Assembly: GCF_018729255.1 (NCBI RefSeq)
Contig: NZ_CP076061.1
Location: forward strand, 744,001 to 808,000
DNA from: Cupriavidus sp. EM10
GTDB lineage: Bacteria > Pseudomonadota > Gammaproteobacteria > Burkholderiales > Burkholderiaceae
DNA: 64,000 bases
Direction of reading: 5' to 3'
Shown: positions 1 to 64,000 of the stretch, one piece after another
Position numbering within the stretch: the stretch's first letter is position 1
How the letters are laid out: each line of letters begins with the position of its first letter
The notes under the pieces: model-generated
What the model was told of the DNA's origin: nothing
The model's database searches: none
Seen by the model: the letters and a program-made list of their open reading frames with translations, nothing else
Made by a program: the position numbers and the translations under genes

Positions 1-116
1 GCGGCGCGGTAATCGTGCCGGGCGCCGACGGCAACTTCAGCCGGCTGGTCGAAGCGGCCGATACCGGTCTGTACCAGGCCAAGCGCAACGGCCGCAACCA
101 GGTGGTGATGGCGTAG
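1..116 (+). CDS. GGDEF-domain diguanylate cyclase, C-terminal end (partial)
   Basis: Only the last 37 codons are inside the window, in the frame ending at the TAG at 114-116. The translation runs VIVPGADGNFSRLVEAAD and then LYQAKRNGRNQVVMA. The pattern ADTGLYQAKRNGRNQV is the standard end of a GGDEF domain, which makes cyclic di-GMP from two GTP. The active-site GGDEF loop lies off the window to the left, so activity and any N-terminal sensor domain cannot be judged. Confidence 0.85.
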   Translation, partial: GAVIVPGADGNFSRLVEAADTGLYQAKRNGRNQVVMA

Positions 117-202
117 TTCCGGCGCGGGCTTCCGGGCGTGGCATGCATTCTGCAGTACGAACGGTTCCACATAAGTCGTTACACACAAAAGGAACCGCCG
201 CC

Positions 203-2448
203 ATGCCCAATCAGACCCCACCAAAGACCAATCCGTCCGCGTCCAATGTCGGGGCCAGACCACGCCCCAGCACTCTGGCGACAACCCGAGCCAGGACCGC
301 GCTTCGGGCAACAACCAGGACGGTACCTACGAAAAGGCCGTTGCGGACCGGCTTTCCGGGCGCCCCGAGCAGCTGGGCTCGCCCAGCGTCGGCAACGTGG
401 TATCGAACGCCGGCAAGACGCTGACGACCAACCAGGGCCTGCAGATCCCCGAGGACGACGACTCGCTGAAGCTGGGCCTGCGCGGGCCGACGCTGCTGGA
501 AGATTTCCATCTGCGTGAAAAGATTACGCACTTCGACCATGAACGGATTCCCGAGCGGGTGGTGCATGCGCGCGGCGCCGCGGCGCACGGCTACTTCGAG
601 CTGACCGAGTCGATCGAGGACTACACGACCGCCGAGCTCTTCACTCGGGTGGGCGAACGGACGCCGGTCTTCGTGCGCTTTTCGACGGTGGCGGGCTCGC
701 GCGGCTCGGCGGACCTGGCGCGCGACGTGCGCGGCTTCGCCACCAAGTTCTACACGCGCCAGGGCAACTTCGACCTGGTGGGCAACAACATGCCCGTGTT
801 CTTCATCCAGGACGGCATCAAGTTTCCGGACTTCGTGCACGCGGTAAAGCCGGAGCCGCACAACGAGATCCCGCAGGCGGCGTCGGCCCACGACACGTTC
901 TGGGATTTCGTCTCGCTGCAGCCCGAATCGATGCATATGGTGCTGTGGACGATGTCGGGCCGCGCCATTCCGCGCAGCTTCCGGACGATGGAGGGCTTCG
1001 GCGTCCACACGTTCCGGCTGATCAATGCCCGGGGCGAGGCAACGCTGGTCAAATACCACTGGAAGCCCGTCGGCGGCGCCCATTCGCTGGTCTGGGACGA
1101 GGCGCTCAAGATCAACGGCAAGGACCCCGACTTCCACCGCCGCGACCTGTGGGAGTCGATCGAGATGGGCCAGTACCCCGAGTACGAATTCGGCGTGCAG
1201 CTGGTGCCCGAGACCGAGATGCTGAAGCTCGGCTTCGACCTGCAGGACCCGACCAAGATCATCCCCGAGGAACTGGTGCCCGTGAAGCGTATCGGGCGCA
1301 TGGTGCTGGACCGCAACCCGGACAACTTCTTTGCCGAGACCGAGCAGGTGGCGTTCCACCCGGGGCACCTCCTGCCGGGGATGGACTTCACCAACGACCC
1401 ACTGCTGCACGCGCGCCTGTTCTCGTATATCGACACGCAGATCACGCGACTGGGCGGCCCGAACTTCCACGAACTGCCGATCAACCGCCCGCTGTGCCCG
1501 GTGCACAACAACCAACGCGACGGCTTTATGCGGCAGACGATCGTGCAGGGCAAGGAAAGCTACCAGCCCAACTCGGTCAGCGGCGGCTGCCCGTTCCTGG
1601 CCGGCGACAAGGACGCCTATCGCCACTATCCGGCGCCGGCCGAGGACGGCGCGGTCAAGGCGCGCGTGCGCAGCAACACGTTTGCGGATCACTTCTCGCA
1701 GGCCAACCTGTTCTGGCGCAGCCAGTCCGATGTCGAGAAGCAGCAGATCATCGACGCGTACAGCTTTGAGCTGTCGAAGGTGCAGGACCCGGCCATCCGC
1801 TCGCGCGTGGTGGGGCAGATCGTGCATATCGCGCAGGAGCTGGCCGATGGGGTGGCCGGGCAGCTTGGCATTCCGGTGGAGCCAGTCGGGCCAGCGGTGC
1901 AGATCAACGACTACGGCGTGCAGACATCGCCTGCGCTAAGCCTGGATGCCCAGCCCAAGGGCGACATCACGGGCCGCAAGATCGCGGTGCTGGTCCATGA
2001 CGGCGTGGACGACGCGGCGATCCAGTCGCTGCAGGCGCTGGCCCAGGGGATGCGCGCCAATGCGAAGATCGTCGGCCCGCGCGCGACCAGCGTCACCACC
2101 GCAGGCGGTGTGGCGCTGCCCGTGGACTATGCGCTGGCGTCGGTCGGCTCGGTGCTGTTCGATGCGGTCTACGTGCCCGATTGCAAGAATCCGCCCGCCG
2201 ACCCCGACCCGAGGGCGCTGCTGTTCATCAGCGAGGCCTACAAGCACTTCAAGGCGGTGGGGGCCGGCGGCAGCGGCGCGCTGCTGGTGGCCGAGGCCGC
2301 GCGTCGTGCTGGCATCCAGGGCGGCTTCGCGGGGCCGGGCCTGGTGATCGGCAAGAGCGAGGATGCCAAGACGCACCAGGCCTTCCTTGACGCCGTGGGC
2401 GAGCATCGCTGGTGGCAACGGCCGGACGCGCTGAAGATTCCGGTGTAA
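203..2448 (+). CDS. katE: Large-subunit (HPII/KatE-type) catalase, frameshifted near the N-terminus
   Basis: Heme catalase that converts hydrogen peroxide to water and oxygen. Visible landmarks are the distal histidine region (RVVHARGAAAHGYF), the distal asparagine region (DLVGNNMPVFFIQDGIKFPDF) and the heme-ligand tyrosine (RLFSYIDTQITRLGG). A C-terminal flavodoxin/DJ-1-like domain begins near GDITGRKIAVLVHDGVDD. About 748 residues after repair is typical of the large HPII class and excludes a small-subunit catalase. ATG 203 has a good ribosome site (AAAAGGA, 187-193) but is in a different frame from the catalase core. Adding one G to the G4 run at 251-254 joins the two frames and gives a hydrophilic N-terminal tail like that of HPII. 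Without repair the first usable start is GTG 397. A hairpin at 2455-2486 follows the gene. Confidence 0.93.
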
Positions 2449-2454
2449 GCGACG

Positions 2455-2486
2455 GGCTGACCGGGTGCGTTCACGCCCGGTCAGCC
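2455..2486. terminator. Bidirectional hairpin between convergent katE and the udgX-like gene
   Basis: An 11-bp perfect stem (GGCTGACCGGG pairing with CCCGGTCAGCC) closes a ten-base loop. It lies just after the katE stop and overlaps the end of the opposing glycosylase gene. There is no clear T-run, so it may act as an attenuating hairpin rather than a strong intrinsic terminator. Confidence 0.55.
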
Positions 2487-3107
2487 TGCATGGGCGACAT
2501 CCAGATCCAGGTGTGCCAGGCGGGCGGCCTCGCGCAGGCTGGCCACGATCCGGTCCAGCGCCGCATCGCGGGCCTCGGACGAGCGCTGGCGCAGCGCGAA
2601 CGACGGGTGGTACGTGACGATGACCAGGTAGTCGTCGCACGTCACGGGGGCATCCATCATTTGGGATAGGGTGACCCGCTTCCGGTGCAATACCGACCCG
2701 GCCGCAGTGGCGCCGAGCGCGACAATCGCCCTCGGTCGCACCCTGTCGATTTCCCGTTCCAGCCACAGATGGCAGGCCTCCACTTCCAACTGCCCTGGCG
2801 TCTTGTGCAGCCGCCGCTTGCCGCGCGTTTCGAACTTGAAGTGCTTGACGGCATTGGTCAGGTAGACCGCGCTGCGCAGCACGCCGGCCCGCGCCAGCGC
2901 CTCGTCCAGCAGCCGCCCGGCCGGGCCGACGAAAGCCTCGCCCCGCAGGTCCTCGTCGTTGCCGGGCTGCTCGCCTACCAGCATCAGGGGCGCATGGGCC
3001 GGGCCCTTGCCCGGCACCGCCTGCGTGGCGTCGTGCCAGAGGTCGCAGCGGCGGCAGGCGTTCAGGTGCGCCGCGTCGGCTATCGGGATGTCTCGCTTCG
3101 TCGCCAT
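2481..3107 (-). CDS. UdgX-type uracil-DNA glycosylase (family 4-like)
   Basis: DNA repair enzyme of 208 residues in the uracil-DNA glycosylase superfamily. Motif A is GEQPGNDED (residues 45-53), followed by FVGPAGRLLD, and motif B is HPSFALR near the C-terminus. The distinguishing feature is the insertion loop KRRLHKTP (residues 97-104). In mycobacterial UdgX the equivalent KRRIH loop carries the histidine that becomes covalently attached to the uracil-excised DNA; here it would be His101. The protein has exactly four cysteines, with CRRC at 18-21 near the N-terminus, consistent with an Fe-S cluster. I see the UdgX signature directly; covalent chemistry is inferred from the family. It is convergent with katE in a stress-gene neighbourhood. 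Confidence 0.88.
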   Translation of the reverse strand: MATKRDIPIADAAHLNACRRCDLWHDATQAVPGKGPAHAPLMLVGEQPGNDEDLRGEAFVGPAGRLLDEALARAGVLRSAVYLTNAVKHFKFETRGKRRLHKTPGQLEVEACHLWLEREIDRVRPRAIVALGATAAGSVLHRKRVTLSQMMDAPVTCDDYLVIVTYHPSFALRQRSSEARDAALDRIVASLREAARLAHLDLDVAHAG

Positions 3108-3132
3108 GTAGTGCCCGCGGTTGGCGGTGGCG

Positions 3133-3744
3133 TCAGCTCAGGTTGAGCGTGCGCGCCGACGGGTCAGCCGCAGACCGGTCGCCGATCCCGTCGTCGGGAT
3201 CGCCGCGGCGTTGCACGCGGATATGGTTCTCGACGTCCTGCACGCCGAAGACGGCATCCGCCATATCCTCGATCAGGCGCTTCTGGTAGCGGTCCTGGAC
3301 CATGCCGGACAGTGTCACGACGCCTGCCGCGACCTCCACCGACACCTCGGACACGTCGATGCCGTCGTGCATCGTCAGGCGCTCGCAGATATCGTCCCGG
3401 ATCAGGTCGTCCGCGCGCTGGTAGTCCTTGGGGCCGGGGTAACGACCTGCGCCGATGCGGGCCGAGTGCACCGGTTGCGTAGGATGCGCGCGGTAGCCGG
3501 GGTCTCCCGGATACAGCCGCTGGGCGCCGTTGAACGACTGGCCGCCGCTGTCGCTGCTGCCGAAGTAGCCGGCGCCGCCGTAGCCCGGCTCGTTCTGCCG
3601 CTGCGCGCGGTCCTGATGCGCCTTGGCGCGCCAGCTTTCCGCGCCCGAGGGCTCCTGGAACTGCGGGCCGGTATCGCGTACCGCATCCCGCGTCACTTCG
3701 TTGTCTGTCCGCTCATGCCGGTGCCGGCGCAGAAAGTCGAACAT
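3133..3744 (-). CDS. BON-domain protein with long disordered N-terminus
   Basis: 203 residues. The first 110 or so are hydrophilic, Gly/Pro/Tyr-rich and apparently disordered (GYGGAGYFGSSDSGGQS). The C-terminal third is a BON domain: DLIRDDICERLTMHDGID, VSEVSVEVAAGVVTLSGMV and a DAVFGVQDVENHIRV-type end. BON domains bind membranes or lipids and occur in stress-related proteins such as OsmY. No signal peptide is visible (it starts MFDFLRRHRHER), so a cytoplasmic location is likely. It lies between the glycosylase and the flavoprotein on the same strand. A second BON-like gene is at 5889. Confidence 0.85.
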   Translation of the reverse strand: MFDFLRRHRHERTDNEVTRDAVRDTGPQFQEPSGAESWRAKAHQDRAQRQNEPGYGGAGYFGSSDSGGQSFNGAQRLYPGDPGYRAHPTQPVHSARIGAGRYPGPKDYQRADDLIRDDICERLTMHDGIDVSEVSVEVAAGVVTLSGMVQDRYQKRLIEDMADAVFGVQDVENHIRVQRRGDPDDGIGDRSAADPSARTLNLS

Positions 3745-3818
3745 GATCCGCTCCTGGTGGTTGCACTGATGTTTGCAGATAGGCAGCCAGGCGCAAGAAA
3801 CGTGCCCCGGGAACGGGG

Positions 3819-4958
3819 CTACTTCGGGCGTGGCGGCTTCAGATCGTCGCCGACGGCTGGCAGCTTGCCCTGCCGCCGTAGCGTGACCGCCTGCGCCAGG
3901 GCCGCGCCGGCATTCTCCACTTCCTTCTGCACGCCGACGTCCTCGTCGAGGTCACGATGCGAGGTGGCATAGGGCGAGTAGTACCCGATAAACCGGTCCA
4001 GTTGCGCCTGCGGGCCGGCCTGGACGAGTCCCATCCAGTTCAGCCAGTCGCCCAGCGACCGGCGCACGCCCTCGATGCCCGCAACGTCGCCATGTACGAC
4101 CACGCCGAAGACGCGCCCCGCCAGATGCTTGGGATAGTCCCAGCCCTGCAGCTCAAGCGCCTTGGCCTCGGGCACCTTCTTGCCGTGGGTGCTGCTGGGG
4201 TCGGGGTTGCCGCCATCGGCGCAGACCAGCCGGTCCATCATCAGCTTCAGCGGGCTCGACACCTGGTACCAGTAAGTGGGCGTGACGATCAGCACGCCAT
4301 GCGCGCGCACCCAGCGCGGATAGATGTCGGCCATCCAGTCGTTGACCTGTCCCAGCGAATGGTTCGGGTAGCAGCTGCAGGGCCAGTGGCATAGCGGCAT
4401 AGACGTCGACACGCACCCCTTGCAGGGATGGATACGCAGGTCATGGTCGGATGCCAGCAGGCTCAGGTCCAGCGTATCGACGGTCATGCCCAGTGCCTCC
4501 ATGCGCGCCCGGGCGATGCCGGCCAGGCGCCAGGACTTGGACATTTCCCCGGGACACGTGTAGTCGTTTCTGGCCGCGCCAACCACCAGCAGCACGCGCG
4601 ACGGTCCGCCAGCATCGTCATGCTCGCGCTGCGCGGCGCGTATGGCGTCGCGCGACTGGCGCCATTCGACGGACAGATCGTAATCGGGGTCCGCCGCGCC
4701 GGGGCCCGCTTTCTCGGTCACGGGCGCCTTGCGGCCTTCGTGATAGGCGTCCCAGGCGATGGCTTCGAGCCGCTCGATCGCATCGTCTTCGTTCCGGTAG
4801 GCTGGATCGTGGAAGCGCGCCCGGAAGCGCTGGCGAAAGACGTCGCGGGGCATTTTCTCGGTGACCTGCCCCTTGCGCACGTCCTGCGCGGCGTCGCTAT
4901 TCGTGCGGGCTTCCTTGCCGGCTGCGTAGCTGGCATCCGGGCGTTGGGAATCCGTCAT
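3819..4958 (-). CDS. Flavodoxin-fold NAD(P)H-dependent FMN reductase family protein with cysteine cluster and N-terminal extension
   Basis: 379 residues. The core from about residue 120 is a flavodoxin-like fold: strand VLLVVGAARNDYTCPGE with a phosphate-loop-like turn, then GVLIVTPTYWYQVSSPLK, the usual FMN-contact strand of this family. Between them is a tight cysteine cluster (PCKGC, then CHWPCSC, spacing C-x2-C-x7-C-x3-C-x-C) resembling the compact motif of iron-sulfur flavoproteins. The first 120 residues are a charged extension that looks like a small ChaB-like or general-stress segment (RQRFRARFHDPAY, AIERLEAIAWDAYHEGRK) and is unusual for the reductase family. The reaction and partner are unknown; a redox role in the surrounding stress island is inferred. 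Confidence 0.78.
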   Translation of the reverse strand: MTDSQRPDASYAAGKEARTNSDAAQDVRKGQVTEKMPRDVFRQRFRARFHDPAYRNEDDAIERLEAIAWDAYHEGRKAPVTEKAGPGAADPDYDLSVEWRQSRDAIRAAQREHDDAGGPSRVLLVVGAARNDYTCPGEMSKSWRLAGIARARMEALGMTVDTLDLSLLASDHDLRIHPCKGCVSTSMPLCHWPCSCYPNHSLGQVNDWMADIYPRWVRAHGVLIVTPTYWYQVSSPLKLMMDRLVCADGGNPDPSSTHGKKVPEAKALELQGWDYPKHLAGRVFGVVVHGDVAGIEGVRRSLGDWLNWMGLVQAGPQAQLDRFIGYYSPYATSHRDLDEDVGVQKEVENAGAALAQAVTLRRQGKLPAVGDDLKPPRPK

Positions 4959-4990
4959 GTATCGGCTATCCGTGATTATTGCGGCGTGGC

Positions 4991-5589
4991 TTATCGTCCA
5001 CCGCCCCCGGCCGCGCCACCCGCCGCGCCGCCTCCCGCGCCCCCACTCACTCCGCCTCCCACTCCGCCTCCCACTCCGCCTCCCACTCCGCCTCCCACTC
5101 CACCACCCATGCCGCCCGACGTCCCGCCGCCCATGGTGCCGCTACCGGTACCGCCGGTCCCCGTCGTGCCGCTGCCTGACGTGCTACCCGGCATGCGTCC
5201 GCCCGGCGTGGTGCCTGTTCCCGGCGGCATGCCGGTCGGGGTATCGGTACGGCCATCCCCGGGTTCATGCCCGACGTGCCGGGCATCCCGGGCGTTCCGG
5301 GTGTGCCCGGGGTGCCTGGGGTGCCTGGGGTGCCTGGGGTGCCAGGGGTTCCCGGCGTTCCCATCATTCCTGGCGTCGAATTCGTACGGCCGCGTTGGCC
5401 GGCCCGGTTGCCCGCCGAACTGGAACCCGTGCCGCCGGGCATCGTGGTCGCACCGGGGGACGTGGCGCCCGTGCCACTGGTGCCGCCACCGGCGGTGCCG
5501 GTCCCGCCAACGCCTGTTCCCGTCTGCGCATAGGCGGCGCCAATGCAAAGCGCCGCTGCTGTCATCGCCATCAGCTTGCTGGATCTCAT
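4991..5589 (-). CDS. Secreted collagen-like / glycine-rich repeat protein, frameshifted
   Basis: Starts at ATG 5589 with a GGGAGA ribosome site and a clear signal peptide (MRSSKLMAMTAAALCIGAAYAQ). It continues as a low-complexity Gly/Thr/Ser region, a run of about a dozen Gly-X-Y triplets (PGT repeated, collagen-like), a Gly/Thr linker and a terminal GGGV array. The two halves are in different frames. Adding one base to the C4 run at 5257-5260 (G4 on the coding strand) joins them into one protein of about 199 residues ending in a poly-Gly tail. Function is unknown; such proteins are often surface or matrix components. The repeats make the gene prone to length change. Confidence 0.7.
5053..5100 (-). 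repeat. Four perfect 12-bp tandem repeats encoding GGGV
   Basis: The plus-strand unit CGCCTCCCACTC occurs four times in a row without mismatch (5053-5064, 5065-5076, 5077-5088, 5089-5100), with degenerate copies on both sides. On the coding (minus) strand it gives the GGGV array of the secreted protein. The unit is a multiple of three, so copy-number change preserves the frame. Confidence 0.9.
5285..5360 (-). repeat. 9-bp tandem repeats encoding the collagen-like Pro-Gly-Thr tract
   Basis: The plus strand carries degenerate 9-base units around GTGCCTGGG, including three consecutive near-identical copies at about 5316-5342. On the minus strand they encode repeated Gly-Thr-Pro triplets, a collagen-like Gly-X-Y pattern. 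Confidence 0.75.
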
Positions 5590-5888
5590 GCCTGGTCTCC
5601 CAACATGGGTGGATGAAGGATGTGCGGATGCGCTCGCAACGGCCGTGCCTGCACGGTGGCGCTGTGCCTGCCGCGCACCTTGGCGCACCTTGGCGCACGT
5701 GCGGCGCACTCTGCCGGCAAGGGCGATGGCCGTACCTGGCAGTAAAACCTCCCCGTCGTCGTCAGATGTACGCGCACGGGCTGCATCCCCCGCGCGTTTC
5801 CGCCATCCCCGAAAGCGTGCCGTAGCGCCTGGCACGCCAAATGCGTCGCTTGGGACCCTTCAGGATCCATCGCGCAAGGAGCACGACC

Positions 5889-6455
5889 ATGAGCAAGACA
5901 CCCCCCGAACGCGCCAGGGTGGTTGGCCAGGACCAGGACCTGGCCGACACCAGCCAGCCGCTGACGAATCACCGCTATGGCGGCCACAGCGGCGTGAGCG
6001 ACGATCACCGGAAGTTGCAGTACGAGCAGGCGATGCCGGCACACCTGGACAACTCTCCCGAGCCGCCCTACCTGCCGTGTGGCACCAACGAACCCACGGG
6101 CATCGAGCAGCACGGCATGTATGGCACCGCGCCTCGCCAAACCGCGCAGCCCGCCCCGCTGACCGAATCGACGCGTCCACTGCCGGGGCCGGCTTCACTC
6201 GGGCAGTACGACAACACCGATGACATGCGGGCCATTTCGCCGCGCAGCGATCTCCACCAACGCGAGGTGCTGGACAAATGCCTGGCGCAATGGGTCGATC
6301 CCGGCACCGTCAACGCAACGTTCTCGGACGGAGTCTGCGTGCTGAGCGGCCAGGTGCGCGACGCGGAAACGAAGGCCCGCATCGGGCAGGCGGCCCGCGA
6401 GTGCCTGCCGACGTACGAGATCCGCAACGCGCTGGCGCTGTCGGTCCAAGGGTGA
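5889..6455 (+). CDS. BON-like domain protein
   Basis: 188 residues from ATG 5889, chosen because AAGGAG (5876-5881) sits at the right distance. The first 120 residues are hydrophilic and probably disordered. The C-terminal 65 residues (LDKCLAQWVDPGTVNATFSD, GVCVLSGQVRDAETKARIGQ, then an EIRNALAL end) match the alpha-beta-beta BON pattern with the central strand-turn VCVLSGQV. No signal peptide is visible. It is the first gene of a plus-strand run with the PRC-barrel gene 74 bases downstream, and is divergent from the repeat protein. Confidence 0.75.
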   Translation: MSKTPPERARVVGQDQDLADTSQPLTNHRYGGHSGVSDDHRKLQYEQAMPAHLDNSPEPPYLPCGTNEPTGIEQHGMYGTAPRQTAQPAPLTESTRPLPGPASLGQYDNTDDMRAISPRSDLHQREVLDKCLAQWVDPGTVNATFSDGVCVLSGQVRDAETKARIGQAARECLPTYEIRNALALSVQG

Positions 6456-6529
6456 GGTATCCGGCAGGGATCGACAGGCACGCTTGTTGCGCCACGAGGG
6501 GTTCCGATCGCACACCACAGGAGAATGCA

Positions 6530-6961
6530 ATGGCATCCAATCTCTCTTCCACCCAGGGCGCGAACATCGTTGGCTCGGGCGTTGGTGAAGGCCCCGGCCC
6601 CGAGGTGATGGCGGCGTCGAGCCTGGACGACACCAAGGTCTATGCGTCCGACGGCGAGCACGTCGGCGAGATCAAGGAGATCATGATCGACGTGCAAAGC
6701 GGACGCGTCGCCTACGCGGTGCTGACGACCGGTGGCTTCCTGGGAATCGGCGACACGCTACACGCGATACCCTGGAGCGCGCTGGTGATGGACACCGACG
6801 CCAAGTGCTTCCGGTTGGGACTGACGGCGGACCGCATCAAGGAGTCGCCCGGCTTCAACAAGGACAGCTGGCCGAGGATGGCCGATCCGCAGTGGGCCAA
6901 CACCGTGCACCAGTACTACGGGCGCGATCCGTACTGGACCAATGTGGGCGGCACGATCTAG
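6530..6961 (+). CDS. PRC-barrel domain protein
   Basis: 143 residues from ATG 6530, preceded by ACAGGAGAATGC. The PRC-barrel core is VMAASSLDDTKVYASDGEHV, GEIKEIMIDVQSGRVAYAVL and GGFLGIGDTLHAIPWSAL. Such proteins resemble the RimM/photosynthetic H-subunit barrel and in free-standing form occur in stress and cell-envelope settings. Near the C-terminus the motif PQWANTVHQYYGRDPYW resembles stand-alone PRC-barrel proteins often found beside BON-domain genes. The exact role is unknown. Confidence 0.88.
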   Translation: MASNLSSTQGANIVGSGVGEGPGPEVMAASSLDDTKVYASDGEHVGEIKEIMIDVQSGRVAYAVLTTGGFLGIGDTLHAIPWSALVMDTDAKCFRLGLTADRIKESPGFNKDSWPRMADPQWANTVHQYYGRDPYWTNVGGTI

Positions 6962-7057
6962 CCGAACGGGTTGGCAAGGCGTGCGGATCTACTCATGTCG
7001 GCACGCCTTACAAGCTGGTGATTCAAACGCCAGTACGACAAACACGCTTGGACCCGC

Positions 7058-8446
7058 ATGGATATCGGCGAGCACGGCTGGAAAGATACCCGGGCGCGCA
7101 ACATGACGCCGGCAGCCCGCGCGTTTGCAGACGCCGCCGTTCCGCTGCCGGATATCGACCACCCCGACTTCGCCGAATGGGTCGACCGTTTCGCGGATAG
7201 CCGGGTGGTGTTGCTGGGCGAGTCATCGCACGGCACGTCAGAGTTCTATCGCGCCCGTGCACGGGCCACGCAGCGGCTGATCGAGAAACACGGCTTCACG
7301 ATCGTCGCGGTGGAAGCCGACTGGCCGGACGCCGCCGCGATCGACCGGTACGCGCGGCAGAGGTCCGCCGCGACGGACGCTCAGGGCAGCGGCACCCGTG
7401 CCGAAGCGTTCGCCCCGTTTTCGCGCTTCCCCACCTGGATGTGGCGCAACCAGGAGGTAGCGGATTTCGTGCAGTGGCTGCGCGACCATAACGCGCAGCG
7501 ACCGGCGGTGGCGCAGGCCGGCTTCTTCGGGCTCGACCTCTACAGCATGAAGGCATCGATGGCGTCGGTGCTGGCCTACCTGGACAAGGTCGACCCGGCG
7601 GCGGCCAGCGAGGCCAGGCAGCGCTACGCCTGCCTGGACCCGTGGCGCCAGCAGCCATCGGTCTACGGACGTGCCGTGCTATCCGGCGCCTATTCGGCGT
7701 GCGAGGAAGCCGTGATCGAGCAACTGCAATCGCTGCTGTCTCAGCGGATCGCCTATGGCAGCCAAGGGTTCGAGGACTATTTCGACGCGGCCCAGAATGC
7801 ACGGCTGGTGGCGTCGGCCGAGCAGTACTACCGCCTGATGTACTACGGCTCCACGGCCAGCTGGAACCTGCGCGACACACACATGTTCGACGTGCTGACG
7901 CGGCTGCTCGATGCGCACGGCCAGCACGCCAAGGCCGTGGTCTGGGCCCATAACTCGCATATCGGCAATGCCGCGGCCACGGCCATGGGTACCGACAGGC
8001 GGGAATTGAGTATCGGACAGCTGTGCCGCGAGCGTTTCGGCAGCGGCGCGGCGCTGATCGGCCAGGACACCTACGCGGGCACCGTGGCCGCCGCGTCGGA
8101 CTGGGACGGACCGATGGAAGTCAAGCGCGTGCTGCCCGCCCGCACCGACAGCTACGCCTTCATCGCCTACGAAGCCGGCGTGCAGCGTGCGTTCGTCGAC
8201 CTGCGCGCAGACGTGGCGTCGGCCAGCTCAGCGTTGCGAACGGCATGGAGGACGCCCCAGCAGGAACGATTCATCGGCGTGATCTATCGACCCGAGACCG
8301 AGCTCGTCAGCCACTACGCGCGTGCCGTGTTGCCGGAGCAGTTCGACGCCTGGTTGTGGTTCGAGGACACGACTGCAATCACGCCGTTGGCCGCAGCCCA
8401 GGCAACGTCGGCAGGCATGCCGGAGACGTGGCCCTTCGGTCTCTGA
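7058..8446 (+). CDS. Erythromycin-esterase-family hydrolase
   Basis: About 462 residues if started at 7058; an internal ATG at 7103 (MTPAARAF) is an alternative. Family motifs in order: VVLLGESSHGTSEFYRARAR with the catalytic-type glutamate and histidine, FTIVAVEADWPDA, FPTWMWRNQEVADFVQWL, GFFGLDLYS and VVWAHNSHIGNA. The family includes Ere macrolide esterases and many chromosomal relatives of unknown substrate, some linked to succinoglycan-type genes. In a stress island a housekeeping hydrolase is more likely than a true resistance gene, so macrolide hydrolysis should not be assumed. Confidence 0.9.
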   Translation: MDIGEHGWKDTRARNMTPAARAFADAAVPLPDIDHPDFAEWVDRFADSRVVLLGESSHGTSEFYRARARATQRLIEKHGFTIVAVEADWPDAAAIDRYARQRSAATDAQGSGTRAEAFAPFSRFPTWMWRNQEVADFVQWLRDHNAQRPAVAQAGFFGLDLYSMKASMASVLAYLDKVDPAAASEARQRYACLDPWRQQPSVYGRAVLSGAYSACEEAVIEQLQSLLSQRIAYGSQGFEDYFDAAQNARLVASAEQYYRLMYYGSTASWNLRDTHMFDVLTRLLDAHGQHAKAVVWAHNSHIGNAAATAMGTDRRELSIGQLCRERFGSGAALIGQDTYAGTVAAASDWDGPMEVKRVLPARTDSYAFIAYEAGVQRAFVDLRADVASASSALRTAWRTPQQERFIGVIYRPETELVSHYARAVLPEQFDAWLWFEDTTAITPLAAAQATSAGMPETWPFGL

Positions 8447-8746
8447 TGGCCATTGCGGCGTTTGAAACGTACGCCCGTGTGTCAGATTTGCAACCAAATT
8501 GTGGGATTTCTCCGACATGGAATTCGGAGCCCCGCGTCTGTCTCGGCCTTGTCCGGATGCCTATCGTTGCATCACGGCAAGCGCAATGACACAAGGCTGC
8601 CAGCCGCAACCCGCATCAACGATTGCCAAGCGCGGCGCGCATCGCACGCATCGACGAACCACCCTGCCGCAGGAATCAAGGCAGGAACGTCGTCTCCGGC
8701 ATGTCTCGCTCGCTCCCTGAACTTCAAACGGAAAAGAGGTGAACAC
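8447..8746. other. Intergenic region without recognised gene
   Basis: 300 bases between the esterase-family gene and the DUF4397 lipoprotein gene. I see no convincing reading frame. The only clear signal is the ribosome site AAAAGAGGTG just before ATG 8747. Confidence 0.6.
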
Positions 8747-9544
8747 ATGACGCAATTCAGGAAAAGGATCATTTTGGGACTGGCACTGGCGACGACCGCG
8801 GTCCTGGCGGCCTGTGGCGGCGGCGACGACGGCATCGATGACCGCATCGGCGTAAGCAAGCCGGCGGTGCGCGTGATCCATGCAGTTACGGCCGGGCCGA
8901 ATGTCGACGTGCTGCAGAACGGCGCACTGACGACGCTGACCAACATCCCGTACAAGACCGTGTCGGGCTATTTCGACGTCAACACGGGCAACAACCTGTT
9001 CGCCTTCAACCTTACCGGTACGTCGACCCAGATCGGCTCGACCACGGTCGACGCCCATACGGGCCACAAGTACACGGTAATCGCGCTGCCTGGCACCACG
9101 TCGGCTGACGTGGCGCAGATCGACGATCCGTATGGCAAGGGGCTGCTGGACACGTCGGCGCGTGTGCGTACGTTCAATGCGTCGATCAACGCGCAGAACA
9201 TCGACGTGTACCTGACCACGCCTGCCGTGGACCTGAACTCCGTGGCGCCTAACATGGCAGCGGTGCAGTACAAGAACGCCGTGCCGGCGTCGGGCCAGGA
9301 TTCGCAGTATGTGGATGGCGGCACCTATCGCCTGCGTATCACGACGGCGGGTACCAAGACGGTCATCTTCGACTCCGGCGCGCTGACCATCAGCAAGAAC
9401 TCCGACTGGCTGATCACGACGATCCCGGCCGATGGCTTCGGTGCCGTGGTGCCGAACCGCATCAAGGTGCTGGTGGCACAAAGCAATACCAGCAATGCCA
9501 CTGCGCAGGAACTGGTGACCCAGACGACGACGGCCGCCCAGTAA
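8747..9544 (+). CDS. DUF4397 lipoprotein
   Basis: 265 residues from ATG 8747, with AAGAGGTG upstream. The N-terminus MTQFRKRIILGLALATTAVL is followed by AACGGGDD, a lipobox (L-A-A-C), so the mature protein is an acylated envelope protein. It contains two DUF4397-like repeats: VRVIHAVTAGPNVDVLQNG early and VRTFNASINAQNIDVYLTTP in the middle, each with the typical N-x-D-V-Y/L strand. The domain is found in surface and periplasmic proteins of unknown function. A terminator hairpin follows. Confidence 0.88.
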   Translation: MTQFRKRIILGLALATTAVLAACGGGDDGIDDRIGVSKPAVRVIHAVTAGPNVDVLQNGALTTLTNIPYKTVSGYFDVNTGNNLFAFNLTGTSTQIGSTTVDAHTGHKYTVIALPGTTSADVAQIDDPYGKGLLDTSARVRTFNASINAQNIDVYLTTPAVDLNSVAPNMAAVQYKNAVPASGQDSQYVDGGTYRLRITTAGTKTVIFDSGALTISKNSDWLITTIPADGFGAVVPNRIKVLVAQSNTSNATAQELVTQTTTAAQ

Positions 9545-9562
9545 TTCCGGCCGCCTTCGAAG

Positions 9563-9602
9563 CGCCCCGATGCCCTTGCGGCAGCGGGGCGTTTATCGTT
9601 TT
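9563..9602 (+). terminator. Intrinsic terminator of the DUF4397 gene
   Basis: Stem CGCCCCG (9563-9569) pairs with CGGGGCG (9585-9591), followed by a T-rich tract (TTTATCGTTTTC). Confidence 0.75.
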
Positions 9603-9618
9603 CACAGGTGCTGGCGTG

Positions 9619-9906
9619 CTATTCGACTTCGTGCTTCAGCACGTCGAGGTGCGACAGGTAGGCGTCAAGCTCTGCCCGGCCCTGGTCGGTGATCGTGTAG
9701 ACGCGCCCGTTGCCTTCCACCAGTTCGGCGGTAATGGCGCGCGCCATCATCAGGCTGCGCAGGATGGGGCGCAGCGCACGGATGTTCTTGTCGATCCCCC
9801 GGTCGCGCAGGCGCTCCATCAGGTTGAACACCGTGGATGGGCTGGCCTGCACCAGCTTGAGGATGTAGAGCCGGGACACGACCCGGTCGAGCGAAGGCGG
9901 TTTCAT
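9619..9906 (-). CDS. PadR-like winged-helix protein
   Basis: 95 residues from ATG 9906 (an upstream in-frame ATG pair near 9951 would add 15). The segment SRLYILKLVQASPSTVFNLM and LRPILRSLMMARAITAE, followed by the wing VYTITDQGRAELDAYLSHLD, fits the PadR/winged-helix fold. It lacks the long C-terminal dimerisation region, so it belongs to the short class. It lies downstream of tctA on the same strand but beyond tctA's terminator, so it is probably a separate unit. Target unknown. Confidence 0.72.
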   Translation of the reverse strand: MKPPSLDRVVSRLYILKLVQASPSTVFNLMERLRDRGIDKNIRALRPILRSLMMARAITAELVEGNGRVYTITDQGRAELDAYLSHLDVLKHEVE

Positions 9907-10004
9907 AGGCGCAGGTGACGCAGCCAACGGTGCGGTAAGTCTAATCATCATGCGCAGCCCAGGTCTGCTTGCGCAACCAGGCTTCTCATCTTCCTTGAAT
10001 GGCG

Positions 10005-10035
10005 AAAAAAACGGGGTGCACGCAGTGGCACCCCG
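10005..10035 (-). terminator. Intrinsic terminator of tctBA
   Basis: Stem CGGGGTGC (10012-10019) pairs with GCACCCCG (10028-10035). Read on the minus strand the hairpin is followed by a run of seven T residues, a textbook rho-independent terminator for the tctBA transcript. Confidence 0.85.
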
Positions 10036-10094
10036 AAAGCTTGCTATTGACGCGCCGCCGGAGCGGCGCGGTAGTTCAGGAACGCCACGGAGCG

Positions 10095-11597
10095 TTATTC
10101 TTCCTGGAACGCTTCTTCGCGCTTCGCCTTGATCGACGGCAGCGCCACCACGGCCACCAGTGCGGCTGCGGCAATCAGCAGGCCCACCGACAGCGGACGG
10201 GTGAAGAACACCGTGAATTCGCCACGCGACAGCAGCAGCGTACGGCGGAAGTTCTCTTCCATCATCGGTCCCAGCACGAAGCCCAGCAGCAGCGGCGCGG
10301 GCTCGCACTTGAGCTTCAGGAACAGGTAGCCGATCACGCCGAAGGCCGCTGCCATGAACACGTCGAAGGTCTGGTTGTTCACCGAGTACACGCCGATGCA
10401 GCAGAACGTCAGGATGGCCGGGTACAGGAAGCGATACGGCACTGTCAGCAGCTTCACCCAGATGCCGATCATCGGCAGGTTCAGGATGATCAGCATCAGG
10501 TTGCCGATCCACATCGAGGCGATCAGGCCCCAGAACAGCGACGGGTTGCTGGTCATGACCTGCGGGCCCGGCTGGATGTTGTGGATCGTCATCGCGCCCA
10601 CCATCAGCGCCATCACGGCGTTAGGCGGAATACCCAGCGTCAGCAGCGGGATGAACGAGGTCTGTGCCGCCGCGTTGTTGGCCGATTCCGGACCTGCCAC
10701 GCCTTCGATGGCGCCCTTGCCAAACTCGTGCGCATACTTCGACGTCTTCTTTTCCAGCGAGTAGGCTGCAAACGAAGCCAGTGCCGCACCGCCGCCCGGC
10801 AGGATACCCAGCGCCGAACCGAGCATCGTGCCACGCAGCACGGCCGGGATCATGCGCCGGAAGTCTTCCCGGGTCGGGAACAGGTTCGTCACCTTGTTCG
10901 TGAACGTCTCGCGGGCTTCCTTCTGCTCCAGGTTCGCGATGATTTCCGCGAAACCGAACATACCCATGGCCAGCGCCACGAAGTCGATGCCGTCGGTCAG
11001 TTCCGGCACGTCGAACGAGAAGCGTGCAGCGCCCGAGTTCACGTCGGTACCGATCAGGCCCATCAGCAGGCCCAGCACGATCATCGCCACGGCCTTGGGC
11101 AGCGAACCCGAAGCCAGCACCACGGCACCGATCAGGCCCAGCACCATCAGCGAGAAGTACTCGGCGGGACCGAACTTGAATGCCAGTTCCGACAGCGGCG
11201 TGGCGAAGGCAGCCAGGATCAGCGTGGCCACGCAGCCGGCGAAGAACGAGCCGATACCGGCGGTGGCCAGCGCCACGCCAGCACGGCCGCGACGCGCCAT
11301 CTGGTAGCCGTCGATGGTGGTCACCACCGACGACGATTCGCCAGGCAGGTTCACCAGGATGGCGGTGGTGGAACCGCCGTACTGCGCGCCGTAGTAGATA
11401 CCGGCCAGCATGATCAGCGCGGCCACCGGCGGCAGCGAGTACGTCACCGGCAGCAGCATGGCGATGGTGGCCAGGGGCCCGAGGCCCGGCAGCACGCCGA
11501 TCAGCGTTCCGAGCACGCAGCCCAGGAACGCGTACGCCAGGTTCTGCAGGGTCAGTGCCGTGGAGAATCCCAGGGCAAGGTGTTCAAACAATTCCAT
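10095..11597 (-). CDS. tctA: Tripartite tricarboxylate transporter permease TctA
   Basis: 500 residues, polytopic inner-membrane protein of the tripartite tricarboxylate transporter family, which imports citrate-like carboxylates with an extracytoplasmic receptor. Diagnostic segments are GVLPGLGPLATIAMLLP near the N-terminus, VNLPGESSSVVTTIDGYQMA, GILPGGGAALASFAAYSLEK and GVAGPESANNAAAQTSFIPL. The start at 11597 has AAGGAG upstream. It is the second gene after tctB with a 13-base gap. No TctC receptor is adjacent; two unlinked Bug/TctC receptors lie at 56.8 and 60.5 kb. Confidence 0.95.
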   Translation of the reverse strand: MELFEHLALGFSTALTLQNLAYAFLGCVLGTLIGVLPGLGPLATIAMLLPVTYSLPPVAALIMLAGIYYGAQYGGSTTAILVNLPGESSSVVTTIDGYQMARRGRAGVALATAGIGSFFAGCVATLILAAFATPLSELAFKFGPAEYFSLMVLGLIGAVVLASGSLPKAVAMIVLGLLMGLIGTDVNSGAARFSFDVPELTDGIDFVALAMGMFGFAEIIANLEQKEARETFTNKVTNLFPTREDFRRMIPAVLRGTMLGSALGILPGGGAALASFAAYSLEKKTSKYAHEFGKGAIEGVAGPESANNAAAQTSFIPLLTLGIPPNAVMALMVGAMTIHNIQPGPQVMTSNPSLFWGLIASMWIGNLMLIILNLPMIGIWVKLLTVPYRFLYPAILTFCCIGVYSVNNQTFDVFMAAAFGVIGYLFLKLKCEPAPLLLGFVLGPMMEENFRRTLLLSRGEFTVFFTRPLSVGLLIAAAALVAVVALPSIKAKREEAFQEE

Positions 11598-11610
11598 TTG
11601 GGGCGACTCC

Positions 11611-12072
11611 TTAGCCGGTGATGAAGGCAGGCCACACCGGCATCTGCAGGTTGATGCCGTACACGAACGCACCCATGCTGATCAGCACGAGCACGACGCT
11701 GTTGAGCAGTGCGCCCTTCCAGCTGAACTCATGGCTGGCCATCGACGACACGATCACCAGCACGAACACCGACAGCACCATGCCGAGCGGCTTGAGCAGC
11801 AGGCCGAACAGCACGACGGAACCCAGGATCCACAGCAGGATCTTCAGGTCCCAGCGGGCAAGCTGGTCTTGCTCGCCCTTGGACGACAGGGCCCCGATCG
11901 TCACGACCGCGCCCAGCAGGGCCAGCACGAGGCCGAGCAGGAACGGAAAGTATCCGGGACCCATCTTGGCGGCCGTTCCCATGGAATAGCCGCGAGCGAC
12001 GAAGGAAAAGCCCAGACCGACCAGAACGAACATCAGGCCGGAGGCAAAGTCCTTTTGGCTGCGTATGCGCAA
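11611..12072 (-). CDS. tctB: Tripartite tricarboxylate transporter small subunit TctB (TTG start)
   Basis: About 153 residues with four membrane segments: FASGLMFVLVGLGFSFVA, FPFLLGLVLALLGAVVTI, ILLWILGSVVLFGLLL and NSVVLVLISMGAFVYGI. The central GTAAKMGPGYFP is typical of TctB. The proposed start is TTG at 12072, because GAGGAG lies seven bases before it and the residues after it (RIRSQKDFASG) match TctB openings; no ATG is suitably placed. It is the first gene of tctBA, with a long regulatory-looking region upstream. Confidence 0.85.
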   Translation of the reverse strand: MRIRSQKDFASGLMFVLVGLGFSFVARGYSMGTAAKMGPGYFPFLLGLVLALLGAVVTIGALSSKGEQDQLARWDLKILLWILGSVVLFGLLLKPLGMVLSVFVLVIVSSMASHEFSWKGALLNSVVLVLISMGAFVYGINLQMPVWPAFITG

Positions 12073-12506
12073 AACGATTCTCCTCAAGTAGTGAAAGCGG
12101 TACGCGTGGATCGCCGGCTCTGGCAGGCCACGCTGCGAACGCGCGAGTGCATGCACGTTCGACGCGATGGGACGAACGATAAAAATGGGAACTTTCAGCC
12201 GCCTTTCATTTGTCTGCGGTGTAGGGTATTTCCCGATCCCCGTGTCAGCGGGCGTCGCACGGCCTTGCATCACGTCGTGATGCAATAAGCGACCACCGAC
12301 CTGCCTGATGCAAGGCAATTGAAAGGGGAGGCAGTAAGACGAATGAAAGGAAAAATTGCGCACCGAGGCGGCTGCGCGGCGCTGGCAGGCTGCGCAGCTT
12401 TCGGCTGGCTTACAGGCGCACCGGGCGTCGGTGCGCAGAGGTCATATGTGTTGTCATGCAGACGGACTGATGCATGTCCTGATGCATGTGTGCATGCGTC
12501 TTTTGT
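12073..12506. other. Intergenic region upstream of tctB with operator-like palindrome
   Basis: 434 bases with no convincing gene. It holds the promoter side of tctB, a perfect inverted repeat at 12265-12285 and a second half-site (GATGCAA, 12307-12313). It also holds two copies of CTGATGCATGT near 12467-12487. Confidence 0.6.
12265..12285. promoter_or_regulatory. Perfect operator-like palindrome upstream of tctBA
   Basis: TTGCATCACG, a single central T, then the exact reverse complement: ten-base arms with no mismatch. It lies about 190 bases upstream of the tctB start. Its size and symmetry are typical of a dimeric regulator site, but the regulator is not identified. A related half-site lies 21 bases further on. 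Confidence 0.55.
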
Positions 12507-13964
12507 TCAACGGGCGGCTTCGGCGCCCGCGTCGACATCCTCGCACGGGCAGCCCATGCTGGTATCGGGTGCCTGACCTACGGCCTGGGGGTGCGGCGTG
12601 GCGGGCAGGATATGGCTGCGCTTCCAGTTGCCGAAGCGGTAGTAGAGGAAGGCCAGCACCACCGACACCACCGATCCCAGCGGAAAGCTCCACCAGATCG
12701 ACTCGGCTCCGATACGCGGGCCCAGCGCCCAGGCAAACGGCAGCCGGATCACCCACATCGAGATGAACAGGATGACCAGCGGCGCCATCACCGCGCCGGT
12801 GGCGCGCACCGTGCCGAACACCACGATCGTGAAGCCGAACAGGATGAACGACCAGAGCACGACGAGGTTGATATGCTGGGCGATCTCGATGGCCACGCTG
12901 TCGTCGCCCAGGAAGATCCCGAGCGAATGGCGGTTGAACAGGTAGACCAGCCCCACGAGCGCCCCCGTCATCAGCACGTTGAACAGCAGGCCCACCTGCG
13001 TGATGCGCGATACGCGCGCCCACAGGCCCGCCCCAACGTTCTGCGCCACCATCGACGACACGCTGGCGCCCACGGCCAGCGCCGGCATCTGCACGTACGT
13101 CCACAGCTGGGACGCCACGCCGTAGGCCGCCGTGGTCTGCGACCCGTAGCCGTTGACCATCGACATCATCACGATGGCCGACGACGAGATCACCACCATC
13201 TGCAGGCCCATGGGCAGCCCCTTGGCCACCAGCGCCTTGAGGATCGCCGTATCGGGCTTGAGCAGCGCCAGCTGGGTACGATGCAACAGCAGGAAATGCT
13301 TGCGCCGGTAAAGCAGCACGAGCATCGCTGCAAGGCTGGTCAGTTGCGCGATCAGCGTGGCCAGGGCGGATCCGGCAATGCCAAGCGCCGGCAGCGGCCC
13401 GACGCCGAAGATCAGCACCGGGTTTAGCACCACGTCCAGCACCGCCGACAGCAGCATGAAGTAGAACGGCGTGCGAGAGTCCCCCGCGCCGCGCAGCGTC
13501 ATCATCACGAAGTTGTAGAAGTACATGAACGGCAGCGCGACAAAGATGATGCGCAGGTAGATCACCGCCAGCGGCGCGGCGTCGTGCGGCGTCTGCATCG
13601 CCGCCAGGATCTCGGGCGTGAACGCGAAACCGAAGGCGGACGCCAGGACCGACAGCCCGACGAAGAACGTGGTGCTGGTGCCCACCACGCGGCGCGCCTC
13701 GTCGATGTCGCGCGCGCCAATGGCCTGGCCGATCATGATCGTATTGGCCATGCTGATGCCGAACACCACGCCCAGCAGGAAGAACAGGATGATGTTGGCG
13801 TTGGACGTGGCGGTCAGCGCGGCCTCGCCCAGGTAGCGGCCCACCCATACCGAGTTGATCGAGGCGTTCAGCGACTGGAGGATGTTGCTGCCCAGCACGG
13901 GCAGCGAGAACATCAGCAGCGTACGGCCAATCGGGCCGGTGGTCAGTCGGGCATCGGGCTTCAT
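12507..13964 (-). CDS. MATE-family multidrug/sodium exporter
   Basis: About 485 residues with twelve hydrophobic segments. The N-terminal half opens TGPIGRTLLMFSLPVLGSNI, then LNASINSVWVGRYLGEAALTA and GISMANTIMIGQAIGARD. The second half repeats the pattern with VASQLWTYVQMPALAVGASV and SSMVAQNVGAGLWARVSRI. This internal symmetry is diagnostic of MATE transporters, which expel cationic compounds using sodium or proton gradients. The start at 13964 (MKPDARL) is preferred from typical family openings; ATG 13994 is ten codons further upstream and neither has a strong ribosome site. The C-terminal tail is hydrophilic and cysteine-containing (CPCEDVD). Confidence 0.9.
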   Translation of the reverse strand: MKPDARLTTGPIGRTLLMFSLPVLGSNILQSLNASINSVWVGRYLGEAALTATSNANIILFFLLGVVFGISMANTIMIGQAIGARDIDEARRVVGTSTTFFVGLSVLASAFGFAFTPEILAAMQTPHDAAPLAVIYLRIIFVALPFMYFYNFVMMTLRGAGDSRTPFYFMLLSAVLDVVLNPVLIFGVGPLPALGIAGSALATLIAQLTSLAAMLVLLYRRKHFLLLHRTQLALLKPDTAILKALVAKGLPMGLQMVVISSSAIVMMSMVNGYGSQTTAAYGVASQLWTYVQMPALAVGASVSSMVAQNVGAGLWARVSRITQVGLLFNVLMTGALVGLVYLFNRHSLGIFLGDDSVAIEIAQHINLVVLWSFILFGFTIVVFGTVRATGAVMAPLVILFISMWVIRLPFAWALGPRIGAESIWWSFPLGSVVSVVLAFLYYRFGNWKRSHILPATPHPQAVGQAPDTSMGCPCEDVDAGAEAAR

Positions 13965-14243
13965 GGAGGAAGTCGGTTTTCCGCGCTGCAACATGAGCGG
14001 CGCGCGGCGGGTTGGGAAGCGGGTTGGCAGGCAAAGAGCAAAGGCGGACCAGTCAGTCTAGTGCGCGGCACGGCACCGTGCCAGTGGCCGTCGGCTGACA
14101 TGCAAGGGCCGATTATCGGCCAGCCATGATCTCTGTGCGAATTCCGGCGCGACGCGTTAAGCTTGCGGTTTTTCCGACCGGTCGTTCGATCGGTCGCGGC
14201 CGCCGGCCGGCGCGCCGTCCCAAAACCCGCACAGGAGACACGC

Positions 14244-15673
14244 ATGGTGTACCAGGATCTCGCCCTCTACATCGATGGGGAATTTGTCAAGGGAGGCGAC
14301 CGGCGCGAGCAGGACGTCATCAACCCGGCCACCCAGGAACTGCTTGGCAAGCTGCCCCATGCCAGCAAGGCCGACCTGGACCGTGCGCTGGCCGCCGCCC
14401 AGCGCGCCTTCGAAACCTGGAAGAAAACGTCGCCGCTGGAACGCTCGGCCATCCTGCGCCGTGTGGCGGAACTGACGCGTACGCGCGCCAAGGAAATCGG
14501 CCGCGATATCACGCTGGACCAGGGCAAGCCGCTGGCCGAAGCGGTGGCCGAAGTCACCATCTGCGCCGAGCACGCCGAATGGCACGCCGAAGAATGCCGC
14601 CGGATCTACGGCCGCGTCATCCCCCGCGCAACCCGAACGTGCGCCAGATCGTGGTGCGTGAGCCAATCGGCGTGTGCGCCGCGTTCACGCCGTGGAATTT
14701 CCCGTTCAACCAGGCCATCCGCAAGATCGTGGCGGCCATTGGCGCCGGTTGCACGCTGATCCTGAAGGGCCCTGAGGATTCGCCCAGCGCCGTGGTGGCG
14801 CTGGCCCGCCTGTTCCACGATGCAGGCCTGCCCCCGGGCGTGCTGAACATCGTCTGGGGCGTGCCCAGCGAAGTATCCACTTACCTGATCGAATCGCCGA
14901 TCGTCCGCAAGATCTCGTTCACCGGTTCGGTGCCGGTGGGCAAGCAACTGGCCGCGATGGCCGGCGCCCACATGAAGCGCGTGACGATGGAGCTGGGCGG
15001 CCATTCGCCCGTGCTGGTGTTCGACGATGCCGATATCGAGCCGGCCGCCGAGATGCTGGCCCGCTTCAAGCTGCGCAATGCCGGCCAGGTGTGCGTGTCG
15101 CCGACGCGCTTCTACGTCCAGGAAAAGGCGTATGACCGCTTCCTGGCGCGCTTTACCGAGGTGATCGGCTCGATCAAGGTCGGCAACGGCCTGGACGACG
15201 GCACGCAGATGGGTCCGCTGGCCCACGAGCGCCGCATTGCGTCGATGGAACAGTTCCTGGACGACGCAAACCACCGCGGCGGCAAGATCGTGGCCGGCGG
15301 CTCGCGCATCGGTGACAAGGGCTTCTTCTTTGCCCCGACCGTCGTGACCGACCTGCCCGACGATGCCAGGCTGATGGTGGACGAGCCGTTCGGCCCGGTG
15401 GCGCCGGTGACCCGCTTCAAGGACACCGAGGAAGTACTGCGCCGCGCCAACAGCCTGCCGTTTGGCCTGGCGTCCTACGTGTTCACCAACTCGCTGAAGA
15501 CCGCCCATCAGGTGTCGAACGGCCTGGAAGCGGGCATGGTCAACATCAACCACTTCGGCATGGCGCTGTCCGAAACGCCGTTCGGCGGCATCAAGGACTC
15601 CGGTATCGGCAGCGAAGGCGGCCAGGAGACCTTCGATGGCTACCTGGTGACCAAGTTCATCACGCAGGTCTGA
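14244..15673 (+). CDS. NAD(P)-dependent aldehyde dehydrogenase (succinate-semialdehyde type), frameshifted
   Basis: Oxidises an aldehyde to the acid. ATG 14244 has ACAGGAGAC upstream. Visible parts are [20 protein letters not shown], the cofactor region [27 protein letters not shown], the catalytic glutamate in [12 protein letters not shown] and the catalytic cysteine in [12 protein letters not shown]. The class resembles GabD-like and alpha-ketoglutaric-semialdehyde dehydrogenases, but the substrate cannot be read from sequence alone. The reading frame breaks after RRIYGRVIP. Adding one C to the C5 run at 14621-14625 gives [20 protein letters not shown] and restores a 476-residue protein. 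Transcription appears independent of its neighbours. Confidence 0.92.
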
Positions 15674-15701
15674 TCGCAGGTCTGAGCGCAAGCGTTGCCT
15701 T

Positions 15702-15727
15702 GTCCCTCTCCCGGCCGGGAGAGGGAC
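15702..15727. terminator. Perfect 26-bp palindrome between convergent genes
   Basis: GTCCCTCTCCCGG is followed immediately by its reverse complement with no loop. It sits between the aldehyde dehydrogenase stop (15673) and the end of the convergent DUF2252 gene (15735), so it probably acts as a bidirectional terminator although no T-run follows. Confidence 0.6.
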
Positions 15728-15734
15728 CCCCGCC

Positions 15735-16927
15735 TTATTTCCCGCCCTTCGCCTTCCGGTAGTCCTCGGCGAACGTCTTCCACTGCGCCAGCGACACATC
15801 GCGCCCATGCCGGGCCAGCCGCAGCGCCATCGATTGCCAGCGCCCGCCCGCGGCGTAGTCCTGCAGCTTCTCTATCCGGTCCGCCGCCTGATGGCCGCAG
15901 CCACGCAGGTGCGCCCAGGCGGCGGCACGCGCCATGGTGGCCAGCACGTCGAGCAGCGCCGTCTTGTCGCGGCAATGCGCCAGGTCCACGCGATCGGTGG
16001 TGGGCTGGAGGCTCTTGACGACGAACGACTCGCGCCTGCCCAATGCCACATACGACAGCAGCGCCGGCGACGCGGCCTGCATGATCTGCTGGGACGTCAC
16101 CACGCGCTGGGCATCGCTGCCCCAGTGTGGCTGGTGATGCGCCATGTCCACCCAGGCGCTGGGCGCCGCGCGCTTGATATCGACCAGCCGGCGCGACGTG
16201 GGCGTCTGCATGTCATGGGCCAGCACGACGTAGCGCTCCAGCCCGAGGCTGCCCACGCCGGCCACGCGGCGGGCGGCGTCTTCCGCGACAAACCGGTGCC
16301 CGTGATGATCCTGCTGCGAGTAGACGGCGAGGATACGCGCGGCACGCTCGCGCTGCGCGCGATCCGCACGCATGGCGTGCCGGTCGAGATTGAGCCGCCG
16401 GCGTCCGCCGCGCAACGTGGTGCGCGACGCCAGCAGCGACCCGCGCCGGCGTCGCTTTACCTGCCGCAGCAGCGTGGCCACCAGCCCGGTGGCCGTGGCG
16501 CGTTCGATCCAGCGCGGCTTGCCGGTGCGCAGGGTGTGCGTGTATTCGCCCAGCATGTTGGCGCAGGCCACGCGGGCGTCCGCTTCGGACAGCCCATACT
16601 GGTGCGCGGCCACCAGCACGCTGGACAGCATGCGCACCGCATCCACGGTGAACGGCGCCACCAGCGCATCGTCGAAATCGTTCAGGTCGAAGTAGACCAG
16701 TCCGTTGTCGCCCTTGAACGACCCGAAATTCTCCACGTGCAGGTCGCCGCAGACATAGGTGTGGGGGCGCCGAGACCGATGTCGTCCTGCAGCGACGCCG
16801 CATAGAGATGGTTGGTGCCGCGAAAGAACGCAAACGGCTCGGCCGCGATGGCGGCAAGCTTGAGGGTCAGCCGGTCGGGATCACGGCCATGGTTGTAGAG
16901 CAGGATGCTTTCGGTGACGGCGTGCAT
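15735..16927 (-). CDS. DUF2252 family protein, frameshifted
   Basis: After repair about 397 residues. The family has a kinase-like fold of unknown function. Hallmarks are PFAFFRGTNHLY near residue 35, then CGDLHVENFGSFKGDNGLVY and FDLNDFDDALVAPF, which resemble the catalytic and metal-binding loops of aminoglycoside-phosphotransferase-like folds. The N-terminal part (from ATG 16927) and the rest are in different frames. Adding one base to the G5 run at 16763-16767 yields GAPHTYVCGDLHVENFGS, which is exactly the family pattern. It is convergent with the aldehyde dehydrogenase and lies 53 bases downstream of the oxidase operon on the same strand. Confidence 0.85.
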
Positions 16928-16979
16928 GGGCGAGGTGGGTAGTGGAAACGTCGCGGCGCCCGCCGCCTGCCTGGCGGCG

Positions 16980-17336
16980 CTAGCGGAAGAAGACGCCGCG
17001 GGTCAGGAAAGTGTAATCCGCTTCGGCCGCCATGAGCCATACCAGCACCAGCAGGCACAGCGGGGGCAGCAGGATCGCACAGATCAGCGCCATGCGCTCC
17101 CATGCCATGTGCATGAAAACGGCGATGATCAGCCCGGCCTTGAGCACCATGAACAGCAGGATCAGGAACCAGCGCAGGTAGCCGGTCAGGCGGAAGTAAT
17201 CAACCATGTACGACATGGTGGACAGCACGAACAGCAGCACCCAGACCTTCAGGTACAGCCCGATCGAATGCGACTGGCCGCCGTGCTCCTGGCCCGGTTC
17301 GGCGTGCGGTGCGGCTTGGGTAGGAGTCGATGCCAT
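16980..17336 (-). CDS. Cytochrome c oxidase subunit IV (CtaF/CyoD-like)
   Basis: 118 residues with three membrane helices: VWVLLFVLSTMSYMVDYF, FLILLFMVLKAGLIIAVF and ICAILLPPLCLLVLVWLM. The motif VLKAGLIIAVFMHM is typical of bacterial oxidase subunit IV (prokaryotic COX4), a small accessory subunit. It is the last gene of the caa3 operon, eight bases after the subunit III gene. Start at ATG 17336. Confidence 0.88.
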   Translation of the reverse strand: MASTPTQAAPHAEPGQEHGGQSHSIGLYLKVWVLLFVLSTMSYMVDYFRLTGYLRWFLILLFMVLKAGLIIAVFMHMAWERMALICAILLPPLCLLVLVWLMAAEADYTFLTRGVFFR

Positions 17337-17344
17337 GATGCGTC

Positions 17345-18043
17345 TCACCACAGGTAGAACAGCGCGAAGATGAAGACCCACACCAGGTCCACGAAGTGCC
17401 AGTACAGGCCCGCGATCTCCACGGCCTGGTAGTTGCCGCTGATGTCGTAGTGGCCGCGCAGCACCTTGCTTGCGATGAACAGCAGGTAGATCACCCCGCA
17501 CGTCACGTGAAAGCCGTGGAACCCGGTGACCATGAAGAACACGGAACCGAACTGCGCGGCGCCCAGCGGGTTGCCCCACGGCCTTACGCCTTCGGTGACG
17601 ATCAGCTTGGTCCATTCGAAGGCCTGCATGCAGACGAAGACCTCGCCCAGCCAGGCCGTCACGAACATCAGCTTGGCGCAGTTCATGCGGTCGCGCCGAT
17701 AGGCGCAGTTCACCGCCATGGCCATCGTGCCGCTGCTGGTGATCAGCGTGAACGTCATGATGGCAATCAGCAGCAACGGCACCGGCTGGCCGCCGATGTT
17801 GATGGCGAACACTTCGCTGACGTTCGGCCACGCCACCGTGGTCGACATCCGCACCGTCATGTAGCCGGTCAGGAAGCAGCTGAAGACGAAGGTGTCGGAC
17901 AGCAGGAAGATCCACATCATCGCCTTGCCCCACGACACCTTGAACGCGCGCTGGTCCGAGGACCAGTCCGCGACCAGGCCCCGCAGGCCGCCCGGCGGAT
18001 GATCGTGCGGCGTGGTAGCTGGCGTGGAGAGTTGCGAACTCAT
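17345..18043 (-). CDS. Cytochrome c oxidase subunit III family protein (five-to-seven helix form)
   Basis: 232 residues, integral membrane subunit. Key segments are AMMWIFLLSDTFVFSCFLTG, MFVTAWLGEVFVCMQAFEW, SVFFMVTGFHGFHVTCGVIY and YWHFVDLVWVFIFALFYLW. HGFHV and WHFVDLVW are the standard CoxC/CyoC signatures. It is the second subunit-III-like gene in the operon, following the one at 18057 after a 13-base gap, and closer to the classic CoxC sequence. Confidence 0.93.
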   Translation of the reverse strand: MSSQLSTPATTPHDHPPGGLRGLVADWSSDQRAFKVSWGKAMMWIFLLSDTFVFSCFLTGYMTVRMSTTVAWPNVSEVFAINIGGQPVPLLLIAIMTFTLITSSGTMAMAVNCAYRRDRMNCAKLMFVTAWLGEVFVCMQAFEWTKLIVTEGVRPWGNPLGAAQFGSVFFMVTGFHGFHVTCGVIYLLFIASKVLRGHYDISGNYQAVEIAGLYWHFVDLVWVFIFALFYLW

Positions 18044-18056
18044 CGATGTACCTCCC

Positions 18057-18721
18057 TCATCCCCGGCCGCAGATGTAGTTGACGAGCTCGGGCGTCAGCC
18101 AGGCCAGCGCGGCCAGCAGCACGGCCCAGACTGCCAGCAGGAAGTGCCAGTAGCGCGCGCAAAGCCCGATGCGCACCTGCGTGCGCGTGCCGCTGCCCCG
18201 GTCGAACGCGACGAACGCGAATCCCACCAGCCCGCCGATCATGTGAAGGCCGTGCATCGCCGTCAGCAGGTAGAAGAAGCTGCCGGCCGGGTTGCCGGCC
18301 GGCACCACATGCGATCCATACAGCGCCGCCCACGCCCAGAGCTGCGATCCCACGAACGCCAGCGCGCCCAGTCCGCCCAGCCGCAGCGCCACGCGCGCGC
18401 GCGCCATCCGGCCGGCACGGGCCGCCCGCGACGCCAACGCCATCGCCACGCTGGCCGTCGCCAGCAACGCCGTCGACAGCCAGACCTGCCACGGCAGGGC
18501 GATGCGGTGCCAGTCCGGGCTGTCCATGCGCATGATGTAGGCCGCCAGGAACAGCGTGAACAGCGCCGTCACCACAACCATGAACACCCACAGGCCCGTG
18601 CTGCCCGGCGCGCGCTGGCCGTGGCCATGCATGGCGTCGCCACCCGCACCGCTGCCCGGTGAATCGGGGATACGCGGAACACGCCGGCGCCTGCGTCGGC
18701 TGCCATCGGATCGGCGTTCAT
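18057..18721 (-). CDS. Second cytochrome c oxidase subunit III-like protein, frameshifted near the N-terminus
   Basis: ATG 18721 overlaps the subunit I stop (ATGA), which strongly suggests the start. The frame then differs from the conserved body. Adding one base to the G4 run at 18666-18669 connects MNADPMAADAGAGVFRVSP to the body and gives 221 residues. The body shows GLWVFMVVVTALFTLFLAAY, YLLTAMHGLHMIGGLVGFAF and YWHFLLAVWAVLLAALAW, i.e. the MHGLHMIGG and YWHF signatures of subunit III. An internal start at the MHGHG codon (near 18629) is the alternative if no base is missing. Having two subunit III homologues in one operon is notable. Confidence 0.82.
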
Positions 18722-20475
18722 GCGACGGCTCCCCGGCTTGGATGCGGCTCGGGCTCGGCACCACCGGCATCGGGCGGCGCATTCTGCGCGATAAAGTCCT
18801 CGGTGGCGCCCGGCACGCTGTACGCATAGGCCCAGCGGTACACCACGGGCAGATGTGGCCCCCAGTTGCCATGCACGGGCGGCGTCTGCGGTGTCTGCCA
18901 TTCCAGCGATGCGGCGCGCCACGGATTGGGCCCGGATGCATGGCCGCGCCGCAGGCTCCAGAACAGATTGAAGACGAACAGCAGTTGCGCCGCCGCCACC
19001 ACGAAAGCGGCCACCGAGATGTACATGTTCATCGTATGCGCCGATTCCGGGATGAAGCTGTAGTTGTCCCAGGCGTAGTACCGGCGCGGCATGCCCATGA
19101 TGCCCAGGTAGTGCATCGGAAAGAAGATGGCGTAGGTGCCCACGAACGTCACCCAGAAATGGATGCGGCCCATGGTGTCGTCGAGCATGCGTCCCGTCAC
19201 CTTTGGATACCAGTGGTAGATGCCGCCAAACACCACCAGGATCGGCGACACCCCCATCACCATGTGGAAGTGCGCCACCACGAAGTAGGTGTTGGAAAGC
19301 GGTATGTCGACACTGACGTTGCCGAGGAACAGCCCCGTCAGGCCGCCGATCACGAACGTGCTGATAAACGCGATGGCGAACAGCATCGGCACCGAGAAAT
19401 GGATATCGCCGCGCCACAACGTGATGACCCAGTTGTAGACCTTGATGGCTGTTGGCACCGCGATGATCAGCGTGGTCGTGGCGAAGAAGAAACCAAAGTA
19501 CGGGTTCATGCCGCTCACGAACATGTGGTGGGCCCAGACCACCACCGACAGCAGCCCGATCGCCAGAATGGCCCAGACCATCGTCCGGTAGCCGAAGATG
19601 CTCTTGCGCGCGTGCACGCTGACCAGGTCGGAAACGATGCCGAACGCGGGCAACGCCACGATATACACCTCGGGATGGCCAAAGAACCAGAACAGGTGCT
19701 GGAACAGCAGCGGGCTGCCGCCCTTGTAATTGAGCTGCTGGCCCATCGACACCATGGCCGGCATGAAGAAGCTGGTGCCCAGCGTCTTGTCGAGCAGCAT
19801 CATCACGCCCGAGACGAACAGCGCCGGGAACGCCAGCAGCGCCAGGATGGTGGCCATGAAGATGCCCCACACGGCCAGCGGCATGCGCAGCATCGTCATG
19901 CCCTCGGTACGTGCCTGCAGCACGGTGGTCACGTAGTTCAGGCCACCCATGGTGGCGGCCACGATGAATATCAGCAGCGACACCAGCATCAGGATGATGC
20001 CCCAGTCATGCCCAGGCGTGCCGGGCAGGATGGCCTGCGGCGGGTACAGCGTCCACCCCGCGCCAGTGGGCCCGCCGGGCACGAAGAAGCTGGTCAGCAG
20101 GACGATCACCGACAGGAAGTAGACCCAGAAGCTCAGCATGTTGAGGAACGGGAACACCATGTCGCGCGCGCCCACCATCAGCGGGATCAGGTAGTTGCCG
20201 AACCCGCCCAGGAACAGCGCCGTCAGCAGGTAGATCACCATGATCATGCCGTGCATGGTGACGAACTGGTAGTAGCGGTTGGCGTCGATGAAATCGAACT
20301 TCCCCGGAAACCCCAGCTGCATGCGCATCAGGTTGGACAATGCCACCCCGACCAGCCCCACGAAGATGGCCACCAGCGTGTATTGCACGGCAATCACCTT
20401 GTGGTCCTGGCTCCAGATGTAGCGGGTCCAGAAGCTCTGCGGGCCATGATGGGCGGCATCGTCGGCATAGGCCAT
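18718..20475 (-). CDS. ctaD: Cytochrome c oxidase subunit I (caa3-type)
   Basis: 585 residues, the catalytic heme-copper subunit that reduces oxygen to water and pumps protons. FFGHPEVYIVALPAFG holds the CuB histidine, the D-channel glutamate and the cross-linked tyrosine of the A1 subtype. VVVWAHHMFVSG supplies the CuB histidine pair, and YFVVAHFHMVMG the high-spin and low-spin heme histidines. TMHGMIMVIYLLTALFLGG is the family N-terminal heme region. Start at ATG 20475 after GAGGAGG. It follows ctaC by 14 bases and overlaps the next gene by four bases. Confidence 0.97.
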   Translation of the reverse strand: MAYADDAAHHGPQSFWTRYIWSQDHKVIAVQYTLVAIFVGLVGVALSNLMRMQLGFPGKFDFIDANRYYQFVTMHGMIMVIYLLTALFLGGFGNYLIPLMVGARDMVFPFLNMLSFWVYFLSVIVLLTSFFVPGGPTGAGWTLYPPQAILPGTPGHDWGIILMLVSLLIFIVAATMGGLNYVTTVLQARTEGMTMLRMPLAVWGIFMATILALLAFPALFVSGVMMLLDKTLGTSFFMPAMVSMGQQLNYKGGSPLLFQHLFWFFGHPEVYIVALPAFGIVSDLVSVHARKSIFGYRTMVWAILAIGLLSVVVWAHHMFVSGMNPYFGFFFATTTLIIAVPTAIKVYNWVITLWRGDIHFSVPMLFAIAFISTFVIGGLTGLFLGNVSVDIPLSNTYFVVAHFHMVMGVSPILVVFGGIYHWYPKVTGRMLDDTMGRIHFWVTFVGTYAIFFPMHYLGIMGMPRRYYAWDNYSFIPESAHTMNMYISVAAFVVAAAQLLFVFNLFWSLRRGHASGPNPWRAASLEWQTPQTPPVHGNWGPHLPVVYRWAYAYSVPGATEDFIAQNAPPDAGGAEPEPHPSRGAVA

Positions 20476-20489
20476 CGTGTCCTCCTCGC

Positions 20490-21656
20490 CTATTTTCCGG
20501 CCTGGGGCGCCGCACCGGCGCCGGAGCCCAGCGAATGGATATAGGCGGACAGCGCCGCCACTTCCGCATCGGTCACCGGCACCTTCGGCATGACCGGGCC
20601 AAAGCCCTTGACCACGCGCGCCTGCGGATCCTCGATTTCCTTCTTCAGGAAGGCGTCGTCGACGGTGGCGCTGCTGCCATCGGAAAACGACTGCGTGCTG
20701 CCGTACAGGCCCTTCCACGATGGCCCGACGCCCTGCGTGCCGTCGACGCTGTGGCAGGCCACGCAGCCCTTGCTTTGCGCCAGGGCCCGCCCCTGCTCGA
20801 CTGAACCGCTCGCACCGGCGCCGGCGGCAACCCCGGTACCGGGCAATGCCGCCGGCTGCGCGGCCTTGGCCTGGGTCATCGCGAAGGTCTGCTGCTTTGC
20901 CAGCCAGGCATCGAACGCCGCCTGATCTTCCACCACCACATGGCCACGCATGTTGTAGTGCCCCACACCGCAAAGCTGCGCACACAGGATGTCGAATTTC
21001 CCGGCCTGCGTGGGCGTGAACCAGAACGACGTGACCGTGCCGGGCACCATGTTCATGCGCGCCCGGAACGGCGGCACGTAGAAATCGTGCAGCACATCCT
21101 TGGACCTCAGCAGCACCTTGACCGGGCGGTTCAGCGGCAGATGGACTTCCGGACCCAGCACCACCACGTCGTCCTGGCCGTTCGGGTCGTCGGGGTTCAG
21201 GCCCATCGGATTGCCGGCGCTGGTGAAGCGCGGATCGCTGGTACCGAGTTCGCCACCCCGGCCGGGAAAGCGGAATGCCCATTGCCATTGCTGGCCCACC
21301 ACCTCCATCACCATGGCTTCGCGCGGCGGCCTGACATAGTCGGCATAGACGATCAGGCCGGGCGCCAGCAGCGCCATGATGCCCACCGCGCTCAGGCCGA
21401 TCAGCCAGTGCTCCAGCCGGCGGTTCTCGGGCTCGTAGGCGGCGCGGTGGCCTTCGCGATGCCGGAAGCGCCAGACGATATAGCCCAGCAGCACATTGAT
21501 GACGACGAAGAACAGGCCGGTGATGACGAGGGTAATGGTCAGCGTGTCGTCCATCTGTTTCCAGTTGGACGCCAGCGGCGTCAGCCACCAGGGGCTCAGG
21601 AAATGAAAGAGCACCGATGCCACGACCATGATCACGAGCACGACCGCGATCGCCAT
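20490..21656 (-). CDS. ctaC: Cytochrome c oxidase subunit II with fused cytochrome c domain (caa3-type)
   Basis: 388 residues. Two N-terminal membrane helices (VLVIMVVASVLFHFLSPWWL and LTITLVITGLFFVVINVLLG) precede a cupredoxin domain with the aromatic QQWQWAF motif and the CuA ligands CAQLCGVGHYNM. A C-terminal mono-heme cytochrome c domain follows, with CVACHS and a distal methionine near FGPVMPKV. The fused cytochrome domain defines the caa3 class. First gene of the operon; ATG 21656 is preceded by GGAGGGGGAC. The order is ctaC, ctaD, subunit III-like, subunit III, subunit IV. Confidence 0.96.
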   Translation of the reverse strand: MAIAVVLVIMVVASVLFHFLSPWWLTPLASNWKQMDDTLTITLVITGLFFVVINVLLGYIVWRFRHREGHRAAYEPENRRLEHWLIGLSAVGIMALLAPGLIVYADYVRPPREAMVMEVVGQQWQWAFRFPGRGGELGTSDPRFTSAGNPMGLNPDDPNGQDDVVVLGPEVHLPLNRPVKVLLRSKDVLHDFYVPPFRARMNMVPGTVTSFWFTPTQAGKFDILCAQLCGVGHYNMRGHVVVEDQAAFDAWLAKQQTFAMTQAKAAQPAALPGTGVAAGAGASGSVEQGRALAQSKGCVACHSVDGTQGVGPSWKGLYGSTQSFSDGSSATVDDAFLKKEIEDPQARVVKGFGPVMPKVPVTDAEVAALSAYIHSLGSGAGAAPQAGK

Positions 21657-21949
21657 GTCCCCCTCCTCTTACGCACGCAAGGGAACGGGCCGGAAGGCAG
21701 GGGCAGGCAGGTGCGCCCGTTCACGCACGTGGAATAAGACTAGTGCATCGGTTCAGGCCACTGCAAGGCGACATGCGCCCGCCATGGTTCGGAGACACTC
21801 GCGCGCCCGCTCACCACATGTCTCGCGTGCGGCACAGCAAAAAATGGCAGTGGGGACATCGCCAGTCCCGACTGCCATCCGTGCCGCACGCGGGCCGTGG
21901 CTCGCGGCCAGGGCGTGCGTACTCCGACTTGCATCACATGACGATGTAT
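21657..21949. other. Intergenic region upstream of the caa3 operon
   Basis: 293 bases between ctaC and the end of the membrane-protein gene at 21950. It should carry the oxidase promoter, but I cannot fix -35/-10 boxes with confidence and see no TTGAT-N4-ATCAA FNR site. Confidence 0.5.
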
Positions 21950-22453
21950 CTAATGCACGACATCGCGCGACTCCAGCTTCCAGTAGAACAGCGCGATGCA
22001 CATGCCGAACATCAGGTGGCCCACCAGCGTATGCCAGCCCCGCGCATCCACGAACCACGGAAACGCGACCGTCATCACGTAGAAGTTGAACAGGTAGACC
22101 ACCAGCCCGAAGCCGGCGCCCACCAGCATCGACATCCCCACGCTGGAATCCAGCTGGAACGGCGCGATCAGGGCGCAGAGCGCGCAGCCCAGCACAATGC
22201 CGATCACGAAGTGGATGATCAGCGCCACGGCCACCGTGCTGACGCTGAACATCGACGTCTGCAGCACCTCGCGCCCCATCACGATGGCGGCGATCATGCG
22301 CGTGGTGCCCCACGGATGCACGCCGGCCACCATGCTCGACCAGAACATCTCCACGACGATCAGCAACGCGCCCGCAGCAAGGCCCGATACGGCGGCGGCA
22401 GACCAGTCGGGCAGGCGGCGCACGTATTGATGCGAATGCATGTGAAGTTCCAT
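21950..22453 (-). CDS. Conserved membrane protein of unknown function
   Basis: 167 residues from ATG 22453 with GGAGGGAGCT upstream. It has four or five hydrophobic helices: AAAVSGLAAGALLIVVEMFW, STVAVALIIHFVIGIVLGCA, SMLVGAGFGLVVYLFNFYVM and GHLMFGMCIALFYW. The histidine-rich start (MELHMHSHQY) and the WGTTRMIAAIVMG segment after helix 1 are distinctive. I do not recognise a functional family. It is on the same strand as the oxidase operon but 293 bases upstream of it. Confidence 0.75.
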   Translation of the reverse strand: MELHMHSHQYVRRLPDWSAAAVSGLAAGALLIVVEMFWSSMVAGVHPWGTTRMIAAIVMGREVLQTSMFSVSTVAVALIIHFVIGIVLGCALCALIAPFQLDSSVGMSMLVGAGFGLVVYLFNFYVMTVAFPWFVDARGWHTLVGHLMFGMCIALFYWKLESRDVVH

Positions 22454-22704
22454 AGCTCCCTCCGTTGGTGACCGATGATGGCCATCATGAGTCCAGCATA
22501 GGACACGCGTCGAGGCAGGTGCGAACAGCGCTTGCGCCCGGCGCATTGTGCAGCGCGGCGCAACGTGCGCGCTGCCTGACGGAAGGACGAGCCGGAATTC
22601 TGCAAGCGTTTCAAACATTGCGGGACAACCCTGACGCTTCCGGCCTTGTATTCGCCACCCACGGCCTATACTGGAAACAGAAAGAAACAAGACAGGAGAC
22701 CGCC

Positions 22705-22887
22705 ATGATCCACCTTCAGGCGCACGATCTTGTATTTTTGATCCCCATGGCACTCGTCGGGCTGCTGGCGATGGGTGCGATCCCGGTGGCCGCCAAGGCG
22801 CTGCGTATCAGCTGCCGTTGCGCGGGCGCAATCATCGGGGTACTTCTCGGGGTGCTGGTGCTGGAAGCACTGCCGCTGCTGATCTAG
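22705..22887 (+). CDS. Small two-helix membrane protein
   Basis: 60 residues from ATG 22705, with CAGGAGA at the right spacing. It has two hydrophobic stretches (VFLIPMALVGLLAMGAIPVA and GAIIGVLLGVLVLEALPLLI) separated by a short basic, cysteine-containing loop (RISCRCAG). Divergent from the membrane protein at 21950 and followed 46 bases later by another small gene with an even stronger ribosome site. Function unknown. Confidence 0.65.
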   Translation: MIHLQAHDLVFLIPMALVGLLAMGAIPVAAKALRISCRCAGAIIGVLLGVLVLEALPLLI

Positions 22888-22933
22888 CGGCGCAGTTCGA
22901 AAGAGAAGCGCCTTTGAGAGAAGGAGGCGCGAG

Positions 22934-23107
22934 ATGTCGCTGACCCTGCTCGCTGCCGCGATGGCCGCGCTGCTGACCGTGACCGTCGTGCTGGCGCTAT
23001 GGCGCTGCGGCCATCCGTACCGCACGCGCTACACGCGTTGCGCGCGCCGGCGCAAGCGTGCCGGCCTGTGCAGGGAGATGCGGCAAAGGCACTCCCACGT
23101 GCCCTGA
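22934..23107 (+). CDS. Very small membrane-anchored basic protein
   Basis: 57 residues. AAGGAGG (22921-22927) is a near-perfect ribosome site six bases before ATG 22934. One hydrophobic helix (LLAAAMAALLTVTVVLALW) is followed by a strongly basic tail rich in Arg and Cys (RYTRCARRRKRAGLC). Short and hence easily missed. The translation signals and single-pass topology support a real gene, likely co-transcribed with the 60-residue gene upstream. Function unknown. Confidence 0.55.
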   Translation: MSLTLLAAAMAALLTVTVVLALWRCGHPYRTRYTRCARRRKRAGLCREMRQRHSHVP

Positions 23108-23167
23108 AGCTGCGGAAGCTGCTGAAGCTGCTGAAGGCTGCTGAAGCCCGCGAATGCCGGCCGGGCT

Positions 23168-23356
23168 TCAGATCTCGATCATCGAGAAATCGGCCTTGTA
23201 GACGTCGCATTCGGGGCAACGCCAGTCCTCGGGGATATCTTCCCACCGCGTGCCGGGCGCAATGCCGTCGTCGGGCCAGCCCTGTTCCTCGTCGTACACC
23301 CACCCGCAAATCAGGCAAACCCACGTCTTGTAGGCAATCGCTTCCTGCTCCAACAC
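23168..23356 (-). CDS. Rubredoxin
   Basis: 62 residues, one-iron electron carrier. The two iron-binding loops are visible: [19 protein letters not shown] (C-x2-C-G-x-V-Y-D) and [13 protein letters not shown] (C-P-x-C). Between them [15 protein letters not shown] is the standard rubredoxin core. Partner proteins could be alkane hydroxylase or an oxygen/peroxide reductase; neither is next to it here. Confidence 0.96.
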
Positions 23357-23479
23357 TCGCTCCTTGTGATCGTCAATCCATCAGTTCGGGGCGAATGATA
23401 CGCGGTTTCGGCAACACCACCGGGGCGCGGCGTTCGAAGCTTTCGTTCAAACGCCGCGGCCGGCCGCCCGTCCGCAGGG

Positions 23480-26400
23480 CTACTGCCGGATCGAGAAGTC
23501 CACGCGGTTCGGCGTGCCCTTGTCCTTGATGCCCTCGGCAGTCAGCTTGGGCGCCGTCAGGAACAGCTTCGAATCCGGTACCTTGCCGTCACGCTCCAGC
23601 GACTGCTTGACCGCCAGCGCGCGCTGGTCCGCCAGCGCACGCAGCTCGGCATCGGTGACCGGCGCGTTCTCCAGCAGCAGTTTCTCCATCTCGTTGGGCG
23701 GCAGCGACTTGTTCAGGCCGATGAAATTCTTCGGCTTCTTGAAAGACTCGCGCTTGTACACCGCCTCCAGGTATTTCGGATATTCCTGCTTCGACACCGT
23801 CACCCGCGCGCCCTGGTCGCCGCCCTCGCCTTCCTCGGCCTGGGCACCGTCCTGAGCCGAACGGCGCAGATCGCGCTGCTTGGCCTCGGCCACGCGCTGG
23901 TCAAGCCAGACACGGCGCGCGCCATCGGCATCGGTAGCGGGGTCGATCCGCCCGCTGATTTCCAGGCGCAGCGACGGGCGATCGTTGAGCGCCTTGCCGA
24001 TGGTCTCGATCTTCTTGCGCGCGTCGTCCGTCAGCGTCGACGACCCGGGCGCGAACTCGATATAGCCAAGCTCCTCGCCGCTGCCGCCAAACGCCGAGGC
24101 AATCAGCGAGAACGGCGACGTGATCGCCTTCGTCAGCAGGTTCACGATCACGCGCATGATCACGCCGCCAATGCTGAACTCGGGGTCCGACAGCGATCCC
24201 GACACCGGCAGGTTGATGTCGATCACGCCGTTGCGGTCCTTCAGCAGCGACACGGCCAGCAGCACGGGCAGCTTCACGGCGTCCGGGCTGTCCACCCTTT
24301 CGCCGAACGTGAGCTGATCCAGGTACAGGTGATTCCTGGCGTCCAGCTTGCCGTTCTCGATCTTGTACGCCACATCGACGGTCAGCTTGCCCTTGGTGAT
24401 CGGGTAGCCCGCATACTTGGCCGCGTACGGCGTCAGCCGCGTCAGTTCCACGCCAGCCGCCTTGGCCGCGATGTCCAGGTAAAGCTGCTCGCCCAGCGGA
24501 TTCAGCTTGCCGCTGATGCTGACCGGCGCATCGTCGTCCAGGCGGCTGTCGAGCACCAGGTCAGCCGGTGTGGGATCGGCCGACGACACCTTCGACACCG
24601 ACCCCTTCATGTCGGTCAGGTTGGCCGAATAGTTGGGCTTGACGAAGAAGTCCGAGAAGTTGATGTTGCCCTTGTTGATCGTCACCCCGCCCAGGCGGAT
24701 CTGGGGCTTCGGGCCCGTCGCCTGCTTCGCAGGGGCGCCTGCGGGCAGGCCTGGCCTCAGGGCCGATGCGGGGCTGGCCTGCGTCAGGCTGGTAGACGGC
24801 GCGGCCTCGCCCTTTTCGGCGCCGCCGGCCATCACGTCCTGCAGGTTCAGCCTGCCATTGGCGTTGAGGATCACGCGCGCATAGAAGTCGTTCAGCGCCA
24901 CGTTGTTGACGCCGACCTGCATCGGCCCTCTGGCGTCGTCCATGTTGAAGTCGATGCCGTTGACGGCCAGCGCCCGCCAGCGCAGGAAATCGTCCCCGGT
25001 GATCCGGTCGACGGTGCGCACGTTGCCGGCAAGCGCATTGCCGCTGAAGCGCACTGCAATCGGCTTGCCGGCCGGCGCGTCATAGGCCACCTTGCCCTTG
25101 AGCGTCATCGTGCCGCTGCGCAGCGCCGCGTTGAAGCGGTCGGCCAGATAGGGCTGCAGCGGTGCCATGTCGAGGTCACGCAGGTCCAGCTGCAGCTGCG
25201 CGGCCGGGCCCGTCGGCATGACCTGGCCGTCGATGTTCATCACGCCCTTGCGGCCGCTTTCCGCGTGCAGCTTCATCGGCAGCGCCCCTGGCGACAGCGG
25301 CCAGGTGATGGTGCCGGTGCTCAGGCCGATATTGCGGAACTGGAGGATCACCGGCCTGCCGCGATTGGCTTCGGCCGGTGCGTAGTCCGCCAGCCGCGCT
25401 TCGCCGCCGTCCACCGCCACCTTGCCGACGCGCACCGTCCACCCCGGTGCGGCCGCGCCGCCGTTGGCTTGCGGCGCGGGCCTTGTGGCACCCTTCTGCG
25501 CCACCGCCTTCTGTTCGGCGGATTCGGTCGCCCAGATCTGCGCCGATTCCAGCAACTGGCCCCGATGGTCGCGTGTGGCCGAGATGCGCGGCTTTACCAG
25601 CGCCACCTGCCCGGCCTCGAAGGTCTGCTTCGCCAGGTCCAGCTGGATATCGTCGAGAACCAGCTTGTCGGCGTTGACCAGCGGCAGGTTGGCGCCTGCC
25701 GCGTCCGCCACGCGCGCCGTGCGGACATTGCGAGCCGCCCTGGCGCCGCGCCTGGCCGGGGCCGCGGCGGCGTCATCGCCATCTGCGGCAGCCGACGCTG
25801 CCGAGCCGCCCGGCACCTTGACCGGCTCCCGCGTGGCCACATACACCGGCGAAAGCTCGACGCGCGATTTCTGCAGCGTGAACTGGAATACCGGCTGCGT
25901 CCACGCCATCGTGTAGTGCAGTTCGGCATTGACGGCGGTTTCGCCAAACTGGCTGTGCAGCGCGCGCGGCCACCATGCCGAGAAGCCCTGCGGGCGCAGG
26001 CCGGCCGTTTCCAGCGTGCCGGTCAGCGTGCCCTGCTTCAGGCCCAGTTCCCCCGTGTGCTTGATGGTCTGCCCGTTGGCAATCGTGATATTGGCGTCGA
26101 GCTTGGCCGGCTTGTCCCCGGTACTGGCCACGTTGGCCACGTCAACGTTGACCGGCCCGATATCGAGCTTGCCGGGACCGGACGGCGCCAGTTCGTCGAC
26201 AAACCCGAGTCTGGCGTCCTTGACCGTGACACGGTCGACCGCATACGACCACGGCACCTCGTCGGCCTTGGCCGGCGGCTGTACGCCGGCTGCCGCCGGT
26301 GCGGACGCAGCCGATGCCGCAGCGCCCGATGCTGGCGCGACGGACTTCGCCTGGACCTGCGCGGCTGCCTTCGGCGCTGGCGCCGCCGCCGGCAGAAAGG

Positions 26401-27451
26401 CCGTGGCCAGGTTCAGCGAACCGTCCTGGCGACGCAGCGCCTGCAGGTCGAATCCTTCCAGCTCGATGCTCTTTACATGGGCGGTGTGCGCCAGCGGCTC
26501 CACGCGGTCCAGGTCGACGGCCAGGCGGCCGGCCTTGACGAGCGGCGCGCCAGCGCGGGTCTGCACGTCGGCTTCGCGCAGCGCGACGGTGCCGGATACA
26601 TACAAGTCCTGCTTGTCCTTCTCCTGCCGGAAACCGACCTTCAACCGTGTATCGACCAGACCGCCCTTGACCTGCGCATCCTTCAGTTTTGGCGCAAAGG
26701 CCATGTACTTCGCCACCTCCAGGCCGTCCAGATTGACGTTGAGGTCGGTCTGATGGCTATCGGAAAACGGCTGCGACGTACCCTCCAGCGCCAACGGCGT
26801 GCCATTGATCTTGGCAAATAGCGACGGACGTGTATTGATCGCCACATCGTGCGGCAAATTCGACAGGAATGGCAGTGTCAGCGTGAAGTTCTCCACGCGC
26901 TGGACGGTATCGAGCAGCTTGTCGTCATAAACGAAGCTGCCGTTGCTCACGGCGATATTGCTCACCGAGAACCGGGCCGGCTTGCTGTCGGCCGGCTTGG
27001 GCGGCTGCGCGGCAAAGCGCTCCTGGATATCGGCGAAACTCATGCGGCCATCGGCATTGCGCACCACATGCACGCTGAGCCGGTCCACATGCAGGAAATC
27101 GACCACGGGCGCCAGATGCCAGATCGACGCGGCGGAAGTATTGGCTTCGACCTCGCCCAGCGTCAGCATGGGCGTCTTGCCGTCGGGTTCGAAAATGGTC
27201 AGGTCGTTGAGCGTCGCGGCCAGTTCGAACGGCCGGAATTGCGCGGAACCCAGCGTGACCTTGCGGCCAAGCGCCTCGGTCGCATTCTTCTCTACCAGGT
27301 ATTTGATCAGCGGCGGCCCGCCAAAATAGCCGGCCAGGCCGAATACCGCCACCGCGGCCACCAGGCCGCCCGCGACGCGCACTGCCACGCGCCGGCGTGG
27401 CGTCGCCATGGCCGCCCCTGTCGCAGCCTGGATGGAATCCTTGAAAGCCAT
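23480..27451 (-). CDS. AsmA-like DUF748 protein with C-terminal OmpA-like segment
   Basis: 1323 residues. One N-terminal transmembrane anchor (VAVRVAGGLVAAVAVFGLAG) and then a very long periplasmic region made of repeated AsmA/DUF748 units (LGRKVTLGSAQFRPFELAA, VSNIAVSNGSFVYDD, IRLGGVTINKGNINFSDFFV). AsmA-like proteins are bridge-shaped and are thought to move lipids between inner and outer membrane. Near residue 1150 is an OmpA/MotB-like stretch, LGYIEFAPGSSTLTDDARKK, which resembles a peptidoglycan-associated domain start. Ala/Pro-rich linkers separate the units. Single-gene transcript, divergent from the MHS transporter. Confidence 0.88.
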   Translation of the reverse strand: MAFKDSIQAATGAAMATPRRRVAVRVAGGLVAAVAVFGLAGYFGGPPLIKYLVEKNATEALGRKVTLGSAQFRPFELAATLNDLTIFEPDGKTPMLTLGEVEANTSAASIWHLAPVVDFLHVDRLSVHVVRNADGRMSFADIQERFAAQPPKPADSKPARFSVSNIAVSNGSFVYDDKLLDTVQRVENFTLTLPFLSNLPHDVAINTRPSLFAKINGTPLALEGTSQPFSDSHQTDLNVNLDGLEVAKYMAFAPKLKDAQVKGGLVDTRLKVGFRQEKDKQDLYVSGTVALREADVQTRAGAPLVKAGRLAVDLDRVEPLAHTAHVKSIELEGFDLQALRRQDGSLNLATAFLPAAAPAPKAAAQVQAKSVAPASGAAASAASAPAAAGVQPPAKADEVPWSYAVDRVTVKDARLGFVDELAPSGPGKLDIGPVNVDVANVASTGDKPAKLDANITIANGQTIKHTGELGLKQGTLTGTLETAGLRPQGFSAWWPRALHSQFGETAVNAELHYTMAWTQPVFQFTLQKSRVELSPVYVATREPVKVPGGSAASAAADGDDAAAAPARRGARAARNVRTARVADAAGANLPLVNADKLVLDDIQLDLAKQTFEAGQVALVKPRISATRDHRGQLLESAQIWATESAEQKAVAQKGATRPAPQANGGAAAPGWTVRVGKVAVDGGEARLADYAPAEANRGRPVILQFRNIGLSTGTITWPLSPGALPMKLHAESGRKGVMNIDGQVMPTGPAAQLQLDLRDLDMAPLQPYLADRFNAALRSGTMTLKGKVAYDAPAGKPIAVRFSGNALAGNVRTVDRITGDDFLRWRALAVNGIDFNMDDARGPMQVGVNNVALNDFYARVILNANGRLNLQDVMAGGAEKGEAAPSTSLTQASPASALRPGLPAGAPAKQATGPKPQIRLGGVTINKGNINFSDFFVKPNYSANLTDMKGSVSKVSSADPTPADLVLDSRLDDDAPVSISGKLNPLGEQLYLDIAAKAAGVELTRLTPYAAKYAGYPITKGKLTVDVAYKIENGKLDARNHLYLDQLTFGERVDSPDAVKLPVLLAVSLLKDRNGVIDINLPVSGSLSDPEFSIGGVIMRVIVNLLTKAITSPFSLIASAFGGSGEELGYIEFAPGSSTLTDDARKKIETIGKALNDRPSLRLEISGRIDPATDADGARRVWLDQRVAEAKQRDLRRSAQDGAQAEEGEGGDQGARVTVSKQEYPKYLEAVYKRESFKKPKNFIGLNKSLPPNEMEKLLLENAPVTDAELRALADQRALAVKQSLERDGKVPDSKLFLTAPKLTAEGIKDKGTPNRVDFSIRQ

Positions 27452-27751
27452 GTCACCCCAGAATATATGACCCCGCGCATTTGGCGCTTTGTGCCCCGGA
27501 TTTCACTTGTTTTTGCATTATGGAGACGGATTATGGCAGCGCAACCGGCGATTTAGTATTGAATCTGATCGAAACCACAGATGAAACACGTCGATCTGGT
27601 ATCTTTACGCCTTTGCGAAGCGTCCCGTCGTGCCCGCCTGCTTACCCGCCGGCCCCGGTTCGCCAAGTTCGTGTCGTGATCCCTCGGCCGTCTCCCTCCA
27701 CGTCATCCGTGTTGCGCGCTTCGCATGTGAATGTATCCATGCGAGTCTTTC
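27452..27751. other. Divergent intergenic region, DUF748 gene and MHS transporter
   Basis: 300 bases between divergent genes, AT-richer than its flanks. It must hold both promoters; I see no decisive boxes and no additional gene. Confidence 0.5.
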
Positions 27752-29061
27752 ATGTCCTCCTCCAGCAGTTCCGCCGGGGCAATGCGCGCAGAAGGCGGCC
27801 ACGCCGCCCGCCCGCTGACCGGCCAGGACTACAAGACGCTTGCCCTCGCAGCACTGGGCGGTGCGCTTGAGTTCTACGATTTCATTATTTTGTCTTTTTC
27901 GCCAAGGTCATTGGCCAGCTGTTCTTTCCGGCTTCGGTGCCGGACTGGCTGCGCCTGCTGCAGACCTTCGGCATTTTCGCCGCCGGCTACCTGGCGCGTC
28001 CGCTGGGCGGCATCATCATGGCCCACTTCGGCGACCTGCTGGGCCGCAAGAAGATGTTCACGCTGTCGATCCTGCTGATGTCGGTGCCGACGCTGCTGAT
28101 GGGCCTGCTGCCCACCTACGCGACGATCGGCCTGCTGGCGCCGATGCTGCTGCTGGTGCTGCGCATCCTGCAGGGCGCCGCCGTGGGCGGTGAAGTGCCG
28201 GGTGCCTGGGTATTCGTGTCCGAACACGTGCCCAAGCGCCATATCGGCTATGCCTGCGGCACGCTGACCGCAGGCCTCACGGCCGGCATCCTGCTGGGTT
28301 CGCTGGTGGCCACCGGCATCAACGCGATCTTCGATCCGCAGGAACTGCTGTCCCATGGCTGGCGCGTGCCGTTCGTGCTGGGCGGCATCTTCGGCGTGGG
28401 GTCGATGTACCTGCGCCGCTGGCTGCACGAGACGCCGGTGTTTGCCGAACTGCAGCAACGCAAGGCGCTGGCCGCCGAGATGCCGCTCAAGGCCGTGGTG
28501 CGCGATCATCGCGGCGCCGTGCTGATCTCGGTGCTGCTGACGTGGATGCTGTCGGCTGGCATCGTGGTGGTGATCCTGCTGACCCCCACCTACCTGCAGA
28601 CGCTGTTCGGCTTCGACGCCCGCACGGCCCTGGTGGCCAACAGCGCGGCCACGCTGTGCCTGTCGATCGGCTGCGTGATCGCCGGCGTGCTGGCCGACCG
28701 CATCGGTGCCCGCCTGACGCTGACCATCGGCGGCGCGCTGCTGGCGGCCACGGCGTACCTGCTGTACACCACCATCGGCGCCCGCCCTGACCTGCTGCTG
28801 CCGCTGTACGCGCTGGCCGGCTTCTTCGTGGGCACCATCGGCGCCGTGCCTTACGTGCTGGTGCATGCCTTTCCGGCGCAAGTGCGATTCTCGGGGCTGT
28901 CCTTTTCGTACAACGTCTCGTACGCGATCTTCGGCGGCCTGACGCCGGTCATCGTCTCGCTGATGCTGAAGACCGACAAGCTGGCCCCGGCGCACTACGT
29001 GGTCGGCGTCTGCATCATGGGCATCGTCACCGCGCTGTTCGTGCGCAAGCGCGAGGCCTGA
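27752..29061 (+). CDS. MFS transporter of the metabolite:H+ symporter (ProP-like) family, frameshifted
   Basis: After repair about 436 residues with twelve helices. The N-terminal ALAALGGALEFYDFII and then FGIFAAGYLARPLGGIIMAH, GDLLGRKKMFTLSILLM and GGEVPGAWVFVSEHVPKR are MHS-family signatures (osmolyte and carboxylate symporters). The frame breaks just after EFYDFII. One extra T in the T4 run at 27888-27891 restores FIIFVFFAKVIGQLFFPA and joins the halves. Unrepaired, the C-terminal 374 residues would need a start at 27937, which would remove helix 1. Start at ATG 27752 (MSSSSSS) with only a weak ribosome site. Substrate unknown. Confidence 0.88.
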
Positions 29062-29099
29062 TTTACCGCCCGCTGTGCCCGCCGGCCTGTCCGGACAAA

Positions 29100-29130
29100 A
29101 AAGGGGGAAGGCCAGAAGCCTTCCCCCTTT
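29100..29130. terminator. Bidirectional intrinsic terminator
   Basis: A 13-bp perfect stem (AAAGGGGGAAGGC with its complement at 29118-29130) and a five-base loop, with A-runs before and T-rich sequence after. It lies between the convergent MHS transporter and PHB-depolymerase genes and serves both. Confidence 0.85.
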
Positions 29131-29149
29131 CATTTGCGCGGCAGCCGCG

Positions 29150-30204
29150 TCATGCCGCCCGGCGATACTGCCGGAAAAACTGCCACATCATCCAGCTTGC
29201 GTCAGGGCCGACGTCGCTGTGGTACTGCACGCTGGCGTCGCCGCCGCTCCAGGCATGATCGAGGCCCGCCACTTCCACCAGCCGCACGACGTCGCGATTC
29301 CAGCGGCCGAAGCGGGCTTCGCGATAATCCCCTGCTCCATCGACGGCGCGTCATTGGCGCATTCGAGACGCTCGTCGGCGCGTTCGCTCAGCCCGTTGTA
29401 GGTCAGGAACTGGCGCGCCAGCAGGCGGCCGTTGACCGGGTTTACCGCATCGTCGGTCATGCCATGCACGACGATGGCCGGCATCTCGGGACCCCCTGGC
29501 GTCACGCCGGCCGCATCGAGCAGCAGCGCCGGCTCCAGGTCGGTACCCTGCCGCATCGCCTTGAGCCCCGCGCCCGGATTGCCGGCCGCGCCAATCACGA
29601 CGCCCGAGTGCAAACCCACGGCCGCCACCTTTTCGGGATAGCGCAGCGCCACCACGGCCGCCATGGCCGCTCCCGCGGACAGGCCTGCCAGATAGACCTC
29701 GCCGGTGCGGACGTCCGGCCGGCTGGCCAGTTCGTCGATCAGCATGGCCACGGCCTGCGCCTCGCGTCCGCCCTCGCCGTCACCCAGGTCGAACCACTGC
29801 CAGCAGCGGTGCACGGACCGGCGCAGCGGCTGCTGCGGATAGGCCACCATGAACCCCTCGCGCTCGGCCAGCGCGTTCATGCGCGTGCCGGCGGCCAGGT
29901 CTTCGGGCGTTTGCTGGCAGCCGTGCAGCATCACCACCAGCGGCAATGCGCCCTTGGCGCCAGACGGAATATAGAGACGATAGGAAAGCTGCGGCACCAG
30001 CTCGCCTGGCAGCGGTGCCAGGCCCAGCTTGTGCGATTGCCACGAACCGGGCAGGGCCGGCGCGGGGCTGCGCAGCCGGCGTGCGGCTGGCTGGGCTGGA
30101 TCGAAACGCCCCAGCCAGGAACGAATTTGCTTCGCGGCCCGGTATTGCGAGCGACCGAATTGTCGCCACTGCACATCCCAGGCCGGAGACAGGCTTTTGG
30201 CCAT
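29150..30204 (-). CDS. PHB depolymerase-family esterase, frameshifted near the C-terminus
   Basis: After repair 351 residues. Alpha/beta hydrolase of the LpqC/PhaZ-like esterase family, acting on polyhydroxyalkanoate or similar esters. Features are YRLYIPSGAKGALPLVVMLH, GCQQTPEDLAAGTRMN, the nucleophile elbow VYLAGLSAGAAMAAVVAL (G-L-S-A-G) and VVHGMTDDAVNP with the catalytic aspartate. The catalytic histidine region lies beyond the frame break. One base added to the C4 run at 29329-29332 gives QGDYREARFGRWNRD and then VAGLDHAWSGGDASVQYH, supplying the missing histidine. Start ATG 30204 is preferred (AGGAG seven bases upstream) over ATG 30222. Confidence 0.9.
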
Positions 30205-30484
30205 ATGAAGACTCCTGCTCATCTAGCGATGGGTCTCCTCCTGTATTTGTGCGACGCAGCATAACACAGCCGACGTGATGGATTGCCGCTATTGTCTGCA
30301 AGAAGCAACATGAAATTTGGAAACAAAAATCTCCTTGGTCGGCGGCCTTCACCCGAACGCGTCAGCGCTTTGGGAAAAAACTTAGCTCTTGCCTACGAAA
30401 GAATGCAAAACGCGCATAGATCGCAGCGTTTTGCCAGAACTTATACTGGGCAGCATCCCAGCCCACCGGAAGCACCACGCGGCG
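30205..30484. other. Divergent intergenic region, esterase and FNR-type regulator
   Basis: 280 bases, AT-richer than its flanks (TTGGAAACAAAAATC near 30317). It should contain the promoters of both genes. No FNR box or extra gene is evident. Confidence 0.45.
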
Positions 30485-31227
30485 ATGCCCCTCGACCGTC
30501 CCGGCACAAGCGCCCCTTCCTGCAGCCTTTGCCCGTTCCGCCCGGCGTGCCGCCATGCCTGCGGCGATAGCGCCCTGCACGCGACGGCGCCGCTTGCGCC
30601 AGCCCGGATACGGTTGAGAGCCGGAGATGTGCTCTATGCGCAGGGCCGCCCGAAACTTTCGGTCTTCCCGGTGCAAGCGGGTGGCCTGAAGCAGATCTAC
30701 GAGTCGCGCCTGGGATGGCGTCAGGTGAACGGCTTTTTCATTGCGGAGACGTCTGCGGCCTGGAAGCGAACGAACCCGCCACCCACACTGCCAGCGCCGT
30801 CGCGCTGCAAGACACCGAATGCTGTACCGTCCCCATTGAAGCGTTGCGTGGCAGCCTTGCCGATCCGGGCATGCGCGCCGCCATCCTGGCCAACCTGCGC
30901 AGGCAGGCCGACCGGCAGGCGGAACTGCTCGTGGCCATCGGCTCGATGAAGGCCGCTCAACGGCTGGCCATGCTGTTGCTGGACCTGTCCGCCGAACAGG
31001 CCAGGCGTGGCGTTGGGAAAGGGGAATTGACGCTCGCGATGACACGGGACGACATCGCCAGCTACCTCGGCCTGACGCTCGAAACCGTGTCGCGCCTGCT
31101 GTCGCGTTTTCGCTCGGTCGGCTTGATCACGGTACGGCATCGCATGCTGCGGATCGTCGATCCCGAAGGACTTGCCGACGTGTATGCCGACGCGGACCGC
31201 ATTGCCCGGCGCGGCCCGGGAGACTGA
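30485..31227 (+). CDS. FNR-type Crp-family oxygen-responsive regulator, frameshifted
   Basis: After repair about 247 residues. The N-terminus holds CSLCPFRPAC, the exact C-x2-C-x5-C spacing of the FNR [4Fe-4S] cluster (residues 13, 16, 22). The fourth ligand is expected in ALQDTECCTVPIEAL, matching FNR Cys122. The cyclic-nucleotide-like beta-roll is LRAGDVLYAQGRPKLSVFPV. The helix-turn-helix MTRDDIASYLGLTLETVSRL, then LSRFRSVGLITV, has the E-x2-S-R recognition of TTGAT half-sites. The frame breaks after RQVNGFF: one base is missing near the T5 run at 30734-30738 or the GG at 30745, and repair gives GFFIAGDVCGLEA. Start ATG 30485 is inferred. Confidence 0.88.
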
Positions 31228-31249
31228 GCGCCGCGCCCGCGATCCCCGG

Positions 31250-32119
31250 CTATTCCTTCGCCACGGGGTCCCAGCCCTGAGGCGCGAAGCTGCGGATGGC
31301 CCCGGCCCGCGACGCCGTGCCCTTGCCCAGGTCGCGTTCATAGAAACGGCGCTCGCTGTCGAGCATGAACGTATGCACGCCCGAATCGCCATAGCGCGCC
31401 GGCCAGGCGATGAATGCGAACTTCGCGTCACTACCCTTGGGCGCAGCAAGCACGCGGTAGCGATAGCCGAAAAAGGCCTCGTCGGGCGGCGTCTCCGGGC
31501 TCATGGCCAGGGCGTCCGGGCCCAGCGGGCTATCGTTCTCCGTCGATGCCGACGGCCAGTACAGGCCATCGGTTCTGCCCGGCGTGCTGACCAGCTGGCG
31601 GGCGAACGCGCCGTTGCCCACCTGCTCGGCATAGCGCTGCTGCGCGTCGGCCAGCTGCAGCAGCGTGTCCATGGCCACGATCTCGTTGCGGCCAATGCGG
31701 CGCACGCGGACTTCGCGCTCGCCGGCGGTCAGGTCGAACTGCCATCCCGCCTTGCGCTTCACGATCGGCACCGGAAAGGTCCACCCGCTGCTACCCACTT
31801 CCACACTGGCGCTGTTCTCGCCGTCCTTGCGAATGGCGTGGTGGCTGGCCCATGCGCCAAGGAAGTCGTAGATGTCCTGCTGGTTCAGTCGAGGTGGCAC
31901 GATCCGCCGGTACTGCGCCCCCAGCACGCGCTTGAGCGCGTCGGTATCGCTGCGCGCCACCCCGTCGCCCAATGCATCCATGGCCGCCTCGGGCGACGCA
32001 AACACCTGCTGCGCCATGGCCGGCGCGGCCATCGACACGACCGCCAGCACGGCCACGGCCAGTGCGCGCAACGACTTCCAACCGCCTGCGTTTCCGCCAA
32101 TTCCCTGGTTGTGCTTCAT
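31250..32119 (-). CDS. DUF2950 exported protein
   Basis: 289 residues from ATG 32119, with GGAGGTAACG upstream. Signal peptide SLRALAVAVLAVVSMAAPAMAQQ, then the DUF2950 pattern: VFASPEAAMDALGDGVARSD, DIYDFLGAWASHHAIRKDGE, VGSSGWTFPVPIVKRKAGWQ, FDLTAGEREVRVRRIGRNEI and FFGYRYRVLAAPKGSDA. Periplasmic protein of unknown function, paired with the DUF3300 gene directly upstream (three bases between stop and start). Confidence 0.92.
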   Translation of the reverse strand: MKHNQGIGGNAGGWKSLRALAVAVLAVVSMAAPAMAQQVFASPEAAMDALGDGVARSDTDALKRVLGAQYRRIVPPRLNQQDIYDFLGAWASHHAIRKDGENSASVEVGSSGWTFPVPIVKRKAGWQFDLTAGEREVRVRRIGRNEIVAMDTLLQLADAQQRYAEQVGNGAFARQLVSTPGRTDGLYWPSASTENDSPLGPDALAMSPETPPDEAFFGYRYRVLAAPKGSDAKFAFIAWPARYGDSGVHTFMLDSERRFYERDLGKGTASRAGAIRSFAPQGWDPVAKE

Positions 32120-32121
32120 CG

Positions 32122-33491
32122 TTACCTCCGACCGTGACCGAAATGAGCGCCGCCAGCACCGCCGCCACCGCCAAAGTGCCCGCCACCCGCGTTGCCACCG
32201 CCATGGAAGCCGCCGCCTCCGCGCTCCGGCATCGCGCGTTGTGGCGCTTGCCCGCCGCCTGCGCGCTGCAGCCCGCTGCCGCCGCGTTCGGTCTGCTGAC
32301 GCATGCGGTCGCCATTGCCGGCATCGTGAAAAGCGTTGGCGTGATTGCTGTCGCGCGCACGGTTGCGGGCTTCCGTCTGATCGGCGCGCTGGCGGCTGGC
32401 CCCCGCCGGACGCGGGTTCTGCCCACCCCCTGACGATTGACGCCCGGCGAGCCGTGCCCTTGGATCGACTGGCCGGTCCGCCCCTGGAATGACTGTGCGG
32501 CGCGGTCGCGTGCGGCATCGCGCTGGTTCTGCGCGCCGCCTGGCCGTTGCGGATTCTGGACCCCGCCACCGCCCTGCCCCAGCCGCTGGCCGCCGGCCTG
32601 GCCCGGCGGCGGACGATTGGCCAGCGCCTGCTGCCGCTGCGCATCGAAGCGGTTGGCGACGTTGGGATTGTTATACGGCACGTTGCCGCGATTGGCGGGA
32701 TTGTGCTGCCAGTTCACGTTGGCGCGGTTCACGTCGAGCCGCTGGTTCACGTTGATATTGTTGTAGCGGTTGACGTTGATGTTGACGTCATGGCCGCCCC
32801 AGTTGAATCCGCCCCACATCGAATTCACGGCCGCCACACCCAGGCCGAATCCGATGCCCGCGACCAGCGACGTCGCGAACACCGAACCGGGCGGCGGCGG
32901 ATAGTAGGCGGGCGGATAGGCGGGATAGGGCCAGGTGCCGTAGACCACGGTGGGGTTGTACGCCGGCACATACACCACCTGCGGGTTGGCGGGTTCGATC
33001 TGGACGATGGTCGTGCCGCCGGTCTGCTGCGTTACCACCTTCTGCTGTTCTGTGGTCTTCAGCGTGCCGGCCTTCTGCGCCTGCACGCGCAGCCGCTGCA
33101 CCGAGTCCATCACGTCATCGGGCTGGGCCAGGAACGCATCGCCCACCGACTGCACCCACTGCGGCTGCCGCCCCATCATGTCCATGACCGACGGGAACGC
33201 CACCAGCGACTGCACGCTGGGGTCCCATGGCTCGCCGGCCACCGCCTTGGTTGCGGCATCGCCCGACAGGCTCTGGTTCGACTTCGACCACTGCGCGGCA
33301 GCGGCCACGTCGGCGGGATACGTCGAAGCCATCAGCACCTGCGACAGCAACGCATCGGGATAAAGCGCCACCGGCGCCAGCAGCTGGTCGAGATGTGGCG
33401 GGTCGAGCTTTGCCTGGGCCATCGCACCGCCTGCGGTGGCAAGCAGGGTCAGGCCGAGCAGCCAGGCCAGGATTTGTCGCACGCGCAACAT
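32122..33491 (-). CDS. DUF3300 exported protein with glycine/asparagine-rich tail, frameshifted
   Basis: After repair 456 residues. Signal peptide MLRVRQILAWLLGLTLLATA, DUF3300 core (LDQLLAPVALYPDALLSQVL, MASTYPADVAAAAQWSKSNQ, VVYVPAYNPTVVYGTWPYPA), then an Asn/Gln/Gly-rich tail. The frame breaks after SPGVNRQG. One base added to the C5 run at 32426-32430 gives RQGGGQNPRPAG and continues to the GGGGFHGGGNAGGGHFGGGG terminus, the usual end of this family. ATG 33491 is preferred over GTG 33497 because GAGGGAG precedes it. Probably an envelope protein; role unknown. Confidence 0.9.
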
Positions 33492-33570
33492 GATCACTCC
33501 CTCAATGACGAAAAAGGACCGCTACACCTGCCTTCCGGAAACTGGCCGGGCATTACCCAAGCTGGATGAC

Positions 33571-33936
33571 TTACTTGCGGGCCTGCGCGCACTCCTGCCG
33601 GTAGGCTTCTTCCAGGCGCTTGCGTTCGGGTGCGCGTTCGAGCGTGGAATAGGTGCGCCCGTCCGCGGTGGTGACATTCGACTGGCCCTTTGACCATTGC
33701 GGCCCGGCGGGCAATGCGTTGATCCTGTCGAGCAGCTGGCGGCAATGGTCGCGCTGCGATGCGCCGGCCGACGCGCCCGGATCCTCCACGGTGGACGTGG
33801 CGGGATCGAGCATGCGCGGCGGCGGCGGGGCAATCATCGGCGTGGACGGGTCCGTCGGAGGCGTCGCCTGTCCGTAGGCAACGAACGGGACCACACATAC
33901 AGCTGCAGCGATGGCTGCCAAAACCTTTCTCACCAC
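33571..33936 (-). CDS. Small exported protein of unknown function
   Basis: 121 residues if translated from GTG 33936, chosen because GGAG lies five bases upstream (ATG 33963 would add nine residues). Signal peptide KVLAAIAAAVCVVPFVAYGQ, then a Pro-rich linker and a conserved-looking tail: HCRQLLDRINALPAGPQWSK and TYSTLERAPERKRLEEAYRQ, with one cysteine pair (HCRQ, QECA) that may form a disulfide. I do not recognise the family. It lies 79 bases upstream of the DUF3300 gene on the same strand. Confidence 0.6.
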   Translation of the reverse strand: MVRKVLAAIAAAVCVVPFVAYGQATPPTDPSTPMIAPPPPRMLDPATSTVEDPGASAGASQRDHCRQLLDRINALPAGPQWSKGQSNVTTADGRTYSTLERAPERKRLEEAYRQECAQARK

Positions 33937-34009
33937 AAAAACTCCAGAATTCAGCGGCAACATGTGCGTTGCCATTGCGATGGCTGCCGGCCCGCGGGTG
34001 GCCGCGATG

Positions 34010-34300
34010 TCAGGCATCGACCTTGCCGTTACCCCGCCTGCCGGCACGATTGCGCAGCAGCTCCAGTTGCAGCAGCGCATCCGCAAGCATACTCTTCAGC
34101 CGCACATTTTCTTCCTCGAGCTGCCGCATGCGCCGTGCGTCGGCGCCATCGGCATGCCGGGGCGGGCCGTACCGCGCGCGCCAGCCGTAGAACGAGGCAT
34201 CGCTGAAGCCGTAGCGCGCGCACAGTTCCCGCACGGGCACACCGCTCGCGGCCTCGGCCAGGTACATGCGGATCTGCTCCTCCGAATAGCGTCTGTTCAC
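34010..34300 (-). CDS. IS3-family transposase orfA-like helix-turn-helix protein (solo)
   Basis: 96 residues. RRYSEEQIRMYLAEAASGVP, VRELCARYGFSDASFYGWRA and LEEENVRLKSMLADALLQLE form the helix-turn-helix plus leucine-zipper layout of IS3-group OrfA. No OrfB integrase (DDE) gene follows, and no terminal inverted repeats or target duplication are apparent. It is therefore an insertion-sequence remnant or a domesticated HTH protein. The adjacent stretch to 35154 is AT-richer than its surroundings. Confidence 0.75.
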   Translation of the reverse strand: MNRRYSEEQIRMYLAEAASGVPVRELCARYGFSDASFYGWRARYGPPRHADGADARRMRQLEEENVRLKSMLADALLQLELLRNRAGRRGNGKVDA

Positions 34301-35154
34301 CGATGCCTCCGCTCGTGGCGTCCCCCGCGCGGCGGGCGCAGCGGCCAGCCGTTCATGCCGGTAAGGTAGCCCAGCGCTCGCGCAAAAGGAATTCAGTGTC
34401 TTCGCCGTACGAGTTAAGCAAATTGAAAGAAAAGCATCGGCAAGGTCAACGACGCTGGAGGCGGCATCGGTATGCGGATACGCCCCCGCCCATCTGGGTC
34501 ACGCGTGGCGCGGCCTCGCAAATTTCGTTTTTCCAACTTGGAACAATCTGGTTCCGAGCTCATGCCCGAACGTCCGGTTGAAACACTTTGCCTGGTCCGC
34601 CGCGATTGCCCATCGAAAATGCCGTGTCCGGTGCATCGCCCCGCCACGCCTGTTGCCGCGCGGTTTTTCGACCTTGTATGTATGTGCGAACAAAGGGCCT
34701 TTATGGGCGGCGCGACCACACGACATCAAACACGTTCTAGTAGTTTCCAAAATGTTGTATTAAGATTTCTTCGCATCAACTAAATTTCAAACGCCTGCAA
34801 GGCACGCCTCTCCGGCGTCGCAGACAGGCGTCCGGCAGCCCCTCACCTTCGCGGTGACGACGGCGACTGCCGGGTCCGGGCCTGAGGAAGAGGACCACTG
34901 CCGTACCGCACATGCCTTCGGCGTCCTGCCGAAGAAGCGCGGCAATCGTGGATGTACCCGTGTGCAAAGACACGGGTTGCATTGCCCGGGCGTACATGTT
35001 TTTTTCGTTCCCGCCCCTTGTAGTTTCATGCTGTATGGGTTGCAAGCGTTGCGTGGTGTCTGGACCGGGCAACGACTGGTCTTGCAGGCACGCAGTTGCA
35101 GCGCTACGCCACAACAAGAAAAAACACATAAGTCTCGGATCGGGAGAAGTCAGT
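34301..35154. other. Gene-poor, AT-richer region beside the IS remnant
   Basis: 854 bases without a convincing gene. Several open frames exist but lack ribosome sites, conserved composition or recognisable domains. Base composition is visibly lower in GC than elsewhere, especially at 34380-34450 and 34660-34790. Its right end carries the upstream region of the LysR gene (GGGAGAAGTC before ATG 35155). Confidence 0.55.
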
Positions 35155-36108
35155 ATGCGGCACGTCAGCACCAAGCTATTGCATGTGTTCGTCCTGCTCA
35201 TGGAGTACCGCGACCTCGGCGCGGTAGCAGCCTGCACCCAGGGGCGCATTCCAACCGTTGCCTACAGCCTGGCTCGCCTGCGCGAGATCACCGGCGACGC
35301 CCTGTTCGTCAAGCGCAACGGCACGCTTGAGCCAACGCCCCATGCGATGCGGCTCGAACAGACGGCGCGCCAGATCCTTGCGCGCTGGAACCAGCTGGTG
35401 CAGCCGCAGGACCAGGTGGCCCAGGCGGCCGGCAATGGCCGCCGCATTTCGATCGGGTTTTCATCGTCGATCGGCGATCCGGTCATCACGGAAATCCTGA
35501 CCACCCTGTGCGAGCGATACCCGCACGACAGCTTCGTCACGCGTCCGGTCATCGCCGATGCCTCGCTGGGCGACAGCCTCGATACCGGCGATCTCGACTG
35601 CGCGTTCGTGGTCGATGGCGCCCAGGTGCCCGACAGCGTGACGCCGCATAGTATTCTCGCCACGCCGAGGCGGCTGGTGAGCGCCACGCGCGGCGGCACG
35701 AACGACGAGGCCGAAACCGACTGGATCCTGCTGCAGGAGGATTGCGAAAGCGGCAGCCCGCTGCACGCCTTTCTGGTCCGGCGCGCCAATACGCCGGGGC
35801 ATCGCGAGACCGTGGTGCCGTCGTGGCATTCGCAGATCACGCTGCTGCATTCGGCTGGCGGCATCTGCCCGGTGCTGGACTTCAACGTGCCGTTGGTCAC
35901 GCGCGACCGCAAGACCCGGCTGCTGGCGCCGCCGGCAGCGTTTCCCGCCTGGGCAGCGCTGCATTTCTGGACGCCCCAGCGCGCGCAGGACCCCACGGCG
36001 CTGCGCGACATCATGGATGTCGGCGCGTCGATCCTGCGCGATCCGCTCAAGGCCATCGACGGCCGCCGCCACGCCCAGCAACGCGTCCCGGCCCTGGCTA
36101 TCGCCTGA
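35155..36108 (+). CDS. LysR-family transcriptional regulator
   Basis: 317 residues from ATG 35155, with GGGAGAA upstream. The N-terminal winged helix is LLHVFVLLMEYRDLGAVAAC, TQGRIPTVAYSLARLREITG and DALFVKRNGTLEPTPHAMRL. The helix is somewhat degenerate compared with standard LysR proteins (no ASxLxxS...QPA pattern), but the D-A-L-F-V-K/R-x-G-x-x-x-x-P-T motif is clear. The substrate-binding half starts near RRISIGFSSSIGDPVITEIL. No obvious divergent target gene, because the upstream region is gene-poor. A strong terminator hairpin follows. Confidence 0.88.
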   Translation: MRHVSTKLLHVFVLLMEYRDLGAVAACTQGRIPTVAYSLARLREITGDALFVKRNGTLEPTPHAMRLEQTARQILARWNQLVQPQDQVAQAAGNGRRISIGFSSSIGDPVITEILTTLCERYPHDSFVTRPVIADASLGDSLDTGDLDCAFVVDGAQVPDSVTPHSILATPRRLVSATRGGTNDEAETDWILLQEDCESGSPLHAFLVRRANTPGHRETVVPSWHSQITLLHSAGGICPVLDFNVPLVTRDRKTRLLAPPAAFPAWAALHFWTPQRAQDPTALRDIMDVGASILRDPLKAIDGRRHAQQRVPALAIA

Positions 36109-36124
36109 ACCTGCGCAAGACAGA

Positions 36125-36158
36125 CAAGGCCTCGCGATGGCGACATCGCGAGGCCTTG
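36125..36158 (+). terminator. Terminator hairpin after the LysR gene
   Basis: A 15-bp perfect stem (CAAGGCCTCGCGATG and complement) with loop GCGA, 17 bases after the stop codon. Confidence 0.8.
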
Positions 36159-36407
36159 TGCATTTCCCCTGCGCCATCGCAGGACTCTTTCGTGCATTTG
36201 CGAATCCTCTTACTCCCATCCGCGTCTTCGCGCATTAACCTCGCCGGGCATCGCTGTGTTTCGGATCGTCACCCATGCGATCCGCCACGCAGCATGCGCG
36301 CAGCCCATGCGTGTTTGCGCCGCATGCCACCTCGCGTGCGGCGCATTTTCGACGCCAGCGCGAAGCCGAACGCTGAAGAGACATGTGTACAGGACAGGAG
36401 TCGATGG

Positions 36408-37070
36408 ATGACGTTGAGGATTTTGCTGGCCGACGACCACCCCGTCATAACGGCGGCGATCCGGGCCAGGTTGCAGTCGCAGACCGGCTGGGAAGTCTGC
36501 GGGGAAGTGATCAGTGCCACCGATCTGCTGCAGCAGACCGATCTCTTGCGGCCCGATATCGTGGTCACCGACTACCACATGCCAGGGCCGGCCGAGCTGG
36601 ATGGCGTACGACTGCTGACAGCGCTGCGCCGCCGGTATCCGGCCATGGCGGTGGTGGTGCTGACGATGATCACCAATCCGCTGGTGCTCCGCACGATCCT
36701 CGACGTCCGCGTGCAGGGGCTGCTGCTCAAGGACAGCCAGCTTACCGAGATCGTGACGGCCATCGTCCGTGCGCAGCGCGGCTATACCTATATCGGCAAG
36801 TCGGCGCTGCGGGCGCTGGCGCCGACCGAAGTGCGCCCCATGATGCCGATTGGCCGCGAAGGCATGCAACGGCTGTCGGCACGGGAAACGGAAGTCCTGC
36901 GGCTGTACCTGACCGGGCGCTCGGTGACCGAGATTGCCGCCACGCTCTGCCGCAGCGTCAAGACCATCAGCCGGCAGAAGAACTGCGCGATGCACAAGCT
37001 GGGCGTGGGCAACGACCGCGAGCTGTTCGAATGCGCGGCCCTGCAGGGCATGGTGCTGCCACAGTGCTGA
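36408..37070 (+). CDS. NarL/LuxR-family response regulator (orphan)
   Basis: 220 residues from ATG 36408, with CAGGAG upstream. Receiver domain: LRILLADDHPVITAAIRARL, phospho-acceptor aspartate in IVVTDYHMPG, and conserved lysine in GLLLKDS. LuxR-type helix-turn-helix: LSARETEVLRLYLTGRSVTE, IAATLCRSVKTISRQKNCAM. The layout resembles RcsB/BvgA/NarL. No sensor kinase is adjacent, so it may be an orphan or partnered elsewhere. Its stop overlaps the ATG at 37070 in the cobB leader region. Confidence 0.93.
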   Translation: MTLRILLADDHPVITAAIRARLQSQTGWEVCGEVISATDLLQQTDLLRPDIVVTDYHMPGPAELDGVRLLTALRRRYPAMAVVVLTMITNPLVLRTILDVRVQGLLLKDSQLTEIVTAIVRAQRGYTYIGKSALRALAPTEVRPMMPIGREGMQRLSARETEVLRLYLTGRSVTEIAATLCRSVKTISRQKNCAMHKLGVGNDRELFECAALQGMVLPQC

Positions 37071-37165
37071 TGACCATGGACACCGCTCGCTATAATCGGC
37101 CAAGCCTTCCGACCCTGCCGAACCCCTTGCCGCGCGGGGGCTTGCCCGCCGCGCCATCCACGCTC

Positions 37166-38512
37166 ATGTTGCCGTCTTCGCCCTCATCCTTGCCTTCGTC
37201 CCCCGCCATCCCCACACGCACGGTCCCCGCCCTCATGGTGGCTGCGCCGGCGTCGGGGCAAGGCAAGACCACCGTCACCGCGGCGCTGGCCCGGCTGCAC
37301 GCGCGCCAGGGCCGGCGCGTACGCGTCTTCAAGACTGGGCCCGATTTCCTGGACCCGACGCTGCTGGCGGCGGCAAGCGGCGCGCCAGTGCAATCGATCG
37401 ACCTCTGGATGACCGGCGAAGCCGACGCCAGGGCGCGCCTGGCCGACGCAGCCGCCGATGCGGACCTGATCCTGGTGGAAGGCGTGATGGGCCTGCACGA
37501 CGGTACGCCAAGCAGCGCCGACGTGGCGCGCCTGTTCGGCCTGCCGGTGCTGGCGGTGATCCAGGCCGGGGCGATGGCGCAGACGTTCGGCGCGCTGGCC
37601 TACGGGCTGGCGCACTATGGCGCGCCGTTCCGGGCGATGCACGTGCTGGCCAACGGCGTTGCCACGGAGCGTCATGCGTCGATGCTGCGCGAGAGCGTGC
37701 CGCCGGGCATCGCGTGGGCTGGCGCGCTGGCCCGTGAGGCTTCGGCCAGTCTGCCGGAGCGGCATCTCGGCCTGTTCAGCGCCGACGAACTGCCCGATCT
37801 CATGACGCGGCTCGACATTCTGGCCGACGCGCTGGCCTCGCTGCCGCTGTCGCACCTGCCGGAGCCTGTGACGTTTGCCCCGGCCCCAATCGCCGCGCTG
37901 CCGAGGCTGCTGGCGGGCAAGCGCGTTGCAATCGCACGCGACGAGGCATTCCGCTTCATCTATCCGGCCAACCTGGATACGCTGACCGCGCTCGGCGCGC
38001 ATATCGCGTGGTTCTCGCCGCTGCGCGACCGCGCCTTGCCGCCGTGCGACGCCGTGTGGCTGCCGGGCGGCTATCCCGAACTGCATGGCGCCGCGCTGGC
38101 GGCCAATACGTCGATGCACGAAGCCCTGCGCGATGCGCATGCACGCGGCGTGCCGATGCTGGCGGAATGCGGCGGGATGATGGCGCTGTTCGAGCGCCTG
38201 GTCGACAAGGAAGGCGTCGGCCACGACATGGCGGGCCTGCTGCCCGGAACGGTGACGATGCAGAAGAGGCTCGCCGCGATCGGCCACCAGTCGGTGGCGC
38301 TACCTGGCACCGGCGAGGCGCTGCGCGGCCATACGTTCCACTATTCGAGTGCGGCAACGCCGCTGACGCCGGCGGTCAAGGCCATCTCGCCGCGCGATGG
38401 GAGCGTGGGCGAAGCGGTGTATCAGGCCGGCAGCCTCACCGCGTCGTACGTTCACTTTTATTTTCCGTCGAATCCGGCCGCGATCGCGGCGGTGCTGGGG
38501 GCACCTGGTTGA
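37166..38512 (+). CDS. cobB: Cobyrinate a,c-diamide synthase
   Basis: About 448 residues. ATP-dependent glutamine amidotransferase that amidates the a and c carboxylates of cobyrinate in cobalamin synthesis. N-terminal P-loop domain: MVAAPASGQGKTTVTAALAR, FKTGPDFLDPTLLAAASG, LILVEGVMGLHDGTPSSADV. C-terminal class I amidotransferase-like domain with the catalytic cysteine in GVPMLAECGGMMALFERLVD, plus HTFHYSS and the YVHFYFPSNP histidine. The start is uncertain: ATG 37166 gives a short leader, ATG 37235 starts at the P-loop, and ATG 37070 overlaps the previous stop. No other cobalamin gene is in the window. Confidence 0.9.
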   Translation: MLPSSPSSLPSSPAIPTRTVPALMVAAPASGQGKTTVTAALARLHARQGRRVRVFKTGPDFLDPTLLAAASGAPVQSIDLWMTGEADARARLADAAADADLILVEGVMGLHDGTPSSADVARLFGLPVLAVIQAGAMAQTFGALAYGLAHYGAPFRAMHVLANGVATERHASMLRESVPPGIAWAGALAREASASLPERHLGLFSADELPDLMTRLDILADALASLPLSHLPEPVTFAPAPIAALPRLLAGKRVAIARDEAFRFIYPANLDTLTALGAHIAWFSPLRDRALPPCDAVWLPGGYPELHGAALAANTSMHEALRDAHARGVPMLAECGGMMALFERLVDKEGVGHDMAGLLPGTVTMQKRLAAIGHQSVALPGTGEALRGHTFHYSSAATPLTPAVKAISPRDGSVGEAVYQAGSLTASYVHFYFPSNPAAIAAVLGAPG

Positions 38513-38524
38513 CGGCAGTGCCGG

Positions 38525-38980
38525 TCAGGCGGCGTCGCGCTCGGTGCGGGCAACGGCGTCGGCGATGCCCGCCTCCAGTTGCGCCAAGCCCTTCGACAGG
38601 TTGTGCATCGTCGTTTCCGACACGCCTGCGAGCACGTCCTGCAGGAAGGCCGAACGGCGCGGCATGGCCTGGTCCACGATGTCGCGGCCCTGGGTGGTCA
38701 GCGTCACGTTGGTCATGCGGTTGTCGCGCTCACTGGTCGATCGCTCGATCCAGCCCAGTTCCTGCAGCGCCTTGAGTTGGCGCGTCAGGGCGCCGGGGTC
38801 CATGCCCACGCGGTCGGCCAGCGGCTTTTGCGCAATCGGGCCTTCGTGCCCATACAGGGCAAACAGAATGCGCCAGCGCGGCAACGGATGTCCGATGCGC
38901 TGTTCGAACGCGGCGGCATATGCGCGGTAAGTGCGTCCGAACTGTTGCAGCACGGCCAGGCTTTGTCGCTCCAGTTCCAA
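38525..38980 (-). CDS. MarR-family repressor (TTG start)
   Basis: 151 residues. The helix-turn-helix core is RWRILFALYGHEGPIAQKPL, ADRVGMDPGALTRQLKALQE and LGWIERSTSERDNRMTNVTL, TTQGRDIVDQAM. No ATG precedes the domain. TTG 38980 is chosen because GGAG lies seven bases upstream. It follows the DHA2 exporter on the same strand (23-base gap), so the two form an operon, and it very likely represses it. A large palindrome sits at the exporter's start. Confidence 0.85.
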   Translation of the reverse strand: MELERQSLAVLQQFGRTYRAYAAAFEQRIGHPLPRWRILFALYGHEGPIAQKPLADRVGMDPGALTRQLKALQELGWIERSTSERDNRMTNVTLTTQGRDIVDQAMPRRSAFLQDVLAGVSETTMHNLSKGLAQLEAGIADAVARTERDAA

Positions 38981-39003
38981 ATCCAGTCTCCAGTTGGCAG
39001 ATT

Positions 39004-40617
39004 TCAGTCCGCGGCCATCGCGGGTTCGTGAACCCGCGCCAGCCGGATCGGCGGGACACGGCGCACCCGCCAGATGCCGATCAGCGCCGCGACGGCCGCC
39101 AGCAGCAGGCCAAGGTGGATGGCGCTTACCAGCGACACTCGCGCCTGCTCCAGCAGCAGGGCTCCATTGTGCCCTGCCTTTTGCAGATGGGTCAGCAATT
39201 CCGCCTGTGCAACCTTGTCGATCAGGATCTGGGGGTCGGTCATCTTCGATGCCCAGTCGGACGCATTGGCCGAGGCCAGCGACGCCGTCACCCCCGCCGT
39301 GTAGCTGCGCGTGACTAGCGTGCCCACCAGCGCGGTGCCGACCATGCCGCCCACCATGCGCAGCGACTGCAACATGGCTGTAGCAATTCCCAGATGCGAG
39401 CGGCCAGCAGTCTGTTGCGCGAACACGGTCAGGTTGGGCAGGACGAAGCCCAGGCCCAGACCGGCGCACAGCATGATGGCCAGCAGCACATTGTGATGCA
39501 TGCTGCGCGTCGCCTGTGACAGGCCCAGCAGAGCCAACGCCAGCATGGCAAACCCGGCGTACAGCATGCTGTTGGGCTGCGGAATGCGCGTAATGATACG
39601 GCCATTGACGATGCTGCCGATGGTGATGCAGACCACCAACGGCGTGACGAGCAAGCCCGCTTCCTTTGGCGAATAACCGAAGCCACCCTGGAACAACAAC
39701 GGCGCGTACAGCAGCAGCGCGAACATTGCAAAACCGCCCAGCACGCCAAGCAGGAACAACGGCGCCAGCGCCGGATTACGGAACATGTCGAGCGGCAGGA
39801 TCGGCGCCTCGCAGCGGCGCGACCACTGCCACAGTGCGACGAACGAAGCACACGACAGCACCATCAGGCCGATGGTGACCACGTCGAAACCGCGCTCGGG
39901 CAGCCATTCCACCGACAACTGCAGGCTGCCCAGCCCGGCGGCGATCAGCAGCGCGCCCAGCCAGTCGATGCGAATCCGCGCCTCATTGTGCTGATGGCGC
40001 AGGTGCGGCAGGTAGCGCCAGGCGATCACCAGGCCTAGCAAACCGACGGGCACGTTGATATAGAACACCGCGCGCCAGCCATACCATTCGGTCAGCAGGC
40101 CGCCCAGCGACGGCCCCAGCGCGTTGGCCAGCCCGAAGGCCGTGCTCATCATGACCTGCCAGCGCAGACGGACATGCGAATCGGGAAAGAGATCGGGCAC
40201 GCAGGCGAACGCGGTGCCCACCAGCATGCCGCCGCCGATGCCCTGGAGCGCGCGCGCCGCCACCAGGAATGGCATGTTCGACGCCAGGCCGCACAGCACC
40301 GACGCGGCCAGAAACACGATGATCGACGCCAGCACGAACGGCTTGCGCCCGTAGTAGTCGCCCAACCGGCCAAAGATCGGCACCGTGACCACCGATGTCA
40401 GCAGATACGCGGTGGCCACCCAGGCGTAATACTCGAACCCTTGCAACTCCGCCACCACGGTCGGCAACGCCGTCGACACCACGGTCTGGTCCAGCGCCAC
40501 CAGCATCACGACAAACGCGATGCCCAGCATGGCCAGCAGAGACTCCCGGAACGGCAAGACCTGCCCTTTGCCGCCTGGCTGCGCCTCACCCTGCACCTGA
40601 CCCGATTCCGATGCCAT
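39004..40617 (-). CDS. DHA2-family (EmrB/QacA-type) MFS drug exporter
   Basis: About 537 residues, fourteen helices. Signatures are MLVALDQTVVSTALPTVVAE, the motif A region GRLGDYYGRKPFVLASIIVF, ARALQGIGGGMLVGTAFACV and the motif C region ALGPSLGGLLTEWYGWRAVF. Start at ATG 40617 is preferred over 40677, because the latter would place a near-perfect palindrome inside the coding region. First gene of an operon with the MarR regulator. Confidence 0.93.
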   Translation of the reverse strand: MASESGQVQGEAQPGGKGQVLPFRESLLAMLGIAFVVMLVALDQTVVSTALPTVVAELQGFEYYAWVATAYLLTSVVTVPIFGRLGDYYGRKPFVLASIIVFLAASVLCGLASNMPFLVAARALQGIGGGMLVGTAFACVPDLFPDSHVRLRWQVMMSTAFGLANALGPSLGGLLTEWYGWRAVFYINVPVGLLGLVIAWRYLPHLRHQHNEARIRIDWLGALLIAAGLGSLQLSVEWLPERGFDVVTIGLMVLSCASFVALWQWSRRCEAPILPLDMFRNPALAPLFLLGVLGGFAMFALLLYAPLLFQGGFGYSPKEAGLLVTPLVVCITIGSIVNGRIITRIPQPNSMLYAGFAMLALALLGLSQATRSMHHNVLLAIMLCAGLGLGFVLPNLTVFAQQTAGRSHLGIATAMLQSLRMVGGMVGTALVGTLVTRSYTAGVTASLASANASDWASKMTDPQILIDKVAQAELLTHLQKAGHNGALLLEQARVSLVSAIHLGLLLAAVAALIGIWRVRRVPPIRLARVHEPAMAAD

Positions 40618-40628
40618 TTCTATTGCCC

Positions 40629-40654
40629 GATCAATAATTGCGCAATCAATGATC
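40629..40654. promoter_or_regulatory. Near-perfect 26-bp palindrome, probable MarR operator
   Basis: Arms GATCAATAATTGC and GCAATCAATGATC match at 11 of 13 positions, with the core ATTGCGCAAT fully symmetric. It begins 12 bases upstream of the exporter's ATG 40617. Size, symmetry and AT-rich core fit a MarR dimer site overlapping the promoter. Confidence 0.65.
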
Positions 40655-40766
40655 GTCTGATTATAGGGCGGCAACATTTGTTCCGCAGAAGATTTTTGGC
40701 GTTCCTACGATGGGTTTTCCGGATCGGTGCGATGATGGACGCGACATCCGCACACGGAGAGCTTGC

Positions 40767-41669
40767 ATGAAGGCAGTCACGCTGATTGGCGCGCCCACCG
40801 ACGTGGGCGCCAGCATTCGAGGTGCATCGATGGGACCGGACGCGCTGCGCGTGGCCGACATCGCCGGCGCCCTGGTCCGCAACGGGCTGCAGGTGCGCGA
40901 CCTGGGCAACCTGAGCGGGCCGGGCAATCCATGGCAGGCGCCCGTCGACGGCATGCGGCATCTGCAGGAGGTGCTGGCCTGGAACGAACAGGTCTTCGAA
41001 ACCGCCTATGCGACCCTGGCGGCCGGCCACATGCCGCTGCTGATGGGGGGCGATCACTGCCTGGCCATCGGATCGGTCAGCGCGGCCGCCCGCCATTGCC
41101 GCGAACAGGGCAAGCGCCTGATGGTGCTGTGGCTCGACGCCCACGCCGATGCCAACACCGGCAGCTCCAGCCCCACCGGCAATATCCACGGCATGCCGGT
41201 GGCCTGCCTGTGCGGGGACGGGCCTGCCCCGCTGACCGCGCTCAGCGGCGCCACGCCGGCCGTGCTGGCGCAGCAGATTCGCCAGATCGGCATCCGCAGC
41301 GTCGACGCCGAAGAAAAGCTGCGCCTGCGCGAACTGGGACTGACGGTCTACGACATGCGCTATATCGACGAAAACGGCATGCGCGCGACCATGGAGCATG
41401 CGCTGGCCGGCATCGACGCCAATACGCACCTGCACGTCAGCTTCGACGTCGATTTCCTCGACAGCCAGATCGCGCCCGGCGTAGGCACGCCCGTGCGCGG
41501 CGGCCCCACCTACCGCGAGGCGCACCTGGCGCTGGAGATGATCGAGGATACCGGCGCGCTCGGCTCGCTCGACGTGCTCGAACTGAACCCGGCCCGCGAC
41601 GTGCACAACCAGACCGCCGAGTTGGTGGTGGAACTGCTCGAAAGCCTGTTCGGCAAGTCGACGCTGTAG
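40767..41669 (+). CDS. rocF: Arginase
   Basis: 300 residues from ATG 40767. Hydrolyses arginine to ornithine and urea. Metal-binding motifs of the ureohydrolase family are complete: GGDHCLAIGSVSAAA, WLDAHADANTGSSSPTGNIH and SFDVDFLDSQIAPGVGTPV, giving the His and Asp residues for the two manganese ions. NIHGMP also matches arginase rather than agmatinase. It is transcribed alone, divergent from the DHA2 exporter and convergent with the RND operon. Confidence 0.94.
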   Translation: MKAVTLIGAPTDVGASIRGASMGPDALRVADIAGALVRNGLQVRDLGNLSGPGNPWQAPVDGMRHLQEVLAWNEQVFETAYATLAAGHMPLLMGGDHCLAIGSVSAAARHCREQGKRLMVLWLDAHADANTGSSSPTGNIHGMPVACLCGDGPAPLTALSGATPAVLAQQIRQIGIRSVDAEEKLRLRELGLTVYDMRYIDENGMRATMEHALAGIDANTHLHVSFDVDFLDSQIAPGVGTPVRGGPTYREAHLALEMIEDTGALGSLDVLELNPARDVHNQTAELVVELLESLFGKSTL

Positions 41670-41693
41670 CGGCTGCGCGCAGCGGAAATAAAA

Positions 41694-41719
41694 AAGGAGG
41701 CAGCCGAAGCTGCCTCCTT
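41694..41719. terminator. Intrinsic terminator between arginase and the RND operon
   Basis: Eleven-base stem AAGGAGGCAGC (41694-41704), loop CGAA, complement to 41719. On the minus strand it is followed by a T-rich run (from AAATAAAAAA on the plus strand), so it terminates the RND operon; it may also serve arginase. Confidence 0.85.
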
Positions 41720-41748
41720 CATGCCCGCGAACGCTGCCGTAGCGGGGT

Positions 41749-43230
41749 TCAGGACGCCGACCTGCTGCCGTTCGACGTGCTGCCCGTGGTCGTGCCGGCG
41801 TCGGTCGCCGCCGCACCGGTCGCCTCGTTCAGGCCGCCGCCGAGCGCCTTGTACAGGTTGACCTCGCTGGTCAGCTGGTTCAGGCGCGCCTCGATCAGCG
41901 CCTGGCGCGCCGTGAACAGCTGGCGCTGGGCATCGAGCACGGTCAGGTAGCTGTCGACACCGGTGCGATAGCGTCCCTCGGCCAGGCGGTAGTAGTCCGA
42001 ACTGGCTTCCACCAGCCGGGTCTGCGCCGCCACCTGATCAGTGAACGTACCGCGCGCGGCCAGGCCATCGGACACCTCGCGGAACGCCGACTGCACGGTG
42101 CGCTCGTACGTGGCCACGTTGATGTCCTTCTGGATCTTCGCGTAGTCCAGGCTCGCGCGCAGGCTGCCGGCCGTGAAGATCGGCAGCGTGATCTGCGGCG
42201 AGAACAGCCACGTACCCGATCCCGCATCGAACAGGCCCGACAGTTGCCGGCTGGCCGTGCCGCCAGAGGCCGTCAGCGTGATGCGCGGGAAGAACGCCGC
42301 GCGCGCCGCGCCGATGTCGGCATTGGCGGACTTCAGGCGGTGCTCGGCCTGCAGGATGTCCGGGCGGAACTGCAGCAGGTCCGACGGCATGCCGGCAGGC
42401 ACTTCGGCAACGAGCTTCTGGTCCAGCGACAGGCCTGCTGGCAGGTCGGCCGGGATGCCGGCGCCCAGCAGCAGCGTCAGCGCGTTGACGTCCTGCGCCA
42501 CCAGGCGCGTGTAGCGCGACAACTGCGCGCGCGCGTTCTCGACCTGGGTCTGCGACTGGCGCAGGTCCAGGCGCGACGCGATGCCTTCCTCGAAACTGCG
42601 GCGCGTCAGGTTGTACGTGCGTTCGTACGCGCCCAGCGTGTCGCGCGTGACCTGCAGGTTCGCTTCGTCCGCCAGTTGCGTCAGGTAGGCATTGGCCACG
42701 CTGGCCACCAGCGCGATCTGCGTGCTGCGGCGCGCTTCCTCGCTGGCGAAGTACTGCTCCAGCGCCGCCTCGCTGAGACTGCGCAGGCGCCCGAACAGGT
42801 CGAGCTCCCACGCCGTGGTGCCCAGCGACACACCGTATTGGCTGCTGATCACACGCTGGCCGGTCGACGACAGATCCGCCGGCACGCGCTGGCGCGTGCC
42901 CTGGCCGGTGGCGCCCACCTCGGGGAACAGGTCGGCACGCTGGATGCGGTACTGCGCGCGATACGCGTCGACGTTGAGCGCGGCCACGCGCAGGTCGCGG
43001 TTGTTCTCCAGCGCGACCTGGATCAGCCGATGCAGGCGCGGATCGGCGAAGTAGTCGCGCCAGCCCAGTTCCGCCGCAGCCGCCACATTGGCATCGCCGG
43101 CGGAGGCCGCATAGGCGTCCCCCTGCGGATAGGCCGCGTCGACCGGCGCGGCCGGCCGCTCGTACGACGGGATCAGGCTGCAGCCAGTGAGAGCCGCCGC
43201 GGCGGCCAGGCAAAGTAGCGTCTTTCTCAT
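41749..43230 (-). CDS. RND efflux outer-membrane factor (OprM/NodT family lipoprotein)
   Basis: 493 residues. Lipobox at [10 protein letters not shown]. The two homologous halves of the TolC fold are visible ([40 protein letters not shown]), including the NodT-type LFGRLR and PIFTAGS motifs. The outer-membrane channel of the tripartite pump. The start overlaps the stop of the pump gene by four bases (ATGA), indicating translational coupling. Confidence 0.93.
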
Positions 43231-46200
43231 GCTTGGGCTCCCGTTTCCTGGGAGGATGGTCCGGACTTGCGGCGCCGCTCCTTGATCGACGTCACCACGA
43301 CGAAGAACAGCGGCACCCAGAAGATGGCCAGCACCGTGGCGGTGATCATGCCGCCGATCACGCCGGTACCGATGGCGTGCTGGCTGCCCGCGCCGGCGCC
43401 TTGCGACACCGCCAGCGGGAACACGCCCAGCATGAACGCCAGCGACGTCATGATGATCGGACGCAGACGCATGCGGCAGGCCTCGACCGCCGCCTCGACC
43501 ACGCCCTTGCCCTGGTCGTGCAGGTCCTTGGCGAATTCGACGATAAGAATCGCGTTCTTCGCCGACAGGCCCACCGTGGTGAGCAGGCCCACCTGGAAGA
43601 ACACGTCGTTCGACAGGCCACGCGCCAGCGTCGCCATCAGCGCGCCGACCACGCCCAGCGGCACCACCAGCATCACCGAGAACGGAATCGCCCAGCTTTC
43701 ATACAGCGCGGCCAGACACAGGAACACCACCAGCAGCGACAGCGCGTACAGCGCCGGCGCCTGCGCACCGGACAGGCGTTCTTCGTACGACAGGCCTGTC
43801 CACGAGTACGCGATGCCCTGCGGCATCTGCTTCATGATTTCCTCGACGGCCGCCATGGCGTCACCCGAGCTCTTGCCAGCAGCCGGCTCGCCCAGGATTT
43901 CCACGGCGGGTACGCCGTTGTAGCGCTGCAGCTTTGGCGAGCCATACCCCCACTTGCCGGTGGCGAACGCCGAGAACGGCACCATGTCGCCCTTGTCGTT
44001 GCGCACGAACCACTTGTTGAGGTCGTCAGGGTTCATCCGGGCATTCGGACGACCCTGCAGGTACACGCGCTTGACGCGGCCACGGTCGATGAAGTCGTTC
44101 ACGTAGCTGGAACCCCACGCGATCGACACCGTGCTGTTGATGTCGGACAGCGAGACGCCCAGCGCACGGGCGCGTTCGTCATCGATATCGAGCACGTACT
44201 GCGGCTCGTCGTTCAGGCCGTTCGGACGCACGCGTTGCAGCGCGGGGCTCTTGGCGGCCAGCGCCAGGAACTTGTTGCGCGCATCCATCAGCGCCTCGTG
44301 GCCCAGGCCGGCCTGGTCCTGCATGTAGAAGTCGAAGCCGGTGGCGTTGCCCAGTTCCTGCACGGCGGGCGGCGCAAAGGCGAAGGCCAGCGAGTCGCGG
44401 AAGGTGCTGAACTTGGCTTGCGCGCGCTTGGTCAGGTCGAACACGCTGGTGGCATCGCCCTCGCGGTCCTTGAACGGCTTGAGCAGGATGAATGCGAGAC
44501 CCGAGCTCTGGCCACGGCCGGCAAAGTTGAAGCCGTTGACCGTGAACAGCGACTCCACGATCTTGCCTTCGTCATTGAGCAGGTAGTTGCGCATCTGGTC
44601 CAGCACGGTCTGCGTCCGCTCGGCCGACGATCCCGGCGGCGTCTGCACCTGGGCATACAGCACGCCCTGGTCCTCTTCCGGCAGGAACGACGTGGGGATC
44701 CGCGTGAACAGGAAGGCCATGGCCAGCACGATCAGCGCGTAGATCAGCAGGAACGGCGCGCGCCGCTTGAGGATGCCCACCACGCCACGCTCGTACTTCT
44801 GCGTCGACCGGATAAAGCCGCGGTTGAACCAGCCGAAGAAGCCGGCCTTGTGTTCGCCGTGGTCGCCCTTTTCGATCGGCTTGAGCATCGTGGCGCACAG
44901 TGCCGGCGTCAATATCAGTGCCACCAGCACCGACAGCACCATCGCCGAGACGATCGTGATCGAGAACTGGCGATAGATCACCCCGGTGGAGCCGCCGAAG
45001 AACGCCATCGGCAGGAACACGGCGGACAGCACCAGCGCGATACCCACCAGGGCGCCCTGGATCTGGCCCATCGATTTCCGGGCGGCCTCCTTTGGCCCGA
45101 GCCCCTCCTCGGACATCACCCGCTCGACGTTTTCCACCACCACGATGGCATCGTCCACCAACAGGCCGATGGCCAGCACCATCCCGAACATCGTCAGCGT
45201 GTTGATCGTGTAGCCAAACGCCGCCAGCACCCCGAACGTACCCAGCAGCACCACCGGCACGGCGATCGTCGGGATCAGCGTGGCGCGGAAGTTCTGCAGG
45301 AACAGGTACATCACCAGGAACACCAGCACGATGGCTTCGAGCAGCGTCTTGACCACTTCGTGGATCGAGTCGGCAATCACCGGCGTGGTGTCGTACGGGA
45401 ACACCACCTTGATGCCCGGCGGGAACGACGGCTCCAGCTGGTTCAGCGTGTTGTGGATGTTCTTGACGGTTTCAAGCGCGTTGGCGCCCGATGCCAGACG
45501 AATGGCGATACCGGATGCAGGCTTGCCGTTGTACTGGGCGTTGATCGAGTAGTCCTGGCCGCCCAGGCCCACTTCGGCCACGTCGCGCAGGCGCACCTGC
45601 GAGCCGTCGGGGTTCACCTTCAGCAGGATGTCGCCAAACTGCTCGGCCGTTTGCAGGCGGGTCTTGCCGATCACCGTGGCATTGAGCTGCTGTCCACGCA
45701 CCGCCGGCAGGCCGCCCAATTGGCCCGATGCCACCTGGACGTTCTGCGCCTTGATGGCGTTGCTGACATCGAGCGGGGCCAGCTGGAAGCTGTTGAGCCT
45801 GGCCGGGTCGAGCCAGATGCGCATCGCGTACTGCGAGCCGAACACCTGGAAGTCACCCACGCCCGAGGTACGCGAGATCGGATCCTGCAGGTTTGACACG
45901 ATGTAGTTCGACAGGTCTTCACGCGTCGTGGCCGGATCGGTCGAGATCAGGCCGACGATGATCAGGAAGTTACGCACCGACTTGGTCACGCGGATGCCCT
46001 GCTGCTGCACTTCCTGCGGCAACAGTGGCTGCGCCAGGGCCAGCTTGTTCTGGACCTGCACCTGGGCGATATCGGGGTTGGTGCCCTGTTCGAACGTGGC
46101 CGTGATGGTCATGCTGCCGTCGGAGTTCGATTCCGACGAGATGTAGCGCAACCGGTCCAGGCCGTTCAGCTGCTGTTCGATCACCTGCACCACCGTATCC

Positions 46201-46373
46201 TGCACGGTCTGGGCGGAAGCGCCCGGATACGTGACCGAGATGGCGATGGTGGGCGGCGCGATCGCGGGGTACTGCGTGACCGGCAGCGAGCGTATCGACA
46301 GCACGCCCGCCAGCATGATCACGAGCGCGATCACCCACGCGAAGATCGGCCGCTCGATAAAGAAATTAGACAT
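43227..46373 (-). CDS. RND efflux pump, hydrophobe/amphiphile exporter (HAE1, AcrB/MexB-like)
   Basis: 1048 residues, inner-membrane proton/drug antiporter. N-terminal [20 protein letters not shown] is typical of HAE1. The proton-relay aspartates are in [18 protein letters not shown] and the conserved lysine in [18 protein letters not shown]. Periplasmic porter and docking segments are present ([20 protein letters not shown]). Closest in style to AcrB, MexB and BpeF-type pumps; the substrate range cannot be read from sequence. Second gene of the operon after the adaptor. Confidence 0.95.
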
Positions 46374-46399
46374 GGCAAATCCTTATGCGACGGTCCCGG

Positions 46400-47563
46400 T
46401 CAGGACTTGGCGGCCGGCGCCGAAGCGGCGGCCGGAGCGGAGGCTGGCGCAACGCCCGCTTGTGCCGCGGTGGCTTCGGTGGCCTTCACCTTGGCGCCAG
46501 GCCGCACGAACTGCAGGCCTTCGACGATGACACGGTCGCCGGCCTTGAGCCCTTCGGTCACGAGCCAGCTGGTGCCGATGGTGCGGTCGGTCTTGAGCAC
46601 GCGCAGTTCCACTTCATTGTTGGCGTTGACCACCAGCGACGTGGGCTGCCCCTTCAGGTCGCGGGTCACGCCACGCTGCGGTGCCAGGATGGCCGATTGC
46701 CTCACGCCCTCAGCCAGGCGGGCGTGCACGAACATGCCGGGCAGCAGCTCGGCGCGCGGGTTCGGAAATACGGCGCGCAGCGTCACGGAACCGGTACTCT
46801 GGTCCACCGCCACCTCCGAGAATTCCAGCCGCCCGGCTTCCTTGTAGGTGCTGCCGTCCTCGAGTTGCAGCATCACCTTGGCCGCGTTGGCGCCGGCGCC
46901 CTGCAGCTTGCCGTCGGCCAGTTCCTTGCGCAGGCGCAGGATCGATGACGACGGCTGGGTCACATCCACGTAGATCGGGTCCAGCTGCTGGATCGTGGCC
47001 AGCGCATTGGCCTGCCCGTTGGTGACCAGCGCGCCTTCCGTGACCAGCGAACGGCTGATGCGGCCCGAAATCGGTGCCAGCACGCGCGTGTAGCGCAGGT
47101 TGATGTGCGCCTGGTCCACGGCCGCCTTGGATTGCAGGTACGACGCCTGGGCTTCGGCATATTGCTGCTTGCTGACCGCTTCGTCGCCAACCAGGCGGCC
47201 GTAGCGCTCCGCCAGCAGCTTCGACGATGCGAGCGTGGCTTCGGCGCTCTTCGCCGTGGCTTCGTAGGTGGACGGATCGATCTGATAAAGCTGCTGACCC
47301 TGCTTGACGTCGCTACCTTCGACGAACAGGCGCTTCTGGATGATGCCGTTGACCTGCGGGCGAACTTCGGCGATCCGGTACGGCAGCGTACGACCCGGCA
47401 GGGACGTGTCGAGCGTGACAGTTTCGTCCTTCAGCGTGACAACTTTCACTTCAGGCGTCTGGGCCGCGGGGGCTTCGTTCTTCTTGCCGCAGGCCGTCAG
47501 GGCGGTCACGGCAAGAGCCAGCATGCCTGGAATCAAAGCACGCCTGGCGCGCATTGCTTGCAT
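46400..47563 (-). CDS. RND efflux periplasmic adaptor (AcrA/MexA-like)
   Basis: 387 residues from ATG 47563. Lipobox LTACGKKNEA after helix ALIPGMLALAVTALTAC. The membrane-fusion-protein layout is clear: lipoyl half (SLPGRTLPYRIAEVRPQVNG), alpha-hairpin (AKSAEATLASSKLLAERYGR), second lipoyl half (RYTRVLAPISGRISRSLVTE) and beta-barrel (LEFSEVAVDQSTGSVTLRAV). First gene of the three-gene operon. No TetR regulator is visible upstream. Confidence 0.94.
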   Translation of the reverse strand: MQAMRARRALIPGMLALAVTALTACGKKNEAPAAQTPEVKVVTLKDETVTLDTSLPGRTLPYRIAEVRPQVNGIIQKRLFVEGSDVKQGQQLYQIDPSTYEATAKSAEATLASSKLLAERYGRLVGDEAVSKQQYAEAQASYLQSKAAVDQAHINLRYTRVLAPISGRISRSLVTEGALVTNGQANALATIQQLDPIYVDVTQPSSSILRLRKELADGKLQGAGANAAKVMLQLEDGSTYKEAGRLEFSEVAVDQSTGSVTLRAVFPNPRAELLPGMFVHARLAEGVRQSAILAPQRGVTRDLKGQPTSLVVNANNEVELRVLKTDRTIGTSWLVTEGLKAGDRVIVEGLQFVRPGAKVKATEATAAQAGVAPASAPAAASAPAAKS

Positions 47564-48352
47564 AGCGATTTCCTCGAGGATGAAACGGAATTGGTCTTAT
47601 TGGACCCGGCCAAAGCCGGGCGGGCGCCACGGCGCGCGTGGACGCAATTGGCGTGCCTGCACCAGGCACGTATCGAATAACGGCTCAACGGATTGTCGCC
47701 ATGGGCCCCTGCTTTCGCCGGCTTCGCCGGCCTGGAGGAAAACTGAACACCGGCCGCGCCGCGCGCGCGTCCGGCACAGGGCCGCCCGTTCGGACAACCC
47801 TGCTCCCCGTACTCTCAAATGTCCTACCCCAATCTTCGATTATCGGGACTATTGTTGCGTGCGTAAGGCCGTGCTCCGATCTGGGCGGGCATCGTCTTGT
47901 CGATCGACAACGATAATCGTTTTCACCGATATCTGCAGACGCTCAGCTGTCTTGTGGCGTCTTTCACACAACCATCGGTCTTCCGTATCCGGCTGCTCCC
48001 TCCTCCAAGGTAAGCCGCCGATACTGCAATGCAGCATTTGAGCTATCCGCGTAGCAAACAGTTCAATAAGCATGCTGCCTATTCTGGTCGCCGGCCGATA
48101 TGCTACCAGTTGGAACATATTTCAGGATGACAGAAAATTGGCTGTAATGAAGTGAAATAGTCGATTTGGCGGGGTAGATTCGAAAAATTGCGCGCAAATC
48201 GGAACGAGCGGCCCGGTAGCATCCGCTCATGAGACAGTGTTTTGCGTAGATGGGACAGTTACCAGCGCGCTGGGCATTGCCCATTGTGGCCAAATGAAAA
48301 ACCCCGCCGTGAGGCGGGGTTGGTCTTCCAGGCTTCGTCGGTCACTCGATCG
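47564..48352. other. Long intergenic region upstream of the RND operon
   Basis: 789 bases without a convincing gene, GC-lower toward the right. It must hold the RND operon promoter, but no TetR-family regulator gene is present. At 48231-48260 the near-repeats GAGACAGT and GGGACAGT suggest a possible insertion-sequence end fragment, which I could not confirm. A strong hairpin lies at 48301-48320. Confidence 0.5.
48299..48321 (-). terminator. Hairpin terminator after the small exported protein gene
   Basis: ACCCCGCC (48301-48308), loop GTGA, GGCGGGGT (48313-48320). On the minus strand it is followed by TTTTTCATTT, giving an intrinsic terminator for the gene at 48353. Confidence 0.8.
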
Positions 48353-48742
48353 TCATGCACCATCGAGGAAACGATTCCGGGGTCCAAGGCGGGTGCCTAG
48401 CATCGGACCACTCCAGCGCATGTCTCCGCGATAGGCTGATGTCCCGACGCGGTCCGGTTCCATGGCCGCACCCGGCGCAGGTTGGTAGGACGGCGCAGGT
48501 GATTGATATGTCTGCTGTTGCGGCGCCAGGTTTTGCCTCGTCGAGCTATCGGCGCCCTGGGTGTACGGATCGAACTTATCCCCGGCGCGGGCGCCACTGG
48601 TGTTGGAATCGTACGTGCCGCCGCTTGCAGCGCCTTGGGTATAGGGATCGCGTGGACCCGGGGTCGTTTGGGCGATCGCAGTCAGTGAAATCAGGGCAAG
48701 TGCCCCGGCTGCAATCACACTTCGGGGTCGAATCATCGGCAT
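48353..48742 (-). CDS. Small exported repeat-containing protein of unknown function
   Basis: 129 residues from ATG 48742, with GGAGGTGAAGCC upstream. Signal peptide RPRSVIAAGALALISLTAIA followed by AQTTPGP. The mature part is hydrophilic and carries two copies of the motif DPYTQGA (PRDPYTQGAASGG and FDPYTQGADSST), then a Gln/Pro-rich stretch and a basic end. No recognised family. Periplasmic or secreted location likely. Confidence 0.7.
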   Translation of the reverse strand: MPMIRPRSVIAAGALALISLTAIAQTTPGPRDPYTQGAASGGTYDSNTSGARAGDKFDPYTQGADSSTRQNLAPQQQTYQSPAPSYQPAPGAAMEPDRVGTSAYRGDMRWSGPMLGTRLGPRNRFLDGA

Positions 48743-48948
48743 GGCTTCACCTCCGGAAAGCGGTGGGACAGCAGGCTTGCCGTCCCTGTAGCCTTCATTG
48801 AGCGAAAGGCGTGCCGGCAAAATTATGACTTCTTCAGCACAATCCGAGGGGGTTTGACCGGGTTAGCTCTTGAGCTTTTACAAGCTCAGGTAAGGGCTGC
48901 ACCGGAGCGCTGGCGCGGCGCCAAACACAAATCGTGCGCGCAAAGCAA

Positions 48949-48976
48949 AACCCCCAAGCTTTTGGGCTTGGGGGTT
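48949..48976 (-). terminator. Intrinsic terminator of the rRNA operon
   Basis: AACCCCCAAGC (48949-48959) pairs with GCTTGGGGGTT (48966-48976). On the minus strand the hairpin is followed by TTTTGCTTTG, just beyond the 5S gene. Confidence 0.85.
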
Positions 48977-48987
48977 CTGGGTATAAG

Positions 48988-49104
48988 AGCCTGGCGATGA
49001 CCTACTTTCACACGGGTAGTCCGCACTATCATCGGCGCAAAGTCGTTTCACGGTCCTGTTCGGGATGGGAAGGGGTGGTTCCAACTCGCTATGGTCACCA
49101 GGCA
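48988..49104 (-). rRNA. rrf: 5S ribosomal RNA
   Basis: 117 bases. On the minus strand it starts TGCCTGGTGACCATAGCGAG and ends GTCATCGCCAGGCT, with the typical TGGAACCACCCCTTCCCATC region inside. It lies in the expected position after 23S. The ends are judged from complementary termini and are good to a few bases. Confidence 0.93.
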
Positions 49105-49225
49105 TGAGGGGTTGCCGGGCTGACAGGTGTCAGCGCGGCGAATCGGGGTGTAGTAAGGGGGTTGTGTTGTATGCCACATGGCACACGCGGACTCGTCGTC
49201 CCACCAGGTCAAACACACTGGTTAT

Positions 49226-52106
<2,881 letters not shown>

Positions 52107-52398
52107 CTATAACGAGTGAGTCTAACGTTTCCGTCCTACCCTCTGGCTACAGGTCTGAGTTCTCGCGTTTGTGCCGTATTCCAAGTCATCTTTCGATCAC
52201 TTAAATACATTTTGGTTGATACAATCACAACCCGGTATCGCGCTTGTACTGCAGCGTCTCATCAACGCCTCGCGACACCTTTACTACATCCCATATTGTT
52301 AAAGAACAGCCGAGGCGAATTGCATTCGCGCTCGATGGCAACAGCCAAAGAGAAACACTCGTGCGAGCGCTTTTCTTTAGCTACAACCCCAAGGTAAG
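52107..52398. other. 16S-23S spacer segment between tRNA-Ala and 23S
   Basis: 292 bases with a boxA-like CTGTTCTTTAACA on the minus strand (52296-52308) ahead of 23S, consistent with rRNA antitermination. No additional gene. Confidence 0.65.
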
Positions 52399-52473
52399 TG
52401 GTGGAGGATGACGGGATCGAACCGACGACCCCTGCTTGCAAAGCAGGTGCTCTCCCAGCTGAGCTAATCCCCC
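52399..52473 (-). tRNA. tRNA-Ala (anticodon TGC), one base short in the variable loop
   Basis: Cloverleaf on the minus strand: acceptor GGGGGAT with ATCCTCC, D arm GCTC/GAGC, anticodon arm CCTGC-TTTGCAA-GCAGG (anticodon TGC) and encoded CCA. The length is 75 rather than the usual 76. The variable region reads GGTC, where five bases (GGGTC) would be expected after GCAGG. The missing base is in the C4 run at 52429-52432 on the plus strand, the same pattern as in the broken protein genes. Confidence 0.95.
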
Positions 52474-52485
52474 GCACGATAAGCT

Positions 52486-52562
52486 TGGTGGGTCTGGTAG
52501 GACTTGAACCTACGACCCCCGCCTTATCAAGACGGTGCTCTAACCACCTGAGCTACAGACCC
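52486..52562 (-). tRNA. tRNA-Ile (anticodon GAT)
   Basis: 77 bases on the minus strand, complete cloverleaf: acceptor GGGTCTG/CAGACCC, anticodon arm CCGTC-TTGATAA-GGCGG (anticodon GAT, with one G-U type pair), T arm GTAGG-TTCAAGT-CCTAC, encoded CCA. Standard position between 16S and tRNA-Ala. Confidence 0.97.
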
Positions 52563-52625
52563 TTGGCTGTAACAGCAAACAAACCGATAAGTGTGAACGC
52601 TTGACTTGTGAACACAAGCCTCTGG

Positions 52626-54153
<1,528 letters not shown>

Positions 54154-54349
54154 TCAATCTCTGTGTGGTGCCGAAGCACCTCGCTCTTTCGAGCGGTCGC
54201 TCACTCTCAGAAAACTGACTGGCTCAACGTCTCGCGACGCCGAACCAACATGTTTTACTGTGCGAGCACTGATAACTTTTGAAGCATCACGAAGACCGAA
54301 ATCTCCGTGGCGTTCGCCATCAAGCGCCCACACTTATCGGTTGTTTGTT

Positions 54350-54360
54350 TGTTAAAGAAC
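54350..54360 (-). promoter_or_regulatory. boxA antitermination element of the rRNA leader
   Basis: GTTCTTTAACA on the minus strand, about 200 bases upstream of the 16S start, matching the boxA consensus (TGCTCTTTAACA) at most positions. Confidence 0.75.
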
Positions 54361-54422
54361 TCCAGCGGCCGGCTTTGCCGTTCGCTGTCGCTGCGTTGTT
54401 TTCGTCGCAGCGGAGAAACGAG

Positions 54423-54451
54423 ATTATGCAGAGCATTCAGCGTTTCGTCAA
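54423..54451 (-). promoter_or_regulatory. Strong sigma-70 promoter of the rRNA operon
   Basis: On the minus strand: -35 box TTGACG (54446-54451), exactly 17 bases of spacer, -10 box CATAAT (54423-54428). Upstream, 54452-54480 is A-rich (AAAAAAAGTTCTGCAAAAAC), as in an UP element. Transcription would start near 54416, about 260 bases before 16S. Confidence 0.82.
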
Positions 54452-54645
54452 CAGTTTTTGCAGAACTTTTTTTCTGCCGGTCAGCGCTGCAATCCTCTGC
54501 ACCACCGCCCACTGTCGCCCCGCAACCCTTGTCGCTGCTGCGTTTGCAGCGCGGTTTGTGTTGCGAGGGGGCGAATATTAGTCCGCTTCGGCGAGGTGCG
54601 CAAGGGGTTTCGCAAAAGAATTTTCCGATCCCTTAGAATCGCCGG

Positions 54646-56262
54646 ATGACGACGACGCCGGAACCTCCCACCTATCTACCCGAACGCCTGGCCAGCCGCG
54701 ACGCGGGGGCGCTCGATGCCCTTGCGCTGGCCACCGCCCTGGCTCGCCCCATTGCCTTTGTGGACCTGGAGACGACCGGGCCGGACGCCCAGCGCGACCG
54801 GATCACCGAGATCGGCGTGGTCGAAGTGGGCCCGGACGGTATTCACGAGTGGGACACCCTGGTCGACCCCCAGGCCAGCATCCCGCCCTTTATCCAGGGC
54901 ATGACCGGGATCACCGACGAGATGGTGCGCGGGCAGCCCACCTTTGCGTCGATTGCCGAGCTTCTGGCTGAACGGCTACAGGGCCGGCTGTTCGTCGCCC
55001 ACAATGCCCGCTTCGACTATGGCTTCCTGAAGAACGAGTTCCGCCGGGCTGGCGTCACGTTTCGTGCCGATGTCCTGTGCACGTTGCGGCTCTCGCGCTC
55101 GCTGTTCCCCTCCGTTGAGCGCCATGGGCTCGACGCCCTGATCGCCCGCTTCAACCTGGTGCCCAAGGGCCGCCACCGGGCGCTGGCCGACGCCGAGCTG
55201 CTATGGCAGTTCTGGCAGAAGATCCACGGCCTGTATTCCGTCGACCTGGTCGAGTCGGCCGTCAAGACGCTGGTCAAGCACGCCAGCCTGCCCGCCGGCC
55301 TGAGCGAGACGGCGCTGGACGATGTGCCCGACCGCCCCGGGGTCTATCTGTTCCACGGCGACGACGACGCGCTCCTGTATATAGGAAAGAGCATCCATCT
55401 GCGCCAGCGCATCCGCGCCCATTTTTCCGGCGATCACACCAATCCCAAGGAAATGCGCATCGCCCGCGCCGTCAGGCGTGTGGATTGGCGCGAGACCGGT
55501 GGCCAGATCGGCGCGCTGCTGCTGGAGGCGAACCTCGTCAAGACGCTGCGGCCGCTGCATAACCATCAGCTACGCCATAACGACGAGCTGTTCGCGTGGG
55601 AAATGGTCGATGGCCTGCCCGCGCCGCGCCTGCGGTCGGACCGGCAGGTCGACTTCAGCCGGCACACCGGGCTCTTTGGCGTTTTTCCGAGCCGCGCCAC
55701 GGCACGCGCCCGGTTGCGCGCGCTGGCCGAGGAACATCGGCTCTGCCTGGTCACGCTGATGCTCGAACCGACGGCCCGCCGCGGCAACCCATGCTTCGCG
55801 CGCCAGATCCAGCGTTGCGCGGGGGCCTGTACCGGCGATGAATCGCGGGCCGATCATCGCGTGCGGACGCTGGCCGCGCTGGAAACGCTGACCGTGGCGC
55901 CCTGGCCCTTCGACGGTGCTATTGCGTGGCGAGAGGGCGAGCAGCCCGACCAGCCGTGGCACGTCATCGAGGACTGGTGCTACCTCGGCACGGCCCGGAC
56001 GTTGGCCGAAGCCGAAGGACTGACTGCCCTGCCGGCCCGCTTCGATATCGACACTTATCTGATCCTGGCGCCGCACCTGGCCAGCCTCAAGGCGACGGCG
56101 GTGCCACTGGCTTCGGCTAGGCCCTTCATGTTGACGGTACAGATCGCGCCCGTCATGGCGAAGATCGTCGCGTCCATTGAGGAAGAGCCGGCCGCGAAAC
56201 CGCGCGTCATGCCCAGACGCACGACGGCGTTGTCCGATATCCAGCCATCGTTGTTTGACTAG
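54646..56262 (+). CDS. DEDDh 3'-5' exonuclease fused to a UvrC-like GIY-YIG nuclease domain
   Basis: 538 residues. N-terminal DnaQ-like exonuclease: FVDLETTGPDAQRDRITEIG (D-x-E), VAHNARFDYGFLKNEF (second Asp) and HRALADAELLWQFWQ (His and Asp). Middle GIY-YIG domain: DRPGVYLFHGDDDALLYIGK, IHLRQRIRAHF, as in UvrC and Cho. The rest resembles the UvrC-like tail (RGNPCFARQIQRCAGACTGD). The last residues are DIQPSLFD, a good match to a beta-clamp-binding peptide (Q-x-S-L-F). It probably acts in nucleotide-excision-type repair or replication-linked processing. The start ATG 54646 has no strong ribosome site. Confidence 0.9.
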   Translation: MTTTPEPPTYLPERLASRDAGALDALALATALARPIAFVDLETTGPDAQRDRITEIGVVEVGPDGIHEWDTLVDPQASIPPFIQGMTGITDEMVRGQPTFASIAELLAERLQGRLFVAHNARFDYGFLKNEFRRAGVTFRADVLCTLRLSRSLFPSVERHGLDALIARFNLVPKGRHRALADAELLWQFWQKIHGLYSVDLVESAVKTLVKHASLPAGLSETALDDVPDRPGVYLFHGDDDALLYIGKSIHLRQRIRAHFSGDHTNPKEMRIARAVRRVDWRETGGQIGALLLEANLVKTLRPLHNHQLRHNDELFAWEMVDGLPAPRLRSDRQVDFSRHTGLFGVFPSRATARARLRALAEEHRLCLVTLMLEPTARRGNPCFARQIQRCAGACTGDESRADHRVRTLAALETLTVAPWPFDGAIAWREGEQPDQPWHVIEDWCYLGTARTLAEAEGLTALPARFDIDTYLILAPHLASLKATAVPLASARPFMLTVQIAPVMAKIVASIEEEPAAKPRVMPRRTTALSDIQPSLFD

Positions 56263-56402
56263 ATACGAATCAAATACGGATCGATGGATTCCCCGCCGCT
56301 TTGTGCGGCGGCGCGCATAAGCACCCAAAAGCGCGTTGCCAGCGCTTCGGCCGGTCAGCTAGTCTCCGACAGGAGGGATTGCACCCGCGAGATGGAGCCG
56401 TC

Positions 56403-56819
56403 ATGCCTGCTTCGCCCCGACCAGCCGCCTGCCGCGCCGTCCTGCTGGCCGCCGGCGCCATTGCCCTTGCCGCCGCATGCGCCAATATCGAGGCCAACAC
56501 CATGCAGCGCATCTTCGATTCGTGGAAAGGTGCGCCTGTGGATCAGGCCAAGGCGCAGTGGGGGCCGCCCCAATCGGTGCAAACCGTGCCGGGCGGCACC
56601 GCTTATGTGTGGACGGACGAAGTGCCCGTCGCCCGCGCCCCGGGCAGCGGCCCGCGTGACGCTGGGCTCGAACAACCGGCCCGGGTGGCCCAGTGCCAGC
56701 GCAAGCTGGTGGCCGGCCCCGATGGCAATGTCAGCCGTGGCGAATGGAGCGGCAGCGCCTGCTGCACGCAAAGCCTGATCGGCACCTGCGCCGGACTGGC
56801 ACGCAAGGCCACTGGCTGA
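56403..56819 (+). CDS. Small lipoprotein of unknown function
   Basis: 138 residues from ATG 56403, with TGGAG upstream. Signal region AACRAVLLAAGAIALAAACAN has a lipobox-like LAAAC. The mature part shows MQRIFDSWKGAPVDQAKAQW and GPPQSVQTVPGGTAYVWTDE, a pattern seen in small outer-membrane-linked lipoproteins whose W-G-x-P-x motif is SmpA/BamE-like in spirit. The end has a cysteine pair (GSACCTQSLIGTCAG). Function unknown. Confidence 0.75.
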   Translation: MPASPRPAACRAVLLAAGAIALAAACANIEANTMQRIFDSWKGAPVDQAKAQWGPPQSVQTVPGGTAYVWTDEVPVARAPGSGPRDAGLEQPARVAQCQRKLVAGPDGNVSRGEWSGSACCTQSLIGTCAGLARKATG

Positions 56820-56848
56820 ACGCCGGCCGTGCCGCGCCGTCCGCCGAT

Positions 56849-57826
56849 CTACTCCAGCACGATCCCCCGCGCCTTGATGAGCGCGCCCCATTTCCTGACT
56901 TCCGTATCGATGAAGCCGGCAAAGTCGGCGCTGCTGCCCGGCGACGGCTGCAGCCCCAGCGCCAGCAGCTTCTGGCTGACCTGCGGATCACCCAGCGCCT
57001 GGCTGGCATCGCGGTTGATCTGCTGGACGATGGCCGGCGGCGTGCCGGCCGGCGCCACGAGACCGAACCAGCCGTAGCCCACCACGCCGGGCACGCCCTG
57101 CTCGGCAAAGGTTGGCGCATCGGGATAGACCGGCGTGCGCGCGTCGGCGGCTACGGCGATCACGCGCAGCTTGCCGGCCTGGATGAACGGCAGTGCCGTT
57201 GTGATCGCCGTCAGCGTGGCATCGACACGCCCGGCCAGCAGCTCCGTATAGGCGGTGGCATCGCCCTTGTAGTGGACGTTGAGCGCCTTGAACCCGGACT
57301 GCGCGGCGAACAGCTCGGCCGTCAGATGCGGGCCCGAGCCGATGCCCGGCGAGGCGAACGTGACGCCTTCTCGCTTCTGCTTTGCCATCTTGACGAAGTC
57401 GGCCACGGTCTTGACCGGCGAGTTGGCATTGACGATCAGGAACACCGGCCCCAGCACACGCGGCCCCACGGCGACGAAATCCTTATGGATGTCGAACCGC
57501 TGCGACAGGCCCGCGGCCGTATTGATGGCGAACGGCGCGGCCGCCCACAGCAGCGTGTAGCCGTCGGCCGGCGCGTGCGCCACCGACTCGCTGGCCACGC
57601 GCGTGCCCGCGCCGGGCTTGTTCTCCACCACCACCTGCTGGCCGTACTTGCGGCTCAGCGCCTCAGCCAGCACGCGCGCCGACGTATCGTTCGATCCGCC
57701 GGGCCCGTAGGGCGACACCAGCCGCACCGGCTTGGTCGGCCACGTATTGCCGAAGGCGTGCGGCACCACGCCGGCCAGTGCCATCGCGCCCAGCAGGCGG
57801 CGGCGAGTCAGTTGCGACGGGCTCAT
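56849..57826 (-). CDS. Bug/TctC-family extracytoplasmic solute receptor
   Basis: 325 residues. N-terminal RRRLLGAMALAGVVPHAFG is a Tat-like export signal. Bug-family core: WPTKPVRLVSPYGPGGSNDT, PGAGTRVASESVAHAPADGY and VTFASPGIGSGPHLTAELFA. These periplasmic receptors bind carboxylates or small metabolites and normally feed TctAB permeases; no permease is adjacent. Translationally coupled to the DUF1254 gene (ATGA overlap at 57823-57826). Confidence 0.93.
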   Translation of the reverse strand: MSPSQLTRRRLLGAMALAGVVPHAFGNTWPTKPVRLVSPYGPGGSNDTSARVLAEALSRKYGQQVVVENKPGAGTRVASESVAHAPADGYTLLWAAAPFAINTAAGLSQRFDIHKDFVAVGPRVLGPVFLIVNANSPVKTVADFVKMAKQKREGVTFASPGIGSGPHLTAELFAAQSGFKALNVHYKGDATAYTELLAGRVDATLTAITTALPFIQAGKLRVIAVAADARTPVYPDAPTFAEQGVPGVVGYGWFGLVAPAGTPPAIVQQINRDASQALGDPQVSQKLLALGLQPSPGSSADFAGFIDTEVRKWGALIKARGIVLE

Positions 57827-59151
57827 GATGCCTCCCTGACCCGCTCGATGGCGGGATAGCGATAGGTGCGGTCAAGGTGCGCGGGCTGCGGCACGTACAG
57901 GCGCAGCGCCACGTAGAACGCGCCGGCCGGCGCCGGCAGCCAGTTGCCCTGCAGCGCGCGATCCTGGGGCGGCTGGGCCGACAGGTACAGCGTCAGGCTG
58001 CCGTCAGCACCCCGCGCCAGCGAGGGCGACCGGTCGCCCAGCGAGTAGCGCGCGAGTTCGTTCGGCACCAGCATGCAGTCGCCCTTGTCGTACATGGTCA
58101 GCGACCAGAACGCGCCCACGCGCGGCAGGTTGTCGGCCGGGAAGTGCAGCCGGTAGGCGTGGTTGCCATCGAGCGGCGCGCCGTGGGCGCAGCGGTCGGC
58201 CATCACGTACATGGCCTCCTGCACGCCCAGCGCACCGATATAGTTGCGCGCCACCAGCGCCCGCTGCAGGTAGTGGGTGCCGTACGATTCGCGCACGTCC
58301 ACCGACATCGTCCAGCCGCCGCCCATGTCCGATGCCTGCGGCGCGGCCAGGTCCGCCAGCACGCCCTTCAGCGCCACGCCGAGCGCGTCAAGCTGCGCCG
58401 GCGTGGGCGTGATTCCCTTGCCGATGCCGGCTTCGGCGAAGCGCGCCACCATATCGGCTTCGGCGGCCGGCGGCGGATTGTCCGCCAGCATCTGGTTGAC
58501 CACCGCCGCGAAGCGCGCCGGATCGCCCAGATGCTCGCGCGGCTGCATGCCCGCATCGAAGGCGAACGCGGCCGGATCGCCATCGAGCCGCTTCAGCGCG
58601 ATGGCGTCCTGCAGCGCGTGGCCAGCCGCCAGGTCGGCATCGCCATCCACCAGCAGCCGGCCGATCATCCACACCGCGTTGGTCGGGCACGGTACGGCCT
58701 GCATGCCGGCGGGCACCTCGCCATGCCAATCGGGCCCGTGCAGCAGGAAGCGGCCCGCGCCAGTACCGGTGGTGCGGCTGCCCAGGTAGCCGAACGGGTT
58801 GGTATAGAAATCGAGCAGGCCCAGCACGTAGTAGCGGCCCGCGAAATCTGGCACTTCCAGCACCACGGGCTCGCGCGACAGGTCCAGCCAGGCATTGGTG
58901 TACAGCGTGTCGTTGTTCGGCGTGACCACCTGGCGATGCTGCGGCCCCAGCAGCTCGCGCGTGTGGATCAGGTGGTTGACCCAGCGTACGGTGGAATCCG
59001 GGCCGTCGCCGGCAAACTGGCCGGCCCGGTTGCGGCGCGGGCAGGTGGCCGACCGCATGCGGGCCATCTCGTAGAGCGGCAGCGTGTAGATCACGGCCTC
59101 GCGAGCAAGCTGCGGCAAGCTGGCGCTGGAATTGATGTTGTCCTGAGGCAT
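57823..59151 (-). CDS. DUF1254/DUF1214 protein, paralog 1
   Basis: 442 residues from ATG 59151 (AAGGAG ten bases upstream). DUF1254 N-terminal part: AVIYTLPLYEMARMRSATCP, VVTPNNDTLYTNAWLDLSRE, PVVLEVPDFAGRYYVLGLLD. DUF1214 C-terminal part: GAFWSLTMYDKGDCMLVPNE, NWLPAPAGAFYVALRLYVPQ. No signal peptide is seen. The family function is not established. The neighbouring paralog at 59200 and two Bug receptors suggest a shared pathway. Confidence 0.92.
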   Translation of the reverse strand: MPQDNINSSASLPQLAREAVIYTLPLYEMARMRSATCPRRNRAGQFAGDGPDSTVRWVNHLIHTRELLGPQHRQVVTPNNDTLYTNAWLDLSREPVVLEVPDFAGRYYVLGLLDFYTNPFGYLGSRTTGTGAGRFLLHGPDWHGEVPAGMQAVPCPTNAVWMIGRLLVDGDADLAAGHALQDAIALKRLDGDPAAFAFDAGMQPREHLGDPARFAAVVNQMLADNPPPAAEADMVARFAEAGIGKGITPTPAQLDALGVALKGVLADLAAPQASDMGGGWTMSVDVRESYGTHYLQRALVARNYIGALGVQEAMYVMADRCAHGAPLDGNHAYRLHFPADNLPRVGAFWSLTMYDKGDCMLVPNELARYSLGDRSPSLARGADGSLTLYLSAQPPQDRALQGNWLPAPAGAFYVALRLYVPQPAHLDRTYRYPAIERVREAS

Positions 59152-59199
59152 GTGCTGGTGTCTCCTTTCTTATATAGGGATGCGTGTGCCGCGTCGGCT

Positions 59200-60516
59200 T
59201 CAGCCGATCCGGCGGACGGCTGGAATCGTGTACTGCCCGGCGATAAAGCCGGCGGACGGGTGGTACAGCCGCAGGATCAGGTAGAACGGGCTGTCGGGCG
59301 CGGGCAGCCAGTTGGCGTCATCGGCCGGGCGCGCATGGCCGATGGGGATCACCAGCGTGCCGTCGGCTTCCATGCGCAGCCCCGGGGTACGGTCGCCCAC
59401 CGCGTAACGGCCGATTTCGTTGGCCGAGAAGTAGCGGTCCTCGCCGTAGAGCGATACCGACCAGAACGCCTCGGCGGGCGGCAGCATGCCCGGCGCAAAG
59501 CGCAGTTCGTAGCGATGCTGGCCGTGCAGTGGCTGGCCGTCGGCGTCGAAATCGGCCATCGCGTAGACCGCCTCGTCCGCGCGCAGCGCCCCCAGCCCCT
59601 TCATCGCCGTACAGGCGCGCAGCAGCCAGTCGTCGCCATAGATGCCCAGCCGCAGGCTGTAGCCCCATGCCTTGCGCCCCTGGCTGCGTGTATGGGCTTC
59701 GATCAGCGCCATGCCCTGGGCGTAGGCGCTGCGCAGGCCGTTGACGATGGCCGGACGCAGCGCGGCCATCTCCACATCGTCCTCCAGCCGCAGGCCCACC
59801 TTGCGCAGCAGCGTGAACAGGCCCTGCTCCTGCGGCCTGGGCGGAAAATCGCGCATCGCGCGGAACAGGTTCTGGACGAAGTCCACGCCGGCGTCGCCCG
59901 TGTCGTGCCACTGCGCCACGCTGGCGGGCCGGGCCGGGCCGGCGCTCTGCACCACCTGGAAGCCCTGCTCGAAAGCGTTGGCGCGCGCCAGATCGTCGGG
60001 GCCGGCCACCAGCACCCGGCCCAGCACCCAGACCAGTGTCGTCGGCGCTTCCACCACATGCTTGCCGCTGCCGCGCTGGCCCGGGCCGACAATCTCCACG
60101 TTGGCACCTTCGTGCGGCACGTTGCGCGGGCCAAGGTTGGCGAAGTTGTTGGTGTGGGCATCCAGCAGCTCGACCACGTAGTAGCGGTCGGCGTCGGGCA
60201 GTGCCGGTACGCGGATCGTGGCCGGCCCGTCGGCCAGGTTGAGCCAGCCGCAGAAATAGAGCAGGTCGTTGGCGGGCGTGACGATGTCGCGGTCTTCGTG
60301 GGTCCACTGCCGCGCGCTGGCCGACAGCATGTTCATCGGCGCGCGGCCGTAGCGCGTGGGGGCATCCACCGAGGTCTGCAGCCGACAGGTACGCAGGGTC
60401 TCGATCAGCGGGTAGCCGTAGATCACCAGCGGCAGCGCGGCGGCGGCCACCAGGGCTTCCTGCGGGCTGGCGTGCACGGACGAGGCAGAGGATGCGGGGA
60501 AGGCAGGATGGTTCAT
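59200..60516 (-). CDS. DUF1254/DUF1214 protein, paralog 2
   Basis: 438 residues from ATG 60516 (weak ribosome site). Same architecture as its neighbour: PLVIYGYPLIETLRTCRLQT, DIVTPANDLLYFCGWLNLAD, PATIRVPALPDADRYYVVEL and the C-terminal FWSVSLYGEDRYFSANEIGR, NWLPAPDSPFYLILRLYHPS. The two paralogs are clearly related but not near-identical, so the duplication is old or they have different roles. Confidence 0.92.
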   Translation of the reverse strand: MNHPAFPASSASSVHASPQEALVAAAALPLVIYGYPLIETLRTCRLQTSVDAPTRYGRAPMNMLSASARQWTHEDRDIVTPANDLLYFCGWLNLADGPATIRVPALPDADRYYVVELLDAHTNNFANLGPRNVPHEGANVEIVGPGQRGSGKHVVEAPTTLVWVLGRVLVAGPDDLARANAFEQGFQVVQSAGPARPASVAQWHDTGDAGVDFVQNLFRAMRDFPPRPQEQGLFTLLRKVGLRLEDDVEMAALRPAIVNGLRSAYAQGMALIEAHTRSQGRKAWGYSLRLGIYGDDWLLRACTAMKGLGALRADEAVYAMADFDADGQPLHGQHRYELRFAPGMLPPAEAFWSVSLYGEDRYFSANEIGRYAVGDRTPGLRMEADGTLVIPIGHARPADDANWLPAPDSPFYLILRLYHPSAGFIAGQYTIPAVRRIG

Positions 60517-60547
60517 GTCGATGGTCAGGGTGGATGGGGGATCGGAT

Positions 60548-61543
60548 TCATTCCAGCGCGGCGCCGCTCGACTTGACGAGCGCGGCCCAGGCTCGCGTGT
60601 CGTCGCGCATCTGGCTGGTGAACTGGGCGCGCGACGTGGGCTGGTAGCGCATGCCCATCGCCGCGATCTGCGCCTGCAGCGCACTGTCCTGCATGGCTTC
60701 GTGCATCGCGGCTTCCAGCCGGTCGACGATCGCTTGCGGCGTCCTGGCCGGCGCGAACAGCGCGTACCAGCTGTCGACGCGGAATGCGATGCCGGATTCG
60801 GCCAGCGTGGGCACGTCGGGCAGCGCGGCCGAGCGCTCGGACCCCGTCACCGCCAGCGCGCGCACCTTGCCGCTGCGGATCAGGGCCAGCGTGCCGGCCA
60901 TATCGGACATGGCGACGGGCACCGTGCCGCCCATCACGTCGTTCAGCATCGGCGCCACGCCCTTGTAGGGCACATGCCGCAGGTGGATACCGGCGGACAC
61001 GTTCAGGCTCTCGCCGGCCAGGTGGCCGCCGGAGCCCTGCCCCCACGAGCCATAGGCCAGGTCCGCGCCGGGCTTTTTCGCCATGGCAATCAGCGTGCGG
61101 ACGTCATGGGCCGGGAAGGCGGGATTGGCCACCAGCACGTTGCCGCCGTACGCGATACGACTGATCGGCACGAAGTCTCGCGACGGATCGTAGGTCAGCT
61201 TCGGGAAGATGGCCGGGGCAATCGCGTGGGTGGCCGAGATGCCAAGCACGATCGTGTAGCCGTCGGGCGCGGCGCGTGCCACTTGCGCCGTGCCGATGGT
61301 GCCGGTGGCGCCCGCCACGTTCTCGACGACCACCGTGCCCTTGAGCACCGTCGACAGGCGTGCGGCCACCATGCGCCCCACCACATCGGTGCCGCCGCCG
61401 GGCGGAAACGGCACCACCAGCCGGATGGGGCGGGAAGGGTAAGTGTCCGCGGCCGAAGCCACCGGCACGATCATTCCGCCGGCAACGCCCACCGCCAGCC
61501 ACACCGCCAGGGCGTGGCGCGTCCTGCGAATCGTTGATCGCAT
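60548..61543 (-). CDS. Second Bug/TctC-family solute receptor
   Basis: 331 residues from ATG 61543. Signal peptide HALAVWLAVGVAGGMIVPVA followed by SAADTYP. Bug core: PIRLVVPFPPGGGTDVVGRM, VVENVAGATGTIGTAQVARA and LAYGSWGQGSGGHLAGESLN. It uses a Sec-type leader whereas the other receptor in the cluster has a Tat-like one. No permease nearby. Confidence 0.93.
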   Translation of the reverse strand: MRSTIRRTRHALAVWLAVGVAGGMIVPVASAADTYPSRPIRLVVPFPPGGGTDVVGRMVAARLSTVLKGTVVVENVAGATGTIGTAQVARAAPDGYTIVLGISATHAIAPAIFPKLTYDPSRDFVPISRIAYGGNVLVANPAFPAHDVRTLIAMAKKPGADLAYGSWGQGSGGHLAGESLNVSAGIHLRHVPYKGVAPMLNDVMGGTVPVAMSDMAGTLALIRSGKVRALAVTGSERSAALPDVPTLAESGIAFRVDSWYALFAPARTPQAIVDRLEAAMHEAMQDSALQAQIAAMGMRYQPTSRAQFTSQMRDDTRAWAALVKSSGAALE

Positions 61544-61577
61544 GGTCTGTCTCCGTATTGTCTGGATAGGCGCCGTT

Positions 61578-63716
61578 TCAGCGCAGGGTGATCACGGCAT
61601 CCGCCGCCACCAGCCCATCGGAGCCGACGATAAACGGGTTGATTTCGAGCGTGTCGAGCCGGTCGCCGATGGCGGCAGCCGCGCGCGATACGTTGACCAG
61701 CACGTCGGCGACCCTATCGAGGTCGATGGCGGGATGGCCCCGGTGCCCGCTGCAAAGCGCGGCGGCGCGGCTCTGCGTCAGCATGGCGCGTGCGCGCTGG
61801 CGCGACAGCGGCGCCAGGCCAAACGCCATCTGCCGGAAGATCTCCACGGCCGTGCCGCCGATGCCGGCCAGCGCCACCAGCCCGAACACGGGGTCGCGCC
61901 GCACGCCCACCATGATCTCGCCCCAGCCGCGCGCCATGCCGGCGACGATGGCCCCTTCGAATGGCACCGCGTTGCCGTCGGCATCGTGTGCTTGCGAGGC
62001 AGCCTGGCGCACCTGCTCGAACGCGGCGCGCACGGCGTCGGCATCGCGCAGGTTCAGCACCACGCCGCCGATATCGCTCTTGTGCAGGATATGGCGCGAG
62101 CAGATCTTGACGGCAACCGGGTAGCCGATCGATCCGGCGATCTCCACGGCCGCCTCGGCATCCTGCGCCACGCCGTGCGGCACCACGGGCACGCCGGCAT
62201 CGGCCAGCAAGGCCATGGCTTCGGCTTCCGAGAGCGCGTTGGCGTCGGCCGGGACAGGCTGCGGCAGAGTCGGCAACGCTGGCGCCGTGTCATCGGCTTG
62301 CGCGGTGGCTTCCATCGCAGCGGCCCGGGCCAACGCGGCCACGGCCTCCATCGTCTGGGCGGGTTCGCGGAACACCAGGCAGCCGCGCGCTTCCAGCCAT
62401 TCGCGCTTGTCGGCGTCCATCACGCCGGAGATCAGCAGCGGCGCGGCGGCGGCATCGCTCTCCAGCGCGGTCACGGTGTCCTGGAACAGCGGCCACAGCC
62501 GGGGCGCATTGACGCCGCCCGCCAGGAACGCCGCCACCGCGCCGTACTGGCCGCAGCGCGCCACGTTGGCCAGCGCGTCGACGAACACCTGCGGCTGCGC
62601 CACCACCTGGCCGGTGACGTCGATGGGATTGGCGGTGCTGGCAAACGGAATGGCCGTGCGCAGCGCCTGTGCGGCGGCGTCCGGCATCGGGGGCAACGGC
62701 AGGCCCAACGTCTCGGCGCTGTCGGCCATCATGATGCCCACGCCGCCCGATACCGTGACGATGGCCGCCGGCGCCACCGCATCGGCCGCCATGCCCGAGG
62801 CCGATTGCCACTGGGCTGGCCGGCGCCCGCGCGCCAGCGTGTAGCCGAGCCGGAAGAATGTTTCGATCGTATGGGCGCGATGCACGCCGTATTCGTCGAA
62901 CACTGCCTGATAGACGGCGTCCTCCCCCGCCAGGCTGGCCGTATGCGACTGCGCGGCACTGGCGCCAGCCGCCGTGGTGCCCACCTTGGCAATCACCACG
63001 GGCTTGCCGGCCGCGCGTGCGGCGGCCAGCGCGCGGCGCAGCCGCATGCCGTCGCGCGCCCCTTCGATATAGGCCAGGATCACGCGCGTCTGCGGATCGT
63101 TGGCCAGCCATTCAATCACGTCGGCCACCTGCAGCCCGGCCTCGTTGCCCGTGGTCACCCAATGACTCAGGCCCAGCCCTGCCTCGCGCGCCAGCGCAAA
63201 CGCATAGGCGCCAAACGCGCCGCTCTGGCTGACCAGGCCCACCTGCCCGACCGGCGGCACGCCGCTGAGTGGAATCGGCGAAAACGTGGCGAACATGCGC
63301 TCGCCCAGGTTCATCGCGCCCAGGCAGTTGGGGCCCAGCAATTGCACGCCGTGGGCGCGGGCCTGCGTGGCCAGTGCGTTCTGCAGGGCATCGCCGCCGC
63401 TGACCTCGGCAAAGCCCGAGGTGAACACCACGGCGGCCCGGGTTCCGGCCTGGCCCAGTTGCGCCATCACGTCGGGCGCGGCGGGCGCCGGCACGGCCAC
63501 GATGGCCAGGTCCACGGGTTCGCCGATATCGGCCACCGACGCATAGGCGCGCAGCCCCTGCACGGTCTCGGCACCGGGATTCACCGGGAACACGCGACCG
63601 CCATAGCCAAGCTCGGCCAGCAGGCGAAGCGGCACGCCGCCCACCTTTTCGGGCTGCGTTGATGCACCGACCACCGCGATCGATCGCGGGCACAACAAGG
63701 GCTGCAGGTCCAGCAT
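61578..63716 (-). CDS. ADP-forming acyl-CoA synthetase (acetyl-CoA synthetase-like)
   Basis: 712 residues. CoA-binding Rossmann domain (SIAVVGASTQPEKVGGVPLR), ligase domain with phospho-histidine segment KVGTTAAGASAAQSHTASLA, and C-terminal ATP-grasp domain (GYPVAVKICSRHILHKSDIG, then FGLVALAGIGGTAVEIFRQM). The enzyme links a carboxylate to CoA, with ATP hydrolysed to ADP. It is the first structural gene after the IclR regulator and suggests the cluster degrades an organic acid via its CoA thioester. Confidence 0.92.
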   Translation of the reverse strand: MLDLQPLLCPRSIAVVGASTQPEKVGGVPLRLLAELGYGGRVFPVNPGAETVQGLRAYASVADIGEPVDLAIVAVPAPAAPDVMAQLGQAGTRAAVVFTSGFAEVSGGDALQNALATQARAHGVQLLGPNCLGAMNLGERMFATFSPIPLSGVPPVGQVGLVSQSGAFGAYAFALAREAGLGLSHWVTTGNEAGLQVADVIEWLANDPQTRVILAYIEGARDGMRLRRALAAARAAGKPVVIAKVGTTAAGASAAQSHTASLAGEDAVYQAVFDEYGVHRAHTIETFFRLGYTLARGRRPAQWQSASGMAADAVAPAAIVTVSGGVGIMMADSAETLGLPLPPMPDAAAQALRTAIPFASTANPIDVTGQVVAQPQVFVDALANVARCGQYGAVAAFLAGGVNAPRLWPLFQDTVTALESDAAAAPLLISGVMDADKREWLEARGCLVFREPAQTMEAVAALARAAAMEATAQADDTAPALPTLPQPVPADANALSEAEAMALLADAGVPVVPHGVAQDAEAAVEIAGSIGYPVAVKICSRHILHKSDIGGVVLNLRDADAVRAAFEQVRQAASQAHDADGNAVPFEGAIVAGMARGWGEIMVGVRRDPVFGLVALAGIGGTAVEIFRQMAFGLAPLSRQRARAMLTQSRAAALCSGHRGHPAIDLDRVADVLVNVSRAAAAIGDRLDTLEINPFIVGSDGLVAADAVITLR

Positions 63717-63792
63717 GGTGTCTCCGTTGATGACACCGCGGTACGTGCCACGGCGTTCTGTCGTGCGGGCGATCCGGGCCCGCGCCCGGCGG

Positions 63793-64000
63793 CTAGCGTC
63801 CCACGCCGGCCATGTTCTCGATGGCGCGCACCATCTCGCGCAGCAGCGGCGCCACGCGTTTTTCCATCATCCCGCGCCTGACGCGCAGGCCCGGCAGCGC
63901 GCAGTTGAACAGCAGCGGCCGGTTCAGGTACGCGATGCGCGAATGGACGCCCACGCCGTGGATATCCTCGCCGGCATCGCCTTCGTTGAGCGTGAAGCCG
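63793..64000 (-). CDS. IclR-family transcriptional regulator, C-terminal end (partial)
   Basis: The last 69 residues or so before the TAG at 63793-63795. The visible part reads FTLNEGDAGEDIHGVGVHSR, then IAYLNRPLLFNCALPGLRV, and an alpha-helical end (EKRVAPLLREMVRAIENMAG). The E-G-D-x-G...G-V pattern is the effector-binding domain of IclR proteins. It probably regulates the downstream minus-strand cluster, since it lies directly upstream of the acyl-CoA synthetase gene. Confidence 0.85.
   Translation of the reverse strand, partial: GFTLNEGDAGEDIHGVGVHSRIAYLNRPLLFNCALPGLRVRRGMMEKRVAPLLREMVRAIENMAGVGR

What the first reader, a model, noticed from the sequence alone, without database searches (positions are those of the whole stretch)
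203..52473. Ten single-base losses, nearly all in short homopolymers
Nine protein genes (katE, the repeat protein, aldehyde dehydrogenase, DUF2252, the second subunit III, MHS transporter, PHB-depolymerase type, FNR type, DUF3300) and tRNA-Ala each lack exactly one base. The probable sites are runs at 251-254, 5257-5260, 14621-14625, 16763-16767, 18666-18669, 27888-27891, 29329-29332, 30734-30746, 32426-32430 and 52429-52432. Each protein gene from its best start to its stop has a length of 3n+2, and one added base restores the family sequence. All are deletions, none insertions. This points to systematic under-calling of homopolymers rather than decay. All protein-gene cases fall in the first 33 kb, which may reflect read depth or assembly patches.
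Basis: partly seen in the sequence, partly recalled or inferred. Interest (0 to 1): 0.8.

Follow-up and report, generated by a model that had tools for sequence, protein, structure and literature searches.

The report
Homopolymer under-calls in a PacBio-only assembly
The ten 'broken' genes are most likely intact in the living bacterium: the published sequence, made only from older PacBio long reads, drops one letter in many short runs of identical letters, so many of this genome's listed pseudogenes are probably not real.

Summary
In detail: all ten sites lack one base against intact copies in relatives or, for tRNA-Ala, in the genome's three other rRNA operons. It is an assembly artefact, not biology. 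The clearest control is internal: the four rRNA operons miss bases at different conserved G/C runs (0/345 for runs of 3, 3/103 for 4, 10/39 for 5, 8/15 for 6), none of them over-called. With several relatives as yardstick, sampled coding DNA shows 26 one-base losses to 5 gains in 178 kb, versus 2 to 4 in 245 kb of relatives. A noisier one-relative scan gave 21 to 2 in 120 kb against a background of 11 to 6 in 166 kb. The only D-Ala-D-Ala ligase gene is split by such a loss; mutS and mutL are intact. Its hint of patches within the first 33 kb does not: losses occur in both flanks, on chromosome 1, and in this window's own 16S and intergenic DNA.

The parts
143..2448 (+). katE (long catalase); assembly one base short at the G run 251-254, N-terminal part
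   Evidence: 1 deletion near codon 36-39 vs G010 and G011; catalase domains in the relative's protein; span 3n+2
4991..5589 (-). predicted exported collagen-like (GTP-repeat) protein; one base short at 5257-5260
   Evidence: two window frames match the halves of the single open frame in G022 L089:5051-5788; one-base gap vs G010 and G022
14244..15673 (+). aldehyde dehydrogenase; one base short at 14621-14625
   Evidence: 8 of 8 relatives; Pfam Aldedh
15735..16927 (-). DUF2252 protein; one base short within 16763-16771
   Evidence: 6 of 6 relatives; Pfam DUF2252
18057..18721 (-). second cytochrome c oxidase subunit III; one base short at 18666-18669
   Evidence: 8 of 8 relatives at nucleotide level; Pfam COX3
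27752..29061 (+). MHS-type MFS transporter; one T short at 27888-27891
   Evidence: 8 of 8 relatives; run T5 in the three relatives that passed the strict flank filter, T4 here; Pfam MFS_1/Sugar_tr
29150..30222 (-). PHB-depolymerase-type esterase; one base short within 29329-29337
   Evidence: 8 of 8 relatives, 7 in the stricter; Pfam Esterase_PHB
30485..31227 (+). Crp/FNR-type regulator; one base short near 30734-30740
   Evidence: 5 of 5 relatives; Pfam HTH_Crp_2, cNMP_binding
32122..33497 (-). DUF3300 protein; one base short at 32426-32430
   Evidence: 6 of 6 relatives, nucleotide gap placement split 3 to 3; C-terminal frame ends as in the relative; Pfam DUF3300
52399..52473 (-). tRNA-Ala(TGC) in the rRNA operon; G run 52429-52432 is 4, other copies 5
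   Evidence: three other own operons and 10 relative copies; ARAGORN and Rfam
52626..54155 (-). 16S rRNA; run 54015-54018 is one base short against own copy C1a and 10 of 10 relative copies (own copy C2b is short too)
49226..52106 (-). 23S rRNA; the window copy keeps full length at eight conserved G/C runs that are one base shorter in one or more of the other three own copies

Best explanation
The ten losses are consensus errors in a PacBio RS II-only (P6-C4, HGAP v2) assembly of Cupriavidus sp. EM10. The consensus step under-calls short homopolymers by one base: rarely at G/C runs of 4, in about a fifth to a quarter of runs of 5 and about half of runs of 6, and less clearly at A/T runs. Each under-call inside a gene makes an apparent frameshift. 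In the cell these genes are most probably intact. Shown here: the losses, their direction, run context, spread over both chromosomes, uneven distribution among near-identical rRNA copies, and the one-platform origin. Inferred: that the true DNA carries the longer runs, since reads could not be inspected.
For: rRNA copies: G/C runs of 4, 5, 6 short in 3/103, 10/39, 8/15; G/C run 3 in 0/345; A/T runs of 3-5 in 0/362; none of these longer. Sampled coding DNA with several relatives: 26 losses to 5 gains in 178,093 bp, against 2 to 4 in 244,989 bp of relatives as targets. One-relative scan: 21 to 2 in 120,371 bp against 11 to 6 in 165,663 bp of control. Conserved runs of 3 or more in sampled DNA: 19 shorter and 4 longer in G000, 3 shorter and 1 longer in controls; G/C5 4/23 and G/C6 2/3 short versus 0/22 and 0/3. 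G/C runs of exactly 6: 4.8 per 100 kb versus 9.4-10.2 in four relatives. Single-copy ddl split into two frames. Precedent for the same platform: PMC4687164 (passages).
Against: No reads were inspected. Seven gains were also called (5, 2); the two in the window and the pair-mate look like 5' extensions, the other four were not examined. The one-relative scan has a real background: 11 losses and 6 gains in 165,663 bp of control, so perhaps 8 of its 21 losses are not errors. 11 of the 41 triaged sites sit at runs of 3 or less. G/C runs of 7 or more are not consistently rarer than in relatives. No protein gene was hit in about 22 kb of coding DNA in the second half of the window, so mild clustering is not excluded. 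Depth of about 146x should normally give a better consensus; why so many errors remained is unexplained.
Confidence: 0.97

Rival explanations
1. Real gene decay: the genes are true pseudogenes carrying one-base deletions.
For: The frames really are broken in the deposited sequence, and the authors list 895 pseudogenes.
Against: Decay should give gains, stops and larger deletions too; gains are few. Protein identity around the shifts stays as in intact genes, e.g. aldehyde dehydrogenase 94-100%. The only ddl and conserved runs in several of the four rRNA operons cannot plausibly decay this way.
Confidence: 0.01
2. A mismatch-repair-deficient mutator lineage with real homopolymer slippage.
For: Slippage at homopolymers is the known signature of lost mismatch repair (recalled knowledge).
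Against: mutS and mutL match full length in open frames. Slippage gives gains as well as losses. rRNA copies would have to lose bases in conserved 23S and 16S runs.
Confidence: 0.005
3. Programmed frameshifting or transcriptional slippage restores the products.
For: Sites lie in runs, as slippage sites do.
Against: Relatives encode the same proteins in one open frame at these points. Losses also hit tRNA, rRNA and probably intergenic runs.
Confidence: 0.005
4. Same artefact, but concentrated in local low-depth or patched stretches such as the first 33 kb of the window.
For: Nine protein-gene losses in the first 33.5 kb (29.1 kb of coding DNA), none in the confirmed genes of the rest (13.1 kb, plus 8.8 kb). 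At the background-corrected rate (0.138 per kb) the Poisson chances are about 0.02 for nine or more and 0.05 for none (hand arithmetic; one search gave 0.05 and 0.03 with an uncorrected rate). The rpoB and cell-division clusters also had few.
Against: Losses also in both flanks, on chromosome 1 at 500-540 kb and 3.09-3.27 Mb, and in 16S, tRNA and probably intergenic runs of this window beyond 33 kb.
Confidence: 0.1

Closest known systems
Clostridium autoethanogenum PacBio RS II genome and its Illumina correction (PMC4687164; passages seen)
   Same: One-base losses in homopolymers mostly longer than 4, apparent frameshifts in needed genes, same platform, one direction
   Different: About 240 in 4.35 Mb of 31% GC DNA and corrected with reads; here an estimated 600-850 in coding DNA of 6.66 Mb at 65% GC, no reads inspected
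Nanopore systematic indel errors described with Homopolish (PMC8011154; passages seen)
   Same: Homopolymer indels cause frameshifts and excess pseudogenes; detectable from related genomes
   Different: Different platform
Gene-fragmenting errors treated by Kastor (PMC12007338; passages seen)
   Same: Most indels are false deletions, peaking after runs of 4-5
   Different: There mostly A/T runs; here the rRNA losses are all at G/C runs

Membership tests
Long-read consensus homopolymer under-calling | Losses exceed gains | tested here: met
   26 to 5 in G000 vs 2 to 4 in relatives as targets; 21 to 2 vs 11 to 6 in the one-relative control
Long-read consensus homopolymer under-calling | Losses sit in homopolymers and rise with run length | tested here: met
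   (0/345, 3/103, 10/39, 8/15 for G/C 3-6); 30 of 41 sites near a run of 4 or more vs 8%
Long-read consensus homopolymer under-calling | Near-identical repeats (rRNA operons) differ by run length, differently in each copy | tested here: met
   one substitution between own copies inside the rRNA and tRNA genes; 16S compared in 3 of 4 copies; only runs of 3 or more in the window copy were scored
Long-read consensus homopolymer under-calling | Spread over the genome, including essential genes | tested here: met
   about 6-7% of the genome was sampled
Long-read consensus homopolymer under-calling | Single long-read platform without short-read polishing | tested here: met
   PMC8444968 whole text names PacBio RS II and HGAP v2 only
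Long-read consensus homopolymer under-calling | Reads or independent sequencing show the longer run | not testable with these tools
Genuine pseudogenisation | Mixture of lesion types and relaxed constraint | tested here: not met
   one-base losses dominate; protein identity of the broken genes as in intact neighbours
Mismatch-repair mutator | Broken mutS or mutL | tested here: not met
   both open and over cut-off
Programmed frameshift | Shift site conserved in relatives | tested here: not met
   relatives read through in one frame

The most novel reading that the evidence does not exclude
A small minority of the losses, for instance in the repeat protein or DUF3300, could be true length variants in a mixed population, so that the assembly hides real homopolymer phase variation among hundreds of artefacts.
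Probability: 0.03. Interest if true: 0.45.

Novelty: not a real feature. Interest (0 to 1): 0.12.

Why it matters
The deposited EM10 genome carries 895 annotated pseudogenes, of which a large share is probably false (inference). It is also one of the one-per-species genomes held by the search tool used here. Gene-loss, metabolic or pseudogene studies that use it would be misled: it would appear to lack a working D-Ala-D-Ala ligase and shikimate kinase, among others. The rRNA-copy comparison is a quick, read-free test for such errors in any closed genome with several rRNA operons.

Tried and rejected
A plain blastn gap list mixed intergenic differences and misplaced gaps, so frameshift-aware alignment replaced it. 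An intrinsic coding-frame HMM found four of the window's nine protein losses plus a short-flagged call at 253, and also flagged a normal gene overlap (43234); it was not used for counts. The stretch L101 is strain-specific and gave no orthologues. L102 was not tested against orthologues. One search was an earlier version without the codon-position filter and showed many single-supporter events in spurious frames.

Triage. In one search, 7 of 26 losses were left out of the 41-site list: window 22596, 27747 and 48744, downstream flank 1537 and 13154, C1 534102 and 3315749. They have only two supporters or lie in probable 5' extensions; 27747 is just before the MHS start, and 3315749 is at residue 23 of a 431-residue ORF whose EF-Tu domain begins at 45. 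Of the 19 kept, one (up20 11642) has one contradicting relative. From, 20 of 21 losses were kept; one of these (C1 3133590) lies in a spurious ORF within 23S rRNA and three (3185903, 3245528, 3254812) probably lie upstream of the true start. katE and the repeat protein were added and 42/44. By design, 18 of 21 multi-relative sites and 12 of 20 one-relative sites lie near a run of 4 or more (recount).

Changed on checking. An earlier extrapolation pooled without background (902-944). After the one-relative control, background-corrected rates are about 0.14 and 0.11 losses per kb, that is roughly 600-850 in 86-90% of 6.66 Mb (hand arithmetic). This is the same order as the 895 pseudogenes, not a match. 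My confidence did not need to change because the rRNA comparison is independent of it. Decay, mutator, programmed shift and local patches were considered and rejected or down-weighted (see rivals).

Full report
What the window is. The window is contig C2 744001-808000 of a four-contig genome of 6,658,510 bases. A paper search turned up Cupriavidus sp. strain EM10 (PMC8444968, whole text read). Its chromosomes and plasmids are 3,607,341, 2,510,418, 327,127 and 213,624 bp, the lengths of C1-C4 here. It was sequenced on PacBio RS II (P6-C4) and assembled with HGAP v2; no short reads are mentioned. The authors report 5,273 CDSs and 895 pseudogenes among 6,248 genes. It is a sewage-sludge isolate picked on nickel plates.

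Observation. I aligned intact proteins of up to eight relatives to the window with a frameshift-aware protein-to-DNA aligner. Eight of the nine protein genes show one single-base loss at the site given, with no covering relative contradicting. katE rests on two relatives and did not reach the stricter lists. The ninth, a collagen-like repeat protein, is too divergent for the automatic scan, but its two window frames match the two halves of the single open frame of G022. tRNA-Ala has a G run of 4 where the other three rRNA operons and ten relative copies have 5. All nine gene spans are 3n+2. Exact placement is uncertain by a few bases at DUF2252 and the esterase, and for DUF3300 three of six nucleotide alignments place a two-base gain instead, with the same frame effect.

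Internal control. The rRNA operons of one genome should be near identical. Inside the rRNA and tRNA genes I found one substitution between own copies, but many one-base run differences. I scored runs of 3 or more in the window copy whose length is the same in at least four relative copies. Own copies are short at G/C runs of 4 in 3/103, of 5 in 10/39 and of 6 in 8/15; at G/C runs of 3 in 0/345 and A/T runs of 3-5 in 0/362; none of these is longer. Three A/T sites where relatives have 1-2 and all four own copies have 3-4 are longer; being alike in all copies they look like species differences. Three of the eight run-6 cases are one 16S site (53493-53497) short in all three copies compared, which could also be a species difference. 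The fourth 16S was not compared because its match stops at C1:3320000. Relatives' copies differ from their own majority too: 44 short and 22 long of 2,580 at length 3, 7 and 0 of 642 at 4, 0 and 1 of 172 at 5, 2 and 0 of 69 at 6; these mix several species.

Spread over the genome. Losses supported by at least two relatives, in stretches from both chromosomes, number 26 against 5 gains in 178,093 bp of coding DNA, versus 2 against 4 in 244,989 bp when relatives are the targets. A 160-kb stretch of C1 compared with one relative gave 21 losses and 2 gains in 120,371 bp. The matched one-relative control gave 11 losses and 6 gains in 165,663 bp, so that scan is noisier and perhaps 8 of its 21 losses are background. 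Corrected rates of about 0.14 and 0.11 per kb extrapolate to roughly 600-850 losses in coding DNA (hand arithmetic), the same order as the 895 pseudogenes. No strong event was seen in window 54.5-64 kb, at C1 540-560 kb, or within the genes of the rpoB cluster.

Run context. Of 41 triaged losses, 30 lie within 8 bases of a run of 4 or more, against 8% of random positions, and 40 near a run of 3 or more, against 41%. Strictly conserved runs of 3 or more are shorter 19 times and longer 4 times in G000, and 3 and 1 times in controls; G/C5 4/23 and A/T5 4/26 short versus 0/22 and 1/20. G/C runs of 6 are half as common as in four relatives; runs of 7 or more show no clear difference. A plasmid stretch 99.2% identical to a C. 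pauculus plasmid shows ten one-base losses and two gains, and against pMOL28 eleven and two.

Essential genes. The D-Ala-D-Ala ligase gene in the cell-division cluster is split at residue 222 of 327 (4 of 4 relatives). Searched in its own genome it appears as two half matches; no match reaches the cut-off, and the next best has 43 bits. That this ligase is needed for peptidoglycan is established knowledge. YchF carries two losses and a shikimate kinase one, in the one-relative scan. rpoB and ftsZ are intact, as are mutS and mutL, which argues against a mutator.

Losses also occur in both 20-kb flanks and on C1, and within this window in 16S, tRNA-Ala and two probably intergenic runs beyond 33 kb. 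No protein hit in about 22 kb of coding DNA has a Poisson chance near 0.05, and nine or more in 29 kb near 0.02, at the corrected rate: weak clustering at most. Raw depth was about 146x, so low depth overall is not the cause.

Precedent. PMC4687164 (passages) describes the same under-calling with PacBio RS II: about 240 erroneous deletions in Clostridium autoethanogenum, 207 of 243 discrepancies in runs over five. PMC8011154 and PMC12007338 (passages) describe like errors in other long-read assemblies. The kind of error is known; what is added is its diagnosis in this genome without reads.

Verdict. A real observation with an ordinary, artefactual cause. What remains unproven is what the reads show.

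Noticed in passing
window 53493-53497 (16S): G run of 5 in all three own 16S copies compared, 6 in 12 of 12 relative copies: consistent under-call or a true species difference.
   Followed up: partly
window 52310-52382; L105: One chromosome-1 rRNA operon (C1a) has a different spacer between tRNA-Ala and 23S, so the genome has at least two spacer types.
   Followed up: no
L153 (G000:C4:1-20000): The smaller plasmid carries a cnr nickel-resistance region and Tn3 transposase 96-99% identical to pMOL28 and a C. pauculus plasmid, in line with isolation on nickel.
   Followed up: partly
L101 (G000:C1:1500001-1520000): A 20-kb stretch of chromosome 1 with practically no match in four close relatives: a strain-specific island.
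   Followed up: no
window 4991-5589 (-): Predicted exported protein with a collagen-like GTP repeat, divergent between close relatives.
   Followed up: no
window 48356-48822 (-): Hypothetical gene beside the 5S rRNA with a frame difference from three relatives at 48744, not in a homopolymer; cause unclear.
   Followed up: no
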